From Terriglobales bacterium (lineage in GTDB: Bacteria > Acidobacteriota > Terriglobia > Terriglobales > Acidobacteriaceae), in assembly GCA_025936825.1 (NCBI GenBank), contig JAICSO010000003.1, forward strand, positions 124,001 through 188,000: 64,000 nt of DNA, given 5' to 3'. The notes under the pieces were generated by a model. The model was not told the origin of the DNA, did no database searches, and saw nothing but the letters and a program-made list of their open reading frames with translations. The position numbers were made by a program, and so were the translations under genes. Shown in pieces: positions 1 through 64,000 of this stretch. The first letter of the stretch is position 1. The number at the start of each line of letters is the position of its first letter.

Positions 1-1
1 C

Positions 2-535
2 GACGTAGAAGGTGCGACTCCACTGATTCGCGCGGCGGAGTTCGGCAACAGCGATGTCGTAAAGGTGTTACTGGATCATGGCGCCGATATCGAAGCGCGC
101 GATAACAACGGACAGACCCCACTCATAGCTGCGGCTTGTGAATGCGCAAGCATCGACATGCCGGAAACGATCGATGTCTTGAAGCTTCTCGTGGCGAAGA
201 AGGCGGACGTGAACGCCAACGATAAGGACGGAGAGACCGCTTTGATGGCGGCAGCCGCGGCCGGTGAAACCAGCAATGTGCTCTTCCTCCTCGATTCCGG
301 GGCACAAATGAATGCCAGGGACCACGATGGTGACACTGCTCTCATGCTGGCTGCCGGTGCGGGTCCTTACAATGCGGTCAGGGCGCTCGAAACCACTGAT
401 GCTGCTAAATTGCTAGTTGCTCGCGGAGCAGATCCAGGTATTCGGAATAAGCACGGCCAAACGGCGTTGAATCTCGCCGTCAAATCTGGTCGCAATGACA
501 TTGCCGCAATCCTGAGGGGCGTTATAAAGCACTGA
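2..535 (+). CDS. Ankyrin-repeat protein, 5' end outside the window
   Basis: The reading frame is open from base 2, so the true start lies upstream; the GTG at 65 is only an internal valine codon. About 177 codons are visible. They form ankyrin repeats with the usual pattern (TPLIRAA, LLDHGADIEARDNNGQTPL, LLVAKKADVNANDKDGETAL, LLDSGAQMNARDHDGDTAL, LLVARGADPGIRNKHGQTAL), roughly five repeats, ending in a short basic tail. Ankyrin repeats bind proteins; no catalytic domain is visible in this part. It stops 20 bases before hslV on the same strand, so it may be cotranscribed with the protease genes. Location and partner are unknown because the N-terminus is missing. Confidence 0.85.
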   Translation, partial: DVEGATPLIRAAEFGNSDVVKVLLDHGADIEARDNNGQTPLIAAACECASIDMPETIDVLKLLVAKKADVNANDKDGETALMAAAAAGETSNVLFLLDSGAQMNARDHDGDTALMLAAGAGPYNAVRALETTDAAKLLVARGADPGIRNKHGQTALNLAVKSGRNDIAAILRGVIKH

Positions 536-555
536 TATAATCACTACTTGCCCTC

Positions 556-1098
556 ATGCCGCAGAAGCGCCTGATTCGTTCCACTACAGTCTTGTGTGTT
601 CGTCGCGATGGCCATGTGGTCATGGCTGGCGACGGCCAGGTCACGCTCGGTTCCAGCGTGATGAAGCACAATGCCAAGAAGATCCGGCGCCTGTATCAGG
701 AGAAGATTCTTGCGGGGTTCGCGGGTTCGACCGCCGATGCCTTTTCACTTTTCAGCCGCTTCGAATCCAAGCTGGAGCAGTATCACGGCAACATCGGCCG
801 TGCCGCCGTGGAACTGGCAAAAGACTGGCGTACGGACAAGTTTCTGCGCCATCTGGAAGCTTTGCTGTTGGTTTCCGACAAGGAACAAACCTTCCTGCTC
901 AGCGGCCAAGGCGATGTGATCGAGCCGGATGGCGGCATCGCTGCGATCGGCAGTGGCGGCCCGTTTGCCGAAGCTGCCGCCAAGGCTCTTGCCGAGCACA
1001 CGCAACTTTCGGCACGTCAGATCGCCGAAGAATCTATGAAGATTGCCGGCAAAATGTGCATCTATACCAATGATAAGGTGACGATCGAAGAATTGTAG
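556..1098 (+). CDS. hslV: ATP-dependent protease peptidase subunit HslV (ClpQ)
   Basis: 180 aa, the usual size for HslV, the proteasome-like Ntn-hydrolase that forms the core of the cytoplasmic HslVU protease. The conserved start of the mature enzyme ([20 protein letters not shown]) is visible, followed by [34 protein letters not shown] and the C-terminal [15 protein letters not shown], which should dock into HslU. The catalytic Thr1 equivalent is Thr10, after a nine-residue leader [10 protein letters not shown]. coli HslV has only the initiator Met here, so processing would have to remove a short propeptide. hslU follows after a 74-base spacer that consists mainly of an inverted repeat. Product identity is secure. 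Confidence 0.97.
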
Positions 1099-1171
1099 CC
1101 GTCAGCCATCAGCCATCAGCCGTCAGGAAGGCGGTTCTGGCTGAGGGCTGATGGCTGAAGGCTGACAGCTA
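1099..1171. repeat. Inverted repeat filling the hslV-hslU spacer
   Basis: The left arm is built from iterated GTCAGCCATCAG units (about 1101-1126). The right arm, about 1141-1168, is its imperfect reverse complement (CTGAGGGCTGATGGCTGAAGG). The pair can fold into a long hairpin. It leaves no Shine-Dalgarno-like sequence directly before the hslU start. Such arrays occur as dispersed intergenic elements in many genomes; here it may act as a partial terminator or mRNA stabiliser inside the operon. Confidence 0.7.
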
Positions 1172-1172
1172 C

Positions 1173-2576
1173 ATGGCCATTTACCTCCCCGCTACCGCCG
1201 AAGAAGAACAGCTTGCGCTGGATGAACTGACGCCGCGTGAAATCGTGGCCGAGCTCGACAAGTATGTCGTCGGCCAGAAGGACGCGAAGCGCGCTGTTGC
1301 CATCGCTCTGCGCAACCGCATGCGCCGTCAGAAGCTTCCTCCCGACCTCGCCGAAGAAGTTATTCCAAAGAACATCATCATGATTGGCCCGACCGGCGTG
1401 GGTAAGACGGAAATTGCGCGCCGCCTGGCCAAGCTTGCCAATTCGCCATTCCTCAAGGTAGAGGCTTCGAAGTTCACCGAAGTTGGTTACGTGGGCCGCG
1501 ACGTCGAGTCCATGATCCGTGACCTGGTTGAGATCGCCATCGACAACATCCGTGCCGAGAAATTGGAAGATGTCGCCGACAAAGCCGAATTGAACGCGGA
1601 AGAGCGCCTGCTCGACATCCTGCTTCCGCCTGCGGCACCATCAAGCTCACACGAGCCGGCAGGTTTTCAGCTTGAAGCTTCGTCCGGCGACTCCTATTCG
1701 CGCACGCGCGAAAAGCTTCGCCAGCAATTGCGTGAAGGTAAGCTTGACGATCGCACAGTCGAAATCGAAACCCGAGAGCGCAATTTCCCATCCTTCGAAA
1801 TCATCTCCAACCAGGGCGTCGAAGAGATGGACGTCAACATCAAGGACATGTTGCCCAACATCTTTGGCCAGCGCACCAAGAAGCGGAAGATGAAGGTTAA
1901 CGAGGCTTTCGAGTACTTGATCCAGGAAGAAGAGCAGCGGCTCATCGACATGGACCAGGTCACGCGCATGGCAATCGACCGCGTCGAAGACGCCGGCATC
2001 ATCTTCCTCGACGAGATCGACAAGATTGCCGGACGCGAAGGCGGCCACGGACCTGACGTTTCGCGCGAAGGCGTACAGCGCGACATTTTGCCGATCGTCG
2101 AAGGAACGACCGTCAATACGCGTTACGGCATGGTGCGCACCGATCACATCCTGTTCATCGCGGCGGGCGCGTTCCACGTGTCGAAGCCGAGCGACTTGAT
2201 TCCTGAGTTACAGGGTCGTTTCCCGATCCGTGTTGAACTCAAGTCGCTCACCATGGAAGACTTCATCCGCATTCTCACCGAGCCCAAGTCTTCTCTGACG
2301 AAGCAGTACACGGCTCTGCTGGAAACCGAAGGAGTGAAACTGGAATTCACGCGCGACGCGTTGGAAGAGGTGGCTCGTTTCGCCTTCCGCGTGAACGAAG
2401 GAACGGAAAACATCGGCGCTCGCCGCTTACATACCATTATGGAGCGCGTGCTGGATGAGATCAGCTTCTCCGCCCCAGAAAAAAAAGGCGAGCAGATCAC
2501 GGTTGACGCTGCGTACGTGGGCAAAATGCTCACCGACATCGTGAAGGACCAGGACCTCAGCAGATACATCCTGTAG
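1173..2576 (+). CDS. hslU: HslU (ClpY) AAA+ ATPase subunit
   Basis: 467 aa, slightly longer than typical HslU. It is the hexameric unfoldase that feeds substrates to HslV. Walker A is GPTGVGKT at residues 72-79, followed by [20 protein letters not shown], the HslU pore-loop signature containing GYVG. An inserted I-domain spans about residues 120-270, Walker B is IIFLDEID near 280, and sensor/arginine residues lie in [12 protein letters not shown]. The extreme C-terminus is SRYIL; the buried C-terminal peptide of HslU activates HslV. The ATG at 1173 gives the expected N-terminus ([17 protein letters not shown]). No ribosome-binding site is visible because the inverted repeat precedes it. It forms an operon with hslV. 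Confidence 0.97.
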
Positions 2577-2602
2577 CTCTTCGGGTAAGAATTCTTTTCC
2601 AT

Positions 2603-2661
2603 GTCATTCCGAGCGAGCATTTCGATTCGCTTGCGAATCGGAAGCGCAGTCGAGGAACCTG
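2603..2661. repeat. GTCATTCC-bounded palindromic repeat, copy 1
   Basis: The element begins GTCATTCCGAGCGA and ends GAGGAACCTGC, and encloses a perfect 8-bp hairpin (CGATTCGC/GCGAATCG, 2623-2640). The same outer tags occur inverted near 23.7 kb, and the GTCATTCC tag occurs in a palindrome near 11.1 kb, so this is a dispersed family. It lies between hslU and the lipoprotein gene. An open frame running from 2601 through it into the downstream gene is incidental. Confidence 0.75.
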
Positions 2662-2717
2662 CTTTTTCTCGCTACATCGATGCTGCGTCCCTGAAATGTT
2701 ACCCTCATTGTTTCCAA

Positions 2718-3794
2718 ATGCTTTTCGCAAATCGCAAGTTGGGGCTGGTGTTCCTTTGGCTGGCAGCTCTCTCCGCCTGTGGCAGCCCCGGCGTACCGCT
2801 TCCGCCATCGCTCGAACTGGCTCGTCCTGTCACTGACCTGCGCGCAGCGCGAAAGGGAAGTACGGTCACCCTTACTTGGACGGCTCCCACCAGGACCACT
2901 GACGGGCACAACATTCGTCACGCAGGTCCGACCGAAATCTGCCGCGCGGCGGGCACGATGAAGCAATGCGGGATGCCTTTGGCCAAACTCGCTCCAATAA
3001 AAAACGTCGGCGACAAGCGGGCGCAGTCTCAGTCTTACACCGACAGACTATCCGATTTCGCATCCGCCTCAGACGCAAAACTTGTGTACGGCATCGAGAT
3101 CCGAAATTCCTATGGGAAAACGGCGGGCCTTTCGAACGAAGTCGAAGTGCCTGCGGTTCCGACCCTGCCAGCGCCGGAAAATCTGCAGGCGCAACTCGCG
3201 GCAGATGGTGTGCACTTGAGTTGGTCGGCATCGTTGAACGTTCCGCAAATTCCTGGAGTTCGTTTCGCTTACCGCATCTATCGTCGAGAGGCCACCAGCA
3301 AGACGCAAGCAGTGGCGGTGGAAGTACCGGTTCAAGCTGATACCGCGCCCTCATTCCTCGACAGCACCATTGAATGGGAGAAGACATACCAATACCATCT
3401 CGCCGTCGTCACCTTCAGCGCGCAAGCTCAAGGTTCCGAGCAGCAGGTGGAAGGAGACGACACCGCGGAGATCACGGTTGTTGCGCACGATGTGTTTCCG
3501 CCCGCAACTCCCACGGGGCTTCAGGCGGTGTTCAGTGGACCAGGGCAGAAGCCATTTATAGATTTGGTGTGGGCGCCTGACACCGACGCCGACCTGGCCG
3601 GATACAACATCTATCGTTCTGAAGCGGGTGTCGAGCCCAAGAAGCTCAACAGCGACCCGGTGAAGTCGCCTGCATTCCGTGACGACGCGGTTATTCCAGG
3701 CCACGCATACACCTACTCAGTCTCAGCAGTTGATCTTCGTGGAAATGAAAGCCAGCGCTCCGAACCTGCAGAAGAGAAAGTTCCTGCCCAGTAG
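2718..3794 (+). CDS. Fibronectin type III lipoprotein
   Basis: 358 aa from the ATG at 2718. The frame stays open to 2601 but the upstream part is a repeat, whereas from 2718 the protein starts with a clean lipoprotein signal (MLFANRKLGLVFLWLAALSAC, lipobox LSAC) and so should be lipid-anchored. The rest has two or three fibronectin III-like modules: PVTDLRAARKGSTVTLTWTA near the N-terminus, PENLQAQLAADGVHLSWSAS in the middle and PTGLQAVF..FIDLVWAPD near the end, each closing with Y-x-Y strands such as YQYHLAVV and YTYSVSAVD. These modules usually mediate binding. No enzyme domain is seen, and function is unknown. Confidence 0.8.
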   Translation: MLFANRKLGLVFLWLAALSACGSPGVPLPPSLELARPVTDLRAARKGSTVTLTWTAPTRTTDGHNIRHAGPTEICRAAGTMKQCGMPLAKLAPIKNVGDKRAQSQSYTDRLSDFASASDAKLVYGIEIRNSYGKTAGLSNEVEVPAVPTLPAPENLQAQLAADGVHLSWSASLNVPQIPGVRFAYRIYRREATSKTQAVAVEVPVQADTAPSFLDSTIEWEKTYQYHLAVVTFSAQAQGSEQQVEGDDTAEITVVAHDVFPPATPTGLQAVFSGPGQKPFIDLVWAPDTDADLAGYNIYRSEAGVEPKKLNSDPVKSPAFRDDAVIPGHAYTYSVSAVDLRGNESQRSEPAEEKVPAQ

Positions 3795-3820
3795 TAGATA
3801 TGCATGAGCAAGTCGGCAAT

Positions 3821-3910
3821 AGCCGCGCAGCGGCGGGATATAAATAGCCCGGCACGTAAGTGCCGGGAAGGCTCGTTTGGATGATGAGAGTCCGCTTTAG
3901 CGGACGGGAT
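3821..3910. repeat. Three-hairpin composite repeat, copy 1
   Basis: Three short hairpins in fixed order: GCCGCGCAGCGGC (about 3822-3834), CCCGGCAC-GTAA-GTGCCGGG (3848-3867) and GTCCGC-TTTA-GCGGAC (3890-3905). Copies in the same order lie at 10153-10236 and 37134-37222, with a related inverted copy at 36941-37022. It sits between the converging lipoprotein and metal-transporter genes and may help to end both transcripts. Confidence 0.8.
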
Positions 3911-3931
3911 GAGATGTCGAGAGAACGAGCG

Positions 3932-5158
3932 CTAGAAGATCCAACTCCACACCAGTGCAATAGCTGCCGCGGTGACTGCGGCAGTCGTAAACCATCCCAG
4001 TGCCTTCAGCCATCGACCATTGGAATGAGGCCCGATGATCCGCGCATTGGTTACTGCCAGCATCAGGACAATCATCAACGGTGCGGCCAGCAATCCCATA
4101 ATCAAAGATGCCCAATACAGCGCTGACATGACGTGAATCCCTGAAATGCCAATCCCGATCGCCACTCCGGTCGAAAGTGCGATCACCGCGTAAAATTCCG
4201 GCGCGCCCTGTGGCGTCTTACGCAGCCCGTGGCTCCAGCCAAAGATCTCTGCCAAGGCATGAGCTGGGCCAGTCGTGAGCACCGGCACGGCCAGGACTCC
4301 CGCGCCGATGATCCCCAGCGCAAACAGCACGCTCGCGAATGGTCCTGCCAGAGGCCGCAACGCTTCTGCTGCCTGGGCTGCGTCTTCAATCCTCTGTCCC
4401 GAATGGAACAATGTTGCCGCGGTACACAGGATGACGAAATACATGATCAAATTGGAAAAGAACATTCCTGCATTCGCGTCCCATGCACTGGACCGCAACG
4501 CGCGCCCGTGATCATGCTCCCGTCGCAACACGGAATGCTGCTCCACCTTCTGGCTGGATTCCCAGAAATAAACGTAAGGAGACAGCCTCGTTCCAATCAG
4601 CGCCACCAGCATCGCCAGGTATTCACGCGTGAAATGAATTTTCGGAACTACTGTCGACCACAGGAACTCTGACGCGTGCGGATGCGCCAGGAAAGCAGCA
4701 CCCATGTACGCGAATAACGCCAACGCCAATCCAGCAAAGAGCTTCTGCAGCAGTTGGTACGATCCCCACGTCTGGATTCCCAGAATGATGACGGCAATTC
4801 CAACCGTGATTCCCGTGACCGGCACTGGCAAGAAAAGCCGCAGCGCCGCCGCAATTGCACCTATATCAGCTCCCGCCTCAATAATGTTCGCAACTAACAC
4901 TCCGCTGATCAAAACGTACAACAGCCACCGCGGGTAATAGTCCCGAATGATGGCGGCAATGCCTTTTCCGGTGAGCAGGCTCAACTTGGAGCAGAGATAT
5001 ACCGTCGCCGCCATCATCGGAAACGTGAGGGGCGCGGTCCACAGAAATGAGAAGCCGAAAGTGGCCCCAGCCTGGGCGTACGTTCCGACTGCGCACGGAT
5101 CGTCGTTTGCCGCACCGGTAATGATTCCGGGCAGAACGGAACGCAGGGGTGACGGCAC
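3932..5158 (-). CDS. Nramp-related divalent metal transporter
   Basis: 408 aa integral membrane protein with about eleven hydrophobic segments, starting MPSPLRSVLPGIITGAANDD. The overall fold and repeated spacing match the Nramp (natural resistance-associated macrophage protein) superfamily of H+-coupled Mn2+/Fe2+ importers. The canonical TM1 motif DPGN is replaced by DDPCAVGTY, and the TM6 MPH motif is not present at GTRLSPYVYFWESSQKVEQ. The protein therefore belongs to the divergent Nramp-like branch, and its metal cannot be assumed to be Mn2+. It is transcribed divergently from the VOC gene across a 256-base region in which I see no recognisable riboswitch. The start gives a short N-terminus before TM1. 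Confidence 0.85.
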   Translation of the reverse strand: MPSPLRSVLPGIITGAANDDPCAVGTYAQAGATFGFSFLWTAPLTFPMMAATVYLCSKLSLLTGKGIAAIIRDYYPRWLLYVLISGVLVANIIEAGADIGAIAAALRLFLPVPVTGITVGIAVIILGIQTWGSYQLLQKLFAGLALALFAYMGAAFLAHPHASEFLWSTVVPKIHFTREYLAMLVALIGTRLSPYVYFWESSQKVEQHSVLRREHDHGRALRSSAWDANAGMFFSNLIMYFVILCTAATLFHSGQRIEDAAQAAEALRPLAGPFASVLFALGIIGAGVLAVPVLTTGPAHALAEIFGWSHGLRKTPQGAPEFYAVIALSTGVAIGIGISGIHVMSALYWASLIMGLLAAPLMIVLMLAVTNARIIGPHSNGRWLKALGWFTTAAVTAAAIALVWSWIF

Positions 5159-5414
5159 CCGCTCGCTTATCTTCCGTTTTTCGACAAGGGCCAGACCCGA
5201 TCGCGAACTCGAATCATCGTGTGCGAGTCTGTTTGAGAGAGGAGCCAGAGTAAGAGACCATCGAAATAGATTTGGTGCCGCAGGTCTAGGATGCCGCCGT
5301 CGTTATCCGGTTTGCATGCTGCTGGATTCCGATAAAGATTTGGTAGTCTGTTCCCGCCACAGTTCGGCGCCGAACGGTAGTCAAGCGGAACGCCGCTCAC
5401 GACAGGTCACGTGT

Positions 5415-5828
5415 ATGAATGCTTTTTCCGGTGTCACTCCGATCCTGAACGTCAGGAACGTAACCGCCTCCATTGATTACTACGTGAACAAATTGGGTTT
5501 CACCAAATGTTGGGACTGGGGTGACCCGCCGACGTTCGGTTGTGTCACGCGCGACAAGGTTTCAATTTTCCTGTGCGAAGGCGCTCAGGGCCAGCCCGGG
5601 ACATGGATGATGATTTTCCTCGACAATGTCGACGAGCTTTACCAGGAGTACAAAGAACGAGGAGCTAAGGTTCTGAAGTCACCGACGAACATGCCATGGG
5701 AGACTCGCGAAATGAATGTCGAAGATCCCGATGGCCACCGCATTCGATTTGGAAGTGACGCCACCGGACCCGCTGATCCTGCAGAGGTTGGGCGTTACTG
5801 GAACGAACTCCAGTTCCCCGATCGATGA
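5415..5828 (+). CDS. VOC (glyoxalase/bleomycin-resistance) superfamily protein
   Basis: 137 aa from the ATG at 5415, where similarity begins (GVTPILNVRNVTASIDYYVN). The longer open frame upstream overlaps the divergent transporter and has no protein-like character. The beta-alpha-beta-beta-beta halves of the vicinal oxygen chelate fold can be followed: the N-terminal half has YYVNKLGFTKCWDWGDPPTF, and the C-terminal half has MMIFLDNVDELYQEYKERGAKV and ends EMNVEDPDGHRIRFG. The last motif is typical of this family, with the metal-ligand position possibly in NVEDPDGH. The substrate is unknown. Its stop overlaps the next start (ATGA at 5825-5828), so it is translationally coupled to the DNA glycosylase. 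Confidence 0.85.
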   Translation: MNAFSGVTPILNVRNVTASIDYYVNKLGFTKCWDWGDPPTFGCVTRDKVSIFLCEGAQGQPGTWMMIFLDNVDELYQEYKERGAKVLKSPTNMPWETREMNVEDPDGHRIRFGSDATGPADPAEVGRYWNELQFPDR

Positions 5829-6463
5829 CTCGGAGCACGAGGAAGTCTGGCATGGATCACATGCGCGCCCTCCGGCGCACGTTTTACGACCGCGATCCCC
5901 GACTCGTCGGCCCCGAGTTGCTGGGCAAAGTTCTCATTCGTCGGCAAGGACGAAAAACGCTAGCAGCCCGCATCGTGGAAGTTGAAGCCTACTTGGGCGC
6001 CGACGATCCTGCCGCGCACGCGTCAATTGGCAAGACAGCTCGGAATGCAGTTCTCTTCGGACCACCAGGATACGCGTACGTATATTTCATCTACGGCAAC
6101 CACTATTGCCTGAACGTCTCGTGTCTACCGGATGGAACCCCGGGCGGAATTCTGTTTCGCGCTTTGGAACCGCTGGAAGGAATTTCTGAAATGTACAACC
6201 TGCGAGGGATCGAAGAGCACGCCGATCTCCGAAAGCTTACCTCCGGCCCCGGACGCCTGGCCGCAGCCTTCGGGATCACCCGCGAGAGCGACAACGGCAA
6301 GGATTTAACCAGTTTGCGCTCCGATCTCTACATTGCCGACGACGGCACGCCGCCGCCGAGAGTGATGGTTACGAAGAGAATTGGAATCACGAAAGCGGCC
6401 GACATGCCGCTCAGGTACATCGTGGCAGGAAACAGGTTCGTGTCAGGAAGGACGACCGCGTGA
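5825..6463 (+). CDS. DNA-3-methyladenine glycosylase (AAG/MPG family)
   Basis: 212 aa from the ATG that overlaps the VOC stop by four bases; Met10 or Met13 would also be usable. It removes alkylated bases (3-methyladenine, hypoxanthine and others) in base-excision repair. Family motifs are FYDRDPRLVGPELLGKVL, RIVEVEAYLGADDPAAHAS (containing the catalytic Glu of the EAY motif), GPPGYAYVYFIYGNHYCLNV and the GPGRLAAAFGI block near the C-terminus. Length fits bacterial AAG proteins. Coupling to a VOC gene could suggest a shared role in handling reactive electrophiles, but that is inference. It converges with mglA across a 114-base spacer. Confidence 0.93.
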   Translation: MTRSTRKSGMDHMRALRRTFYDRDPRLVGPELLGKVLIRRQGRKTLAARIVEVEAYLGADDPAAHASIGKTARNAVLFGPPGYAYVYFIYGNHYCLNVSCLPDGTPGGILFRALEPLEGISEMYNLRGIEEHADLRKLTSGPGRLAAAFGITRESDNGKDLTSLRSDLYIADDGTPPPRVMVTKRIGITKAADMPLRYIVAGNRFVSGRTTA

Positions 6464-6577
6464 ACGAGAGCCCCAAAATTTGAAAGCGCACGTTTCGAAG
6501 GTTTCAATGTTTCACACTGAAACTTTTGAAACGTGAAACTTTGAAAGGCCGACTCGTTGCCAACTCGCCGACGAGCC
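6464..6577. terminator. GAAAC/GTTTC inverted spacer between convergent genes
   Basis: The spacer between the glycosylase (plus) and mglA (minus) is filled with alternating GTTTCAA and TTGAAAC units (about 6490-6547) that can pair in several registers. This arrangement suits a bidirectional terminator, but there is no clear U-tract hairpin, so the call is tentative. Confidence 0.4.
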
Positions 6578-7165
<588 letters not shown>

Positions 7166-7340
7166 GACTTTCCTCAGACGACGGATCGACCCTGGTTCCC
7201 TCTACTCCCCCGCAAATTGCTGATAATGCGGGCCAAGCCTCTCCGCTGGATTTTTGGCTGTAACAATGGTTTATACCACAGCAGGGCACCCCAAGCGTGG
7301 TTACGGCCGTTACCGTTTAAGGCTCACGTATCCTACTGAG

Positions 7341-8756
7341 CTACCGAGGAGGCGCCGCGTAATAGCCGTCGCGGGCATAAACGTTCACGCACGGACGGAT
7401 AGACGATCGGCAACTCGGCCGGCTCACCAGCACTTCAACGGACCTGTATTCCGACGATGGAGCCACGTGTGTGGCATAACCAAGCGTGTATTGATCGCGG
7501 GCGTAGCCAAGCGCCGCCGAGTAGGCGTCCTCGATCCCGTTGCGCGTCAACTCATTCCAGACCTGACCGCCAGTCGCATTCACGTACTTTGGGAGAATGT
7601 CGGTATATCCGAACCGAGGCAGGTGTAGTTTGCTGAGTTTGCCGTACCCGGGAACTCCCGGCATTCCGACGCCCACGGCGTAAACGATGATGTTGTTGCT
7701 GAGCAGTACGCGCAGCACATCGCGATAGCTCGCGTCACTGCGATACTCCCGCCCATCGCTGATCACAAAGATAATTTTGCGCCGTTCCGGGTTTCGGCGC
7801 GAAAGCTCAAGCGCCGCTTTCAGAATAGCGTCATTCATGACTCGAGCCGGCTGTGTCGCCGTCATGGGCCTGGGATTTCCGCGATCCACAGGCACGCCGT
7901 TGATCACGGGACCTCCTGCTGCGATCGGACCGCTGGTCACGGGGGGACCGTTGTCTTCACCTCGTACGTTTTCGAGTTCGTCGAGCTTTGCCGAAAGCGC
8001 CGGGCCGACTGCTCCCCATCCGGTCTGCTGGCCTACCGTGTTGCTATATGTGAATACCGAAAGTTCGTCGAACTGGCTGAACGCGCCCTCGAGAGCTGGG
8101 AAGGTGTGATTTACCTTCTGCAGATCGACATCCTTCATCCCAAGATCGATGACCACCGCGGCCGAAACCGCAAACGCGCTGGAGGTGAAGTAGTTCAGCT
8201 TCTGCTTCTTCCCGTTTTCCAGAATGCCAAAGTCATTCGAAGTTAGGCCGCTCACCAAGCGACCATCTTCGTCCGTGACCGTTACCGGCACCATGACCTG
8301 GTTGGTTCGAACGATCAGATGGAAATAGTCTTCTTGTTGGCCTGACTCCTGTTCCTTTGTCGCGCCACCCTGCGGAACTGTCCGTACGTTCACCGGCGGC
8401 TTCTGGTTTGTTCCCTGCGATGCGGGGCTGGCGTTCTCACTTGTCGGAGGCTCTTGGGCCGGCAGTTCCTCCGTCGGCGCCTGTTGCTGAGGCGTTTGAG
8501 GTTGTTCCGCTGGCCCATTGTCCGGGGGAGCTTGCGTGCTCGGAGGTGGAGTCGGCAATGGTTTCGCCGGTTGCACCGTCGATGGTGCATCCGGAATGTT
8601 CTGGTCTTGCTGCGGCGCGGACTGCCCGCTTGCTTGCGATCCCGAATTGGTCGTTCCTGCGCTTTGCGCGTGCAGGACTGCAAAACCCAAGCTGAGGAGC
8701 GCCACAGCCCCTATAATCGCCAGAATTCGCCGAGATCTTCCGCCCAGACTACGCAA
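7341..8756 (-). CDS. Secreted VWFA-related protein with Pro/Gln-rich N-terminal region
   Basis: 471 aa. A signal peptide (about residues 1-31, RRILAIIGAVALLSLGFAVLHAQ) is followed by a roughly 100-residue low-complexity stretch rich in Pro, Gln and Ala. The acidobacterial VWFA-related domain starts near FHLIVRTNQVMVPVTVTDED with the GRLVSGLTSNDFGILENGKK beta-rich region. The VWA half contains VVIDLGMKD, where the classical DxSxS metal site is degenerate, and RRKIIFVISDGREYRSD. It ends with YTLGYATHVAPSSEYRSVEV and four Cys. Members of this family are exported and of unknown function. It is divergent from another VWFA gene 103 bases away. Confidence 0.85.
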   Translation of the reverse strand: MRSLGGRSRRILAIIGAVALLSLGFAVLHAQSAGTTNSGSQASGQSAPQQDQNIPDAPSTVQPAKPLPTPPPSTQAPPDNGPAEQPQTPQQQAPTEELPAQEPPTSENASPASQGTNQKPPVNVRTVPQGGATKEQESGQQEDYFHLIVRTNQVMVPVTVTDEDGRLVSGLTSNDFGILENGKKQKLNYFTSSAFAVSAAVVIDLGMKDVDLQKVNHTFPALEGAFSQFDELSVFTYSNTVGQQTGWGAVGPALSAKLDELENVRGEDNGPPVTSGPIAAGGPVINGVPVDRGNPRPMTATQPARVMNDAILKAALELSRRNPERRKIIFVISDGREYRSDASYRDVLRVLLSNNIIVYAVGVGMPGVPGYGKLSKLHLPRFGYTDILPKYVNATGGQVWNELTRNGIEDAYSAALGYARDQYTLGYATHVAPSSEYRSVEVLVSRPSCRSSIRPCVNVYARDGYYAAPPR

Positions 8757-8859
8757 TCGTTCCTCGCGCTTCTATGGAGTGGGATGCTTGGGTAAGCTGA
8801 TTTGGTGCATCTAACCCGTAGAGAGATAGACTACCAGAAACCCCTGGGGACACATTCAT

Positions 8860-9939
8860 ATGCAGCCGACCCTCCACTCGCGGTACGTACAGGTTCTTCT
8901 TACCCTGCTCATTTTCATAGCGGGCACGATCCATCCGTACGCGCAAGACGTTCAGATGGTCCCGGACCAGACCGACCGCGACGCGGCCGAAAAGGCGCAG
9001 ACCCACAAGGACGACACCGACCAGGAGCCGGTCGCGACATTCAAAGCTCGCACCGATCTCGTTCAACTTTTCTTTAATGTGAAGGATAAGAAAGGTGGAC
9101 TGATCCCGCACCTGACGAAAGATGAATTCGAGGTCTCCGACAATAAACAGCCCCAGACCATCAAGTACTTCACTGAGAATTCCAACCTGCCACTGACTCT
9201 CGGCATTCTGATCGATACCAGCGCCAGCCAACAGAACGTGCTCGGTATGGAACAGGTTGTCGGCGGAGCCTTCCTCAAGCAGATTCTGACGCCTAAGGAT
9301 CAAGCCTTTGTCGTCGACTTCAACATCGGTGTGAGTCTGGTGCAGGACTTCACCAACAGTGTTCGCCGTCTGCAGGACGCGCTGAATAGCGTACGGATCA
9401 ATAGTGGCGGTCAAGGTGCGGTCGCTGGCGTTCCGGGCATGGGTGGCGGGCCAGTTCCGACGATGGGAACTCCGAAGGGCACATTGCTCTACGACGCTGT
9501 TTTTCTTTCCTCCCACGATCAGATGGGCCAACAAGTGGACCGCAAGGCGATGATCCTTCTCACCGATGGCGAAGACCAGGGCAGTCAGTACAAGGTGAAG
9601 GACGCAGTCGAAGCCGCACAGAAAGCCGACACGATTGTGTACGTCCTTCTTTGCGCTGATCGCGGCTTCTACTTTGGAGCCGGTGCAATGTACAGCGGTG
9701 ACAGCGAGATGAAGAAGCTGACCTCCGAAACCGGTGGCCGCGTCATCGAAGTCGGCAACAAGCCCGAGAAGCTCAAGGCCGCCTTCCAGCAGATTTCCGA
9801 CGAGCTCCGCAGCCAGTACAACATCGGCTACGTGCCGCTAAACTCCAAACGCGACGGCAGCTTCCACCGCATCGAAATCAAGTCGAAGCAGGGATACAAA
9901 GTCCAATCCCGCAGCGGATATTTTGCGATCCCGGACTGA
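8860..9939 (+). CDS. Secreted VWFA-related protein
   Basis: 359 aa with a signal peptide (MQPTLHSRYVQVLLTLLIFI to about residue 28, cleavage near YAQ). The domain is the compact acidobacterial VWFA type: TFKARTDLVQLFFNVKDKKG, a D-E-F-E-V-S-D-N-K-Q-P-Q-T-I-K-Y segment, then LTLGILIDTSASQQNV, which carries an intact DTSAS metal-ion-dependent adhesion site (DxSxS). MILLTDGEDQGS follows, and it ends QYNIGYVPLNSKRDGSFHRI with the final QSRSGYFAIPD. Unlike the divergent neighbour it keeps the MIDAS residues, so metal-dependent ligand binding is plausible. Start at ATG 8860; no obvious Shine-Dalgarno sequence. Confidence 0.88.
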   Translation: MQPTLHSRYVQVLLTLLIFIAGTIHPYAQDVQMVPDQTDRDAAEKAQTHKDDTDQEPVATFKARTDLVQLFFNVKDKKGGLIPHLTKDEFEVSDNKQPQTIKYFTENSNLPLTLGILIDTSASQQNVLGMEQVVGGAFLKQILTPKDQAFVVDFNIGVSLVQDFTNSVRRLQDALNSVRINSGGQGAVAGVPGMGGGPVPTMGTPKGTLLYDAVFLSSHDQMGQQVDRKAMILLTDGEDQGSQYKVKDAVEAAQKADTIVYVLLCADRGFYFGAGAMYSGDSEMKKLTSETGGRVIEVGNKPEKLKAAFQQISDELRSQYNIGYVPLNSKRDGSFHRIEIKSKQGYKVQSRSGYFAIPD

Positions 9940-9978
9940 AGAAGCAGGCTTCAGGCGTCAGGCTTCAGCTCTCAGGTG

Positions 9979-10103
9979 GTCGGGCGTCGGGCGTCAGGCG
10001 TCAGGCGTCGGGCGTCGGGCGTCGGGCGTCGGGCGTCGGGCGTCGGGCGTCGGGCGTCGGGCGTCGGGCGTCGGGCGTCGGGCGTCGGGCGTCGGGCGTC
10101 GGG
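9979..10103. repeat. GTCGGGC heptamer tandem array, about 18 copies
   Basis: A direct repeat of period 7 covers 125 bases. The unit is GTCGGGC, with two early units reading GTCAGGC. The period is not a multiple of three, so it is not coding. Arrays of this kind are prone to slippage and copy-number change. Confidence 0.95.
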
Positions 10104-10152
10104 ATTTAGATGGCATTAATCAGGGAGTTGCTGCTGATTCCTTTGATTCTCC

Positions 10153-10236
10153 AGCCGCGAAGCGGCGGAATAGGAAAGCCCGGCACGGCAGTGCCGGGAA
10201 ACGGGTCAATACAGCGTGAGTCCCGATAGGGACGGC
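10153..10236. repeat. Three-hairpin composite repeat, copy 2
   Basis: Same order as the copy at 3821: GCCGCGAAGCGGC, CCCGGCAC-GGCA-GTGCCGGG (10179-10198) and GTCCC-GATA-GGGAC (10220-10233). Loop bases differ and stems are kept, which points to selection for or transposition of a folded element. Confidence 0.8.
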
Positions 10237-10268
10237 ACGGCTGTGATACAACCTCCTGAAGCGTGAAG

Positions 10269-10310
10269 CCTGAAACCTGAAACCTGAAACCTGAAACCTG
10301 AAACCTGAAC
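10269..10310. repeat. CCTGAAA heptamer array in the leader of the UDG gene
   Basis: Six copies of CCTGAAA (the last reads CCTGAAC), ending eight bases before the ATG at 10318. The array takes the place where a ribosome-binding site would normally be. The same heptamer occurs four times at 16680-16707. Confidence 0.9.
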
Positions 10311-10317
10311 CTCCACC

Positions 10318-11010
10318 ATGTCCCTTCCCCAATGGTTAACTGTTCTCAACCGCGACGTCATCTCCTGCACTCGCTGTCCTCGCCTTGTCGTCTATCGCGA
10401 ACAGATCGCGCGTGAGAAGCGCCGGGCCTATCGCGACTGGGACTATTGGGGCAAGCCGGTTCCGGGCTTTGGCGACCCCAATGCCCGTGTTCTGATCATG
10501 GGTCTCGCTCCAGGCGCCCACGGTTCCAATCGCACTGGGCGACCATTTACCGGAGACGCTTCCGGCAACTTCATGTACCCGGTCCTGCACGAAACCGGAT
10601 TCGCTAATCAGCCTTGCGCCACATCAAGTGAAGATGGGCTCGTTCTTACAGATATCTACATCACCGCCGCTGCCCGCTGCGCACCTCCGGACAACAAGCC
10701 CCTCCCCTCGGAACTGGCGAACTGTGCATCGTATCTCGATCGCGAACTGGAAGGACTGAAACGCCTGAAGGTGATCGTCGCGCTTGGGAGAATTGGTTTC
10801 GACGCCTATCTGAATTATCTAAAGCGTCGCGGAAACCTCGACAGCAAAGGCCCGTACATCTTTGCGCACGGCGCGAAGTACAAAATGCCCGATGGACGCA
10901 TCCTGCTGGCGTCTTATCACCCGTCGAATCAGAACACCCAAACCGGCAAGCTCACGCGCCCGATGTTCGTGCGAATTTTCAAGGAAGTAGCCAGGCTCGC
11001 GGCTGAGTAG
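10318..11010 (+). CDS. Uracil-DNA glycosylase, Fe-S type (family 5/UdgB-like)
   Basis: 230 aa. It excises uracil (and in this family often other deaminated bases) from DNA. Four cysteines placed to bind a 4Fe-4S cluster are visible: C17 and C20 (SCTRCPRLV), C121 and C136. Motif 1 is GLAPGAHGSNRTGRPFTGD at residues 62-80; it has Ala-His rather than the Glu typical of family 4, which together with the WDYWGKPVPGFGD block favours family 5. The second motif is YHPSNQNTQTGKL near the C-terminus. The start is preceded by a heptamer array and has no Shine-Dalgarno sequence. Confidence 0.9.
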   Translation: MSLPQWLTVLNRDVISCTRCPRLVVYREQIAREKRRAYRDWDYWGKPVPGFGDPNARVLIMGLAPGAHGSNRTGRPFTGDASGNFMYPVLHETGFANQPCATSSEDGLVLTDIYITAAARCAPPDNKPLPSELANCASYLDRELEGLKRLKVIVALGRIGFDAYLNYLKRRGNLDSKGPYIFAHGAKYKMPDGRILLASYHPSNQNTQTGKLTRPMFVRIFKEVARLAAE

Positions 11011-11128
11011 AACAAATGCTTTCCATATCCTTGAAGGCGATTGGATCTTTTACTCAAACTGGCCATGGAAATCAATTAGGAAGGGCACGAGTTCACTCGT
11101 GCCGCTAATGCCTCCGAAGGTAAGGACT

Positions 11129-11189
11129 GTCATTCCGACCGAAGCCGGATGATTTGCTGTGCAAATCATCACGCTTCGCTCGGAATGAC
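11129..11189. repeat. GTCATTCC-bounded palindrome, copy 2
   Basis: A near-perfect palindrome of about 61 bases: GTCATTCCGA on the left pairs with TCGGAATGAC on the right, with ATGATTTGC/GCAAATCAT inside. It follows a smaller hairpin, GGCACGAG-TTCA-CTCGTGCC (about 11084-11103). It lies in the 245-base gap between two convergent genes. Confidence 0.8.
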
Positions 11190-11255
11190 ATTTTACAGAG
11201 GGTCGAGATAGGTACGAGTAGACCTCGTGCCGTTCCCGGCAGATCGGCGCGCCGT

Positions 11256-11660
11256 TCAGCGTAGCTTTGTCACCGTCGCTTCCAGTTGGAACTGCCGATT
11301 CGAATTGGGGTCATCCGCCGCACCGATGATCACGGATTTGTCAGGTGTTGTGACAGTCGTGCCGCTGAGCATCACCTGCCGAATTATCGGTTGCGTACTG
11401 CGCTGCTCTTCGGCGGAGGATAGATTGGTGAAATCAGCGCGTACGTCCAGCGTGAGGTCGTCCCCGCCGTCGTCGACGATCCTGCAGTTGATGTTCGTGC
11501 CCACATCGAGGTATTGAAAGGCCGTTTGAGCCGTTGAGACTGGCACTCGCGTCCCGATCTTCACCTGGTTTCTATCGCCAGAAGTGAGGATCATCGAGTA
11601 ATGTCGGGTGTTGGTCTTCTTTCCATCCTGACACCAAAACACGCGTGATCCTCGCCTCAC
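11256..11660 (-). pseudogene. 5'-truncated secreted-protein gene, family of unknown function
   Basis: 134 codons from a GTG at 11660 with an in-frame stop three codons before it. The body (KKTNTRHYSMILTSGDRNQV, RVPVSTAQTAFQYLDVGTNI, PIIRQVMLSGTTVTTPDKSV, IIGAADDPNSNRQFQLEATV) resembles small acidobacterial exported beta-rich proteins that start with a signal peptide; here neither a signal peptide nor the first strands are present. The N-terminal residues MRRGSRVFWCQDG look unrelated. The simplest reading is that the 5' end was lost, perhaps when the adjacent hydrolase gene region was rearranged. A shorter cytoplasmic protein cannot be excluded. Confidence 0.55.
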
Positions 11661-11748
11661 CGAGGAGTATCATCGCGTGTTCCCGGACTTCCGGGAGCCC
11701 ACATCTCGATCTTGAAGAAGTGAGGAAGTTTCTAACGAGGGATCCTGA

Positions 11749-12699
11749 ATGCGCAGACTGCTTGTCGTGTTGTTCGTGCTGTCTTCATTCTCTTTTGCCC
11801 AAACCGCAGCCAGCCCTGATGCCGCCACCTTCGCCGCGGAGCTGATGCGCTACGAAGTGCACCCCAACATCGTCTATCGCACTGCCAATAACTACGAGGC
11901 GAAGCTCGACGTCTATACGCCCGCTGAAGCAACGCCGGCATCGGCGCCCACTCCGGTGGTTATCGTGATTCACGGCGGAGGATGGATTGCCGGCAGCAAA
12001 GAAGAGCGCGTGCTCGAAATGATGCCCTACCTGCAGATGGGATTCGCCGCGGTGAATGTCGAATACCGGATGGCCCAGGTCTCGCTCGCGCCCGCGGCCG
12101 TCGAGGACTGCCGTTGTGCTTTGCATTGGGTCTTTGCCAATGCGAAGAAGTACAACTTCGATCCTAGCCGCGTCGTGCTCCAGGGCGGATCAGCCGGAGG
12201 GCACTTGGTGCTCATGACCGGAATGGCCACGCCGGCAGCGGGATTCGACAAGCAATGCTGGACCGATGCCGACAATGTGTGGAGCGAAAACCCGGGCACC
12301 GACAAAGACCCACGCGTTGCCGCCATCGTGAACTGGTTCGGGATCGCCGATGTGGTCGACGAACTTCACGGCGCGAACGCCAAGGGATATGCCGTGGTCT
12401 GGCTTGGCGATCAGCCCAACGCCGACGCCGTCGCCAAGCGTGTTTCGCCCATCAACTACGTCAACAAGAATAACCCGCCGATCATCACCATTCATGGTGA
12501 CAAAGACGCGCTCGTGCCGTATGAGCAGTCAGTTCGCCTGCACAAAGCTCTGGACGCCGCAGGCGTGACCAACCAGTTAGTTACCATGCCCGGAGCTGGA
12601 CATGGAGGATTTTCGTATGACCAGAATCAGAAAGCCTGGGCCGCCATCCGCGAATTCCTGAAGAGGAACGTGAAGGGGCTGGATCAGACAACAAAATAG
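11749..12699 (+). CDS. Secreted alpha/beta-hydrolase (HSL/BD-FAE-like esterase)
   Basis: 316 aa with a signal peptide (MRRLLVVLFVLSSFSFA, then QTAAS), so it acts outside the cytoplasm. The oxyanion-hole motif is HGGGW, the nucleophile elbow is GGSAGG (GxSxG, Ser within VVLQGGSAGGHLVLM), the acid is in TIHGDKDALVPYEQS, and the catalytic His is in GAGHGGFSY. This places it among carboxylesterases of the hormone-sensitive lipase or bifunctional feruloyl/acetyl-xylan esterase type, so plant-polysaccharide ester hydrolysis is possible and fits the arabinofuranosidase elsewhere in the window. The substrate is not determined by sequence. Appears monocistronic. Confidence 0.9.
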   Translation: MRRLLVVLFVLSSFSFAQTAASPDAATFAAELMRYEVHPNIVYRTANNYEAKLDVYTPAEATPASAPTPVVIVIHGGGWIAGSKEERVLEMMPYLQMGFAAVNVEYRMAQVSLAPAAVEDCRCALHWVFANAKKYNFDPSRVVLQGGSAGGHLVLMTGMATPAAGFDKQCWTDADNVWSENPGTDKDPRVAAIVNWFGIADVVDELHGANAKGYAVVWLGDQPNADAVAKRVSPINYVNKNNPPIITIHGDKDALVPYEQSVRLHKALDAAGVTNQLVTMPGAGHGGFSYDQNQKAWAAIREFLKRNVKGLDQTTK

Positions 12700-12778
12700 G
12701 GACTGCTACCACGTCCATAATGAGTCCCATCGCCTGATTGCGTCAACGATTGAATTCCTTGCTACACTCAGGCGTCCA

Positions 12779-13822
12779 ATGAAGTATCAGCTTGCAATCG
12801 CCTGTGGCGCACTCGTACTTGTTCTCTCCATCGCGCCGCGGTTGCGAGGCATTGACGAGCCTATTTTGCGCGTAGGCCACGGTGTCAAAGCTCCCCGACC
12901 GCTGAACCGACCCAATCCAGAATATTCACAAGAAGCCGTCAGGGCGGGTCTGCAAGGCAAATGTGTTCTCTCGCTGGTCGTGAATAGTGAAGGGAAGCCA
13001 CGGGATGTCAAAGTTTCTCGCAGCCTTGGAAAGGGTCTCGACGAAAATTCGATTGAAGCTGTTCGCAACTGGACATTCGAGCCTGCGCGCAAACACGGCA
13101 GACCCGTAGCAGTAAGGATCAGCGTTGTTGTGACATTCCGCATAGGAAAGAATGCGATGACGCCCGATGCTCGTGCGACCCTTGAAAAGGCGCAGAAGGC
13201 AGGGGACGAGTTCCGACGCAATGCATGGAAGCGAGTGTACCGAGTCGAGCCTGTTGCAACTGCCTCGGCGTGCCATGCGATTCGCGAAGATGGACAAGGC
13301 AATTCGGTCTCTATTCCCGCGTTGAACGAAGCGCGACAGTATCGATTACAGTCAATCACGTTCACAGACAATAGAACCCTCACGAACGCAACGGCGCTTC
13401 GTAACCTTTTTCCCATCAGAGACGGCGAGTCCCTCGACCTGCATAAAGTCGCCACTGGACTCCAACAGTTAAAGAAGGCTTATGGCTCACAGGGATTCGT
13501 GTCGTTCAAGGCCTTCGTTGATCCTGTGATCAACGAGTCGCACGGTACTGTCGCTCTGCGAATCAAATGCGATGAAGGACATCAGTTCTTCGTGGATCAC
13601 GTCAACATAGTGGTGCTAGATGAGAAAACCTTCCACAAAGTGCGCAAGACCCTCTACGTCATGCCGGGCCAGCTTTACAACGAGAGGCTTGCAGAATTGT
13701 GGCTGGAGAATTCTCGTCTCTTACCAGCTGAAAACACCAGCAATGGTCGTGTGAAGCTGGATATCAACGAGACTGAACGGACGCTAGTGATGACCTATGA
13801 CTTCACGCGTTGTGGCAGGTAA
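12779..13822 (+). CDS. Exported TonB-C-terminal-domain / POTRA-like fusion protein
   Basis: 347 aa with a signal or anchor helix at residues 5-19. Residues 39-123 are a TonB C-terminal domain: LNRPNPEYSQEAVRAGLQGK, VVNSEGKPRDVKVSRSLGKG and AVRNWTFEPARKHGRPVAV. From about 188 the sequence changes to a POTRA-like pattern: YRLQSITFTDNRTLTNATAL, RDGESLDLHKVATGLQQLKK AYGSQGFVSF, then a second unit FFVDHVNIVVLDEKTFHKVR KTLYVMPGQLYNERLAELW. POTRA modules belong to BamA/TamA/FhaC-type outer-membrane assembly proteins. No barrel follows, and there is no ExbB/ExbD neighbour. A periplasmic scaffold is more likely than a true energy transducer. Confidence 0.75.
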   Translation: MKYQLAIACGALVLVLSIAPRLRGIDEPILRVGHGVKAPRPLNRPNPEYSQEAVRAGLQGKCVLSLVVNSEGKPRDVKVSRSLGKGLDENSIEAVRNWTFEPARKHGRPVAVRISVVVTFRIGKNAMTPDARATLEKAQKAGDEFRRNAWKRVYRVEPVATASACHAIREDGQGNSVSIPALNEARQYRLQSITFTDNRTLTNATALRNLFPIRDGESLDLHKVATGLQQLKKAYGSQGFVSFKAFVDPVINESHGTVALRIKCDEGHQFFVDHVNIVVLDEKTFHKVRKTLYVMPGQLYNERLAELWLENSRLLPAENTSNGRVKLDINETERTLVMTYDFTRCGR

Positions 13823-13886
13823 GCCGTAGTTGGTAATAAATCGCCACGTCACCCACTGCACGGTGCCGGAAAGTACGCGCAGGGCC

Positions 13887-14948
13887 TTAAAATTTTAATC
13901 CTACAAAGACCGGTTCGGAGTTCAGTGTAACCCCCCAAGCCTGTTCAACTTTGTCCTGAATCTCATCCCGCAATGCGATGACGTCCGTCGCCGTGGCGCC
14001 TCCGCGGTTCACGATAGCCAGCGCATGTTTGCTCGAGATACCCACTCGCCCTTTCACGTAACCCTTATGAAATCCCGAATTCTCCACCAGCCACGCGGCG
14101 GAAACTTTGTTTTGTTGTGCACGTGCCGGATAACTCGGCACTTTCAATCCCCGCTCAGCGGCCTTTGCAGACAGCCGTACAAACTCTTCCGCCGAAAGCA
14201 CGGGATTCTTGAAGAAAGATCCTGCGCTGCGGCTGTCGGGGTCGTTGGGATCGATCACCATGCCCTTGCTGGCACGGATCTTCAAGACTGCATCGCGAAC
14301 CTCGCTGAGCGAGGGTTTACTGTCGCGAGCGGCAAAATATTTTTGCAGATCGGCATAGCGCAGCGCAGGCTCGGCTCCGACGCTCAGCTTGTAACGGACC
14401 CGCAAAATGATGTAGCGTCCTCGCTCGCCGGAATTGAAAATGCTTGAGCGATAAGCAAAGCCGCAGTCTTCCTTCCGCAACTCCTGGTGCCGGCCCTCGA
14501 TTACGTCATATGCAAGGACCGACACGATCGTCCCGGAAACCTCTTGCCCGTATGCGCCGACATTCTGTACCGGTGTCCCTCCCACGCTGCCGGGAATCCC
14601 GCTGAGGCACTCGACCCCGCTGTACCCGCGACTCACGCAGAACGACACGAACTCATCCCAATTTTCCCCAGCGCCCACGTCAATCGCCGCTTCCGGCTTA
14701 TTTTCAATACCCACAATCGCCACTTGAAGCACCAGCCCCTCAAACCCGTGGTCGGCGACCACTACATTGCTTCCGCCGCCGAGCACGAACAATTCCAGCC
14801 CGCGCTCTTGCGCGTATGCCACCGCCTGCTCAACATCTTCAACATTTGTCGCGGCACAAAAATACCGTGCGCTGCCGCCTACGCCCAATGTGGTCAGCGG
14901 CGCCAGTGGCACGTTTTCCTGGATCTGCAGTTCGGGCCTGGTCATCAA
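13887..14948 (-). CDS. murB: UDP-N-acetylenolpyruvoylglucosamine reductase MurB (type I)
   Basis: 353 aa. It reduces the enolpyruvyl group of UDP-GlcNAc-enolpyruvate with NADPH and FAD, the second committed step of peptidoglycan synthesis. FAD-binding segments are PLTTLGVGGSARYFCAA, VLGGGSNVVVADHGFEGLVL and SGIPGSVGGTPVQNVGAYGQ. The RSAGSFFKNPVLS segment has the active-site Ser, and HALAIVNRGGATATDV is near the end. Length and the extended C-terminal region match the E. coli-type (type I) enzyme. It is divergent from the bacilliredoxin gene and not part of a division cluster here. Confidence 0.96.
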   Translation of the reverse strand: MMTRPELQIQENVPLAPLTTLGVGGSARYFCAATNVEDVEQAVAYAQERGLELFVLGGGSNVVVADHGFEGLVLQVAIVGIENKPEAAIDVGAGENWDEFVSFCVSRGYSGVECLSGIPGSVGGTPVQNVGAYGQEVSGTIVSVLAYDVIEGRHQELRKEDCGFAYRSSIFNSGERGRYIILRVRYKLSVGAEPALRYADLQKYFAARDSKPSLSEVRDAVLKIRASKGMVIDPNDPDSRSAGSFFKNPVLSAEEFVRLSAKAAERGLKVPSYPARAQQNKVSAAWLVENSGFHKGYVKGRVGISSKHALAIVNRGGATATDVIALRDEIQDKVEQAWGVTLNSEPVFVGLKF

Positions 14949-15063
14949 CCGCCTTCAATATACTGGGAAAAAACGATTTGTTGTTGATGACGAGAAGGGC
15001 ACTTCCACGTTAATATTTGATCAATCCAGGGCTAACTCCAACCACACCAATCTGAGGGGGCTT

Positions 15064-15489
15064 ATGTATCCGGAAATCATGGTGATTCCCATGCGCGAGG
15101 AACTGAAGCGGCTGGGAATTCAGGAACTGAAGACTGCGGCCGAGGTTGATCGCGAATTGGCCGCGCAGCAGGGAACTGCGATGGTGGTTGTCAATTCCAT
15201 TTGTGGATGCGCCGCCGGCCGTATGCGGCCTGCCGTGCGCATGGCGCTGCAGCACTCCGCTAAGCCGCACCGCATGTACACCGTCTTTGCCGGGCAGGAT
15301 GCCGAAGCCACCGAGCGCGCTCGTACCTATTTCACTGGACGCCGTCCCTCGTCGCCTTCTATTGCCATCCTCCGCGATGGCCAACTCGTTCACATGCTCG
15401 AGCGCAGCGACATCGAGCATCGCGACTCAGCTGATATCGCGACCGAACTGAAACGCGTGTTCGATCAGCACTGTGCCGCTGCAGTCTAA
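15064..15489 (+). CDS. Bacilliredoxin (BrxA/BrxB, YphP family)
   Basis: 141 aa from the ATG at 15064, with a purine-rich CTGAGGGGG just upstream acting as ribosome-binding site; the longer upstream frame overlaps murB and is spurious. The active-site motif is C47-G-C49 in NSICGCAAGRMRPAV, the CxC type that distinguishes bacilliredoxins from CxxC thioredoxins. In Firmicutes these proteins remove bacillithiol from S-bacillithiolated proteins. The remainder (PHRMYTVFAGQDAEATERAR, RPSSPSIAILRDGQLVHMLE) is family-typical. Whether this organism makes bacillithiol is not shown here. A good intrinsic terminator follows. Confidence 0.92.
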   Translation: MYPEIMVIPMREELKRLGIQELKTAAEVDRELAAQQGTAMVVVNSICGCAAGRMRPAVRMALQHSAKPHRMYTVFAGQDAEATERARTYFTGRRPSSPSIAILRDGQLVHMLERSDIEHRDSADIATELKRVFDQHCAAAV

Positions 15490-15518
15490 TCGTTATTCTT
15501 AAACGCGACTACATTACC

Positions 15519-15562
15519 TCAGCCTGCCTTTACCAATATTTAGGGCAGGCTGACAATTTTTT
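15519..15562 (+). terminator. Rho-independent terminator of the bacilliredoxin gene
   Basis: A 10-bp stem TCAGCCTGCC (15519-15528) and GGCAGGCTGA (15544-15553) is followed after CAA by six T. It is 30 bases past the stop codon. Confidence 0.85.
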
Positions 15563-15627
15563 GCCGCCAGCGACACTAAGTTTTGGTACCCTTCTCTCCT
15601 CAGATACCTCTCAAAGGAGCTCCAGCT

Positions 15628-16098
15628 ATGGCCACCGCAGTAAAGCCAATCCCTGAGGGATACCACTCAGTTACTCCCTACCTGATCATTAAAGGTGCCG
15701 CTCGCGCCATCGACTTCTACAAGGAGGCGTTTGGTGCGATTGAAATGCTTCGCGTGCCCGGTCCGAACGGCACCGTCGGCCACGCCGAACTTCGCATTGG
15801 CGACTCCATTATTATGCTCGCCGACGAGATGCAAACCGGCCCATATCGCAGTCCTGAAGCTTTCGGCGGAAGTCCCGTTAGCCTGATGATCTACATTGCA
15901 AACGTTGACGATGTTTTTGCTCGCGCACTCTCTCTCGGCGCCCGCCAGAGTCGTGCCGTGCAAGACCAGATTTACGGCGACCGTTCAGGCAACCTCATCG
16001 ATCCGTTCGGTCATGTCTGGACTATCGCCACCCATGTCGAAGACATATCTCTCGAGGAGATGCAACGCCGCATGGAAGCTCTGCCCAAGTCGGCATAA
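15628..16098 (+). CDS. VOC superfamily protein (PhnB/glyoxalase-like)
   Basis: 156 aa from the ATG at 15628, preceded by a strong ribosome-binding site (AAAGGAG, 11 bases upstream). It begins VTPYLIIKGAARAIDFYKEA FGA, the typical PhnB-like opening of the VOC fold, then VGHAELRIGDSIIMLADEM, VSLMIYIANVDDVFARALSL GA, and DRSGNLIDPFGHVWTIATHV E, which closes the second half. Proteins of this subfamily are often annotated as glyoxalase-like, but the catalytic role is generally untested. The C-terminal MQRRMEAL tail is also common in the subfamily. The gene stands alone between two hairpins. Confidence 0.87.
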   Translation: MATAVKPIPEGYHSVTPYLIIKGAARAIDFYKEAFGAIEMLRVPGPNGTVGHAELRIGDSIIMLADEMQTGPYRSPEAFGGSPVSLMIYIANVDDVFARALSLGARQSRAVQDQIYGDRSGNLIDPFGHVWTIATHVEDISLEEMQRRMEALPKSA

Positions 16099-16111
16099 TT
16101 CAAGCATTGTT

Positions 16112-16137
16112 GGCGCGGGCATTCTTTAGCCCGCGCC
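16112..16137. terminator. Perfect 9-bp hairpin after the VOC gene
   Basis: GGCGCGGGC (16112-16120) pairs exactly with GCCCGCGCC (16129-16137) around an 8-base loop, 13 bases beyond the stop. There is no T-tract, so it may be a dispersed GC hairpin serving as a weak terminator. Its loop and flanks resemble one element of the composite repeats. Confidence 0.55.
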
Positions 16138-16228
16138 GTGTCTTGTAACTTTAATTCCGCTGACGATATCTGCGTTCCGATAACCGGATCTTCTGTTCGG
16201 AGCTATAATTCCCGCGAGAGGAGGTTTT

Positions 16229-16609
16229 ATGACTCTCTCCCGTACACTGCTGCTCCTCGTTCTTGTGTCCATCCCTGCGTACGCCGCCGATCCGATACAT
16301 CAGCCCGGAAGTTCCGACGCTTCGTGGAGTAGCTCCCTTGAGTCACTTCACCTAGTGCCTTGGTTCACGGGGATGAAGCACGTGAATCAAGATCTGAAGA
16401 GCAACGCGAAACCGGTTACTCGCAATCACGTGGTGTCGACGCCTGGTGAATTGAAAGGAGTTTCTTGCCTTAAGCTTCGCACTTACAAAGTGAGGAGGCA
16501 GGAGACCTTGCCAGACGATGAATCGGCGTTTGTGAGTTACTCCACCTGCCAATGGACGACAAACTACCAGGTGCGCTCAGCCGTGCAGACCGTCCAAGAG
16601 CCCCAGTAG
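16229..16609 (+). CDS. Small secreted protein of unknown function
   Basis: 126 aa with a clear signal peptide (MTLSRTLLLLVLVSIPAYAA, cleavage near AYA-ADP) and a strong ribosome-binding site (GAGGAGG) seven bases before the ATG. The mature part has a conserved-looking block, KGVSCLKLRTYKVRRQE, and a second Cys in SYSTCQWTTNYQVRSAV, which could form one disulfide in the periplasm. The final Y-x-V-R-S segment is followed by a short polar tail. I do not recognise the family. It is followed by the convergent small secreted gene after a CCTGAAA array. Confidence 0.75.
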   Translation: MTLSRTLLLLVLVSIPAYAADPIHQPGSSDASWSSSLESLHLVPWFTGMKHVNQDLKSNAKPVTRNHVVSTPGELKGVSCLKLRTYKVRRQETLPDDESAFVSYSTCQWTTNYQVRSAVQTVQEPQ

Positions 16610-16679
16610 CCTTGCTCATGTAGCGGACATTCTTGTTCGCCAGGTTAGTCAACGAATCCGTGTGCCGCGGAGCTGCCGC

Positions 16680-16707
16680 CCTGAAACCTGAAACCTGAAA
16701 CCTGAAA
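16680..16707. repeat. CCTGAAA heptamer array, 4 copies
   Basis: Four tandem copies of CCTGAAA lie directly next to the stop codon of the minus-strand gene that ends at 16710. The unit is the same as in the UDG leader at 10269-10310. Confidence 0.9.
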
Positions 16708-16709
16708 CC

Positions 16710-17105
16710 CTACTTCTTCTCCGTACTCTGCGGCGAACTGCACTTGTCCGAAACCTTCTGTATGTTTTCCACGTCGAGCGTCATCGGCTGGCCTTGAGGT
16801 TGCTCCGCGCTCATCCCGTGCTCATCGGACGACGTGTCGCTCGGGTTCATATTGATCGCTGAAAGCTTCACTTCCTGGCCCACGTACTCGTCGAGCGACC
16901 GCCCGCTGCTCACCAGGATGTAGTCTTTGTTTTTCGCATCGGCGAGCATGATCTTCCCATTCGATCGAATTACGCATCCTTGATACGTAAGCGGCGTGGT
17001 GCTGTTCGCCGTCCGGTCTCCTGTCGCCGGCCCTTTGTCCGGACTCTCTTGCGCGTACGCAACCGCGAACATCAGCAACACAGCAGCAGCAACAAGTACT
17101 CTCAT
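16710..17105 (-). CDS. Small secreted protein, OB-fold-like (DUF5818-like)
   Basis: 131 aa from the ATG at 17105, which has GGAGGAG about five bases upstream; the longer frame to 17378 overlaps the receptor gene and is rejected. A signal peptide (MRVLVAAAVLLMFAVAYAQ) leads into a compact beta domain: LTYQGCVIRSNGKIMLADAK, KDYILVSSGRSLDEYVGQEV, LSAINM, and MTLDVENIQKVSDKC. The G-C-V start, the EYVGQEV turn and the final KVSDKC match my memory of small acidobacterial exported proteins with an OB-like fold. The two Cys probably form a disulfide. Function is unknown. The stop abuts a CCTGAAA array. Confidence 0.75.
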   Translation of the reverse strand: MRVLVAAAVLLMFAVAYAQESPDKGPATGDRTANSTTPLTYQGCVIRSNGKIMLADAKNKDYILVSSGRSLDEYVGQEVKLSAINMNPSDTSSDEHGMSAEQPQGQPMTLDVENIQKVSDKCSSPQSTEKK

Positions 17106-17260
17106 CGTCTCCTCCGTCGTATGTCGGACGAGCGGATGCGAGCCTGGGTTGCTTGCGGAGATCGGGTTTGAATCCGGGAGGAAGGGACAATTTGAGCAAC
17201 TACAAACAAATCCGCCCGCCGCAGTCAGGCAACCGCAGCGAGCGGATCGTCGCGAACAGG

Positions 17261-20200
17261 TCAGAAGTACAGTTTCGCTCCGAACTGGAACACTCTCGGA
17301 TCGTAGGCAGAGGTGACTTGGCCAAAGTTGCTCGAGCCAAGTGCGTTGCTGACCTGGTTGAACTCCGTGTGGTTCCACGCATTGAAGCTTTCCGCGCGAA
17401 GTTCCAACCGGCTGCCTCTCTCATTGAAGGCAAAGCTCTTAAAGAGCGACAAGTTCCAGTTATCGCGGCCGGGGCCATGCAGCGAGTTGTGGCCTGAGTT
17501 CCCCCAGGCGCCAACCGCTGGTGCAGCAAACGCCGAAGTGTCGAACCACTGGCCTACTGTGTGCGGATATGAGACCTTCCCAACCAGATCCGGACGATTG
17601 GTCGACAACGGTATGCCATTGGTGCTCTGGCCGCCTGTGAGTTGCGGGTTGATCGGAACTCCCGAAGTGATAGTGACGATTCCCGAAAACTCCCATCCAC
17701 CTAGCGTTGACTTCAGCAAGCGGCTGGAAGAGTTGCGCAGCACTGGGATGTCATAGATGAAGTTGACCGCAGCGTTGTGAGTGCGATCGAAGCCGCTGGG
17801 GCCGAGATCGTAACGCCAACCTGCGTAGGGATTGGAAACTGTCCCCAGATCGCCTCCGCCATTCCCGGCCAGCGCCGGGTCAATCGCGCGTGAAAGTGTG
17901 TAGTAAGCATGCAGGGTCAGGTCTTTCATCTTAGAACTGAGATCGACCTGCAAACCGTTGTAGTGAGAATTGGCTTCGTTGGTGGACTGGCGAATGAGTT
18001 GGAACCCACGATAGGGCAATCCTGGCGCCGTCGCATACTGCGCGCCACCAATCAGCGCCGGCAAGTCGCTTTGGGCCGGCAGATTGATCTCCGTGTAGTC
18101 GTTCTGGTGCCGGTTCTGATTTCCTACATAGGAGACCGACAGCATCGATTTCGCCGAGAGTTGTCGTTGCACGCCAACGCTGTATTGATAGCTTACCGGC
18201 TGGTTGTACTCGGCTACATCCAAACCAGTAATGCTTGCAGGGTTGATCGGTTTTGGTGCAGCAGTTCCAGACACCAGCAGGACGCTTGGGTTTTCAAACT
18301 CGACGCTGTCGTTGTTCACATTCAAGCTGAAGGGAATGTTGGGACCCGCGTTGTACATGTCATTCCCCTGGATTCGTTCGTACATCATTCCGAACCCACC
18401 TCGCACCACGGTGGTGCCGTGCCCGGTCATGTCGTAAGCGAAACCAATTCGTGGACCGAAGTTCGCCCAATGATTGTTGACCAATCCTTTGGGCACACCA
18501 TTCTGTCCCGGGATACCAATTCCGTTCAGGTAGAGCGGTACCCCAGCCAATATCGAGTTAGGGCTGGTTCCGAGACCTGGACTGGACGGATCAATCGTAC
18601 CATCGGGCAAAAGGACCGCGGCCTTGCTTGGGTCGTACAGCGACGGGTAGAAGTTCCCCATGCGATTATTCGCTTCGTATGTGTGCGGAACCCCATCCCA
18701 GCGCAGGCCCAGGTTCAGCGTCAGCTTGCGGGTCGTGCGCCAGTTGTCTTGCACATAGGCTGCCCAGGAAACATTGTTCCAAAGTCCGTGGTCCTGCACG
18801 GCCAATTCGTTATAGCCCTTGGCGTCGCCGAGGAGGAAATCGGCGAAATCATTTCCGGTGAAGGTGCCATCAAAGTTAAAGGCGCCCTGGGTGGTGCCAA
18901 ACAGGTCCTGGACCTTCTTGTAAATCGCCCAACTCCCGCCGATCTTCAACTGATGACTCCCCTTCGTCCATGAAACATCGTCGCGGATCTGGTAGTCGTC
19001 TGCTTTGTTGTGCCACGGCCAACTAGCGATTTCGAAGTGGGTGCCGTTGGAACCGTTGAGATCGATGTTCGGAATTCGACTGTTGTTGTTCGGTCCGCTG
19101 AAAAGCCTTGAAGTGCTTGCATCGTACCCGCTCGGAAGGGAAAGGCTCTTCAACCCCGAACCTGCAAAAGGCACGATGTTAATGCGGTTGCCGTTGTAGT
19201 TGAAGGCAGTCTCGTTCAACAGCGTCGGACTGATCGCGTAGGTCACATGCACGACGCCGCTATAGGAAGGATTGCCAAAGGTATCGCCAACTGTAGGGAT
19301 ATTGGCGCCACTCCACTGGCTCACGCCAAATCCTTGAGAGACTTGCTCTGAAACGAAGTGGCCGAATGCCGACACGTTGCTACTGAAGTTGTGGTCAATG
19401 CGGGTCACTTCCTCAGTCAGGTTCGTGGGAGAATTGTTGCCGCCGATAAACGTTGGCTTACCATTGGCATCAACCGCGTTCGGTTGCGGGAACAATCCGA
19501 CGGACAGCAATGCGGTTGCGTTCGGTGAAATCATGCAGGATGGGATCACGTTGTTCGGGAAAGGCTGCCCTTGCACGATTCCAGCAGGCAACACGCCTCC
19601 GGGGCAGTTCATCGCGAGAACGCTTGCAGAGACATTACTGGCGTTCGGCACGTTGATCACAGTGCTGCCGAAATTGCCACCATATTCAGAACCGGCGGGA
19701 ACAGGTTGGTTCGTAAGTCCACCCTGAATCAGGCGGCGCCACTCCATGTTGTAGAAGAAGAAGGTGCGCGTCCGCTCAGGGTTGTAGACCTTCCCTAGAG
19801 TGACTGGCCCGCCAACATTGAACCCAAACACGTTCAGCCGTAGTTCGGCAATCTTCTGTGGCGCTGGGTTGAAATAGTTGCGCGCATCGAAAGCGTCGTT
19901 GCGGTTGAACTCCCAGGCAGATGCATGAAACGCCTTCGTGCCCGACTTGAGGACCATCGTCATCGTCCCAGCCGACGATAGTCCGTAATCCGCGCTGTAG
20001 TTGGACGTCAAAGTGCGGAACTCCGCGATGGCATCGCTGGAAGGGGCAATGCTCATGCCGCCTGCGCCGCCGCGGTCGTCGTCCTCACCGCCGTCCAATA
20101 AGTAAATGTTGTGATTCTGACGCAAGCCGTTGAACTCTACGCTCGCGTCACCCCCAACTGGCGTGTTCACCACGCCGGCACTCATTCCACCGGCGCCAAT

Positions 20201-20752
20201 CAAGCTAGAAGCTCCCGGAACCAACGCCGCCAACTGATACATGCTTCTTCCGCTGACCGCAATTTGCGAGATTTGCTGCCCGGTAATAACGTTGCTGACC
20301 TCGCCGGAATCGGTCTGAATCTTCACCGGGTTGGCTTCGACCGTCACTGTTTCCGTAGTTCCACCCACTTGCATTTGGAAATCGAGGCGGTCACGATCTC
20401 CAACTTGAAGCACAACGTCTTTCTTCTCGGCGGATTTAAATCCTGTGGCTTCAGCTTTGATGCTGTAATGCCCGATGTTCAGGTCGGGTACGACATACTG
20501 GCCCGCATCGTTGGTCTGCGTTTTCTTGACCACGCCGGATTCCGCGCTGGTGATGGTGATGTTTACGTTGGGCAGCGACGCACCGGATGGATCGGTCACT
20601 GTACCCACAACGGTTGCTTGTTGAGCATTTGCCAAAATCGAAAAGGCGAAAATACAGCCCAAAATAAACACAGAACAGGGAGAAAACTTCAGGCAGTTGT
20701 GACGCTGATTGTCAGCCGCTGCGCGAAGATGTGATTTGAACATCAAACTCAT
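17261..20752 (-). CDS. TonB-dependent receptor, Oar-like, with carboxypeptidase-regulatory-like domain
   Basis: 1163 aa from the ATG at 20752, chosen because GGAG lies eight bases upstream and the signal peptide (CSVFILGCIFAFSILANAQQ) follows. Next comes a carboxypeptidase-regulatory-like Ig domain (ATVVGTVTDPSGASLPNVNI to DRLDFQMQVGG), then a plug-like region (VTGQQISQIAVSGRSMYQLA, GGDASVEFNGLRQNHNIYLL), and a long barrel ending VFQFGAKLYF with the terminal Phe that marks outer-membrane barrels. Proteins of this type are very numerous in acidobacteria and are thought to import large or polymeric substrates. No degradative enzymes are adjacent, so the ligand is unknown. Confidence 0.93.
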   Translation of the reverse strand: MSLMFKSHLRAAADNQRHNCLKFSPCSVFILGCIFAFSILANAQQATVVGTVTDPSGASLPNVNITITSAESGVVKKTQTNDAGQYVVPDLNIGHYSIKAEATGFKSAEKKDVVLQVGDRDRLDFQMQVGGTTETVTVEANPVKIQTDSGEVSNVITGQQISQIAVSGRSMYQLAALVPGASSLIGAGGMSAGVVNTPVGGDASVEFNGLRQNHNIYLLDGGEDDDRGGAGGMSIAPSSDAIAEFRTLTSNYSADYGLSSAGTMTMVLKSGTKAFHASAWEFNRNDAFDARNYFNPAPQKIAELRLNVFGFNVGGPVTLGKVYNPERTRTFFFYNMEWRRLIQGGLTNQPVPAGSEYGGNFGSTVINVPNASNVSASVLAMNCPGGVLPAGIVQGQPFPNNVIPSCMISPNATALLSVGLFPQPNAVDANGKPTFIGGNNSPTNLTEEVTRIDHNFSSNVSAFGHFVSEQVSQGFGVSQWSGANIPTVGDTFGNPSYSGVVHVTYAISPTLLNETAFNYNGNRINIVPFAGSGLKSLSLPSGYDASTSRLFSGPNNNSRIPNIDLNGSNGTHFEIASWPWHNKADDYQIRDDVSWTKGSHQLKIGGSWAIYKKVQDLFGTTQGAFNFDGTFTGNDFADFLLGDAKGYNELAVQDHGLWNNVSWAAYVQDNWRTTRKLTLNLGLRWDGVPHTYEANNRMGNFYPSLYDPSKAAVLLPDGTIDPSSPGLGTSPNSILAGVPLYLNGIGIPGQNGVPKGLVNNHWANFGPRIGFAYDMTGHGTTVVRGGFGMMYERIQGNDMYNAGPNIPFSLNVNNDSVEFENPSVLLVSGTAAPKPINPASITGLDVAEYNQPVSYQYSVGVQRQLSAKSMLSVSYVGNQNRHQNDYTEINLPAQSDLPALIGGAQYATAPGLPYRGFQLIRQSTNEANSHYNGLQVDLSSKMKDLTLHAYYTLSRAIDPALAGNGGGDLGTVSNPYAGWRYDLGPSGFDRTHNAAVNFIYDIPVLRNSSSRLLKSTLGGWEFSGIVTITSGVPINPQLTGGQSTNGIPLSTNRPDLVGKVSYPHTVGQWFDTSAFAAPAVGAWGNSGHNSLHGPGRDNWNLSLFKSFAFNERGSRLELRAESFNAWNHTEFNQVSNALGSSNFGQVTSAYDPRVFQFGAKLYF

Positions 20753-20979
20753 AAACAGCACTCCAGACGTGGTTGGATTAGGTGCCGAAGCCCTTGGAGT
20801 AGAAGCATGCATTCTGAAGTGGATAGGTTCAATAACCACATAATGAGGGATAGATATAGCCACTTAGGAATGGGATTAAGTTAGGCAGTTCGGATGTTCC
20901 AGCGGGGGATTGCTTCTTCACAGTGAAATCAGCACGGGTATACTGCTCTCGCCCTCAACTCGTGGGTTGGAGCGTAGAT

Positions 20980-22122
20980 GTGAATTTTCATGTTCGTCGT
21001 GTTAGGATTTTGATCTGTAATCTTTTTTTGATTGCTTTCGTTTTCTCCTGCGCCACCCTGGCTATTGCGAAAGAACGCCACCTGCTGTATGTAGCGGTTC
21101 CCGGCGTCTTCAACCATCATCCCGACGCCAACTACAACCTGCGCTATGGCGGGGTCGGCATCCTCGTGTTCGATATGGACCACGGCTTCAAGTTCGTGAA
21201 GCGCATTCCTACGTGGAAACTCGAACCTGGCCAGACGGTCGAAATGATCAAGGGCATCGCAGCTGACGCTGCCAGCGGCCGCTTGTACGTGACGACAACA
21301 GCTCGAATCGGTGCTTTCGACCTTTCAACTGACAAGATGGTCTGGGAGAAGCAGTACGAAGGCGGTTTCGATCGGCTGGCAATTTCTCCAGACGGCAAGA
21401 CGCTATACGTGCCGACATTTGAAGGCGCCTATTGGGATGTGATCAATGCGTCCGACGGAGCCTTGGTCACGCGACTAGATACAGGCACCGGCGCGCACAA
21501 CACGATCTGGGCGCCGGACGGAAGTCGCGTGTACCTTGCAGGTCTGCATAACAATTACCTGCTCGTCGCCGATCCCAAAACGAATCAGGTGACCGAGAAG
21601 ATCGGACCATTCTCCAGCAATGTTCGCCCCTTCACCGTGAATGGAAGCAACTCGCTGGCATTCGTGAACACAAACAACATTCTGGGATTCGAAGTTGGTG
21701 ATGTGAAAAGCGGGAAGAAGCTGTACGACGTTGCCGTACAGGGATTCCCGACCGGCAAGCCTGCGCGACACAATCCTTGCCAAAGCCACGGGATCGCACT
21801 TACGCCCGACGAGAAAGAAATCTGGCTCGATGACGGTGTGAACAACTACGTTCACGTGTTCGATGCGACCGCGAATCCGCCCAAGCAGATCGCCGACGTC
21901 AAGCTCTCCGACAGTCCAGGCTGGGTGTCGTTGAGCATCGACGCGAAGTACGTGTTTCCATCTACGGGCGATGTGATCGATCGCCAGACGCGAAAAATCG
22001 TCTACACGCTACACGATGAAACTGGAGCCCAGGTCCAGAGCGAAAAGTTGCTCGAGGTTGACCTCGACAGCAGCAAGCCGGTACGGAACGGAAACCAGTT
22101 CGGCGTGGGGCAGAAAAGATAG
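20980..22122 (+). CDS. Secreted YncE-like (YVTN) beta-propeller protein
   Basis: 380 aa from a GTG at 20980 with GGAG seven bases upstream; an in-frame GTG at 20923 would add 19 residues before the signal peptide and has no ribosome-binding site. The signal is VRRVRILICNLFLIAFVFSC ATLAIA. Repeating units such as GFDRLAISPDGKTLYVPTFE, HNTIWAPDGSRVYLAGLHNN, HGIALTPDEKEIWLDDGVNN and GWVSLSIDAKYVFPSTGDVI are blades of a YVTN-type propeller. No catalytic residues are evident. Such proteins are exported and probably bind ligands or other surface proteins. It is divergent from the TonB-dependent receptor, so the two may share a regulatory region. Confidence 0.82.
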   Translation: MNFHVRRVRILICNLFLIAFVFSCATLAIAKERHLLYVAVPGVFNHHPDANYNLRYGGVGILVFDMDHGFKFVKRIPTWKLEPGQTVEMIKGIAADAASGRLYVTTTARIGAFDLSTDKMVWEKQYEGGFDRLAISPDGKTLYVPTFEGAYWDVINASDGALVTRLDTGTGAHNTIWAPDGSRVYLAGLHNNYLLVADPKTNQVTEKIGPFSSNVRPFTVNGSNSLAFVNTNNILGFEVGDVKSGKKLYDVAVQGFPTGKPARHNPCQSHGIALTPDEKEIWLDDGVNNYVHVFDATANPPKQIADVKLSDSPGWVSLSIDAKYVFPSTGDVIDRQTRKIVYTLHDETGAQVQSEKLLEVDLDSSKPVRNGNQFGVGQKR

Positions 22123-22163
22123 TCCGAAGTGGAGCGGTCGATGCTACGACGCGCCTTCTGACC

Positions 22164-22532
22164 TCACGCGACCTTTACCGGATCTCGCCCCTCCGCAACC
22201 GCAACCCGGTCGCGAATGGATGCATACTCGACTTCCGACAGCACCATCCGAGAAACCAACTCCAGTTTGCTTCGGTAGGGCCGATTCTCGATAATGCGAT
22301 CAATCGAGCTCTGCTCCAGTCCGAGATTCAGCAGTTCTGCGGTCTCTGAGACGTTCAAATCAACGAGGTCTTTCGAAGCGATTTCCTCGTACGGAACATC
22401 CTGGTAATCGAGATCGGCCGTGGTCAGATTGACCTCAGGTAGTCTTCGGGCCCGTTTCGCCCCTCGGCTGATCAGGTAAGTGACCGACGCGAATCCAATT
22501 CCTGCGAGTATGAGTCCTGCGTGCCTGCGCAT
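22164..22532 (-). CDS. Membrane-anchored helix-hairpin-helix protein (ComEA-like HhH)
   Basis: 122 aa from the ATG at 22532, which has a strong GGAGG upstream. A single transmembrane segment (HAGLILAGIGFASVTYLISR, about residues 4-22) is followed by a basic linker and, near the C-terminus, a helix-hairpin-helix pair: DLVDLNVSETAELLNLGLEQ and SIDRIIENRPYRSKLELVSR. The phrase DLNVSETAELLNLGL resembles the ComEA core (LNtA-x-x-x-L-x-x-lpGIG). ComEA binds incoming DNA in the periplasm, but here the glycine-rich hairpin turn is not canonical, so a protein-protein or generic DNA-binding role is equally possible. No other competence gene is nearby. Confidence 0.7.
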   Translation of the reverse strand: MRRHAGLILAGIGFASVTYLISRGAKRARRLPEVNLTTADLDYQDVPYEEIASKDLVDLNVSETAELLNLGLEQSSIDRIIENRPYRSKLELVSRMVLSEVEYASIRDRVAVAEGRDPVKVA

Positions 22533-22656
22533 GTATACCTCCAAAGGCCAAGCTAGGATGACAATCCCGCGAGTGTGGATGCTCACCGTCAGTTCCGCGA
22601 AGTTGCGAATGAGAATGGTTCGGAGTCGAACGATTGTGGCTGCGCCGTGTCGTCGC

Positions 22657-23556
22657 TCAGCGCCGCTTCAGCGCTTCCAACTCTTCTAAAGTCCGCGGCC
22701 AGTCTTTCCCGAGTAGTCGGGACAGGCTTCGATCCGCCAGCACCTTGCCTGCAGTCTGGCAACGAGCGCAGTAGTTGATTTCGTTGTCAGCGTAACGGAT
22801 CCGCTGGATCTTCTCGCCGCATCGCGGGCACGGTTGGCCAAACTTTCCGTGCACAGCCATGTCGTTGCGGAAGGCGGTCACTTTTTCTGGAAATTTCTTC
22901 TGAGCTTCGGTGTTGAGCTGATCGATCCAGTGTTGCAGGGTGGCGCGAGTTGCGCTGAACAGCCGTTCCCACTGCTCTGGTTGCAGTTTGTGAGTTTGTG
23001 CGATGGGAGAGAGTTGGGCAGCGTGCAGGATCTCGTCAGAGTACGCGTTCCCAATCCCACTCAGAATGCGCGGATCGGTTAGCGCTCGTTTCAGAGTGCG
23101 GTTCTCGGCCATCAGCGCAGCGCGAAACGCAGGTAGATCGCTCGCGAGCACGTCAATTCCGCCCGGATCCATCGCGCGCAGGGCTTCTTCTCCCAGAAGC
23201 ACATGCAGCGAAGCTCGCCTTTTCGCCCCGGCCTCTGTCAATACCAGAGAACCCTTCGGGAAGTCGAATGCAGCGAGTTGATTGCGCCCCGCCACGCTCG
23301 CTCCCGCTGCCCGCCAGTGCAGACGACCGGCAATCATCAGGTGCAACACGATCCACAAATCGTCTTCAACGCCGAATGCAATGCGCTTGCCGACGCGCCT
23401 CAGTTCTCGAACGCGCCTCCCTTCGACTGCGGATAGCGGCGGATCCACCGTGCGCAGAAGGAACGGGCTGGCAACGCGCACGTGTTCGAGGGGCTCGCCA
23501 ATCACTCGTGGTTCAAGGGCCGCAATGTATGCCGAGATGTCCGGCAATTCAGGCAT
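22657..23556 (-). CDS. Formamidopyrimidine-DNA glycosylase family protein (Fpg/Nei)
   Basis: 299 aa from the ATG at 23556, which places the required MPELPD at the N-terminus; after Met removal Pro is the catalytic nucleophile and Glu follows. A 12-residue extension from an earlier start would block the enzyme and is rejected. The family helix-two-turn-helix region appears as [24 protein letters not shown], and the C-terminal zinc finger is complete (CPRCG ... YCARCQ). It excises oxidised bases in base-excision repair. The Fpg/Nei sub-type is not decided by these motifs. The C-terminal extension after the zinc finger ([20 protein letters not shown]) is unusual in length. Confidence 0.9.
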
Positions 23557-23709
23557 GAGTACAGCTTGCCCCGCCGGCGGTAATTTCGGCAAATCGCAGG
23601 ACCTTGGCGCGCTTATAATGGCGCCGTTCGCGAAGCGAGTTCCTTCGCTCCACGATTGGGGAAACCGTCCTAATTTCCTGCGGGAGTCTTCTTCTGTTTC
23701 GCTCGCAAA

Positions 23710-23770
23710 GCAGGTTCCTCCACGCGTGAGATGATCGACTCGTCGATCATCTCACTTGGTCGGGAATGAC
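23710..23770. repeat. GTCATTCC-bounded repeat, copy 3 (inverted)
   Basis: Read on the minus strand it begins GTCATTCCCG and ends GAGGAACCTGC, the same borders as at 2603-2661. The interior is a different, perfect 11-bp hairpin (GAGATGATCGA 23728-23738, TCGATCATCTC 23743-23753). It lies between the Fpg and ferredoxin-reductase genes. Confidence 0.75.
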
Positions 23771-23815
23771 GAGTATTCTGGTTCGGGTTTTCGCGAAAGG
23801 CGGCCAGAGAACGTG

Positions 23816-25180
23816 CTAGTCCCGGGGCGATCCTACCAACTCGGGCGAGTTCGCTTTCGCTTTCTCGATTACAGACAGCATCTCGTCGTCGTCCGAGAAC
23901 TTAAACCACGAGAGTCCGCGCGTCTTCATCTCATTGTCTTCCGCCGCATACAGATACGGCAGATCGGTTTTCAGCACGAAGCGGATGTGATTGCGCTGGA
24001 GGAACTGCGCAATCTCGCTGGCGGGAGCGGATGCTGGCGCCTGCTTGCCCGCAAGATAGTCGATCACGTGCCCGGCACCGACTTCGCCGTCATGTCGAGC
24101 GATTCCCACCAGCCCTTCGCTGGCGTTGCGCGCCCATCCTACAACGTACACGCCTTCCCACAATTTGCCGGTCTCAGGATCGAATACCTCGTATGGCGCG
24201 CACGGGCGAGTGCCATCCGGATTCGTGACGTATCCCCACTGCCCGCACGGCAAGCCTACCAACGGATCGTGTTTGTCCCCGATCGCAAAAATAAGAGTGT
24301 CAACGTCGAGGTCTTCGGATGTTCCGCTGGTTTTGCACCCGATCTTTCCGTCCTTGCTGGTCAGGTAATTATCGGCAACTGTTAGCTTCGCGATCCGGCC
24401 ATCCGGACCGGGATGAATTGCGGTCGGCGTACTCAAAAATCTGAAGGTCAGGCGCGGAGAGACCAGCGGCTGATCGGGAAATTTCTTCAGGGCAGGGAAG
24501 GTCTCGTCGGCAACTTTGGTCACGTCCTGCCCGACGGCAGCGACGCGGTCCTTCACCCGCTCGAGTTCCTGCGCAAATGCCTTCCGATCAAGATGTTCGT
24601 GGATGTGGGCGAATTCCTTGTCATCGAACTTCGCTTCAAATGGCCCGCGACGCGCGATCACGATAATCTCTTCCGGCTTGGCGTGCGCGCAATCCACAAT
24701 TAGCCAGCGCGCGATATCGACCATCACGTTGCCCATGCCGATAATCGCGACGCGCTTGCCGATCGAAAAATCCTGGGTGGCGAATGGCGGCAGGAGGTTG
24801 TAGTGATAGACGTAGTCCTTCGCCGAATACACGCCGGCAGCATCTTCGCCCGGCATACCCAGCTTCTTCGTACCTTGCGCGCCCACGGAAAAGACCATTG
24901 CCGCAGGCCGGAATTGGCGCAGTGCCTCCAGCGTCACCGGAGATCCGCCGCCCACCGGCACGTGCCCAAAGTAGTGGACATTCGGCAGCGACAGCACCTT
25001 CGCGAACTGCTTTCGCAGGCCGATCTTCATTTTGTCTTTCACGGGATAAATGCCGTACTCGGCCAAACCGCCCGGCTTGATGTCGCGGTTGAAGATGACA
25101 ACTTCGTGTCCAGCCTGCGCGATTTTTTGCGCCGCAAACAGTCCCGCCGGTCCTGCGCCAATTACAAAGACAGTAGCCAT
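23816..25180 (-). CDS. Ferredoxin/adrenodoxin-type NADP+ reductase (FAD-dependent)
   Basis: 454 aa flavoprotein. The N-terminal FAD-binding Rossmann motif is VFVIGAGPAGLFAAQKIAQA, followed by PGGLAEYGIYPVKDKMK, the glutathione-reductase/GltD-like signature. The NADPH-binding site is KRVAIIGMGNVMVDIARWLI. The closing FAD contact lies in GVYVVGWARNASEGLVGIAR. This architecture fits FprA-like ferredoxin-NADP reductases and adrenodoxin reductase relatives, which move electrons between NADPH and ferredoxin in the cytoplasm. A ferredoxin-dependent 2-oxoacid oxidoreductase is encoded 12 kb away and could be a physiological source of reduced ferredoxin, but no operon links them. A C-terminal extension of about 70 residues beyond the core is present. 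Confidence 0.85.
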   Translation of the reverse strand: MATVFVIGAGPAGLFAAQKIAQAGHEVVIFNRDIKPGGLAEYGIYPVKDKMKIGLRKQFAKVLSLPNVHYFGHVPVGGGSPVTLEALRQFRPAAMVFSVGAQGTKKLGMPGEDAAGVYSAKDYVYHYNLLPPFATQDFSIGKRVAIIGMGNVMVDIARWLIVDCAHAKPEEIIVIARRGPFEAKFDDKEFAHIHEHLDRKAFAQELERVKDRVAAVGQDVTKVADETFPALKKFPDQPLVSPRLTFRFLSTPTAIHPGPDGRIAKLTVADNYLTSKDGKIGCKTSGTSEDLDVDTLIFAIGDKHDPLVGLPCGQWGYVTNPDGTRPCAPYEVFDPETGKLWEGVYVVGWARNASEGLVGIARHDGEVGAGHVIDYLAGKQAPASAPASEIAQFLQRNHIRFVLKTDLPYLYAAEDNEMKTRGLSWFKFSDDDEMLSVIEKAKANSPELVGSPRD

Positions 25181-25365
25181 AAGCTTGTATGAATCGTGTT
25201 GGGTTGAGGGTGCAAAGCCATCTTTCGCGTGCGTCTGGATTCTATCAGCGGCTCAGACCCCTACGTTTGAGTACTATGCCAGCAATGTAGCCCAAATCAC
25301 ACGATAAGGGTCACACCAAAATGTGATTGTAATCACGTCGGAAAGTTGCCGGTCAAAGCATCTAT

Positions 25366-26961
25366 TTACGCCAACATACACTCAATCACGGCTACCGAGT
25401 TCTTCGGCAACACAACCTCGATTCCGTCAGCAACCACGGTTGAAGTAAGGGCAGACGGCTTCACCTCTTCCGGGTGAGAAAACGTATTTCCGGCCCGCAT
25501 ATCGGAATGGGTAAGGACCGTGCCGCGAGCCTCTGTTGGCCGTCCACCTCCTGAAATGCGCAGGCGAGTTTTTAACGTGCTCTCGGCTGACGGATTCGTC
25601 ATCGTGACTGCCAAGCGCCGGTCCCGCATCGAAGCGGAGGCCGAAAGTCCGGGGAGTCGTCCCTGTCCTGCCAGTACCGGCACATTCAGTTCGGCAACCG
25701 GATTCGAGACGGGCACCTGCTTGGCTCCCATGTGCACACGGTACATATCGAACACGTGATACACCGGGGTCCGCACGAACTTATCTCCGTGTGCGAGAAA
25801 CAGCGAGTGGATACAGTTCACCGTCTGCGCCACATTCGCCATGGCAATCTTGTCGGCGTGACGGTTGAAGATGTCGAATGTCAACCCGGTGTGCACCGCG
25901 TCGCGCATTGTGATCGGTTGGCTCAGAATGTACGACGGCGTCAACTCCTCGCCTGGTTTGTACCAGACGCCCCACTCATCAACCACAAGCTTGGTGCGCC
26001 GCTTGCTGTCGAACTTGCCCATCTCCTGCCAGTGATCGGTGATGACTCTATCGATGCGAACGCCCCGCAGCAGGACTTCATACCACTCCGGCACATTAAA
26101 ATCCGCCGCTTTCAACGGCGTTGGTCGCAAATCGGTATAGAAGTGGATCGAGAATCCGTTCGGAGGATCGGACCCGCGCATGCCTTCGAAGAAGCCGGTG
26201 GTCCAACCGATGTCTTCATCTGCCGAATGGCCACGCGGGCCGGTGGCGACGAGAAATGGCTCTTTGTAGTTCGGTAATTGCGTTACGAACTGGCGGTACT
26301 TCTGCGCATACTCTTCCGGTCGCATCATTCCGCCGCAGCCCCAGGACTCGTTGCCGACTCCCCAGTATTGAATATTGAATGGCTGGGCATCGCCATTTTT
26401 GGCCCGCTCATCTGCCAGGGTCAGCGTCCCCGCCGGTGCATTGCAATACGAAACCCAGTCATGAAACTCGGCCGGCGTACTCGATCCCACATTGGCGGCG
26501 ACGTAAGGCTCCGCCCCGATCAGGCGGCAAAGGTGCATGAATTCGTGAATGCCGAACTGATTCGTCTCTGTCGCGTGCGTCCCGGCTGGCATGCGCCGCT
26601 GCCAGAAGTTGTAGGTGCGTGGACGCGCCTTACCGATCCCATCGCGCCAGTGATAGCCATCGGCGAAGCATCCGCCCGGCCAACGGAGATTCGGCGCGGC
26701 AATCACCTTCATGTCATCGACAAATTGTTTACGGATTCCATCGATGTTGGGAATCGGCGAGTTTCGTCCGACCCACACGCCGTCGTAAATAACGCCTCCA
26801 AGGTGCTCGATGAAATGCCCGTAGATATTTGGGTTGATCACGTCGCCGGCTTTGTCCGGCGAGAGCACGATCTCCGCGTCCGCACCAAATGCCAAATGGG
26901 AGGAGGCGAGAGCCGTAAGAGCGAGAGAACTTCCTGCCTGGAGAAACCTGCGTCGGTTCAT
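25366..26961 (-). CDS. Tat-exported alpha-L-arabinofuranosidase (GH51)
   Basis: 531 aa with a twin-arginine signal peptide (MNRRRFLQAGSSLALTALAS). The GH51 TIM barrel starts IYGHFIEHLGGVIYDGVWVG and contains NLRWPGGCFADGYHWRDGIG. The acid/base is Glu205 in GVGNESWG and the nucleophile is Glu329 in VVDEWGVW, both intact. After the barrel comes the C-terminal beta-sandwich (about 430-531). It removes arabinofuranosyl side chains from arabinoxylan, arabinan or similar plant polymers, and export through Tat suggests that it folds before secretion. It is transcribed alone, opposite to the pseudouridine synthase. The GH51-like protein at 41915 lacks the matching acid/base. Confidence 0.93.
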   Translation of the reverse strand: MNRRRFLQAGSSLALTALASSHLAFGADAEIVLSPDKAGDVINPNIYGHFIEHLGGVIYDGVWVGRNSPIPNIDGIRKQFVDDMKVIAAPNLRWPGGCFADGYHWRDGIGKARPRTYNFWQRRMPAGTHATETNQFGIHEFMHLCRLIGAEPYVAANVGSSTPAEFHDWVSYCNAPAGTLTLADERAKNGDAQPFNIQYWGVGNESWGCGGMMRPEEYAQKYRQFVTQLPNYKEPFLVATGPRGHSADEDIGWTTGFFEGMRGSDPPNGFSIHFYTDLRPTPLKAADFNVPEWYEVLLRGVRIDRVITDHWQEMGKFDSKRRTKLVVDEWGVWYKPGEELTPSYILSQPITMRDAVHTGLTFDIFNRHADKIAMANVAQTVNCIHSLFLAHGDKFVRTPVYHVFDMYRVHMGAKQVPVSNPVAELNVPVLAGQGRLPGLSASASMRDRRLAVTMTNPSAESTLKTRLRISGGGRPTEARGTVLTHSDMRAGNTFSHPEEVKPSALTSTVVADGIEVVLPKNSVAVIECMLA

Positions 26962-27102
26962 GAATGCCTTCTGAAGGAGGATTCTGCAACGGAGTGGAAT
27001 TGTAGCCGATGGCGATTCGGACGGAGTACCAGTGAAAGGAGAGCTAGTACATTATTGATTGCAGCTTCCACCGTCAACGACCACAGGCAGCGAGAGGCCC
27101 CG

Positions 27103-27852
27103 GTGAAAAAACATCGCCACAAATATTCTTCCAGCCGGTCGGCAAATGCGCCGCGGCGCTTCTCGCGAGAACTCGCCGTCTTATACGAGGATGACGCAGT
27201 GGTGGCCGTCAACAAGCCTGCCGGCCTGCTCGCGGTCCCAGCGCCGGGCTCGGACTCGCCTTCTGCGTTATCGCTGCTTTCAGAGCACCTCTCCAACCGG
27301 CGACAACGAATTTTCACCGTGCATCGCATTGATCGCTTTGCCTCCGGAGTGTTGCTGTTTGCCAAGACTCATCCTGATCGCGATGCCATGGTTAGGCAGT
27401 TTCTCGCGCATACACCAGTGAGGCGATACTTGGTAGTCGTGCGGGGACACCTTCCCGATCAACAAGGAACCCTTGTGCACTACTTCCGAAAAGAGGGCAT
27501 GCACCAGAAACTGGCATCCGCGAAAGACTCCAAAGCGGCCCGAGCTGAACTGCGATATTCGCTTGTACAGCCTCTTCGCGGGGCATCGCTGTTGCGGGTC
27601 ATTCTAGAGACGGGCCTTCAGAATCAGATCCGCGTGCAACTGGCCGCGATTGATCATCCCGTCATTGCAGACCGCAAGTACAGCCCGAAAGAAGCTGGGG
27701 AAACTCGAATCAACCGCGTCGCCCTTCATGCCGAATACTTACAGTTCCCGCATCCGCGCACGGGAGAGCCCGTGACTGTGGAGTGTGAGCCTCCGCCGGA
27801 CTTTCGGTCGCTTCTCAACGCACTTTCACCGCGCGGCGGCGGTCACCGCTGA
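27103..27852 (+). CDS. RluA-family RNA pseudouridine synthase
   Basis: 249 aa from a GTG at 27103, preceded by GAGAGG; the frame stays open far upstream but that part lies antisense to the arabinofuranosidase gene. Motifs are ELAVLYEDDAVVAVNKPAGL, TVHRIDRFASGVLLFAKT with the catalytic Asp77 (H74-R-I-D), and GLQNQIRVQLAAIDHPVIAD, the RluA motif III. There is no S4 domain, and the N-terminus is a short basic extension (VKKHRHKYSSSRSANAPRR). It modifies uridines in rRNA or tRNA; the target cannot be inferred. Its stop codon overlaps the next start by one base (TGATG), so the two genes are translationally coupled. Confidence 0.9.
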   Translation: MKKHRHKYSSSRSANAPRRFSRELAVLYEDDAVVAVNKPAGLLAVPAPGSDSPSALSLLSEHLSNRRQRIFTVHRIDRFASGVLLFAKTHPDRDAMVRQFLAHTPVRRYLVVVRGHLPDQQGTLVHYFRKEGMHQKLASAKDSKAARAELRYSLVQPLRGASLLRVILETGLQNQIRVQLAAIDHPVIADRKYSPKEAGETRINRVALHAEYLQFPHPRTGEPVTVECEPPPDFRSLLNALSPRGGGHR

Positions 27853-29018
27853 TGCCGATCCACAAGTTCGATGTGATTATTTTGGGCGGCGGGGCGGCGG
27901 GACTCATGTGCGCCATCGAAGCAGGGAAGCGCGGCAGACGTGTGGCCGTGCTCGAACGCGCCGCTCGCATTGGCAAGAAGATCCTGATTTCCGGTGGTGG
28001 ACGCTGTAACTTTACGAACCTTCATTGCAGGCCGGAGAATTTCATTTCCGACAATCCACATTTTGCCAAATCGGCTCTGGCCGCATACACGCCCGCAGAT
28101 TTCATCGCGTTAGTCGAGAAGCACCGCATCGCGTACCACGAAAAAACTCTAGGCCAGTTGTTCTGCGACGGTTCCGCGCAGCAGATCGTCAACATGCTCG
28201 AAACCGAATGTCGCCACGCCGGAGCGCGGATTCTCACCAACGTCTCGCTTGACCGAGTAGAACGCGGGGACCATTTCATCGCGAGTGCTGGCAACGAGGA
28301 GTTCCGCTCACAGTCGCTGGTGGTTGCGACCGGCGGCCTTTCCATCCCTAAGATGGGCGCGACTTCCTTTGGCTATGAACTGGCGCGCCAGTTTGGATTG
28401 AAGATCGTCGCGCCGCGGCCCGCACTTGTGCCGCTGCTCTTTAACGCGCAAGACCGGCAGAGCTACAGCGACCTGACTGGCGTCTCCGCCGAGGTGGTGG
28501 CCTCAATTGGCAAACAGCGCTTCCGCGAGAAGATGTTGTTCACGCATCGCGGGCTAAGTGGCCCAGCGATCTTGCAAATTTCGTCGTACTGGCAGGACGG
28601 TGGCTCCATCATGATTGATTTAGCTCCGGGAGTAGACCTGACCGCTCCCGTGCGTACCGGCTCACGTCGCCATCTCTCCGCACTGAAGTCAGCGTTTCGC
28701 GCAGTCGTGCCACAGCGTTTAGCCGATCGCTGGGTTGAACTGCACACTCCGACCTCATGGACAAACCACGCGCTCACCGAATGGGAACGCGAGGCCCACA
28801 ACTGGGCTGTCACCCCCGAGGGCACCGAAGGCTACGACAAGGCCGAAGTTACTGCCGGCGGCGTGGACACCAGCGAGCTCTCTTCCAAAACCATGGAGTG
28901 CCGCAACATCCCAGGCCTGTACTTCATTGGCGAAGTTGTCGACGTCACCGGCCATCTCGGCGGCTTCAACTTTCAATGGGCGTGGGCCTCGGGGTTCTGC
29001 GCAGGTCAATCAGCCTAG
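27852..29018 (+). CDS. HI0933/YhiN-family flavoprotein
   Basis: 388 aa. The FAD-binding motif is FDVIILGGGAAGLMCAIEAG, followed by the family signature RIGKKILISGGGRCNFTN; later blocks are ATGGLSIPKMGATSFGYELA and the end GLYFIGEVVDVTGHLGGFNF QWAWASGFCAG, which fixes the flavin. These cytoplasmic proteins are NAD(P)/FAD-dependent oxidoreductases of unclear substrate, and some relatives act in tRNA modification pathways. Translation is coupled to the preceding pseudouridine synthase by a one-base overlap (TGATG at 27850-27854), which favours a role related to RNA modification, though that remains inference. Length is normal for the family. Confidence 0.9.
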   Translation: MPIHKFDVIILGGGAAGLMCAIEAGKRGRRVAVLERAARIGKKILISGGGRCNFTNLHCRPENFISDNPHFAKSALAAYTPADFIALVEKHRIAYHEKTLGQLFCDGSAQQIVNMLETECRHAGARILTNVSLDRVERGDHFIASAGNEEFRSQSLVVATGGLSIPKMGATSFGYELARQFGLKIVAPRPALVPLLFNAQDRQSYSDLTGVSAEVVASIGKQRFREKMLFTHRGLSGPAILQISSYWQDGGSIMIDLAPGVDLTAPVRTGSRRHLSALKSAFRAVVPQRLADRWVELHTPTSWTNHALTEWEREAHNWAVTPEGTEGYDKAEVTAGGVDTSELSSKTMECRNIPGLYFIGEVVDVTGHLGGFNFQWAWASGFCAGQSA

Positions 29019-29065
29019 ACCGTACGACGAGTTGAGGACGGGCGAAATGCCCGCCCTCAAATTAC

Positions 29066-30328
29066 TCAGAACGGTTTCGTTAGCCACGGCTGAACCAGCA
29101 CGTTCGACCCGCTCACTGTGGAACATCCCGGAGTTCCCGGTCCCGCAAAACATCCCCACCAATTCTCGGTCGCGTCCACCGATCCTGAACCCAGGTTCGC
29201 CAGCCCCACCATCTTCCCGAGAAGATCATTCAAATGAACATTCACGCTGCCTGGAGTGTTGACGGCCACATCGACTGCTTCATCCTTGATCACGTTCTGG
29301 GAAATGATTGTGCCCACAATAGGCGACACACCAAAAATGTTGATCCCGGTTGGGCCAGGTGTCGCCGCGTCAGCACTGTCGGCGTGGTTCCCGGAAATCT
29401 GGTTACCGATGATGGAGTTGTTGTTCAGGTTCTGCCCCGGTGTGTGGCTGTGCAGGGCAACGCCCGGCAGTCCGTTGTTGGTCAACTTGTTTCCGATTAC
29501 CACGTTGCCATAATTCTTCGCGCCTGGCACTGAGTCAAAGATGCCCACGCCAGCGCCTTCTCCGACAGCAAGTCCATTTCGCGAGGACTCATTGCCAGAG
29601 ATGGTGTTATCGAAAACGCCGAGGGGAGCAGTCGCGTTTGTCTGCAGGGCTGGAGGGTGTGAAGCCAGCGTGATGCCGCAGTCAAAAGGATTTTCGGTGA
29701 CCGTGTTGCCCGAGACCAGGATGTGGTGGGTCGCACCGGTATCATCACTAAGCAGGATCCCGCCAGCGTTGGCGAACACTTGATTTTTCGAAACAACAGA
29801 ATGTTCCACGCCGCTGAGGTGAATGCCTTCTCCGCAGTCGAACCCTTCGGCGGTTTCAAACGCCGGAATTCCGGGGCAGGTTGGCCCTTCGGGAGTGGGA
29901 GTCAGGCTGCGATCGTTCTGGGTAACTTTGTTTCCCCAGATGGTCACGTCTGCGGCATTCGTGACCAGAATGCCTTCATAATTTGCTTCGTTGACAGTAA
30001 ATCCACTCACTACGACGGCTCGCAATCCCGGATGGTCGAGGCCGTCAACATACACGCCGTTCGGTAATCCAGTGGCGTCGATGATCGTATTGTTCGGATT
30101 ATCTCCAATCAGCGACAGAGACTTACCGATCTGCACATCCTCAGCATAGGTGCCCGGCGCGACCTTGATGGTGTCGTGACTTGCAGCCGCGGCAACAGCA
30201 GCGGAAATTGTTGAGTAGCAGCCGGGCGTTCCACTTTGATTCACACAGAGTGTTCCAGCAATCGAGAATTGCGAAAATGCAACCAGCAGGACGACAGCAA
30301 AGAAAGCGCGCAACAGCATGGTTCCCAT
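29066..30328 (-). CDS. Secreted right-handed parallel beta-helix protein (NosD-like)
   Basis: 420 aa with a signal peptide (LLRAFFAVVLLVAFSQFSIA). After YSTISAAVAAAASHDTIKVA PGTYAEDV, the common opening of NosD/pectate-lyase-like solenoids, come helix rungs rich in N and G with recurring V-S-G-N or I-x-x-N turns (IWGNKVTQND, VVSKNQVFANAGGILLSDDT, ILVSGNTVTENP, VFDNTISGNESSR, GNVVIGNKLTNNGLPGVALH, NSIIGNQISGNHADSA). It ends ATENWWGCFAGPGTPGCSTV. No conserved catalytic site is seen, so carbohydrate binding or a surface role is as likely as hydrolysis. Four Cys are placed for disulfides. It is transcribed away from the HI0933 gene. Confidence 0.82.
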   Translation of the reverse strand: MGTMLLRAFFAVVLLVAFSQFSIAGTLCVNQSGTPGCYSTISAAVAAAASHDTIKVAPGTYAEDVQIGKSLSLIGDNPNNTIIDATGLPNGVYVDGLDHPGLRAVVVSGFTVNEANYEGILVTNAADVTIWGNKVTQNDRSLTPTPEGPTCPGIPAFETAEGFDCGEGIHLSGVEHSVVSKNQVFANAGGILLSDDTGATHHILVSGNTVTENPFDCGITLASHPPALQTNATAPLGVFDNTISGNESSRNGLAVGEGAGVGIFDSVPGAKNYGNVVIGNKLTNNGLPGVALHSHTPGQNLNNNSIIGNQISGNHADSADAATPGPTGINIFGVSPIVGTIISQNVIKDEAVDVAVNTPGSVNVHLNDLLGKMVGLANLGSGSVDATENWWGCFAGPGTPGCSTVSGSNVLVQPWLTKPF

Positions 30329-30595
30329 TACAGACTCCTTGGTTCCGTATTCAGTTGTGGTTAAGTTGGCCAGGTTCAGAAAAGTTGACTTAGCAGGAAA
30401 CCGGAAAGCTCCGGTTAGACTTCGATCTACTTACGAATCTGCTTGCGGCAAAATCATAAGAGGCACCAGACAAACAGAACATCGGGAAGATCATGTAGTT
30501 ACGTTAAGGGGCTTGTTGACGGAGTATCACCAGGCACCAAGACCGGTTGGTGATTTATCTCATCAAGGTAGATAAGACAGCAAATGGGAGAAAAT

Positions 30596-33034
30596 CTACG
30601 GAGCAAACTCGCGTACATACCCCTTCCAATAGCCTTCGACCTCGCGCATGAGCTTCTCGTAGTCTGGATCGCCGCGCAGTTTGTCCCAATTCTTGTCGCG
30701 CTGGAACCAGGGATAATTGTGGTTTCCTAAAGCGACCGCTCTTCGCAAAAACGCTAACGCTGTCGTCTTGTCGCCCAGTAGCGCATACACTGCGCCCACC
30801 CACTCCGCAAGATCGCCGTCCACAATCCCTTCCGGCTTATAGCTGAGCACATCCGGATCAATTTTGTCCCGCTCTCCGCGCATGGCGTGCAGGTAAGCGG
30901 AAAAGATTAGCGGTGAGTCGTCGCCCTTGCCACCCCGGAGTTCCAGCGACTTGTTGATCCATTGTTCGGCCTCGTCGTACTTGCCTTCGTAGTAGAGGAA
31001 GTACCCCAGGAACGCCATGAGCTTGAATTGTTGCGGCGTTCGTTGCAAGGCCGCGCGCGTCTGCTCAACCGCTTCCTCGGTTTTGCCCTGATAGAGGAGC
31101 ATCCGGCCATGCATCCAGTAAATGCGTGGCGGCGACGGGTTCAGATCACGGGAATGTCGAAGCGCCTGCTCCGCGAGGTCATCGAGCCCCATGTAGTGAT
31201 AGCCGTAGCCGAGGTAATCCCAAACCTGCACATCATTGGGCGCCAGGGAAGCTGCCTGTCGGAGCGTGCGGATAGCTTCCGCATTCTTGCCTTCTTCGAC
31301 CAGCACACCGCCCAGCACAGAAGTTGCGGCTTCGGAAGTTGGTTCCAGGGCCAAGGCTTTCCGTGCAGCCTGCTCTGCATCGGACAGCACGCGACCGGCG
31401 TTATCGGCAAAGTTCGCTGCCTGCCATGCATAAAGCTGGGCCAGGATCACATAAGCGTCGGCAAATGACGGATCGAGAGCAATTGCCTTTTGGGCCAGCT
31501 GTTCTCCCTGGTGAAGAGATTCCACTCGCGACGTGCTGGAGTACTCGTTGAAATATGCGCGTGCCTGTACGAGATAGTTGTAAGCCTCTGCCGAGTGTGT
31601 GCTGGGAGTGTTCATGCGCTCCTGCTCCGCGCCTGAAAGCTGAACACTGAGACTCTGCACCACCTGCTGTGCTACGTCGTCCTGAAATTTCAGCATGTCG
31701 GTTCCGCGCAGATCAAAACGCTGCCCCCAGCGGGTCGCGCCATGATCGATCAGTTGCACCGAAACCCGAAGCACGCCTCCAACATTTTGATAATTGCCCG
31801 CGAGCACAGAGTCCACCTTCAATTCACGCGCGGCATCAATCGGATCGAAACTACCGCTGGAATACTTCAGCACCGAGTTCGTGGGCCGCACCGCCAGGTT
31901 CTGCAGGGAAGCCAGCCGGCTGATGATTGCGTCTGCCATGCCGATTCCCCAGGTCTCATCGGTCTTTTGCCCCAGATGTTCAAAAGGCAAAACCGCAATG
32001 CTGTGTGCCGCAGCGGCGGGAATGGCAACTGCCGTACTTGAACTTCCTTGTTTCGCTGAACTGCGGGACCAGTAGGCCAAAGCGGCAACAACCGCAATCA
32101 AAATGAGAGCCCCTGCTGCTATCCAAGGCGTGCGTGCGCGCTCCGATGGCACGATCGCCACCTGCGAGGCGGAACTACTGTCGCGGCGGAGTCGCTTGAG
32201 GTCGCTTTCGATGTCGGCGGCGTGCTGATAACGGAGGCTGGGATCCTTTTCGAGAGCCTTGTTTACGATGCGCTCGAGTTCGGCCGGTAACTCGGGGTTT
32301 AGCCGAACCGGAGAGGTCGGCGCCGAATGCAGGATGCGATCGAAGATCGCGGCCGAAGTGTCCCCGGAAAAAGGTGGCCGCCCTGCGCACATTTCGTACA
32401 ACAACGCGCCAAACGAAAACAGGTCTGTTCGCTCGTCCAGCGGCTTCCCTAGTGCCTGTTCGGGCGACATATATGCGATCGTGCCTACGGCGCTGCCAGG
32501 GCTGGTAAGGTGCTCTGCCGGAATACTCACGGTAGCGCCCGCGGCTTCCACCAGTGAACTTCGAGCCGCCATCTTAGCGAGACCAAAATCGAGAATCTTG
32601 GCGTGCTTTCGTGTGGTGACGAAAACGTTGGCGGGCTTTATGTCGCGATGGATGATCCCTTGAGCATGCGCAGCCCCCAGGGCATCAGCGATTTCGATTC
32701 CCAGCTCCAGAATCTGTTCCACCGGAAGCGGACGGCCCATCACCATATGCTTCAGGGTTTCACCTTCCAGGCGTTCCATGGCAATGAAGAGGCGGCCGTC
32801 AGCCTCGTCGATTTCATACACCGTGCAAATGTTGGGGTGGTTCAGCGCGGAAGCCGATCGCGCCTCTCGCCGAAAACGCTCCAGCGCCTGCGGATCGCGC
32901 GACAGTTCATCGGGCAGGAACTTTAGGGCAACGTGCCGCCCCAGTTTGAGGTCCTCGGCTTCATACACAACGCCCATGCCGCCCCCACCGAGTTCCTTGA
33001 GAATGCGGTAATGGGAGATTGTTTGGCCGAGCAT
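30596..33034 (-). CDS. Membrane Ser/Thr protein kinase with extracytoplasmic TPR sensor
   Basis: 812 aa. The N-terminal Hanks-type kinase (about 8-280) has the glycine loop [11 protein letters not shown] (16-26), Lys38, catalytic HRDIKPAN (Asp131) and DFG (149-151), with [20 protein letters not shown] as activation segment. A single transmembrane helix lies at about 304-322 ([19 protein letters not shown]). The outside part begins with a FlgO/CsgG-like region ([21 protein letters not shown], through [20 protein letters not shown]), then several TPRs (for example [20 protein letters not shown] and [20 protein letters not shown]). The kinase domain should face the cytoplasm. All catalytic residues are present, so it is presumably active; the signal sensed is unknown. 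Confidence 0.92.
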
Positions 33035-33160
33035 GGCGCGCCCTCAGAAGGGAATCACAGAATCGTAAGACGGAGCTGGAATTCGGTCAACGTCGGCCAT
33101 CAGGATCTTGCAAGGTGTTCAAACGTCATTCGACCGCCAAGCAACATTTGAGGAACGCTG

Positions 33161-33592
33161 ATGACGCCGGAAGCATCGAATTACGTGTCTCTTGGCCAAC
33201 AGGTTGTGACTTTGTTCGTTCTCGCGCTGCCCGTCGCGTCGGTCGCGTGGACAGTCACGCACGAAGCCATCTTCCGCGAGATGCAGGATTACTGCCGAAC
33301 CAAAAGCAAGTCGTGTCGCTCAGTGCTGCAACGGAAGTTTTTCTACTTGTTCACCTGCGAATATTGTTTCAGCCACTACGTGTCCGGGATTTTTCTCGCC
33401 ATCACACGCTTCAAGCTGCTGTTTCCGGACTGGCGCGGCTACCTGATCTCGTTGTTCGCCCTGGTGTGGGTCTGCAATTTCTATATCAGCATCTACAATC
33501 GCCTGCGCCTGAATATCAAGCACGAGCACATCGCGATCGACAAAAAGCAACTGGAAGTGGAATCAATCGAAAATGGTAAGAAAGCGGCGTGA
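33161..33592 (+). CDS. Small polytopic membrane protein of unknown function
   Basis: 143 aa with about three hydrophobic segments: VVTLFVLALPVASVAWTV near the N-terminus, FFYLFTCEYCFSHYVSGIFL in the middle and LISLFALVWVCNFYISIYNR near the end, then a charged cytoplasmic-looking tail (LNIKHEHIAIDKKQLEVESI). A conserved-looking C-x-x-C pair (CEYC) lies between two predicted membrane helices, and another pair of Cys precedes it (DYCRTKSKSC). They could bind metal or form disulfides. I do not recognise the family. It is divergent from the kinase gene and upstream of the convergent tmRNA gene. No ribosome-binding site stronger than GGAACGCTG is seen. Confidence 0.7.
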   Translation: MTPEASNYVSLGQQVVTLFVLALPVASVAWTVTHEAIFREMQDYCRTKSKSCRSVLQRKFFYLFTCEYCFSHYVSGIFLAITRFKLLFPDWRGYLISLFALVWVCNFYISIYNRLRLNIKHEHIAIDKKQLEVESIENGKKAA

Positions 33593-33631
33593 GCCGGAAA
33601 CGCGGGCGCCGGCACGAACGTAAGGAAGTTT

Positions 33632-33999
33632 TGGTGGAGGCGGCGGGAGTCGAACCCGCGTCCGAAAATGTTACTGGTCAGAAGCCTACATGCGTAGTCG
33701 CGTTCCTGCCCCAGGCATTACCCTGGGACGTTCGCGGCCGCCGCTCAGAACGGACAAGAAACGGTTGCCGCTAGCCTGAGATCTTAGCCTCCCCACCCAG
33801 ACGTAGCAGGGAAGAGCAGCCCGCTGTGCGACGTCCTTCCGCAGCCCACGGGCAAAGCCGCGGAGGACGGCTACTTAACTAATTAAGCAGCGTATGCCAT
33901 CTGTTGATTGGCAATTATCATTTTGCACGCGATTACGGGTGTGTGCACCCCGGCATGCCTTCTGGCCGCAAGCATCTCCGTCGAAACCGTGACGCCCCC
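33632..33999 (-). ncRNA. ssrA: Transfer-messenger RNA (tmRNA)
   Basis: 368 bases on the minus strand. The 5' end GGGGGCGTCACGGTTTCGAC and the 3' end, with T-arm GCGGG-TTCGACT-CCCGC and acceptor CGCCTCC plus encoded ACCA, pair over seven positions (GGGGGCG with CGCCTCC, one G-U). These are the invariant tRNA-like ends of a one-piece tmRNA, which rescues stalled ribosomes with SmpB. The tag reading frame ends ANQQMAYAA then TAA (33883-33912), followed by further in-frame stops. Guanine/cytosine-rich segments beyond the tag fit pseudoknots. A search that looks only for tRNAs would miss it or mis-call its 3' end. Confidence 0.96.
33883..33912 (-). other. tmRNA proteolysis-tag reading frame (ANQQMAYAA)
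   Basis: Nine codons GCC AAT CAA CAG ATG GCA TAC GCT GCT and a TAA stop. The terminal Y-A-A is the degradation signal recognised by ClpXP-type proteases. A GCA triplet lies further upstream but is not in the tag frame, and read in its own phase it reaches a stop after two codons, so the GCC is the probable resume codon. Short tags of this type (A-N-x-Q-x-A-Y-A-A) are familiar from acidobacteria. Confidence 0.8.
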
Positions 34000-34169
34000 A
34001 GGCACCCCATCGCGGGCTGAAGTCCCACGCTGGGGACCCCGCCATAAGGAGGTGAGTATCGGGCCAAATTCAAAGAGCTGCTTCCAATGTAGAACGAGAT
34101 TGGAAGTCAAACAATAGATTAGATGCCGGGGCGGCCACAAGGTCGCAAAAGTAGCTGAAAAGACGAGAT

Positions 34170-34859
34170 TTAGCGGGATTTATTGGGAGGGTCGCGCAGG
34201 AAGGTTTGGACGCGCGGGCCATCGGGCGTGAGCTCGAATTTAAAGTAAACGCGTGTCCAAAACAGAGCAGGATGACCCTTGATGAGATACGGCTTCCACT
34301 GCCATTGCCGCAGAGCCGCGAGCGCCGCCGCTTCAAGCCGGAACGGTCCGCTGAATCCTCCCAGAGTTGTGGGAATCGGAATTGAACCATCCGGCTGGTT
34401 TCCTATTCGCAAAACCACTACACCTTGTTCTTGATTACGAATTGAACCCGGCGGGTAGACTGGGGTGACCCTTGTCGTGACAACCAGTCCTGCGTCACAT
34501 AGATCCGCATACCACGGAAATCCTGGCACTGCACCCAATCCCGTGAGGGGCCAGATCATGACGCAGGAGTTGCGCCCCTTCACACATCGGTGTTGCGGGG
34601 GCAGTGTTCCATAGACCACGGTCTTCAAAGTGTAGCCCTTCGGACAACTCGTCAGAGCCGGCGAGATTCCCTGTACCGTGCGTACACGTTGCACCGCAAC
34701 TCTAGGCACGAACGTAGGTGCGAACGGTGGCTGCGATAAGTCTGGCGGCGAGTTGTCCGGCGGCAGCTTGGGCGGGTCTTGCGCTTGAACGATCGAAGCG
34801 GCGCACCCTAGAACCAGGTTGAAAAAAGTACTCCGCACGAAAATGGCACACGCTCGCAT
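34170..34859 (-). CDS. Exported TonB C-terminal-domain protein
   Basis: 229 aa with an N-terminal signal or anchor (MRACAIFVRSTFFNLVLGCA ASIVQA) and a Pro-rich linker (PPKLPPDNSPPDLSQPPFAP). The C-terminal third is a divergent TonB fold: VTPVYPPGSIRNQEQGVVVL RIGNQPDGSIP, then LEAAALAALRQWQWKPYLIK G, matching the Y-P-x2-A ... G-x-V-x-v ... A-x2-A-v-x-x-W-x-f-x-P pattern. Four Cys in the middle (SCPKGY, HRCVKG, NSCVMI, DLCDAG) could form disulfides in the periplasm. No ExbB/ExbD or receptor gene is adjacent. Stand-alone TonB-like exported proteins are common in acidobacteria, and the function is unknown. Confidence 0.75.
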   Translation of the reverse strand: MRACAIFVRSTFFNLVLGCAASIVQAQDPPKLPPDNSPPDLSQPPFAPTFVPRVAVQRVRTVQGISPALTSCPKGYTLKTVVYGTLPPQHRCVKGRNSCVMIWPLTGLGAVPGFPWYADLCDAGLVVTTRVTPVYPPGSIRNQEQGVVVLRIGNQPDGSIPIPTTLGGFSGPFRLEAAALAALRQWQWKPYLIKGHPALFWTRVYFKFELTPDGPRVQTFLRDPPNKSR

Positions 34860-34913
34860 ACGCCACCCGGTTAGCGTGCAACAGTATAGACCCAGAAAGT
34901 AACAGAGCGCAGG

Positions 34914-36263
34914 TCAAGCCTGTGTGGCTTTGGCAGGAACCGGATCGTGGTCCTCGCATACTGGCCGTGTCAACCAATTCGTCTTCTCACAGTACTCGTA
35001 GAGCGAGTTTCGGAACTTCGGATCGGCGATTTCGATCAGTGCCTGTGCCCGCTCGCGGACTGATTTGCCGTGCAGATACGCAACGCCGTGTTCACTGACT
35101 ACGTATCGGACCAATCCTCGCGACGTGACTACACCCGCGCCTGGCGCCAATGTAGGCACGATACGCGAGACCGTCCCGTTCTTCGTGGTCGACGAGATCG
35201 CAATAATCGGCTTGCCGCCTTTGGAGCGCGAAGCTCCGCGCAGAAAATCCACCTGTCCGCCGATCCCGCTATAAAAAGACGTGCCAATCGAATCCGAGCA
35301 GATTTGCCCGGTGAGATCAATCTGAATGGCAGAGTTGATTGCAACCATATTGTCGTTGCGGGCGACCAGCGCAGGATCATTGGTGTAGGCAGTCGGAGGA
35401 AACTCGAAAATGGGATTGTTGTCCACAAACTCGAAAATCTTTTTGGTCCCGATGGCGAATCCAACGATGATTTTTCGCGGCTTGAAGTTCTTGCGCGCGC
35501 CGGTGATAACGCCGGCTTCAATCAAGGGGATCACTGCGTCCGTGATCAGTTCACTCTGGATGCCGAGGTCCTTGCGATCCATGAGGAAGGGCAGCACTGC
35601 ATCGGGTAGACCGCCGATTCCAGTCTGCAGCACCGCCCCATCCTCGATCAGGCCAGCCACGTTGCGTGCTACGGCAACATGCATATCAGTGACTACGGGC
35701 GGCTTGAATTCGCAGAGCGCCTGCGACCATTCCACCACCGTATCAATATCGCTGACGTGGATGTAACTGTCGCCGTACGTTCGCGGCATATAGTTGTTGA
35801 CCTGTGCGATCACGTGGCGGGCACATTTGGCAGCGGTAAGGGTGGTATCCACGCCAACGCCAAAACTGCAGAAGCCGTGGGAGTCGGGCGGGGAGACCTG
35901 AATCAACGCAACATCCAGCGGCATGGCGCCACTTTCGAATAGTCCTTCCACCTCGCTCAGATGAATCGGAATGTAGTCGGCTCGTCCAGCGTTGATGGCT
36001 TCGCGAACATTGGGTCCAATAAAGAATGCCTTGTGTCGGAAGTGGGAAGCCATCTCCGGCGCGGTGTAGGGAGCGGCGCCCATGGTGCGCATGTGGACAA
36101 CCTCAACAGCCTCCAGTTCCGGCGCACGCCGCGTCATCGCGTCAACCAGAGTTTCGGGCTCAGCGCATCCGGGCTGGATGTACACCCGCATGCCGGACTC
36201 GATGACGCGAACCGCTTCATCTGCGGTCTTGATCTTGCGCGTGTACTCGCTTTCCCAAGTCAT
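34914..36263 (-). CDS. Acetyl-CoA hydrolase/transferase family protein (4-hydroxybutyrate-type CoA-transferase)
   Basis: 449 aa from the ATG at 36263; the longer frame adds 31 unrelated residues. Two CoA-transferase halves are recognised: RVYIQPGCAEPETLVDAMTR and EVVHMRTMGAAPYTAPEMAS in the first; VLQTGIGGLPDAVLPFLMDR, then LGIQSELITDAVIPLIEAG, with the likely catalytic Glu in SELITD, in the second. Later blocks are GTSFYSGIGGQVDFLRGASR SKGGKP and GAGVVTSRGLVRYVVSEHGV AYLHGKSVRERA. Such enzymes move CoA between an acyl-CoA and acetate or another acid. The gene faces away from the 2-oxoacid oxidoreductase cluster; a link to amino-acid breakdown is inferred from context. Confidence 0.9.
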   Translation of the reverse strand: MTWESEYTRKIKTADEAVRVIESGMRVYIQPGCAEPETLVDAMTRRAPELEAVEVVHMRTMGAAPYTAPEMASHFRHKAFFIGPNVREAINAGRADYIPIHLSEVEGLFESGAMPLDVALIQVSPPDSHGFCSFGVGVDTTLTAAKCARHVIAQVNNYMPRTYGDSYIHVSDIDTVVEWSQALCEFKPPVVTDMHVAVARNVAGLIEDGAVLQTGIGGLPDAVLPFLMDRKDLGIQSELITDAVIPLIEAGVITGARKNFKPRKIIVGFAIGTKKIFEFVDNNPIFEFPPTAYTNDPALVARNDNMVAINSAIQIDLTGQICSDSIGTSFYSGIGGQVDFLRGASRSKGGKPIIAISSTTKNGTVSRIVPTLAPGAGVVTSRGLVRYVVSEHGVAYLHGKSVRERAQALIEIADPKFRNSLYEYCEKTNWLTRPVCEDHDPVPAKATQA

Positions 36264-36426
36264 GGATGTTCGTCTCCGCACAACTCTGCGTGCTTTCAGT
36301 TTCGACAAGCCTGAATGTGCGAGCGATGACGTAGGCCACAAGGATGGGTGACACACATCACAACGGGCGACCGATCGGTCGGATTTGATAACTCAAAGCT
36401 AAAAACGAAAAACCAAAAAACGAAAA

Positions 36427-36625
36427 CCTTCACCACAGAGGAGACAGAGGTACACAGAGGAAAAACACCGAGGAAGGCAAAAGAACGGACCAAGAAAGAC
36501 GACCGCGTAGTGCGCACAGATGAGCCACGGTAAGTATCGAATTTCGAAACTTGCCGTTGGTTCTTCAGAAAACCTCTGTGGCGTTCCTTCGTGTACCTCT
36601 GTGTCCTCTGTGGTGAAGGTTCTGT
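36427..36625. repeat. Inverted pair of CCACAGAGG-type elements
   Basis: The left copy (36427-36475) reads ACCTTCACCACAGAGGAGAC then AGAGGTACACAGAGG. The right copy (about 36571-36625) carries the reverse complement, GTGTACCTCTGTGTCCTCTG then TGGTGAAGGT. Together they can fold into a long stem with a loop of about 100 bases. Iterated CACAGAGG elements are known as dispersed intergenic repeats in several bacterial phyla. Confidence 0.8.
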
Positions 36626-36940
36626 TTTCCGCAGACCGGACGGTCGGCATCTCCTTCGCTGTTGTGACGCTTATCACAAGAACTCGTGCCGCACGTCATA
36701 GTTGGCAATCTTTGGCGGAATAAATAATCCAGAGTTAAGAGAGGCGCGGCAATGCCACAAGCAGTACGGCTTCTCTGTCCCTGGGACCGCCCCGTTGACG
36801 CCCGGTCAGCGTGGCCACACGTCAATTTCAGCCAGCCGCAAAGCTCGGCCTACTATCCGGGGAAACTCATTTCGACTAATCACCAAATTGATGAGGTCCG
36901 CGAAAGCGCGGTCCCGACCGAACATGTAAGAACCGGTGCC

Positions 36941-37022
36941 GTCCCTGCGGGACTCTGGCCGTTGCTTGCCTTTACCCACCGCTTACGCGGTGGGCTAATT
37001 AAGTTCCGCCCGCGTCGCGGGC
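36941..37022. repeat. Composite hairpin repeat, inverted variant
   Basis: Contains GTCCC-TGC-GGGAC (36941-36953), CCCACCGC-TTAC-GCGGTGGG (about 36975-36994) and GCCCGCG-T-CGCGGGC (37008-37022). The order is the reverse of the copies at 3821, 10153 and 37134, as expected for an element in the other orientation with changed stems. Confidence 0.65.
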
Positions 37023-37133
37023 TAGACGCGTGCTTGTTCGAGGACCGCTTCGTGCCGCAACCGTCGACCAAAAGCCGCGGCTCCAAGAAATCGTCTTCCT
37101 GCTCGAAGGGCGTCGCAAAAACCAGCAAGGTGC

Positions 37134-37222
37134 CAGCCGCACAGCGGCGGAAGCTAAATAGCCCGGCACGTAAGTGCCGGGAACGCTCTAGCAAGAGTTC
37201 GAGTCCGCTTCAGCGGGACGGT
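37134..37222. repeat. Three-hairpin composite repeat, copy 3
   Basis: AGCCGCACAGCGGCGG (37134-37150), CCCGGCAC-GTAA-GTGCCGGG (37162-37181) and GTCCGCT-TC-AGCGGGAC (37203-37219). The middle hairpin is identical to that at 3848-3867. It ends 28 bases before the ferredoxin gene, so it lies in that operon's leader or promoter region. Confidence 0.8.
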
Positions 37223-37249
37223 ACCACGATATGAGTCAACGAGGTGAAC

Positions 37250-37519
37250 ATGGCGAGCCGAGGCAACATCGTTATCAACGTTGAGGAATGCAAGGGCTGC
37301 GGGCTTTGCATCGAGTCGTGCCCGCCCAAGTGTCTTGTGCTCGCGAAGGAACTCAGCCCGTACGGAGTGCATTCCGCGCACTACACCGGGCGCGACTGCA
37401 CTGGCTGCGGCATTTGCTTCTACTGCTGCCCTGAGCCGGGCGCAATCACGGTGTATCGGTTGGCTGCTCCACCCAAAGCAGTTGCGTCCCGAGGAGGCGA
37501 ACATGCGGCAGCTCTGTAA
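37250..37519 (+). CDS. 2x[4Fe-4S] ferredoxin subunit of a 2-oxoacid:ferredoxin oxidoreductase
   Basis: 89 aa from the ATG at 37250 with GAGGTG just upstream (a GTG two codons earlier is possible). Two ferredoxin motifs bind two clusters: [12 protein letters not shown] and [15 protein letters not shown]. Between them [20 protein letters not shown] is the usual connector of KorD/VorD-type delta subunits. It passes electrons from the thiamine-diphosphate catalytic subunits to the soluble ferredoxin pool. Its 3' end overlaps the alpha-subunit start by 17 bases, so the two are coupled and certainly one operon. Confidence 0.93.
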
Positions 37520-38627
37520 AGGAAACATCGCGCTAATGAAGGGCGCCATCCTCGCAGGATGTCGCGCGTTCTATGGATATCCAATCACTCCTGCCAGCGA
37601 AATCGCCGAAAGCGCCGCGCTTTACCTTCCGCAGATCGGCGGCACATTCCTGCAAGCGGAAAGCGAGGTGGCGGCTATCAACATGGTGTACGGCGCCGCG
37701 TCGGCCGGCGTGCGCGTGATGACGGCATCCTCCGGGCCGGGCATCAGCTTGATGCAGGAAGGCATTTCGTATCTTGCCGGCGCGGAGCTTCCGTGCGTGA
37801 TTGTCGACGTGATGCGCGGCGGGCCTGGCCTGGGCAACATTGCGCCGGAACAGAGCGATTACACCGCGATGGTGAAAGGTGGAGGCCACGGCAACTACCG
37901 CAACATCGTCCTCGCTCCCGCTTCCGTGCAGGAGATGGCCGAACTCACGTTGCTGGCCTTCGAATTGGCCGACAAGTACCGCAATCCCGCGGTCGTTCTC
38001 GCCGATGGATTCGTCGGCCAAATGATGGAGCCCCTTGAACTGGAATATCGCAACGCGGAGTTGCCGGAGAAACCCTGGGCGGTGAAGGGAACAGTCGAGA
38101 CGCGGCGCAATCTGATCAGTTCTATCTATCTCGAACCAGATGGTCTCGAAGAACACCAGCGTCGTCTCGAAGCCAAATACATTCGCGCACAGGAGTTCGA
38201 ATGCCGCCATGAGGCGTACTGCACACAGGATGCCGAGGTCCTGCTGGTTGGATTCGGCATTGTTTCGCGCGTGCTGCTGTCGACTGTGGAGGCACTGCGC
38301 CGCGACGGGGTAAGGGCAGGGATGTTCCGCCCGATCACGCTCTGGCCTTATCCGTCGCGGGCTCTGGCGAAGGCTGCTTCAAAAGCGCAGAACGTGCTGG
38401 TCGTTGAACTCAATAACGGGCAAATGTTCGAAGACGTGCGGCTTGCTATCAATGGCGAGGTGCCGGTCAAGTTCTTCGGGCGCGTTGGCGGCAACGTACC
38501 CTCTGTCGAAGAACTGAAAGAGATCGTAATGTCATTTGCACATCCGAGCCGCAACCGCTTCGACGCAACGGCAGCACACCACACGGAAGAAAAAGCTATC
38601 GATCCTTATTCCATGCTGGTGAGTTAG
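37503..38627 (+). CDS. vorB: 2-oxoacid:ferredoxin oxidoreductase alpha subunit, VorB-like
   Basis: 374 aa from the ATG at 37503; a longer frame starting inside the ferredoxin gene is spurious. Key blocks are [73 protein letters not shown] and [27 protein letters not shown]. This pattern is the one I associate with 3-methyl-2-oxobutanoate (branched-chain) VorB rather than pyruvate PorA, which has different loops. The enzyme oxidises a 2-oxoacid with CoA to acyl-CoA and CO2, reducing ferredoxin. Substrate specificity is inference. Confidence 0.9.
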
Positions 38628-38635
38628 GAAACGTC

Positions 38636-40138
38636 ATGGAGAACACACGAGCAACTCGCGTCATCGATCCTGAAACCGGCAGCAACTACGACGTAGCTCA
38701 CGAGAAGTCGCCGGTTTTCTACGACACTTACGAGCGGAAGGCCGATCTGCGCCACCAAACGCACTACTGTCCGGGATGCGGTCACGGTATCGTTCACAAG
38801 CTGATCGCCGAAGGCATTGAAGAACTCGGCATCAAGGACAAGACGATTTTCGTCAGCCCGGTCGGCTGTTCTGTATTCGCCTACTACTACTTCGATGTGG
38901 GCAACGTGCAGGCTGCACACGGACGCGCTTCGGCCGCCGCCACTGCAGTGAAGCGGGCCTGCCCAGATAAAGTGGTGCTCTCTTATCAGGGAGACGGCGA
39001 TCTTGCAGCGATCGGTACCGCCGAGATCATTCACGCGGCGAACCGCGGCGAGAAGATCGCGGTCTTCTTCGTGAACAATGGCATTTACGGAATGACCGGC
39101 GGCCAGATGGCGCCGACGACTCTTGTCGGCCAAAAGAGCACAACCACTCCCTGGGGACGCCATCCGGCCGGAGAAGGTTTCCCGCTGCACATGTCGGAAC
39201 TTCTTTCGACGTTAGAGGCGCCCACCTACATCGAGCGCGTGGCCCTGTGCGACAACAAGAACATCATGCGTGCGCGCCGGGCCGTTCGCCATGCGCTGGA
39301 ACTGCAGCGCGACAATGCAGGCTTCTCGTTTGTCGAGATTCTCTCTCCGTGTCCAACTATCTGGGGTAAGGATCCCGTCGAAGCGCGAGCCTGGGTGTCG
39401 GATGGAATGATTCCGGTTTTTCCTCTCGCACTGTTCCGCGATCGCAAGCCCGAAATGCCGGTTGTTCCTGAACCTCCGCAGCGGCCTGTTGCCGACGTGC
39501 TAGAACTCACCACGAGTCGCGATGCCGCGGAGCCACAAAAAAGCCTTGCAGCGGATCATCACAGCTTCAGCCACATCGGAATCAAGATTGCCGGATTTGG
39601 CGGCCAAGGCGTTCTCCTCCTTGGCCAACTGCTCACCGAGATGGGCATGCGCGAACACCTCGAAGTCAGCTGGCTACCGTCTTACGGGCCAGAGATGCGG
39701 TCCGGGAGCGCCCACTGTCATGTCTGCCTCTCGAAAGAACGCGTCGGCTCGCCGCTGGTTTCCGCGCCCGATGTGCTCGTAGCCATGAACGAAATCTCGC
39801 TGCACAAATTCGCACGCGAAGTCGTTCCCGGCGGTCTGATTCTGTACAACGGGAGCAATTTGCCTGAGGGTTTCGACGACTCCGAAGTCCATGTCGTGTG
39901 CATCCCGGCGGGCGAGATTGCCGATGTGGTTGGTTCACCGAAAGCGGCGAACATTGTCATGCTCGGCGCTCTGCTCGAAGCAACAGAGTGTTTGAATTCT
40001 GAAACAGCCATGCAGGTCCTCGAAGCAAAGGTAAAGAAGGTGCAATTGCTGGAAATCGATCGCAAGGCGCTCACCGCCGGCCGCGACTACATCGACCACC
40101 AGGTCGGGGCCGTCAGCCAGCCCGACGGCTTTGCGTGA
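38636..40138 (+). CDS. 2-oxoacid:ferredoxin oxidoreductase fused beta-gamma subunit
   Basis: 500 aa made of two parts that are usually separate. Residues 35-270 are the beta subunit: HYCPGCGHGIVHKLIAEGIE, VSPVGCSVFAYYYFDVGN, then the thiamine-diphosphate/Mg2+ motif YQGDGDLAAIGTAEIIHAAN ending NNGIYGMTGGQMAPTT. After a Pro-rich linker (about 275-310), residues 315-480 are the gamma subunit: IGIKIAGFGGQGVLLLGQLL, EVSWLPSYGPEMRSGSAHCH VCLS. The fusion keeps both activities on one chain. It starts eight bases after the alpha subunit and is followed by an aminotransferase gene. Confidence 0.93.
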   Translation: MENTRATRVIDPETGSNYDVAHEKSPVFYDTYERKADLRHQTHYCPGCGHGIVHKLIAEGIEELGIKDKTIFVSPVGCSVFAYYYFDVGNVQAAHGRASAAATAVKRACPDKVVLSYQGDGDLAAIGTAEIIHAANRGEKIAVFFVNNGIYGMTGGQMAPTTLVGQKSTTTPWGRHPAGEGFPLHMSELLSTLEAPTYIERVALCDNKNIMRARRAVRHALELQRDNAGFSFVEILSPCPTIWGKDPVEARAWVSDGMIPVFPLALFRDRKPEMPVVPEPPQRPVADVLELTTSRDAAEPQKSLAADHHSFSHIGIKIAGFGGQGVLLLGQLLTEMGMREHLEVSWLPSYGPEMRSGSAHCHVCLSKERVGSPLVSAPDVLVAMNEISLHKFAREVVPGGLILYNGSNLPEGFDDSEVHVVCIPAGEIADVVGSPKAANIVMLGALLEATECLNSETAMQVLEAKVKKVQLLEIDRKALTAGRDYIDHQVGAVSQPDGFA

Positions 40139-40246
40139 TCGTCGAATTGTGCCGGCTGAGTGCGGTATCGAAATGCTTTCGCACACCGAATTTTCAATGA
40201 TTCAATCCGTTAACGATTCAATGACTCAATTTCCAGGGAGGCGGTT

Positions 40247-41482
40247 ATGTCAATGGATTGGACTTCTCGTTACTCTCTGCGCACGCGTCGTGTTCGCAGC
40301 TCCGAAATTCGCGAATTGCTGAAGATCACCGAACAGCCGGGCGTCATTTCTTTCGCCGGGGGACTGCCTTCACCCGATGCATTTCCGCTGCAGCGTTTTG
40401 AGGAAGCTTGCCACAAAGTCATTGCCGAGCAGTCGGCGCACTCTTTGCAATACGGCCGCACCGAAGGCTACGAACCGCTGCGCGATTGGATTGCCGCAAA
40501 CATGTCCCGCTACGGCGTGCACGCGAGACTCGACAACGTGATGATCACCTCGGGCGCGCAGCAGGCGCTCGATCTAATTGGGAAGTTGTTCATCGACCGC
40601 GGCGATCGTGTGCTCGTCGAGGCGCCGACGTATCTCGGTGCCTTGCAGGCATTCAATGCCTACGGGGCGGAATATTTCTCGGTACCGATCGATTCCGAGG
40701 GAATTCGCACCGACCTCGTCGAAGAGCCACTGCGCTCCAATCCCAAATTCATGTATCTGCTGCCCAACTTTCAAAATCCCGCGGGAACCACGCTGAGTGA
40801 AGGCCGCCGTCACGAACTGGTGCTGCTCGCGGATAAATATGGGGTGCCAATAATAGAAGATGATCCGTACGGACAGTTGCGCTATGAGGGCGAGCACATT
40901 CCGCCACTGATCGTGATCGACCGCGAGAACCTGCGGCGTGATTCCGGCTACGCCATCGGCAACGTCATTTATCTCGGCACGTTTTCCAAGACGATTGCCC
41001 CGGGCCTGCGGCTCGGGTGGATTGTCGCGCCTCCCGACGTGATTGCAAAGCTCGTGCAATTAAAGCAGTCAACGGATCTCCATACCTCAACTTTCACGCA
41101 GCATGTGGCATACGAGGTTGTGCGCGACGGCTTCCTGGAACAACATGTGAAAGTTATTCGCAATCTCTACCGCGAGCGTCGCGATGTAATGCTCGAAGCT
41201 CTGAAAGAATTCTTTCCGCCCGAAGTGAAATGGACTCACCCGCAAGGCGGTCTGTTCTTGTGGGTGACCTTGCCGCAGTCGCTCGACAGCCGCCAGATTC
41301 TGGAAGCCGCAGTTGCTCAGAGCGTAGTCTTCGTCCCCGGCAACTCCTTCTATGCAATCCCCGGGAAAATGGACCATCACATGCGGCTGAATTTCTCGAA
41401 CGCTGCACCAGAACTGATCCGAGAGGGAATAAGGAGGCTGGGACTGGCCGTGGGAAGCCAGCTCCTGACAACCTACGCGTAA
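40247..41482 (+). CDS. PLP-dependent aminotransferase (class I/II, LysN-like)
   Basis: 411 aa from the ATG at 40247, preceded by GGGAGG at good distance. Fold-type I motifs are ISFAGGLPSPDAFPLQRFEE, SLQYGRTEGYEPLRDWIAAN, ITSGAQQALDLIGKLFIDRG, PNFQNPAGTTLSEGRRHELV, IIEDDPYGQLRYEGE and the PLP lysine in YLGTFSKTIAPGLRLGWIVA. The sequence resembles LysN/2-aminoadipate-type and broad-specificity aminotransferases, which act on branched-chain, aromatic or 2-aminoadipate substrates. It follows the 2-oxoacid oxidoreductase on the same strand after 108 bases, so it may supply that enzyme's 2-oxoacid. The N-terminal MocR-type DNA-binding domain is absent. Confidence 0.93.
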   Translation: MSMDWTSRYSLRTRRVRSSEIRELLKITEQPGVISFAGGLPSPDAFPLQRFEEACHKVIAEQSAHSLQYGRTEGYEPLRDWIAANMSRYGVHARLDNVMITSGAQQALDLIGKLFIDRGDRVLVEAPTYLGALQAFNAYGAEYFSVPIDSEGIRTDLVEEPLRSNPKFMYLLPNFQNPAGTTLSEGRRHELVLLADKYGVPIIEDDPYGQLRYEGEHIPPLIVIDRENLRRDSGYAIGNVIYLGTFSKTIAPGLRLGWIVAPPDVIAKLVQLKQSTDLHTSTFTQHVAYEVVRDGFLEQHVKVIRNLYRERRDVMLEALKEFFPPEVKWTHPQGGLFLWVTLPQSLDSRQILEAAVAQSVVFVPGNSFYAIPGKMDHHMRLNFSNAAPELIREGIRRLGLAVGSQLLTTYA

Positions 41483-41914
41483 GGAAGGGCGGCTTCCGAT
41501 CAGCCGAGAGAAGCAAATCTCTATTTAGCAGAAATCTGAAATGTATTGGGAGAAGGTGTTTCCGGAAACTTTCCTAATTCCAGAAACTCCTCTGAGTTAA
41601 TTCTTCCAGCAACGGACAACTCACACGTGACGGAAAAAACCTCGTCAGGCGACAAGTACTGCAATGCCGCGGGCAAAGCGTATAGCACAGCGGACCGAAA
41701 GCTTCGTGGGAACAAGAAAAGCCAGGGAAGCAGCCGTCGCCACAAATGGAAGATTTAACAGCAATCGTGTTTTGCTCGCAGTATTTTGCCCGTTCTTTCC
41801 CGCTTGGTTTTGAGCAAACCCCGGAACCGCTGGTGCAATGCGCCCAGTTCGTTAAGAGGGCGCCAGATGGGAACAGTCGTAGAATATCTGGTTTGGCTAA
41901 TTGACGGAGTCGAG
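41483..41914. other. Intergenic region without a supported gene
   Basis: 432 bases between the aminotransferase and the GH51-like gene. Short open frames occur on both strands (for example 41521-41745 minus) but have no ribosome-binding site and no recognisable motif. The last part (about 41870-41914) supplies GGAG seven bases before the next start. I see no convincing terminator. Confidence 0.6.
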
Positions 41915-43681
41915 ATGAATCGAATTATTTGTTTTCTTCTGTACACATTTGTACTTTTGGCACTATGCATATCCGATGCGTCTGCTCAGTTACAGCAGCA
42001 GAACACCGATGAAAGCAATCGCCAGATTGAACAGATGACCCACCAGACCAGTTCTGGTCCAATGAAAGTGCCGAAAGAGGTCAAAGTCGTCGTGGAAGGA
42101 GACCGGGCGCGGTCGGTCATGATGCCTTGGACGCTCGGATTACATTCCGTGACTTCGGACGTACATCTCACCGACAACGCAATTATTCCCTTGCTGCGTG
42201 CCGCTGGCGTCACTACGCTGCGTTACCCGGGTGGACGGATTGCCGATACTTTTCATTGGTCCACGCACGCTCCATCGAATTGGCAAGGCCTCTCTCATCC
42301 GAATGTTGCGTACGCACGTGATAGTAACGTTGGCTCGTTTTTGCGGTTCACGGAACAGGTCGGCACAGCAATTTTTACGGTGAATTATGGTTCGAATCTT
42401 CACGGTAATGGCGGGGGCGAACCGGTGGAAGCGGCTGCGTGGGTAGCGTATGCGAATGGAAACGTCGATGACACGAAACCATTGGGCAAGGACTCGGCCG
42501 GAAATGACTGGCAGAATGTCAGCTATTGGGCTTCGCTGCGAGCGTCGGCTCCAATGGCCAACGATGACGGCAAAAACTTCCTACGCATCCAGCACCCGGC
42601 GCCATTTGCGATCCATTTCTGGGAGATTGGAAACCAGGTATACCAAAACGGCTACTACGGCGATGCTGGACTCGAAGAGGATGCCCATGCTCCGTATCCG
42701 GAAAACGCCGCCGAGAACGAGAAATCTAGAAGAAGAAACTCGAGTTTGTCCCCCGCAGCTTACGGCAAGAATTTCATTGAGTTTGCGCGTGCGATGAAGG
42801 CTGTAGACCCGAAAATCCACCTCGGGATTCCGCTGAACCCCTCTGTAAGTGGCCAAATCAATCGGCAGGAGTGGACCAAAGACATGATTACGGGTAAGTA
42901 CGTCAATGAAAGTAGGCTGAGTGTGGATAAGGATTTTGGCTACGCTGCGGACTGGGCAAAGGGTGTCCTGGCAATGACGTGCAACGACGTCGATTTTGTT
43001 TCTCTGCCCTTGTATGCGGGCGATACAACGGCAGAATCGAACTGGAAAGATCTGGATGAGAATAAATTGCTGGCCTCCCCGCAAGGGCCTCTGGCGCAGA
43101 CTCTGGCAGCCGTCGGAGACTCGATCCAGAAATCCTGTGGGCAGCGCGCGCGGAGCATTCGAGTCGCGGTCACGGAAATGGGGCCGATTCCGTGGGCCAG
43201 AGTCGCAGAACCAGTCGCGGTCGGATTGTTTGCGGCCGACGTCTACTTAACATTTGCTGAGTACGGAGTAATGAATGTCGACTGGTCTGAATTGCATAGT
43301 GGCGGGTTTCTCGACGAGAACAACAAGCCTGGGCCAGCCTATTACGGTATTCAGTTGGTGTACGCACTCATGAACTTCAATGATGCGCTTCTGGTCGCAT
43401 CTTCGAGCAGTCCGGCATTATCGGTGCATGCGGCCAAGCGCGCCGATGGGAGCATCGGGATTATGTTGATCAACAAAGATGCCAAGAACGCGACAACAGT
43501 CAAAATTTCACTGAAAGGTGTGGCTCTCGGTGCGAAAGGCGCCAGGTTCGATTATGGAAAAACGAATCCACCCGAAGGGAATTCCCTCGTGGGCAGACAG
43601 ATGGATGGCTTGGGAACGTCGTTCTCCATCCCGATGTCGCCTTACACTGCGACTGTACTTCTGATCCCGAAGGCGCAATAG
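41915..43681 (+). CDS. Secreted GH51-like (clan A) protein with a Gln in place of the acid/base Glu
   Basis: 588 aa from the ATG at 41915 with GGAG nearby; a signal peptide (MNRIICFLLYTFVLLALCIS) precedes the domain. The fold follows arabinofuranosidase-like proteins: LRAAGVTTLRYPGGRIADTF HWSTHAP, FTVNYGSNLHGNGGGEPVEA AAWVAYANG, FWEIGNQVYQNGYYGDAG. In the relatives I know, the third block reads WEIGNEVY and its Glu is the acid/base; here it is Gln241. A candidate nucleophile, Glu421 in VAVTEMGP, remains. A loop insert PYPENAAENEKSRRRNSSLS precedes the YGKNFIEFARAMKAVDPKIH block. The protein is probably impaired as a hydrolase and may bind carbohydrate. Confidence 0.8.
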   Translation: MNRIICFLLYTFVLLALCISDASAQLQQQNTDESNRQIEQMTHQTSSGPMKVPKEVKVVVEGDRARSVMMPWTLGLHSVTSDVHLTDNAIIPLLRAAGVTTLRYPGGRIADTFHWSTHAPSNWQGLSHPNVAYARDSNVGSFLRFTEQVGTAIFTVNYGSNLHGNGGGEPVEAAAWVAYANGNVDDTKPLGKDSAGNDWQNVSYWASLRASAPMANDDGKNFLRIQHPAPFAIHFWEIGNQVYQNGYYGDAGLEEDAHAPYPENAAENEKSRRRNSSLSPAAYGKNFIEFARAMKAVDPKIHLGIPLNPSVSGQINRQEWTKDMITGKYVNESRLSVDKDFGYAADWAKGVLAMTCNDVDFVSLPLYAGDTTAESNWKDLDENKLLASPQGPLAQTLAAVGDSIQKSCGQRARSIRVAVTEMGPIPWARVAEPVAVGLFAADVYLTFAEYGVMNVDWSELHSGGFLDENNKPGPAYYGIQLVYALMNFNDALLVASSSSPALSVHAAKRADGSIGIMLINKDAKNATTVKISLKGVALGAKGARFDYGKTNPPEGNSLVGRQMDGLGTSFSIPMSPYTATVLLIPKAQ

Positions 43682-43909
43682 AGCTTCGGCATTCTTTGGG
43701 AACAGCCGGAGAGCGCTATTCTTCAGTCAGAGGGCGGACATATTCACGTACCCTGGGCCTCGCTCATCGTCAAACCACTTGCAGTCCGGCAGCGAGCCAT
43801 TCATAATCGCCGATTCGGCTCGGCTAGTCTGGATTGCGATTTCACAACTACAACTCCAGCGTCACCTCGGAATTCCAAGCGCTGGATTGCTGAGTGGCAT
43901 TTTGCGTTC

Positions 43910-44893
43910 CTAAGGCTTTCGTCTTGTCTTTAGGGATGCGAGTGCCTGGCGGACGCTCTCTCCCTCCGGGCTCTCCGGTTTCTCTTTCAAGAACAGCTGA
44001 AATTGGGTAATTGCTTCGTCAGGATGATCTTGCATTCTCAACACTTTGCCAGCCATGATATGTACTTCGGCGAACTGCTCGTGATTGCGTAGAGCGTGGG
44101 TGCGCCGTACATCCGCAAGGGCCTTGTCGTATTCCCCATTCGCGAACTCAGCAGTGGCTAGCAGCGCAATAGCATCGGGCAGTGAGGAGTTTACAGAAAT
44201 AGCTTTTTCCAGCAAGGACTCCGACCTGGAGTAGCTGCGCTCTTGAAGATCCATACGCGCGAGATCCAAGTATGCAGGCACGAAAGCACCGTCCGCTTGA
44301 ATCGACTTCGCGAACATTTCTCTGGCCTTGATTCGGTCGGAACCCTTCATTGCGATCGCTCCGAGCATGTCATAGGCCCGCGCATATTGCGGGTACTCGG
44401 CTATGGCTTTTTGGAAGTGTCTAGCCGCGTTCTCCATATCTCCCTTAGCGTATGCATCCATACCCCTCTTCATCTCAGAGCTTGCGTTCTTGGGAATGTT
44501 CATCTCGCTCACGGAAACCGTAGCCGTTCCGGCCGAGTCTGCGGCGGAGTTCTGTTTATTGAGCTTCACATATACGTTCTCGATGTGTGTCTCTTCCAGC
44601 GGGGTGATATCGAAATACGAAGTGGTAACAGGCTCAATGCTCGTGCCGGATACTGACAAACGGTAGGTCCTCCCACTGGCGACTCGGAAATGCGCAAAAT
44701 CGGCTCCTGTAACCTGGGTAGCGGCTAACACTCCATGGTCTCCAAGCAGTTGAACCTGAATCGGGGATTCGACCCCCCGCTCGTTGCTGGTAAGTATACG
44801 CACCGATAAATCACAATCTCCGCGTCCTGCCTGGGCCAAGAGAGATGTCGATGCCAGGAGAAGGAATAAAACGGACGCGACGCAACGGGTCAT
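43910..44893 (-). CDS. Secreted protein with beta-rich N-terminal domain and TPRs
   Basis: 327 aa with a signal peptide (MTRCVASVLFLLLASTSLLA). Residues about 25-115 form a beta-sandwich-like region (LSVRILTSNERGVESPIQVQ, then ATQVTGADFAHFRVASGRTY RLSVSG), like the carboxypeptidase-regulatory or PEGA-type modules found on exported proteins. From about 135 there are four or five TPRs (MKRGMDAYAKGDMENAARHF, AYDMLGAIAMKGSDRIKARE, AYLDLARMDLQERSYSRSES). The TPRs probably bind partners at the surface or in the periplasm. It begins the run of exported genes that extends to the end of the window and is divergent from the propeller gene at 45512 across 618 bases. Confidence 0.82.
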   Translation of the reverse strand: MTRCVASVLFLLLASTSLLAQAGRGDCDLSVRILTSNERGVESPIQVQLLGDHGVLAATQVTGADFAHFRVASGRTYRLSVSGTSIEPVTTSYFDITPLEETHIENVYVKLNKQNSAADSAGTATVSVSEMNIPKNASSEMKRGMDAYAKGDMENAARHFQKAIAEYPQYARAYDMLGAIAMKGSDRIKAREMFAKSIQADGAFVPAYLDLARMDLQERSYSRSESLLEKAISVNSSLPDAIALLATAEFANGEYDKALADVRRTHALRNHEQFAEVHIMAGKVLRMQDHPDEAITQFQLFLKEKPESPEGESVRQALASLKTRRKP

Positions 44894-45511
44894 AATCCCT
44901 CCGCTTCAGCAAAGATTGCTGATTACAGTCTGGCTTGCTGTAAAGTGCGAATTCTTGAGCGCACCTTGCTATCCCTCTCGCGTGTTGTCAATTCTGACAC
45001 CGGCCCTGCGGTACTGGATTGTACTTGAGTTTGACGTCCGGGTTGTTAACGCGCACCATCGCTCCTCCTCGACCCCGTCCGGAGTGATTCTCACAATGTC
45101 GGTTCCAAGACCGAGTTGTTCCGGTGGTGTTACCAACCGAGACCCCTGAGACAGGTGCCACACAATGCAAAGCCGCTTGTGGAAGGCGCTCGAAGTGAAA
45201 TCCACACACCAATCCCGGTCTATCGGCCGACTCAAGCTTTCGCAAAACTTAGGAGGCCACTCCACAGTTCTCGACCTGCTGAAACGTCTCGCACAATTGC
45301 GCGAAGAAGACACGAACCATGAGCGAGAGCGGAGCCGTTACAAGTCTATGGGTGAGCCCCGAAGTCGTCCGAAACGAGGTCCACAATGCTTTTCTTGCTT
45401 ACAGAACTGGCCTGATTTCACGTAAACTCAGGAGACTGTCCACCACCCAGGTTCCGAGCCCCGGCCGAACTTTGAGGTGAGAAATTCGTTGGGCCTGTGT
45501 TTCCCTGCTAC
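44894..45511. other. Long divergent intergenic region, content unresolved
   Basis: 618 bases between two divergent exported-protein genes. Open frames occur on both strands (44969-45313 minus, 45165-45425 plus), but their products share nothing that I recognise and overlap each other. Part of it may be a decayed gene. It must contain the promoters for the TPR gene and for the propeller operon; I cannot place -35 and -10 boxes with confidence. Confidence 0.5.
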
Positions 45512-47218
45512 ATGCGGACAATCCTAATCTTTATTCTCGCCCTGCAAACGCCCCTGCTATTGCGTGCGCAAAAGGCGCCCTCGGAAGTCCCCACGTTCAG
45601 GGACATCTCCCGGATCGCTGGGCTGACCAGTCCGCACGTCTCCACCCCGGACAAGAAGTACATGGTTGAAGCCATGAGCGGCGGCATCGGATTCATCGAC
45701 TGCGATAATGACGGCAAGCTCGATATCGTGACGGTTAACGGTTCAACAGTCGACCACTATAAGTCTGGCGGCGATTTGATGGTGACCCTGTATCACCAGG
45801 AGACCGGGCTCAAGTTCAAAGACATTTCCGCTGAAGCCGGCCTAACCCGGAAAGGATGGGGCATGGGCCTTGCGGTGGCTGATTTTGACAATGATGGCTG
45901 GCAAGACATTTACGTTACGGGCTTCGGTGGCTCGGTGCTGTATCGAAACGAAGGCAATTGCAAATTTGAAGACGTGACGGCGCACGCAGGAGTCGCGGTG
46001 GATGGCTTTCCCACGGGCGCAGCCTGGGGAGACTACGATCGTGATGGCTTTGTAGATCTATTTGTTCCACGATATGCGCATGTGGATAATCGACAGTTCG
46101 AGAGCGATGCATCCTGCTCTTTCATGGGTCTGCACGTCTTCTGCGGGCCTTGGGGTTTCCCTGGGGAAACCGACTTCCTCTTTCACAATAAAGGGAATGG
46201 AACGTTCGAAGATGTTTCCAAAAAGGCTGGTGTTAGCGATGAAAAAGGACTTTTCGGGATGCAGGCCGTCTGGGCACAGTATGACAATGACGGCTGGCCA
46301 GATCTGTACGTTGCCAACGATCGTGGACCAAACTATCTGTATCGCAACAAGCACGATGGGACTTTTGAGGACGTCGGCGTCCTTTCAGGGACTGCGGTCA
46401 GCGGAGATGGCCGCGAGCAAGGGTCCATGGGGGTTGCGGTCGGTGATCTAAACCACGACGGCAACCTGGATATTTTCGTCACAAATTTCATGCAGGAGTC
46501 CGACACTCTGTATCGAAACCGGGGGGCACAAGGCTTTGCCGATGTTACGAATCCCTCTGGAATTGCGCGCGTTACGTTTCCACTAGTTGGCTGGGGAACG
46601 GGGTTCGTCGACTTTACCAACAGCGGATGGGATGACATTTTCGCCGCCAACGGTCACATCTACCCCCAAATGGACCAAGCACAAATGGGTGTCTTCTACC
46701 GTGAGCCGTTTGTGCTATTTCACAACAATCGCGATGGTACGTTCCGTGATATTGCACCCCAAACGCTCCTGCGGAAACTGCCTTTGGAATCGCGGCGGGG
46801 CGTGGCTTTTGGCGACGTTAATAACGATGGCAAGCCCGACGCAGTAGTTCTAAATGTGGATGGTCCTCCTACGCTGCTATTGAATTGCACTCACAATTTG
46901 AACCATGCGGTGCTTCTAAAGCTGGTCGGGACAAAAAGCAACAGAGCAGCGATCGGCGCGCGCGTCACGGTTACAGCAGGGGACCTGAAGCAAATGGAGG
47001 AAGTGCAGAGTGGGTCGAGCTATCTTTCGCAGAATGATTTACGACTGCATTTCGGGCTGGCAATACATTCAAAGTTGAACACTATTGAAATTCAATGGCC
47101 CAGCGGGGCCAAGCAGACGCTGCACGACCTGGCCGCAAATTCGATTTACACAATTGAAGAAGGAACTGGCATCCGGAACAGCATGCATCTGGGGTCGTCA
47201 GCGGGCTGCAGTCCGTAG
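45512..47218 (+). CDS. Secreted FG-GAP/ASPIC-UnbV (CRTAC1-type) beta-propeller protein
   Basis: 568 aa from the ATG at 45512 (a GTG five codons earlier is possible); signal peptide MRTILIFILALQTPLLLRAQ. The body has many FG-GAP/VCBS blades each carrying a calcium-binding DxDxDG-like loop: DCDNDGKLDIVTVNGST, DFDNDGWQDIYVTGFGG, DYDRDGFVDLFVPRYAH, QYDNDGWPDLYVANDRGPN, DLNHDGNLDIFVTNF, DVNNDGKPDAVVLNVDG. The C-terminal ASPIC/UnbV domain has VLLKLVGTKSNRAAIGARVT and QSGSSYLSQNDLRLHFGLA. Exported, probably calcium-stabilised, with an unknown ligand. The next gene starts within about 50 bases, so they form an operon. Confidence 0.88.
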   Translation: MRTILIFILALQTPLLLRAQKAPSEVPTFRDISRIAGLTSPHVSTPDKKYMVEAMSGGIGFIDCDNDGKLDIVTVNGSTVDHYKSGGDLMVTLYHQETGLKFKDISAEAGLTRKGWGMGLAVADFDNDGWQDIYVTGFGGSVLYRNEGNCKFEDVTAHAGVAVDGFPTGAAWGDYDRDGFVDLFVPRYAHVDNRQFESDASCSFMGLHVFCGPWGFPGETDFLFHNKGNGTFEDVSKKAGVSDEKGLFGMQAVWAQYDNDGWPDLYVANDRGPNYLYRNKHDGTFEDVGVLSGTAVSGDGREQGSMGVAVGDLNHDGNLDIFVTNFMQESDTLYRNRGAQGFADVTNPSGIARVTFPLVGWGTGFVDFTNSGWDDIFAANGHIYPQMDQAQMGVFYREPFVLFHNNRDGTFRDIAPQTLLRKLPLESRRGVAFGDVNNDGKPDAVVLNVDGPPTLLLNCTHNLNHAVLLKLVGTKSNRAAIGARVTVTAGDLKQMEEVQSGSSYLSQNDLRLHFGLAIHSKLNTIEIQWPSGAKQTLHDLAANSIYTIEEGTGIRNSMHLGSSAGCSP

Positions 47219-47237
47219 GCCGGAGAGATGAGCATAA

Positions 47238-49853
47238 TTGGAATCGGGGTTCGGTGATTTGTCGGTGCGCTTGCGAAAGCCGGGCCTAGTCGCCGCTGTA
47301 GTCGCAGTGCTGTGTGCTGGCATGTTTGGGCAGACGCGTGACTCAAAATATCCAGAGTCGGAGAACGAGATTACGCTGCAGATCATTGTGGTAAGTTCTC
47401 AGTCAGAAGCCCTCGACATTCTCGATCGAGTCCGTAAGGGCGAAGACTTCGCAACACTCGCCAAGACACGATCGATCGACTCCACCGCAGATTCCGGGGG
47501 CTATATGGGGCGCGTCGCCCCTGCTCGGCTGCGTCCCGAACTCAGGGCAGGGTTGGAGGGCCTGCAGCCCGGAGAAGTTTCTCATCCCATCAAAACCACG
47601 CTCGGTTACGCGATCCTCAAAGTGCTTGCTTTTTCCCCCGGGGCCGCAGCCGCCCCCAGCGGGGGCTCGGCTGCCACCGACGCACTGGGAAGTGTGAAAT
47701 ACTCTCTGACCGTCAGCGGGCAAAATGAGGCACAAATGCCTCTGCGCGAAATGTCTGAGGAACCGAGTTTCGATCCGACGCAGAAAGCCGTGTGTCAGAT
47801 CATGAGCAGCTACTCCCAAAAGGATTCGCTTGAGCGTTTCCTCGCGGAACACAAAGACATCTCTCTCAACATAATGGACGCTCATCGCTCTCTGGGCGAG
47901 ATTAATGTTTACATCGGAAACATGGACGCGGCCATCGACCAATACAAACAGGCGCAAGAGATCGCTCAGTCGCTGAATTCGGATGCGATGCAACAACTGA
48001 ATGAAGTGTTAGGTATTGCATATCTGCACAAATCCGAAATGGAAAACGATATTTATCGCAAACCGGGGGACCGATGTTTGTTGCCCATGCTGCAAAGCAG
48101 CCGCTATTCGAAAACAGAAGACTCGCGGCGAGCGGTGGAGTACTTTCTCAAATACTTATCGGGAAAGCCTGACGATCTTGAAGTCAAGTGGTTGCTCAAT
48201 TTCGCGTACATGACCTTGGGCGAGTACCCCGACGGAGTGCCCAAACAGTTCCTCATCGCTCCATCGACTTTTGAATCGCAGGAGGCAGCCCCTCATTTCC
48301 GCGATGTTGCGCCAGAAACGGGAGTCGACGCGTTCACGATGGCCGGCGGAATTATCGTCGATGATTTCCGAAATAATGGGCGGCTTGACATCGTGAAATC
48401 CAGCTTCGATACCTGCGCTCCGATGAAGTACTTCAGCAACAACGGGGACGGGACATTCACAGAGCAAGCCGCACAGATGGGACTTGCGGATCAGTTAGGC
48501 GGTTTGAATATCGTTCAAACCGACTACAACAACGACGGGTGTCTGGACATTCTGGTCATGCGTGGAGGTTGGGAATCGCCTCAACACAGGTCTCTCCTGC
48601 GCAATAATTGTAACGGCACTTTCACCGATGTCACCAAGTCGAGCGGGCTCAACGCTCCGACGAGTTCGCAAGCGGCGGTCTGGGCGGACATTAACAATGA
48701 CGGTCTTCTCGACCTGTTCGTCGGGAACGAGAATGGTCCAGCACAGTTGTTCCTCAATCTGGGCAACGGTCGTTTCAAGAACATTTCGCACTCTGCGGGA
48801 GTCGATCGCGTGTCCTTCGCAAAAGGCGTCGCCGCAGCGGACTATGACAACGACGGATACCCAGATCTCTTTGTTTCCAACCTCACTGGCCCGAACTTTC
48901 TCTATCACAATAATCACAACAACACCTTTACGGAGGTCGCGGAAACGGCTGGCGTGGCGGGGCCTACACATGGCTTTCCCACGTGGTTCTTCGATTACGA
49001 TAACGATGGCTGGCCCGATCTGTTCGTCACCAGCTATTTCTTTTCTGTCGACGAAACTGCACGTACCTACCTGAGCCTCCCGCATAATGCACCGACTCTG
49101 AAGCTGTATCGAAACCTGAGAAACGGGACCTTCCGTGATGTCACGGGGGAAGTTGGACTCGACAAAGTCTTTATGCCCATGGGAGCCAACTTCGGCGATA
49201 TCGACAACGATGGCTTCCTGGATATTTATCTCGGAACGGGCAGCCCGACCTACGGCTCGTTGGTGCCGAACGTCCTACTCCGAAACAATGAGGGCAAGTC
49301 ATTCGCTGACGTGACAACTGCAAGTGGAACCGGAGACTGGCACAAAGGCCATGGCGTTGCCTTCGCTGACCTCGCAAATCGTGGATTCGAAGATATTGTC
49401 GCGGTGATTGGAGGCGCTACCCCGGGAGACGCGCATGCGATGCGGGTCTTCGAAAATCCGGGAAACGGGAATGACTGGGTCAACCTGAAATTGGTGGGTG
49501 TGAAAACGAACCACCCTGCCATCGGAGCCAAAATCAAAGTTTCGGTCGAGAACGAAGGAGGGAGAGAGCGCTCAATCTATCGCACGGTTGGGAGTGGTGG
49601 ATCCTTCGGCGCATCGCCACTGGAGCAGCACATCGGCCTCGGCAAAAATGCCAAAATCATGGGAATTGAAATCTGGTGGCCGACCAGCAGGACACGCCAG
49701 CACTTCGCAAATGTAGGAAAAGATCAATTTTTAGAGATCAAGGAGTTTTCACCAAGATATGTCAAACTGACTCGTACTGCGTACATACTTGGCGGAATAA
49801 AGAACGGCAGGCAATCTCAACCGAGTTCCAGTTCTTCTGGGCCTGCAAACTAG
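47238..49853 (+). CDS. Secreted parvulin - TPR - FG-GAP/ASPIC-UnbV fusion protein
   Basis: 871 aa. Start codon unclear: TTG at 47238 has GGAGAG upstream at wide spacing, and GTG at 47265 is an alternative; either way LVAAVVAVLCAGMFGQ is the signal peptide. Residues 44-132 are a parvulin (PpiC/SurA-type) rotamase: ALDILDRVRKGEDFATLAKT RSID, DSGGYMGRVAPARLRPEL, LQPGEVSHPIKTTLGYAILK V. Next come TPR-like helices (about 200-345), an FG-GAP propeller with DYNNDGCLDILV and DINNDGLLDLFV loops (about 360-760), and a C-terminal ASPIC/UnbV domain (LKLVGVKTNHPAIGAKIKVS). Parvulins fold exported proteins, so this may be a dedicated foldase or scaffold. The SCO gene follows after 12 bases. Confidence 0.87.
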   Translation: MESGFGDLSVRLRKPGLVAAVVAVLCAGMFGQTRDSKYPESENEITLQIIVVSSQSEALDILDRVRKGEDFATLAKTRSIDSTADSGGYMGRVAPARLRPELRAGLEGLQPGEVSHPIKTTLGYAILKVLAFSPGAAAAPSGGSAATDALGSVKYSLTVSGQNEAQMPLREMSEEPSFDPTQKAVCQIMSSYSQKDSLERFLAEHKDISLNIMDAHRSLGEINVYIGNMDAAIDQYKQAQEIAQSLNSDAMQQLNEVLGIAYLHKSEMENDIYRKPGDRCLLPMLQSSRYSKTEDSRRAVEYFLKYLSGKPDDLEVKWLLNFAYMTLGEYPDGVPKQFLIAPSTFESQEAAPHFRDVAPETGVDAFTMAGGIIVDDFRNNGRLDIVKSSFDTCAPMKYFSNNGDGTFTEQAAQMGLADQLGGLNIVQTDYNNDGCLDILVMRGGWESPQHRSLLRNNCNGTFTDVTKSSGLNAPTSSQAAVWADINNDGLLDLFVGNENGPAQLFLNLGNGRFKNISHSAGVDRVSFAKGVAAADYDNDGYPDLFVSNLTGPNFLYHNNHNNTFTEVAETAGVAGPTHGFPTWFFDYDNDGWPDLFVTSYFFSVDETARTYLSLPHNAPTLKLYRNLRNGTFRDVTGEVGLDKVFMPMGANFGDIDNDGFLDIYLGTGSPTYGSLVPNVLLRNNEGKSFADVTTASGTGDWHKGHGVAFADLANRGFEDIVAVIGGATPGDAHAMRVFENPGNGNDWVNLKLVGVKTNHPAIGAKIKVSVENEGGRERSIYRTVGSGGSFGASPLEQHIGLGKNAKIMGIEIWWPTSRTRQHFANVGKDQFLEIKEFSPRYVKLTRTAYILGGIKNGRQSQPSSSSSGPAN

Positions 49854-49865
49854 CGAGGCGGAATT

Positions 49866-50750
49866 GTGAGGTCGTTGATTTTCGCGGTGCTCGTGGCCCT
49901 GGTTGTCCCCTCAGCGTGGGCCGGCAGGCAGTACTCTGCAACCTGCATGATTTTAACCGTCGATCACACCCGGCAAACTTTCGTGGCATCTTGTCAGCCG
50001 ATTCCTGGCTTTATGGAAGCCATGAGCATGCCATTCGACGTGCGCGATCCCAGGGAACTGGATGGGCTTCTTCCGGGTAATATTGTCGATTTCACGCTGA
50101 GGGTTGACGAAAGCAGTTCTTACGCGGAACACGTCAAAATTCATCCTTATGTCTCAGCAGAACAAGATCCCTGGCTGGCGCGGCAACTGAAGCTTCTGAG
50201 AAGTCTCTCGAGTCAAAAGTCTTCGCCCAAACCGTTACAGATCGGCAGCGCGGTTCCGAATTTCACTTTGACCGATCAGGCTCGCCGGCCAGTTTCGTTT
50301 TCTCAATTTGCCGGCAAAGTCGTCGCGCTAAACTTCATCTACACCAGTTGTGCTCTGCCGACCTATTGTTTCCGCATGGCAAACAATTTCGGTGTAGTTC
50401 AGCGAAGGCTGAAAGATTACCTCGGCCGTGACCTGGTACTAGTCACAGTCACCTTTGATCCCCAGCGGGACACCCCAGAGGTTCTCGCGCACTATGCTCA
50501 AACTTGGAAAGCTGACCCCAAAACTTGGCACTTTCTCACCGGGCCTTTATCTGAAGTGAGGCGCGTGACTTCCATGTTGGGCATGGACTTCTTTCCCGAC
50601 GAAGGTTTGATGAATCATTCCCTGCACACTGTAGTGATTAACCGCCAGGGGAAAGTTGTGGCAAACATTGAAGGAAATCAGTTCACCGCTGACCAACTGG
50701 TGGATCTGATCAAGAGCGTTCTTAATGATGGGTCTATACCGCACACCTAG
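49866..50750 (+). CDS. SCO-family protein with N-terminal CusF-like copper domain
   Basis: 294 aa from a GTG at 49866; signal peptide MRSLIFAVLVALVVPSAWAG. Residues 24-95 resemble the periplasmic copper-binding CusF fold, with a Met-rich GFMEAMSMPFDVRDPRELDG LLPG motif (M50, M53, M55). Residues 123-290 are a SCO/SenC thioredoxin fold: IGSAVPNFTLTDQARRPVSF, metal-binding cysteines C162 and C168 (TSCALPTYC), VLVTVTFDPQRDTPEVLAHY, and His251 in MNHSLHTVVI. SCO proteins deliver copper to cytochrome oxidase or other cuproproteins, or reduce their thiols. No oxidase genes are here, so it may serve the neighbouring cytochromes or an enzyme elsewhere. Last gene of its operon. Confidence 0.88.
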   Translation: MRSLIFAVLVALVVPSAWAGRQYSATCMILTVDHTRQTFVASCQPIPGFMEAMSMPFDVRDPRELDGLLPGNIVDFTLRVDESSSYAEHVKIHPYVSAEQDPWLARQLKLLRSLSSQKSSPKPLQIGSAVPNFTLTDQARRPVSFSQFAGKVVALNFIYTSCALPTYCFRMANNFGVVQRRLKDYLGRDLVLVTVTFDPQRDTPEVLAHYAQTWKADPKTWHFLTGPLSEVRRVTSMLGMDFFPDEGLMNHSLHTVVINRQGKVVANIEGNQFTADQLVDLIKSVLNDGSIPHT

Positions 50751-51018
50751 CAGGAATCTTTGACATCACAGTTATTGGCGCTCTCCAAACGAACTCGCCA
50801 ACAACGGAAATCTCGTCATGGGCTGCGACGGTGAACCAGCACTGTTCCACAGTTTGGAAGCACAGCGCTCGCGAAAACGGCACGGCGGCGCGATACCGGA
50901 ATAGCAGCGTTCCGGTCGCCGCAGCGTCAGTTAAGTCATATGAGGGCCACCATGGCAAAACTCGCTACTGCCTTTTGAAGGTTGCCCCGTCTGCCTGCAG
51001 TGTTGGGTCGCGATGACT

Positions 51019-52122
51019 CTATTCTCCGCGGGGTTTCGAGAATACTTCTTTTGGAATACTTACGTTCACGCGCACGGTTGTGATCTGTACGCTGAAACGT
51101 CCCGTGGGAGTTGACGAGGTCCAATGAAACGGAACTTTGACAGCGCCGACTCTGCGATAGTCGGAGTAGTCCGTTTGGATTGGATTCAGTCCCAAAGTCG
51201 ATGTCGAGTAATAAACGCTTCGCAACACGAGCCCGCTGGTAATATCGAAATACATCTCGACGGGCGGCAGACCGGGCCGCTGACCAGATAACACAACACT
51301 CTTCGCGGTGCTCAACTTGGAGAATTCCTTGAACCTTATCTCCGGGAAAATTGTGTTCAGATCCAATCCGAATTGAAAAGCGGCGTCCAAACGAGCAGCA
51401 TCCATTTCCGCAGACGACATGACACGGATGGGACGTCCGGGAATTACAATCCAACCCGTCGTGCCTTCGAATGCCGAGATTCGGTCTGTCCCGTTAAGGT
51501 GGATCGTCGTGGCACTCTGACCAGATTTTGTTAAGTAAAGTTCTACGGGGAAACGGCGCGAGTCGGATTCAAAAGTTCCTCGCTCTTCGAGGTTAGTGAG
51601 ACTGCCGAGTGCGGACGCTCCGCCGCGGGCAGTGATGTACTTTGAAAGGACATCGTGCGAAGAAGGCTGGTTCGCCACGTCGCGAGGATTATCAGAAACT
51701 GAACTACTTGCCAACCGTGGTGTCGCGTCTGCAATCACTGGCACCGTCAACGGTTTGGGGCTGCCGCGGTGACAGGAGTAGCAGGTCACCTCCTGCTTGC
51801 CTTGGAATTTTGTGCGGTTGATCTCTTCCACCATCCGCATCATCTCGCGGGCGGTCTGCTTCGGCTTCTTGTCGTCCTTCGCGAACGCATTTTCTACGTG
51901 ACAGTACTCGCAGTGAACCCCTAAAGATGAAGTGATGAATTGCATCGATGGCAGCAGCAGATCAGAAGGCGTGTCATTCAGCACCTTAAGGTTTTTGAAC
52001 ACGTCGCCACTTTTCTTTTCTGGGCTGGGGCCTGGTGTTTGACCGTGAGCCCATGCAACTCCTAGCGTGAGAGCAAACCCTAGGAAGCGTGCCGTTCGCA
52101 GTTTCGTCACCATCTTCTCCAT
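51019..52122 (-). CDS. Exported di-heme cytochrome c (reaction-centre cytochrome subunit-like)
   Basis: 367 aa with a signal peptide (FLGFALTLGVAWAHGQ). Two heme c sites, C71-E-Y-C-H75 and C114-Y-S-C-H118, lie in a domain resembling the photosynthetic reaction-centre cytochrome c subunit family: VFKNLKVLNDTPSDLLLPSM QFITSSLGVHCEYCH, then KKPKQTAREMMRMVEEINR, then VTCYSCHRGSPKP. Non-photosynthetic acidobacteria often carry this domain. From about 150 to the end there is a separate beta-rich domain (GASALGSLTNLEERGTFESD, PVEMYFDITSGLVLRSVYYS), similar in feel to outer-membrane lipoprotein-carrier folds. Last gene of the minus-strand cytochrome cluster, 50 bases after the seven-heme gene. Confidence 0.85.
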   Translation of the reverse strand: MEKMVTKLRTARFLGFALTLGVAWAHGQTPGPSPEKKSGDVFKNLKVLNDTPSDLLLPSMQFITSSLGVHCEYCHVENAFAKDDKKPKQTAREMMRMVEEINRTKFQGKQEVTCYSCHRGSPKPLTVPVIADATPRLASSSVSDNPRDVANQPSSHDVLSKYITARGGASALGSLTNLEERGTFESDSRRFPVELYLTKSGQSATTIHLNGTDRISAFEGTTGWIVIPGRPIRVMSSAEMDAARLDAAFQFGLDLNTIFPEIRFKEFSKLSTAKSVVLSGQRPGLPPVEMYFDITSGLVLRSVYYSTSTLGLNPIQTDYSDYRRVGAVKVPFHWTSSTPTGRFSVQITTVRVNVSIPKEVFSKPRGE

Positions 52123-52172
52123 TCAGCTACCTACTCCTGGTTTCCATTCACCTACTTACTTCGCGTAAGTTG

Positions 52173-53396
52173 CTAATCCCAGTTGGTGGGTATAACACCC
52201 GGATTGCGTACGACCCGAATGCGATGGTCTGTGAAAAGAGAATGCATCTGAGGTACTTCATATCTCGGCATGTGACAACTTGTACACTGTGAAGTCTTCA
52301 CCGGACATGCGGGGCCGGGATGTTCCGCGGTAGTCGTCATCCCCGCCGACTGAACGTGACATTGCAAGCATTTCTGGTCATAGGCGGATGCATCCGTTGC
52401 CAGCGGTTTATGCGGATTGTGGCATGCCGCACAAGTAAGCCGTGCGTCGCCCTTGCCCCAGCACCGGCTTTGCTCCAACCGATAGGCCGAAAACCGAACG
52501 ACATTCACGCCCTGATCGCGCAATTGCGAAACGTCCCACCAGGTTCGGTGGCAGGAGCCGCAGAAATCGACGGAGGTGGCAGGATCCAGATGTCCCGGAT
52601 TGAAGATCAACCCCGGGTTATCGCTAACACCTGAGCGGGCCAAACTGACATGAGCAGCACCCGGGCCGTGGCAGCCCTCGCACGAAATCCCGGGTATTGC
52701 GGACGCTGGATTGAACTTGCCACTGGTCACGGCGGCGGTGGCATGGCATCCGAAGCACATAGGCAATTCTCCGCTGGGAATCGATCGGCCCAATGCACCG
52801 GCAAGCGATGAGGGAACAGCATCTGATTCCCCCGGTGTGATACCCGGCCCAAATCCCGTGAAAATGGTCATGCGCGTTTCCCACCATTCACCAGCACGCC
52901 GATAAATAAAGGTCTGTCCGTGATGACCGCTGCCGAAGATCCAAGTCAATGGAGTTGAAAATGACTCCGATTTATAGCTCACCTTATAAACAAGCGTGTG
53001 GTTTACGGAACTGATCGAATAGTTGGCGCTTCCGATGGCAAAAGTTGCTGGATGGTCGACACCGGTTGCATTTGAAACCAACAACGAGGAACGGGCCATG
53101 GCATGCTGTTGTTGCGTATTGAACAACTCAGAATGACACTCCGCGCACGCCGCTGCTCCCACGTACGCGCTCCTAGGTGCATCCCCTTTACGAGGCCACC
53201 AACCCGGTTTCGCAAGATGTTCCTCGGTGCTCATCTGAGTCACCGCACCAGCTGGCATTTCGGCTGCGACTGGCAGGTTCAAAATAAGTACGCCTACAAA
53301 AACCATCGCGGCGCAAAACAGTGGAGGCGGAAGACAAAAATGACGGGAACCGCAGACGATCATACTGAGAGTAGGAAAAGAATACCACGGAAGCAT
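52173..53396 (-). CDS. Exported seven-heme cytochrome c
   Basis: 407 aa from the ATG at 53396; GTG 53447 and ATG 53363 are also possible, none with a good ribosome-binding site. Signal or anchor region LFCAAMVFVGVLILNLPVAA. Seven CxxCH sites are visible: CAECH, CFGCH, CEGCH, CGSCH, CAACH, CLQCH and CTSCH (about residues 84, 214, 239, 279, 322, 343, 371). The first is separated from the other six by a 125-residue beta-rich insert (SYKSESFSTPLTWIFGSGHH, ITPGESDAVPSS). The upstream cytochrome has the same layout. It lacks the TPR tail. Likely periplasmic or surface electron carrier or enzyme; substrate unknown. Confidence 0.85.
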   Translation of the reverse strand: MLPWYSFPTLSMIVCGSRHFCLPPPLFCAAMVFVGVLILNLPVAAEMPAGAVTQMSTEEHLAKPGWWPRKGDAPRSAYVGAAACAECHSELFNTQQQHAMARSSLLVSNATGVDHPATFAIGSANYSISSVNHTLVYKVSYKSESFSTPLTWIFGSGHHGQTFIYRRAGEWWETRMTIFTGFGPGITPGESDAVPSSLAGALGRSIPSGELPMCFGCHATAAVTSGKFNPASAIPGISCEGCHGPGAAHVSLARSGVSDNPGLIFNPGHLDPATSVDFCGSCHRTWWDVSQLRDQGVNVVRFSAYRLEQSRCWGKGDARLTCAACHNPHKPLATDASAYDQKCLQCHVQSAGMTTTAEHPGPACPVKTSQCTSCHMPRYEVPQMHSLFTDHRIRVVRNPGVIPTNWD

Positions 53397-53509
53397 GAAT
53401 ATTCGGCGTTCGTACCTCGGCGACAGCAGGCAAATGCAGGGAGACACAAAGGTAAAAGCGATCTCCAGAACTCCTTACGAGAGTGCGTCTCATCGAATAA
53501 TGACGGAAC

Positions 53510-55249
53510 TCACCGCGTGGGCGGAATGGCTGGTTGGCTGGGGAGACGAGAGCCCGTCCCAGCATTTTCCTGAGACAAAATCTGTTTTCTCCACTCGTGA
53601 AACAAAATCTCATTAGGATTCCACGTCAGGTAGCGATCTAGAACCTTTATCGCCTCTTCAAACTTGTTTCGTCTGACATAGAACATCGTGAGCCGCCCAT
53701 AAGGCTCTTTCCAAGAAGGATTCAAAGCAATGGCTTTCACAAATTGTTGTTCAGCCTTGTCATCAGCGCCGGATGTTTCCAAAATGCGGGCAAGGGTCAG
53801 GGTCCGTACAGCACTTTGGGGGGACAGTTCCACGGCTCGACGTGCGAACTCAAGCGCGCGAGGTAGATCTCCGGAATCCAAATAGAAAGCCGTCAGCGAG
53901 AACACTATGTCGCTATCGTCGTGACTCGGGGCACCAAGAGATAAAAGTAGATCTCCGCCATCGCTCCAGAGGTCCTGATAGTCTTGGCGCGAAAGCCTGA
54001 GCTCAGCAATGCCTAAATTACGCTGCTGGAAATTCTGCCGCGGTTGCCGCCACGCAGACAGTTTTAACTTTTTCCCCTCATCAGGTGGTTGCTCACCCGG
54101 GCGAAGAATACGGTGATCGGTATTGGAAGCATGAGCGATAGTCGTCTTGCCATTGGTAGGCATGTGGCAGCTTGTGCACTCGGTCAGGCTAGCGGGATGT
54201 GTCGCCGGCGAGGGCTTCTGGTGACAAGAGGTACAGATAGCGCGAATCTCTGCTGCCCGTGAGCGATGATCTGCGTGAGGGTTGTGACACGTGCCACACC
54301 ACAGCTTGCCTTTCGACATTTGGGCACAGCGGCTTTGAGCAAATTGCTCCACCTCGCTGGCAAGCGGTATTTGCTCACCTTGACGCTCCCCCGTGAGAAC
54401 GAATGTAGTGAATACATCCTCCGCTGGTTCTCCGGCACGGAAGTCAGTCCAATCTTTTCCTGGATTCAAGACCCGTGTGTTTCCTTCAAGGTGACATTGC
54501 TCGCAAATACTTTTTCTCGCAGGGCCTGCCAGTTTGGAAGGATTCACTATGTTCGTACTGCTTGGGTGGCGCACATGTTCTCCGCTTGGACCGTGGCACC
54601 TTTCACAGCCGATGGAAGTAGGTGTGCCATTGAGATGCCGTCCGTCAGGATCATCGAAACGGGCGCGACTTGCATGACAGAACAAACATTCCTTTGTAAT
54701 TGGCCGCTCGAACTCTATTACGCTCCTGGATTCATATCCGGGCGAGAGGTCCCACCCGAACGCGTTATACCAGGAGAGGGGTGACTCGAAAAGATAGTTA
54801 CGCAACTGAATGAAAAAAGAACTGCCCTCCATCCCGCCCCCGACCTGATATCGGATCGGATATTCGGCCACCAACCCATGTTCAGTGAGTTTATGAAACA
54901 TGGTGTCGTCTCGAAAAGAAACGCTAATAGAGCTGCCCGAGGATTGCTGCTTAACCACAGCCTCAGGATATTTCTCGGGGGCGACAAAGGACTTCCCCAT
55001 GGCGGTGGAAAGATAACGCTGAGTTTCAATCGCGTGACATTTAGCGCAGACAACTTTGTCCGTAGTTGGCGAAGAACGGCTCTCAGCAGGAGCAGGAGCG
55101 CAAAAGAAAAATATCGCAGATAGATGAAAACTCAACCATAGTAGGGAAGGCGAGCGACGAACATGGCGAAGCAAACCTGATGCACCTCGGGACAATAGAC
55201 CGTGGATTATAAGCGCCCGCTGATCGCGAGAAATGTAAAAAAACGTCAT
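53510..55249 (-). CDS. Exported seven-heme cytochrome c with C-terminal TPRs
   Basis: 579 aa. A long N-terminal region ends in a hydrophobic signal or anchor (SLLWLSFHLSAIFFFCAPAP, about 35-54); the start codon is uncertain. CxxCH sites are at 68 (CAKCH), 188 (CLFCH), 215 (CERCH), 249 (CEQCH), 318 (CGTCH), 339 (CTSCH) and 358 (CTSCH). The first and second are divided by a beta-rich insert (SVSFRDDTMFHKLTEHGLVA, IRYQVGGGMEGSSFFIQLRN, SPLSWYNAFGWDLSPGYESR). Residues about 440-560 are TPRs (AFYLDSGDLPRALEFARRAV, QFVKAIALNPSWKEPYGRLT). The fusion suggests a cytochrome tethered to a protein complex. Confidence 0.87.
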   Translation of the reverse strand: MTFFYISRDQRALIIHGLLSRGASGLLRHVRRSPSLLWLSFHLSAIFFFCAPAPAESRSSPTTDKVVCAKCHAIETQRYLSTAMGKSFVAPEKYPEAVVKQQSSGSSISVSFRDDTMFHKLTEHGLVAEYPIRYQVGGGMEGSSFFIQLRNYLFESPLSWYNAFGWDLSPGYESRSVIEFERPITKECLFCHASRARFDDPDGRHLNGTPTSIGCERCHGPSGEHVRHPSSTNIVNPSKLAGPARKSICEQCHLEGNTRVLNPGKDWTDFRAGEPAEDVFTTFVLTGERQGEQIPLASEVEQFAQSRCAQMSKGKLWCGTCHNPHADHRSRAAEIRAICTSCHQKPSPATHPASLTECTSCHMPTNGKTTIAHASNTDHRILRPGEQPPDEGKKLKLSAWRQPRQNFQQRNLGIAELRLSRQDYQDLWSDGGDLLLSLGAPSHDDSDIVFSLTAFYLDSGDLPRALEFARRAVELSPQSAVRTLTLARILETSGADDKAEQQFVKAIALNPSWKEPYGRLTMFYVRRNKFEEAIKVLDRYLTWNPNEILFHEWRKQILSQENAGTGSRLPSQPAIPPTR

Positions 55250-55325
55250 CTGAATCGGAAGATTGCTGATCTTTTTGATCGGGTGAATCTATGGGACAGT
55301 GCTGCAATCCTGAATGTGTCAACCA

Positions 55326-55560
55326 TTACTGAGGCGGCGCGACACCCTGCTGTGCCGAGAACCTGCGTTCCAGATCATGGAAGAGAATCTCATTCGGGCT
55401 CACCGCAAATAATGCTCGAGGATGTTTTTGGCATCATCGAATTTTCCTCGCCTGGCGTAGTGTACCGCTAAGCGGCCGTAAGCTTCCTTCAGCGAAGGAT
55501 CGATGTTGATGGCCCTTCGATACTGTTCCTCGGCTTCACTCGCCGATTGGAATTCGAATC
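55326..55560 (-). pseudogene. Frameshifted remnant of a TPR-cytochrome gene
   Basis: On the minus strand codons 55543 to 55403 encode ASEAEEQYRRAINIDPSLKE, then AYGRLAVHYARRGKFDDAKN, ILEHYLR, and hit TGA at 55402-55400. A shift by one base (TGG lost a G) gives W-S-P-N-E-I-L-F-H-D-L and stops at TAA (55326-55328). The intact neighbour reads KAIALNPSWKEPYGRLTMFY, LDRYLTWNPNEILFHEWRK in the same place. No CxxCH is left upstream, since the propeller gene stop comes next, so only the C-terminal TPR end of a paralogous cytochrome survives. Confidence 0.8.
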
Positions 55561-55672
55561 CAGTGGTGATCGTTATGTCTTACGAAGCCGCGACTCAGAC
55601 GCGATCAAACATAAGTCCGGGACGCGTCAACCGCCGTCGTTACAATGTGATCCCGAACCTCGAGAAATTTAG

Positions 55673-57379
55673 TCAGCGCGTCGGTTCTTCGATTCGATGG
55701 AATTGATTCACTGAAATATCTTTCAAGACCTGGTGTATGCCGCTGGGCCAGCGGATGTCAACCTGCTGGACTGTCTTGAATTGGCTTAGGCCAAAATGGA
55801 CGCGCGCATCGCGAGACGCACCATAACCAGAACTGGTGGAGACGATATCGTACTGGCTCTTGCCATCGGGAGTGGTGATCTTAACTTGCGCGCCAATTCC
55901 CATGCTGTTGCTCTTGCTGCCGACGAGCTGAAATGCAACCCAGTTGTTCGTGTTGTGTGTAACGTTACGCAGAATTCTTGCCTTTCCGTTGAGCACGGTA
56001 ACAACGACATCCATATGGCCGTCGTTGAACAGGTCTCCAATAGCGGCACCGCGATAAGGCTCTGAGACCTGGATGGCCACTCCTGCCTGGGCCGTGACGT
56101 CCTCGAAAGTCATGTTGCCGAGATTCCGGAAAACGGAGTTTGGTTCGCCGTAGGTGCGATTGGAAAATTCCGCAATGTTGTCGAGAACGTTGCCGCGCGC
56201 GACGAACAGGTCTTTTTCACCGTCATTATCGAAGTCCGCAATACCGTTCGACCATCCTGACATTTCCAACGTTGGTCGCGCGATTCCGCTACGGCCGGTT
56301 ACGTCTATGAAAATGCCTTTACCACGATTTCGAAACAGCGGGAAAGTCTCGAGCTCTGTAGCCGTATGCCAAATGTCAGGTAAGCCGTCGTTGTCCAGAT
56401 CTCGGAACTCAGCTCCCATGCCCGACACCGCTTTGCCATTTTCGGAATATGCGACGCCTGCATCCAAAGCGACTTCCTCGAATTTTTCCCCTTTTATGTT
56501 ATGAAAAAGGGAATTAGGCATGTTGTCATTGGCTACAAATATGTCCGTAAAACCATCGCCATCATAGTCATTGAACCCAATGCCCATGCCCTTGCCGAGT
56601 TTCTTCGATATGCCTGTCTCATCCGAAACGTCGGTGAAGGTCCCGTCGCCATTGTTGCGATAGAGCGTCGACGGCAGGGGTTCGTAGAACTTAGGATGGC
56701 AGTAGGCACGCAATCTTCCACCGCTGAGGCAAACAGGGTCCTTGTTCACTTCCCATTTGCAGTAATTGGAGACAAACAGATCCAATTTGCCGTCGTTGTT
56801 GTAGTCGAACCATCCGGCAGCGGCACTCCACATTTTTTCGCCCTTGTACGTGGGAGAGCCGACTCCCGCTTTATCCGTCACATCGGTAAAGGTCCCGTCG
56901 TGATTATTGTGGTACAAGTGGTTCTTGGTCACGCTCGCGACATAAATGTCGGGCCAACCGTCATTATCATAGTCACCGACGGCGATTCCCATGTCGAAGC
57001 CATCGCCCTGCAGTCCCGCCTTCTCGGTAACATCGGTAAAGGTGCCATCATGGTTATTGCGATAGAGACGGTTGTAAAACTTGGGAGAGTCTTTTTTTAG
57101 GGAAGGGAGAGATGCACCGTTAATCAGAAAAATGTCGAGATATCCGTCATTGTCGTAATCAATAAGGCCAACGCCGGAGAGCATAGTTTCAGGTTGGTTC
57201 TTGTTGGGCGTCGGGCTGCTGTCTGCGAAAAAATCAATTCCTGATTTGCTGGTGACGTCTTCAAAACGAATCGTGCTGTTACCGGCCGCGTTGAGCCCGA
57301 TCGCTACCGCCAGGAGAAGAGCAAGGGTTATTGTTCCCGTTACGAGGCCACGAAGCATTTCTGACCGCCAGTCTAGCAT
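55673..57379 (-). CDS. Secreted FG-GAP/ASPIC-UnbV beta-propeller protein
   Basis: 568 aa from the ATG at 57379; TTG at 57409 and ATG at 57358 are alternatives and none has a good ribosome-binding site. Signal peptide MLRGLVTGTITLALLLAVAI GLNAAG. Propeller blades carry Asp-rich calcium loops: DYDNDGYLDIFLING, DYDNDGWPDIYVASV, DYNNDGKLDLFVSNY, DYDGDGFTDIFVAND, DLDNDGLPDIWHTA, DFDNDGEKDLFVARG. The ASPIC/UnbV end includes FQLVGSKSNSMGIGAQVKIT and STSSGYGASRDARVHFGLSQ, and it finishes VDIRWPSGIHQVLKDISVNQ. First gene of the minus-strand cytochrome cluster, so it probably works with them. Confidence 0.88.
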   Translation of the reverse strand: MLDWRSEMLRGLVTGTITLALLLAVAIGLNAAGNSTIRFEDVTSKSGIDFFADSSPTPNKNQPETMLSGVGLIDYDNDGYLDIFLINGASLPSLKKDSPKFYNRLYRNNHDGTFTDVTEKAGLQGDGFDMGIAVGDYDNDGWPDIYVASVTKNHLYHNNHDGTFTDVTDKAGVGSPTYKGEKMWSAAAGWFDYNNDGKLDLFVSNYCKWEVNKDPVCLSGGRLRAYCHPKFYEPLPSTLYRNNGDGTFTDVSDETGISKKLGKGMGIGFNDYDGDGFTDIFVANDNMPNSLFHNIKGEKFEEVALDAGVAYSENGKAVSGMGAEFRDLDNDGLPDIWHTATELETFPLFRNRGKGIFIDVTGRSGIARPTLEMSGWSNGIADFDNDGEKDLFVARGNVLDNIAEFSNRTYGEPNSVFRNLGNMTFEDVTAQAGVAIQVSEPYRGAAIGDLFNDGHMDVVVTVLNGKARILRNVTHNTNNWVAFQLVGSKSNSMGIGAQVKITTPDGKSQYDIVSTSSGYGASRDARVHFGLSQFKTVQQVDIRWPSGIHQVLKDISVNQFHRIEEPTR

Positions 57380-57532
57380 ATTCGCGCGCGCGTCTTTAAA
57401 GAGCGGCAACGAGATTCACGGTAAGGCATTTGCGCCGTTGCTCATACGGTTGTACTGAGGACACCGCCTTTCAGTGTGATAGCTTGGTGATGATTCCCGC
57501 CCGGAATTGGCTCCCTGGCCAATCTGCTTCTC

Positions 57533-59320
57533 GTGGTATCTTCATCCAAATTCCGTTCGTGCGGATTGCAGTTTCGAAAATCCTTGGGGAGCAAACTCTT
57601 GTCACGTTGGCGGCCTCTGGTGGTTCGCGGGCTCGTCGCTCTATGCTTGTCAGCGTTTGCAGTCCCCTGCAGCTCTCAAGCAGTTCGGGCTGCCGGCCAG
57701 ATTCAATTTACTGATGTAACGAAAGCTGCGGGTATCGGGTTCGTTCACTTCAAAGGCAACCTGGGTACGTCGATCAACCTGGAGGAATTCGGTCCCGGTG
57801 TTTGTGTAGCCGACTTCGACGGAGATGGTTGGACCGACATTTACTTTGTGAATGGTCGCGACCGCTACGGACGCGGCATTTCAGTTCGCAACGCGCTTTA
57901 CCACAACAACGGAGACGGGACGTTCACCGATGTTACGGACAAAGCTGGCGTGCCCGGGACGGACTATGGCCTTGGCTGCGTCTGGGGAGATTATGACAAC
58001 GATGGCTATCCCGACCTCTTCGTGACACAGTACGGGCGCAACGTTCTGTACCACAATAATCGCAATGGAACGTTTACGGACGTGACGGACAATGCCGGTG
58101 TCGGAGGACTTGAGTCAGGCAAATTCCATAGCAGCGCAGCGTTCCTCGATTACGACCGCGATGGCTACCTCGACCTCTATGTCGGGAGCTACGTCCAGCT
58201 TGAGCCTGATGGCCCGCGGTACTGCAACGTCGCGGCAAACGTCAAAAGTAGTTGTCCGCCGCAAGCGTACAGAGGGAGCGTTGATGCTCTTTACCACAAC
58301 AACGGCAACGGTACCTTTACCAACACGACCCAACTTGCGCACGTTTACCAGCCGAATGGCAAGAATTTGGCGGTTGGCGTTGCGGATTATGACAATGACG
58401 GCTGGCCCGATATCTTCGTGGCCAACGATGGCATCCCCTCCTACCTTTATCACAATGAGCACGGGACGTTTCGCGAAATAGGAGTTGCGTCGGACATAGC
58501 GTACTCAACGGACGGCAGGGCCATGGCAGCCATGTGTGTGTCTCTCGGAGACTATGACAACGACGGTTGGCTTGATCTCTACATATCGGACTTTTTAGGG
58601 AACGGAGACCACCTCTGGCACAACGAACACAACACTCGCATGCGTGAGACCACAGGAGAGGCAGGCCTTTTTCTGCCCACGCTGAATGTATTGAGTTTTG
58701 GGGGAGGGTTCTTCGACTACGACAATGACGGTTGGCTCGACTTATTTATCGCAAATGGCCATGTGTATCCTGAGGTTGAAACCTTCCCGGTGCGAGAGAA
58801 ATATCGCCAGCTGAACTCGGTCTTCCACAATCAAGGAAGTGGCAAGTTTCTCGAGTCGACCAAAGCCACTGGCATCGCATCATTGCCGCCTCGCGTGGGT
58901 CGAGGGGTGGCTTTTTTTGATTTCGACAATGATGGATTCATGGATGTCGTTGTGGCGAATAATGACGACATTCCCACCGTTCTACACAATTCCGGCAATT
59001 CCAATCATTTCCTCGATGTCAAGCTTGTGGGGACGAAAAGCAATCGCGATGCGTTGGGTTCCCGCGTGCGCGTCGTATCCGGCGGTATGGCGCAGTTACG
59101 CGAGATTTCCAGTGGCGGAAGTTATCTTTCACAAAGCGATGCGCGCGCAAGCTTCGGCGTCGGTCAAGCCATAGAAGCGGAACGCCTCGAAGTCACTTGG
59201 CCAAGCGGACAGCAAGATGTTTTCTCGCACGTACCGAGCGACAAGTTTTATTTAATTGAGGAGGGTTCACATGAATTACGGTTACAGAAATTTTCTCGGC
59301 CGTCACCTAAAGAAAAATGA
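57533..59320 (+). CDS. Secreted FG-GAP/ASPIC-UnbV beta-propeller protein
   Basis: 595 aa from a GTG at 57533; the hydrophobic segment LVVRGLVALCLSAFAVPCSS (residues about 29-48) is the signal, so a shorter start is possible. Propeller blades include DFDGDGWTDIYFVNG, DYDNDGYPDLFVTQYGR, DYDRDGYLDLYVGSY, DYDNDGWPDIFVANDGI, DYDNDGWLDLYISDF and DFDNDGFMDVVVAN, all Ca2+-loop-like. The C-terminal ASPIC/UnbV domain has VKLVGTKSNRDALGSRVRVV, SSGGSYLSQSDARASFGVGQ and LEVTWPSGQQDVFSHVPSDK. Divergent from the propeller at 55673 with 153 bases between, so the two share a control region. Confidence 0.88.
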   Translation: MVSSSKFRSCGLQFRKSLGSKLLSRWRPLVVRGLVALCLSAFAVPCSSQAVRAAGQIQFTDVTKAAGIGFVHFKGNLGTSINLEEFGPGVCVADFDGDGWTDIYFVNGRDRYGRGISVRNALYHNNGDGTFTDVTDKAGVPGTDYGLGCVWGDYDNDGYPDLFVTQYGRNVLYHNNRNGTFTDVTDNAGVGGLESGKFHSSAAFLDYDRDGYLDLYVGSYVQLEPDGPRYCNVAANVKSSCPPQAYRGSVDALYHNNGNGTFTNTTQLAHVYQPNGKNLAVGVADYDNDGWPDIFVANDGIPSYLYHNEHGTFREIGVASDIAYSTDGRAMAAMCVSLGDYDNDGWLDLYISDFLGNGDHLWHNEHNTRMRETTGEAGLFLPTLNVLSFGGGFFDYDNDGWLDLFIANGHVYPEVETFPVREKYRQLNSVFHNQGSGKFLESTKATGIASLPPRVGRGVAFFDFDNDGFMDVVVANNDDIPTVLHNSGNSNHFLDVKLVGTKSNRDALGSRVRVVSGGMAQLREISSGGSYLSQSDARASFGVGQAIEAERLEVTWPSGQQDVFSHVPSDKFYLIEEGSHELRLQKFSRPSPKEK

Positions 59321-59437
59321 GGACGGGTATGCAGGCTAGCCCACGCCACTGACGAAGAGCGTTCGCGCAGAACGAGACTGCTGGCCATAGCGATGCGATG
59401 GCTTTTTTGACTCACCCCAACACATTATTTAGCCCTT

Positions 59438-60619
59438 CTACTTTGCTGGAGCATCGGGAGATGCGTTGAGATTGGACGCGTTCAGTCGCTCGAATTCCGC
59501 GCGCTCGCGATCCGCTTCGGCGGTTTTTCCTGCTTCCGCCAGAACTCGAGAAAGCGCAAAGTGAGCATCAGGGCTTCCGGGGGCTAATTTCACCGCCATC
59601 CGTAGTTCCTGCTCAGCAACTTGTGTTTTTCCCAGGGCCAGCAATAGGCGACCATAGGCAACGTGAGCGACGAAGTTATTCGGTGCCAGGGTTACCGCTT
59701 CTTTTGCATACTTCAATCCTCGCTGGTACTCCGCGGTACGCTGGAACTCGAGAGCGAGCTGGATTCTGGCCGCCGAGTGGGAGGGAGAAATTTGGATTTC
59801 CCTCTTGAATTCATCGACTGCGAGGGTAGGGTTGTCTTTCAGCAGAAACACGCCGTATGCATAATGTACCCCCGGCTCTGACGGATATACGACAAGCACC
59901 CGCTTGAACTGTTCACCCGCACCCACGCGATCCTGCAAGGCGATCAGCGCTTCAGCAATACCGACTGCGCGAATCACAGGCGCGTTGTGAGGCGAGATTT
60001 CAGAAGGGAGTGCCGGTCTTCGCAAACCCGCGATTCCAAAAGCGTCGAGCAGTTCAGTGTCGGCGAGCACCGCTTCTTTCGGAGAGTTCGGATGCGCTGC
60101 CGCAATCCGGTTTGCTAGCAGAGTCAATCTTGTTATCGAGAACTCGGGCCGGCCAAGCAAGGAATCCAAAATGGCATCGTGGTACAGCACGGTGCGCCCG
60201 AAGTCGGGATTCTCTCCCAAGCCGAACCTGATTCCGCGTTCTAGGGATGCGAGTGCTTTCGGGTATTGCTTGAGCTGAAACTCGCTCAAGCCGAGCATTG
60301 CAAATCCGGGCCCGGGTTGGTTTCGCTCAACTGAGACGAAATGCATAAATGAGTTTCGGGCTTCAAGGAATTGTCTCGAATCATAGAAAAGCGTACCGAG
60401 ATGCCACCAACCCTCGGGCCACCCGGGCTGCAGTCTGGTTGCGCGTGTATAGAGCCGGATGGCTTCCGCGACATGATCGGATTCCATCGCCATTTGAGCG
60501 CGAGTAGCTAATTCGTCGAACGACTCCGAACTGGGATTGACGGCTTGTGAACACAAGAAGTCACTGCCATACGATAGAACGCACGCGACAAGAGCCATTC
60601 GCAGTAGGCAGGTTCTCAT
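59438..60619 (-). CDS. Secreted TPR protein
   Basis: 393 aa from the ATG at 60619; a longer frame to 60736 has no signal features, whereas MRTCLLRMALVACVLSYGSD FLCSQA is a good signal peptide, possibly with lipobox-like Cys. The rest is a superhelix of about eight TPRs: EAIRLYTRATRLQPGWPEGW, FLEARNSFMHFVSVERNQPG, KALASLERGIRFGLGENPDF, AGEQFKRVLVVYPSEPGVHY, LAVDEFKREIQISPSHSAAR, GLKYAKEAVTLAPNNFVAHV and VAEQELRMAVKLAPGSPDAH. A partner-binding role near the outer membrane is plausible. It is flanked by a propeller gene and a VWFA gene, both on the opposite strand. Confidence 0.85.
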   Translation of the reverse strand: MRTCLLRMALVACVLSYGSDFLCSQAVNPSSESFDELATRAQMAMESDHVAEAIRLYTRATRLQPGWPEGWWHLGTLFYDSRQFLEARNSFMHFVSVERNQPGPGFAMLGLSEFQLKQYPKALASLERGIRFGLGENPDFGRTVLYHDAILDSLLGRPEFSITRLTLLANRIAAAHPNSPKEAVLADTELLDAFGIAGLRRPALPSEISPHNAPVIRAVGIAEALIALQDRVGAGEQFKRVLVVYPSEPGVHYAYGVFLLKDNPTLAVDEFKREIQISPSHSAARIQLALEFQRTAEYQRGLKYAKEAVTLAPNNFVAHVAYGRLLLALGKTQVAEQELRMAVKLAPGSPDAHFALSRVLAEAGKTAEADRERAEFERLNASNLNASPDAPAK

Positions 60620-60898
60620 GGTATGTGAGAGTTTCCTTAAAGTTGCGAAGGATGCTTCGTTTGCCAGTCTACCTACACTTGAGCACTCCGTCACCTGCGA
60701 TGCGATAGCCAGCGTGGGACCGAAGATCTCACTCACCGTAAGGCTTGAAAGCCCAATCGTATTCGTAACGATTTGTAAAGAAGATCGATGTAGTACAGGA
60801 AATTAAGCTGTATTAGACTGTTGCCCAAACCATTTCCGCGAAATCCGCTGCCCTATTCCAAACGGAGTCGCAGTCAAAGCTTCAAGGAGGCCTGAATC

Positions 60899-63097
60899 AT
60901 GAACCGGCTGTTTGTATTACTCGCGGGAATTCTGTTGGGTGCCTGCAATTGCATTTGGGGACAATCTCCAACGCCGCAGCAAGAAGCCGCTCCAGCAGCC
61001 ACGACCATTCGATCCAATGCACAGGAAGTCGTTCTTGACATGGTCTTCCGCGATAAAAAAGGCAAAACGGTTCGCGATATTCGCCCAGAAGAGATACATA
61101 TCTCGGAAGATGGTGTCGATCAGAAAGTGACGTCTTTCCGGTTGGTGGAGGGAAACGCACCCGTAGCGCCTGCTTCTTCTGCAACCAAGCTCAGTTTGGA
61201 TCCCATGCGCGAAATTCGGCTTGTCACGTTGGTTTTTGAAGGGCTCGACCCGGAGGGGAAACGTTTTTTTCGACAGGCGCTTAAAGACATGCTGGACATG
61301 ACGCCGGAACAAAATCTTTATTTTTCGGTGTTGACGATCGATCAGCGCCTGCATGTCATTCAGCCGTTCACTGCTGATCACGATGCTCTGCTCAAAAGTG
61401 TCGACAAAGCGGCCATGTGGTCTTTTATTCAATACTCGAACAACTCCGCGATCGTGAAGTCAGACTTGAAACAGATTGTGGATCAAGGAGAACCGGCCCT
61501 GAACAGCACGGCGGGGCCTGGGGGAGGTGGCCCGAGCCAGGCCGCGATCCAGGGTAATGTGAATTATCAAATGGCGAAAATGCAGTATGACATGTTGTCC
61601 GCTGCTGAAGCAGCGGACCGCGAATACAACGCGCGCGCCACGATTGATGCGCTGCTAACTCTGGTGCATGCGCAATCGCAATTGCCAGGCCGCAAAGTCG
61701 TCCTGTATTTCAACCCGTCGCTAACGATTACTGAAACCGTCAAGGAGCAATACAGTAATTTGATCGGTGTAGCGAATCGATCAAACGTGTCGTTTTACAC
61801 GGTCGATCCCAGGGGACTGGCCTCGTGGAGCAACGGTGCTGCCGGTCGTACTGCTAGTGGGATGGACATGACGGGCGGAGGCGGCGGTGGTCGGGACATG
61901 ATGAACCAGTCTTTGTCTGAGATTCAAAATCAGCAGCTCAATGGAGGTCGCGGCGAAGTATCGACCGCTCAAGTTCGTGCTCAGGAAAATGCCGAAAGTG
62001 CGCTGCGCGCCAACCCCCTTGAGTGGCTACGCGACTTGGCCCGCCAGACGGGCGGTATGACGATTGCTGAGACCAACGACTGGAAGGCGCCGCTTAGGAC
62101 GGTCATGGAAGAGGTGCGGAGCTATTACGAAGTTGCCTACTCGCCTCACATCGAAGTTTATGATGGCAAGTTCCGAAAGATCACAGTACATATCGATCGG
62201 CCAAACGTCATTGTTCATACAAGGAGCGGCTACTTCGCTTTGCCGCCGGTCAAGAGTGGGCAGCAACTCTATGCTTACGAGATGCCCCTTTTGAATGCCT
62301 TGAACGCGTCGCCGTCGCCAGCGAATCTAGATTTCCAGGCGGCGGCTGAGCGGTTTAACGATCACAACGCCAAAGTTGAATATATGGTCACTTTGGAAGC
62401 CCCTCTAGACGGGTTAACCTTCACGCCTCAGGCGGACAAGAAGAATGCGTCAGTCGATGCGGCTCTACTAACGGTCATTAAGAATTCGAGTGGCGAAATC
62501 GTTGAGAAGTTCAGTAAAGATTTCGCCGTGGAGGTTGCCCTAGATAAGGTTGATGCGTATAAAGCTGGCAATCTGGTCCAAACGTTTCATACGCAACTTG
62601 CTCCCGGAACCTACACCCTGGAATCAGTAGTCATGGATCGCAACAGTAATAAGCTGGGCGTTAAGAAAAGTCCCTTAGGGGTTGCACCTTCTTCTGACAA
62701 GCTCTCGATCAGCGATGTCGTCGTGGTGCGCCGGACGGACGCTACGAAGGACACCCAGGCCAACGATGCTTTCTATTTTCCTGGAGGGAAGGTGGTTCCC
62801 ACATTGAGCACTACCCTCAAGGGTGGACCAGGAAACGTTCTGCCGTTCTACTTTAACGTCTATCCAGACCCAGCCGCCAAAGACCCTGTCAAATCCTTCA
62901 CAATGTCTTTCTACAAGGACGGGCAGTATCTCGGTGCCGCCCAAGCGCCCCTACCAAATGTGCAAGCAGATGGGCGAATACCTTACATCGCCAATTTGCC
63001 AGCAGATAAATTTACTCCAGGTGCCTATGAGATTCGCATCGGGGTGACGCAAGGCAACTCCAAGGCGGAAGAAAATGTCGACTTCAAGGTCGAGTAG
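60899..63097 (+). CDS. Large secreted VWFA-related protein
   Basis: 732 aa from the ATG at 60899, with AAGGAGG upstream at ideal spacing. Signal peptide MNRLFVLLAGILLGACNCIW G, with a Cys suggesting a possible lipoprotein. The VWFA-related core has SNAQEVVLDMVFRDKKGKTV RDI, then IHISEDGVDQKVTSFRLVEG, REIRLVTLVFEGLDPEGKRF FRQAL and a Gly/Asn-rich insert near 310-350 (TGGGGGGRDMM). The first domain ends near YYEVAYSPHIEVYDGKFRKI TVH and VHTRSGYFALPPV. An extra C-terminal region of about 280 residues (FTPQADKKNASVDAALLTVI, GAYEIRIGVTQGNSKAEENV) is beta-rich. The classical DxSxS is absent. The next TPR gene starts 53 bases on. Confidence 0.85.
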   Translation: MNRLFVLLAGILLGACNCIWGQSPTPQQEAAPAATTIRSNAQEVVLDMVFRDKKGKTVRDIRPEEIHISEDGVDQKVTSFRLVEGNAPVAPASSATKLSLDPMREIRLVTLVFEGLDPEGKRFFRQALKDMLDMTPEQNLYFSVLTIDQRLHVIQPFTADHDALLKSVDKAAMWSFIQYSNNSAIVKSDLKQIVDQGEPALNSTAGPGGGGPSQAAIQGNVNYQMAKMQYDMLSAAEAADREYNARATIDALLTLVHAQSQLPGRKVVLYFNPSLTITETVKEQYSNLIGVANRSNVSFYTVDPRGLASWSNGAAGRTASGMDMTGGGGGGRDMMNQSLSEIQNQQLNGGRGEVSTAQVRAQENAESALRANPLEWLRDLARQTGGMTIAETNDWKAPLRTVMEEVRSYYEVAYSPHIEVYDGKFRKITVHIDRPNVIVHTRSGYFALPPVKSGQQLYAYEMPLLNALNASPSPANLDFQAAAERFNDHNAKVEYMVTLEAPLDGLTFTPQADKKNASVDAALLTVIKNSSGEIVEKFSKDFAVEVALDKVDAYKAGNLVQTFHTQLAPGTYTLESVVMDRNSNKLGVKKSPLGVAPSSDKLSISDVVVVRRTDATKDTQANDAFYFPGGKVVPTLSTTLKGGPGNVLPFYFNVYPDPAAKDPVKSFTMSFYKDGQYLGAAQAPLPNVQADGRIPYIANLPADKFTPGAYEIRIGVTQGNSKAEENVDFKVE

Positions 63098-63150
63098 CGG
63101 ATACGGGGATTGTGGCGGTTATACTCTCCTTGAGGGTGATTAACGAGGTG

Positions 63151-64000
63151 ATGCGGTTCTGGATGTTGGCGGGCCTGATTTGGGGAAGCCTTGCATTAGC
63201 GCAGGATACCTCAGCGGACCAAACTCTGCGGCGAGCTATCGAACTTCAGCAGTCAGGGCATTACGCTGAGGCCATTGCAGGGTATCGAAGTTATTTAGAA
63301 ACTCACCCCGAGGCGGGTGCGGTTCGTTCGAATCTTGGTGCCGCCCTGGCACACGAGGGCAAGTACAGCGAAGCCATTCAGCAGTACGAACTTGCCCTCA
63401 GAGCACAACCCTCAAATTATGGAATCCAGTTCAACTTAGCTCTTGCTTACTACAAACAGGGTGAGGTCGCTTCGGCAGTCAGGGGGTTCCAGTCCGTCTA
63501 CGCTGTCATACCCCAGGAGTCTCCTGACCGGAGGCGGGTTGCACTTTTGCTCTCCGAATGCTACTTGCGCCAAGGCGAGGATCAGCGCGTTATCTCATTG
63601 CTGGATCCGATTGCCGATTCGGACCCAAACGATCTTGCGCTCGCCTATCTGCTGGGCACAGCGCTCTTGCACCAGGGACAAGATCAGCGGGGCGCATTAA
63701 TGATTGACCGTATCCTGCGCAATGGCGACACAGCCGAAGCGCACATGCTAATGGCATACACTCGATTGAAAGGCAACGATAAGAAAGGTGCCGGGCAGGA
63801 AGTTGACCGGGCTCTCGCACTGAATCCCAACTTGTCCGAAGCGTATGTGTTGCAAGGGAGACTGGGATTCCTGGAATCCGATTTAAAGACCTCGGAGACA
63901 TCATTTCGTAAAGCGCTCGACCTGGATCCTAATGCCTTCGACGCGCTCCTTTGGTTGGGAACACTACTACGGCAACAGGGACGATTTAAGGAGTCTCATG
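63151..64000 (+). CDS. Secreted TPR protein, 3' end outside the window
   Basis: At least 283 codons from the ATG at 63151 (the adjacent GTG at 63148 is possible), open to the end of the window. Signal peptide MRFWMLAGLIWGSLALAQDT. TPR units follow: LRRAIELQQSGHYAEAIAGY, SNLGAALAHEGKYSEAIQQY, FNLALAYYKQGEVASAVRGF, LLSECYLRQGEDQRVISLLD, AYLLGTALLHQGQDQRGALM, AYTRLKGNDKKGAGQEVDRA, AYVLQGRLGFLESDLKTSET and LLWLGTLLRQQGRFKESH. It is cotranscribed with the VWFA gene. Whether it ends in TPRs or carries an ASPIC/FG-GAP or other domain downstream cannot be seen. Confidence 0.88.
   Translation, partial: MRFWMLAGLIWGSLALAQDTSADQTLRRAIELQQSGHYAEAIAGYRSYLETHPEAGAVRSNLGAALAHEGKYSEAIQQYELALRAQPSNYGIQFNLALAYYKQGEVASAVRGFQSVYAVIPQESPDRRRVALLLSECYLRQGEDQRVISLLDPIADSDPNDLALAYLLGTALLHQGQDQRGALMIDRILRNGDTAEAHMLMAYTRLKGNDKKGAGQEVDRALALNPNLSEAYVLQGRLGFLESDLKTSETSFRKALDLDPNAFDALLWLGTLLRQQGRFKESH

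Follow-up and report, generated by a model that had tools for sequence, protein, structure and literature searches.

The described systems closest to the locus analysed here are the SusC/SusD PULs of Bacteroidota, in which a TonB-dependent receptor is encoded beside exported helical-repeat or accessory proteins, sugar enzymes and LacI-type regulators. Single components of the locus also resemble described proteins. CRTAC1/ASPIC-UnbV propellers are characterised by their fold, FG-GAP loops and an UnbV domain, and SCO1/SenC copper chaperones by the PF02630 domain, a conserved His and, canonically, the copper motif CXXXC. Porin-cytochrome conduits for extracellular electron transfer pair an MtrB-type porin with a decaheme partner. 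The cytochromes OcwA, OmhA and MccA bind nine, eleven or eight hemes; OcwA and MccA have an added beta-sheet domain in common (PMC6703420), and MccA contains an atypical catalytic heme motif, CX12(N/A)KGCH (PMC6976685).

We analysed a window of 64,000 nucleotides from a Terriglobales bacterium of the family Acidobacteriaceae (C45:124001-188000 of a 6.54-Mb genome), in which an initial annotation had described a 20-kb run of exported genes that might act together as a redox machine. As in the SusC/SusD PULs, a TonB-dependent receptor lies beside exported helical-repeat and accessory proteins, and sugar enzymes and LacI-type regulators are found beside several copies of the module. Unlike those loci, the module has no SusD in the nine genomes searched, its receptor is Oar-like (PF25183), it includes CRTAC1 propellers and multiheme cytochromes, and no CAZyme was found at the window copy. 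In our judgement, the probability that the association of these genes reflects joint function is roughly 85%. The genes form a loose recurrent module of Acidobacteriota and not a fixed operon, and a regular partner, missing from the earlier picture, is an Oar-like TonB-dependent receptor encoded outside the window. Together with the sugar-degrading enzymes that often adjoin it in relatives, this makes the module a candidate for a nutrient-uptake system, not described before, that brings along electron carriers of its own. The open-licence literature that we searched contained no paper joining CRTAC1/UnbV or FG-GAP proteins with TonB receptors in Acidobacteria, and no description of the module.

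Gene content and extent of the cluster

All of the TPR, propeller, SCO, cytochrome and VWFA genes named in the initial annotation were recovered intact, in position and in family. The run from 43.9 to 64 kb had been taken as a unit, and its genes do belong together, but it represents the left two thirds of a cluster of ~29 kb, which is cut by the window end and continues to about window-equivalent 72.6 kb. The cluster begins on the minus strand with TPRa (43910-44893), a TPR protein by Pfam that is predicted to be exported and is 31% identical to L064:9863-10909, which adjoins paralogues of the cytochromes CYTn and CYT2 in another cluster of the same genome (C65). Three plus-strand genes follow, encoding the CRTAC1-type FG-GAP/UnbV propeller PROP1 (45497-47218; PF13517, PF07593), the parvulin-TPR-FG-GAP-UnbV fusion PARV (47238-49853; PF00639, TPR_8, PF13517, PF07593) and the putative copper protein CusF-SCO (49866-50750; PF02630, PF11604). 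Facing them on the minus strand are CYT2 (51019-52122; NF033196, PF02276), a diheme reaction-centre-type cytochrome with an extra C-terminal domain, the heptaheme cytochrome CYTn (52173-53447), the heptaheme cytochrome CYT7 with its TPR tail (53510-55249) and the CRTAC1-type propeller PROP3 (55673-57409; PF13517, PF07593); CYT2, CYTn and CYT7 contain 2, 7 and 7 CXXCH motifs, respectively. Between PROP3 and CYT7, the minus-strand segment 55250-55672 has stops in all frames and holds a decayed second CYT7 tail, which matches CYT7 residues 498-541 with 50% identity across 44 aa. Beyond PROP3 lie a further CRTAC1-type propeller, PROP4 (57533-59320, plus; PF13517, PF07593), the predicted exported TPR protein TPRb (59438-60736, minus; Pfam TPR), an acidobacterial VWFA protein (60899-63097, plus; TIGR03436, 3e-62) and a predicted exported TPR protein of 389 aa (Pfam TPR), which starts at 63112 on the plus strand, is cut by the window end at 64000 and is complete at L009:3112-4281.

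Past the window end we found another TPR gene (L009:4278-5378), the receptor gene (L009:5899-9624; 1241 aa), a fifth CRTAC1-type propeller (L009:9825-11585) and a further TPR gene (L009:11582-12619). The receptor was assigned to the TonB-dependent family from its PF25183 barrel and CarboxypepD_reg domains. We read the gene next after the last TPR gene as tRNA nucleotidyltransferase-like, followed by other housekeeping genes.

The earlier description of every intact gene from 43.9 kb onward as exported held, as a simple signal-peptide rule predicted export for all 11 complete window cluster genes. Applied to control stretches taken from relatives, the same rule selected 62 of 200 ORFs, and in the remaining window (1-43.9 kb) it selected 9 of 32, so the exported run lies far above chance. 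Two convergent operon-like units had also been proposed. Both are borne out by short intergenic gaps (19 and 12 bp in the plus unit, 50 and 62 bp in the minus unit), but a gap of 423 bp, containing the decayed CYT7 tail, follows the propeller of the minus unit. Promoter and terminator scans gave signals no higher than in shuffled sequence. Just upstream of the cluster, window positions 41786-43681 hold a 631-aa ORF that matched nothing in Pfam and gave no more than a weak, partial NCBIfam match to arabinofuranosidase.

Recurrence of the gene set in relatives

Of 80 genomes sampled from the family, counting the one under study, 18 contained relatives of CYT7 and 22 relatives of CYTn. With one pipeline throughout, we compared the surroundings (20 kb at most) of 24 CYT7 and 21 CYTn loci with 19 usable arbitrary stretches from the same taxonomic group. 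A propeller gene lay nearby at 9/21 CYTn loci (p 1e-3) and 12/24 CYT7 loci (p 2e-4), and a TPR gene at 12/21 and 18/24; neither was seen in any of the 19 controls. Most CYT7 relatives were beside receptor, propeller or TPR genes. A receptor occurred near 16/24 CYT7 and 12/21 CYTn loci, against 7/19 controls; since this family is common everywhere, it is weak evidence by itself, and its proximity to CYTn (p 0.17) was not significant and was set aside as a stand-alone argument.

A second scan, in which GTDB genomes were chosen by CYTn sequence alone, yielded eight close relatives (L106-L113; L108 and G006:C9 are one contig). TPR genes accompanied all eight, and a receptor and a propeller seven each. 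Two of the eight, L109 and L112, are contigs of the cultured Granulicella sp. L46. More distant heptahemes of Bryobacterales (L114-L116, L119) were also near receptor and/or propeller genes. A propeller gene and a CYT7 gene overlap by 4 nt in L042, L044, L045, L046/L108 and the Sulfotelmatobacter locus L113, indicating that genes which the window divides between its two convergent units form one operon-like unit elsewhere; the overlapping propeller in L108 and L113 is 59% identical to PROP1. Almost the whole set is found within 28 kb in another genus (G028:C8, 52.9-80.9 kb), comprising VWFA, CYT2, CYTn, three propellers, two TPR genes, a receptor, a TPR gene, a propeller, PARV and SCO. VWFA relatives also lie near CYT2 or CYTn in L064, L066, L068 and L081, while CYTn or CYT7 homologues stand alone in L040, L041, L048, L074 and L076.

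Gene order and content vary among genomes across Acidobacteriota, which rules out a fixed 20-kb operon. The proposal that the genes act together survives, since the families are found together both in relatives and in a second, paralogous cluster of the genome under study, but as a recurrent module only. In the proposed check for conserved co-occurrence and order, the PARV-SCO adjacency is kept and heptahemes are found near propellers and TPR genes, but the set as a whole has no conserved order. On a planctomycete contig (TMED10; L155:3104-5563), several propellers, octaheme cytochromes and a PARV-like protein occur together, and the association may thus reach beyond Acidobacteriota.

Heme proteins

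The true start of CYTn is probably inside the listed ORF. Its predicted structure has moderate confidence (pLDDT 71.5) and matched OcwA (Z 11.9), OmhA (Z 10.3) and MccA (Z 9.0) in VIA-align over about 250-270 residues, with the next unrelated fold at Z 4.9; Foldseek alone gave weak TM values, and the VIA-align result was clearer. The sequence profile of CYTn reaches the same three proteins and also c554. The model has the overall fold of the OcwA/MccA branch of the NrfA/HAO superfamily and includes a beta domain that spans approximately residues 120-225. CYTn differs from OcwA, OmhA and MccA in having seven hemes and in being without a CX15CH catalytic motif; its heme motifs are seven standard CXXCH only, and the CX12(N/A)KGCH motif of the MccA type was not found in it.

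Two non-heme cysteines of CYTn, Cys329 and Cys381, are invariant in 18 relatives and could form a metal site or a disulfide. Cys329 is common to all 21 aligned heptaheme relatives, and Cys381 to close CYTn relatives only. Equating the pair with the copper ligands of MccA was attempted and dropped, as no mapping was obtained; the profile alignments are largely confined to the heme motifs.

CYT2 adjoins CYTn in G026, G028, G068, G078 and the paralogous cluster C65. In G036 (L039:7253-9787, minus strand), a heptaheme-TPR cytochrome and a diheme cytochrome are fused in an 844-aa frame with nine CXXCH motifs.

Propellers and the PARV/CusF-SCO pair

The propeller genes belong to the CRTAC1/ASPIC-UnbV family by PF13517 and PF07593 matches above cut-off. 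The AlphaFold model of PROP1 (pLDDT 88.6) matched murine CRTAC1 (9etn) with Z 41.7, at 2.2 A over 453 residues. A likeness of PROP1 to aldos-2-ulose dehydratase (Z 28.7) was discarded because other propellers match equally well. Fold, FG-GAP loops and UnbV domain are as in CRTAC1; the cluster propellers differ in being bacterial, in occurring in multiple copies beside receptor, TPR and cytochrome genes, and in that one is fused to parvulin.

PARV relatives (E<=1e-60) were detected in 14 of 80 family genomes, seven of them full-length with the parvulin part, own included; the parvulin part was found in 30/299 class genomes. Full-length PARV is followed by CusF-SCO in all six relatives of the first (family) sample. 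Across the class, in a second sample, the two are adjacent at 14 of 18 judgeable loci, one of the 14 being divergent, which brings the overall count to 20 of 24 and makes this the most strictly conserved pair in the analysis. In the first sample, SCO homologues linked to PARV are 47-62% identical to the window protein, whereas those elsewhere reached at most 36%, except for two fragments at ~50%. The window SCO has the PF02630 domain above cut-off, a conserved later His and the motif TSCALPTYC; copper binding is predicted. Like SCO1/SenC it keeps the domain and the His, with a CusF-like N-terminal domain in addition; in contrast to them, its motif is CX5C and not CXXXC, and its gene partner is a parvulin-propeller and not an oxidase subunit. 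The PARV-linked SCO homologues examined have CX5C in common. Most PARV-SCO pairs of relatives have no heme-gene neighbours and no CYTn nearby, so that PARV, SCO and the seven-heme genes do not constitute an obligatory set.

Sugar-related neighbours of the module

The tallies cover the 25 commonest of the 131-140 families in each set. Among 97 non-module ORFs within 4 kb of module genes, these included GH29, GH31, GH37, GH127, GH38, GH130 and GH116, whereas the 25 for 94 matched control ORFs included no GH family. Arabinofuranosidase, GH127, GH95, tannase/feruloyl esterase and LacI-type regulators were seen beside module copies, the first, fourth and last of these also in the genome under study. 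The CAZymes lie beside other copies; at the window copy, flanked by housekeeping genes, neither a glycoside hydrolase nor a sugar regulator was found. SusD_RagB (PF07980) was absent from all nine genomes searched (own and eight relatives), with a positive Bacteroides control, and the module is therefore not classed as a SusCD locus.

Pfam searches of the intact window cluster genes and, past the window end, of the receptor, the propeller and two of the three TPR genes returned no MtrB-type porin with a decaheme partner. The cluster thus departs from a porin-cytochrome extracellular conduit in the missing porin and in heme counts of 2, 7 and 7. The picture of a self-contained redox machine could not be upheld, given this result and the glycoside hydrolases and sugar-type regulators among relatives' neighbours.

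Interpretation of the module

Recurrence of glycoside hydrolases and sugar-type regulators near relatives' copies points to nutrient acquisition with cytochromes attached. We give about even odds to a TonB-linked, PUL-like nutrient-acquisition system that dispenses with SusD and has heptaheme cytochromes of the OcwA/MccA type attached. The window run would then represent the greater part of one copy of a modular acidobacterial envelope system, centred on the Oar-like outer-membrane receptor just beyond the window. TPR proteins and CRTAC1-type calcium-loop propellers may capture a bulky substrate, or present it to the receptor; the substrate is probably a glycan or glycoconjugate of plant or microbial origin. 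CYTn, CYT7 and CYT2 could pass electrons into or out of a reaction on this substrate or on its partner enzyme, in the periplasm or at the surface, and the PARV/CusF-SCO pair might fold one of the cluster proteins and supply it with copper. A stronger version, which we regard as unlikely, is a redox-coupled TonB uptake new in kind, in which receptor, TPR proteins and propellers would capture a polymer or chelate without SusD, and the heptaheme cytochromes, metallated or folded by CusF-SCO and PARV, would perform an electron-transfer step on which uptake or cleavage depends.

A respiratory or extracellular electron-transfer machine, with the heptahemes as terminal reductases like OcwA and the rest as scaffold, appears quite unlikely. 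The CYTn model does match surface cytochromes (OcwA, OmhA) and a sulfite reductase (MccA) well above unrelated folds, and its profile reaches the same proteins and c554, but likeness of fold is no proof of function, there are only seven hemes, neither an MtrB-type porin nor a quinol-linked membrane module was found among the cluster genes searched with Pfam, and sugar enzymes and receptors are among the recurrent neighbours in relatives. Copper offers another reading, in which CusF-SCO loads a heme-copper site of CYTn, comparable to that of the heme c-copper enzyme MccA, or another cuproprotein, with PARV as foldase. The strict conservation of the PARV-SCO pair, the MccA/OcwA fold of the CYTn model and its two invariant non-heme cysteines argue for it; CYTn is not near most PARV-SCO pairs in relatives, however, and is without the MccA-type motif, and Cys329 and Cys381 may instead form a disulfide. 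We consider this reading very improbable.

The genes might also form no system at all, if large exported families (propellers, TPR, VWFA and receptor proteins) pile up by tandem duplication in an expandable region and the cytochromes are caught among them. The genome's 32 UnbV domains and roughly 49 receptor-barrel loci, the tandem propellers, the decayed CYT7 tail and the variable order among genomes speak for such a process. Against it, unrelated families remain together, though differently ordered, in different genera and also outside the family (Bryobacterales L114-L116 and L119, Sulfotelmatobacter L113), control stretches gave zero propeller or TPR matches, and 4-nt overlaps tie cytochrome to propeller as gene fusion ties cytochrome to cytochrome; we consider this origin improbable.

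Acidobacteriota are abundant soil decomposers, and each of the sampled genomes has TonB receptor barrels by the dozen and between 4 and 32 UnbV propellers, for which the recurrent gene set provides a testable common context. Read as nutrient acquisition, the module hints at polymer uptake without SusD, links a heptaheme branch of the OcwA/MccA fold with carbon acquisition instead of plain respiration, and ties CRTAC1-type propellers, which are shared with vertebrates, to a tractable bacterial setting.

Other copies in the same genome

The paralogous cluster C65 contains a receptor, two TPR genes, VWFA and TPRa-like, CYTn-like and CYT2-like genes; a propeller and a LacI-type regulator are close by. 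Genome-wide, a receptor barrel is encoded no more than 6 kb away from 11 of the 19 UnbV clusters, where chance would give 11% each (p ~1e-6). At L022:7595-12696 a propeller gene overlaps a pentaheme-TPR gene, and a similar pentaheme gene is found near propellers in L037. Two contigs of this genome start with a near-identical arabinofuranosidase gene beside module copies (L010:2-1582 and L016:2-1585), which reflects either a recent duplication or an assembly break.
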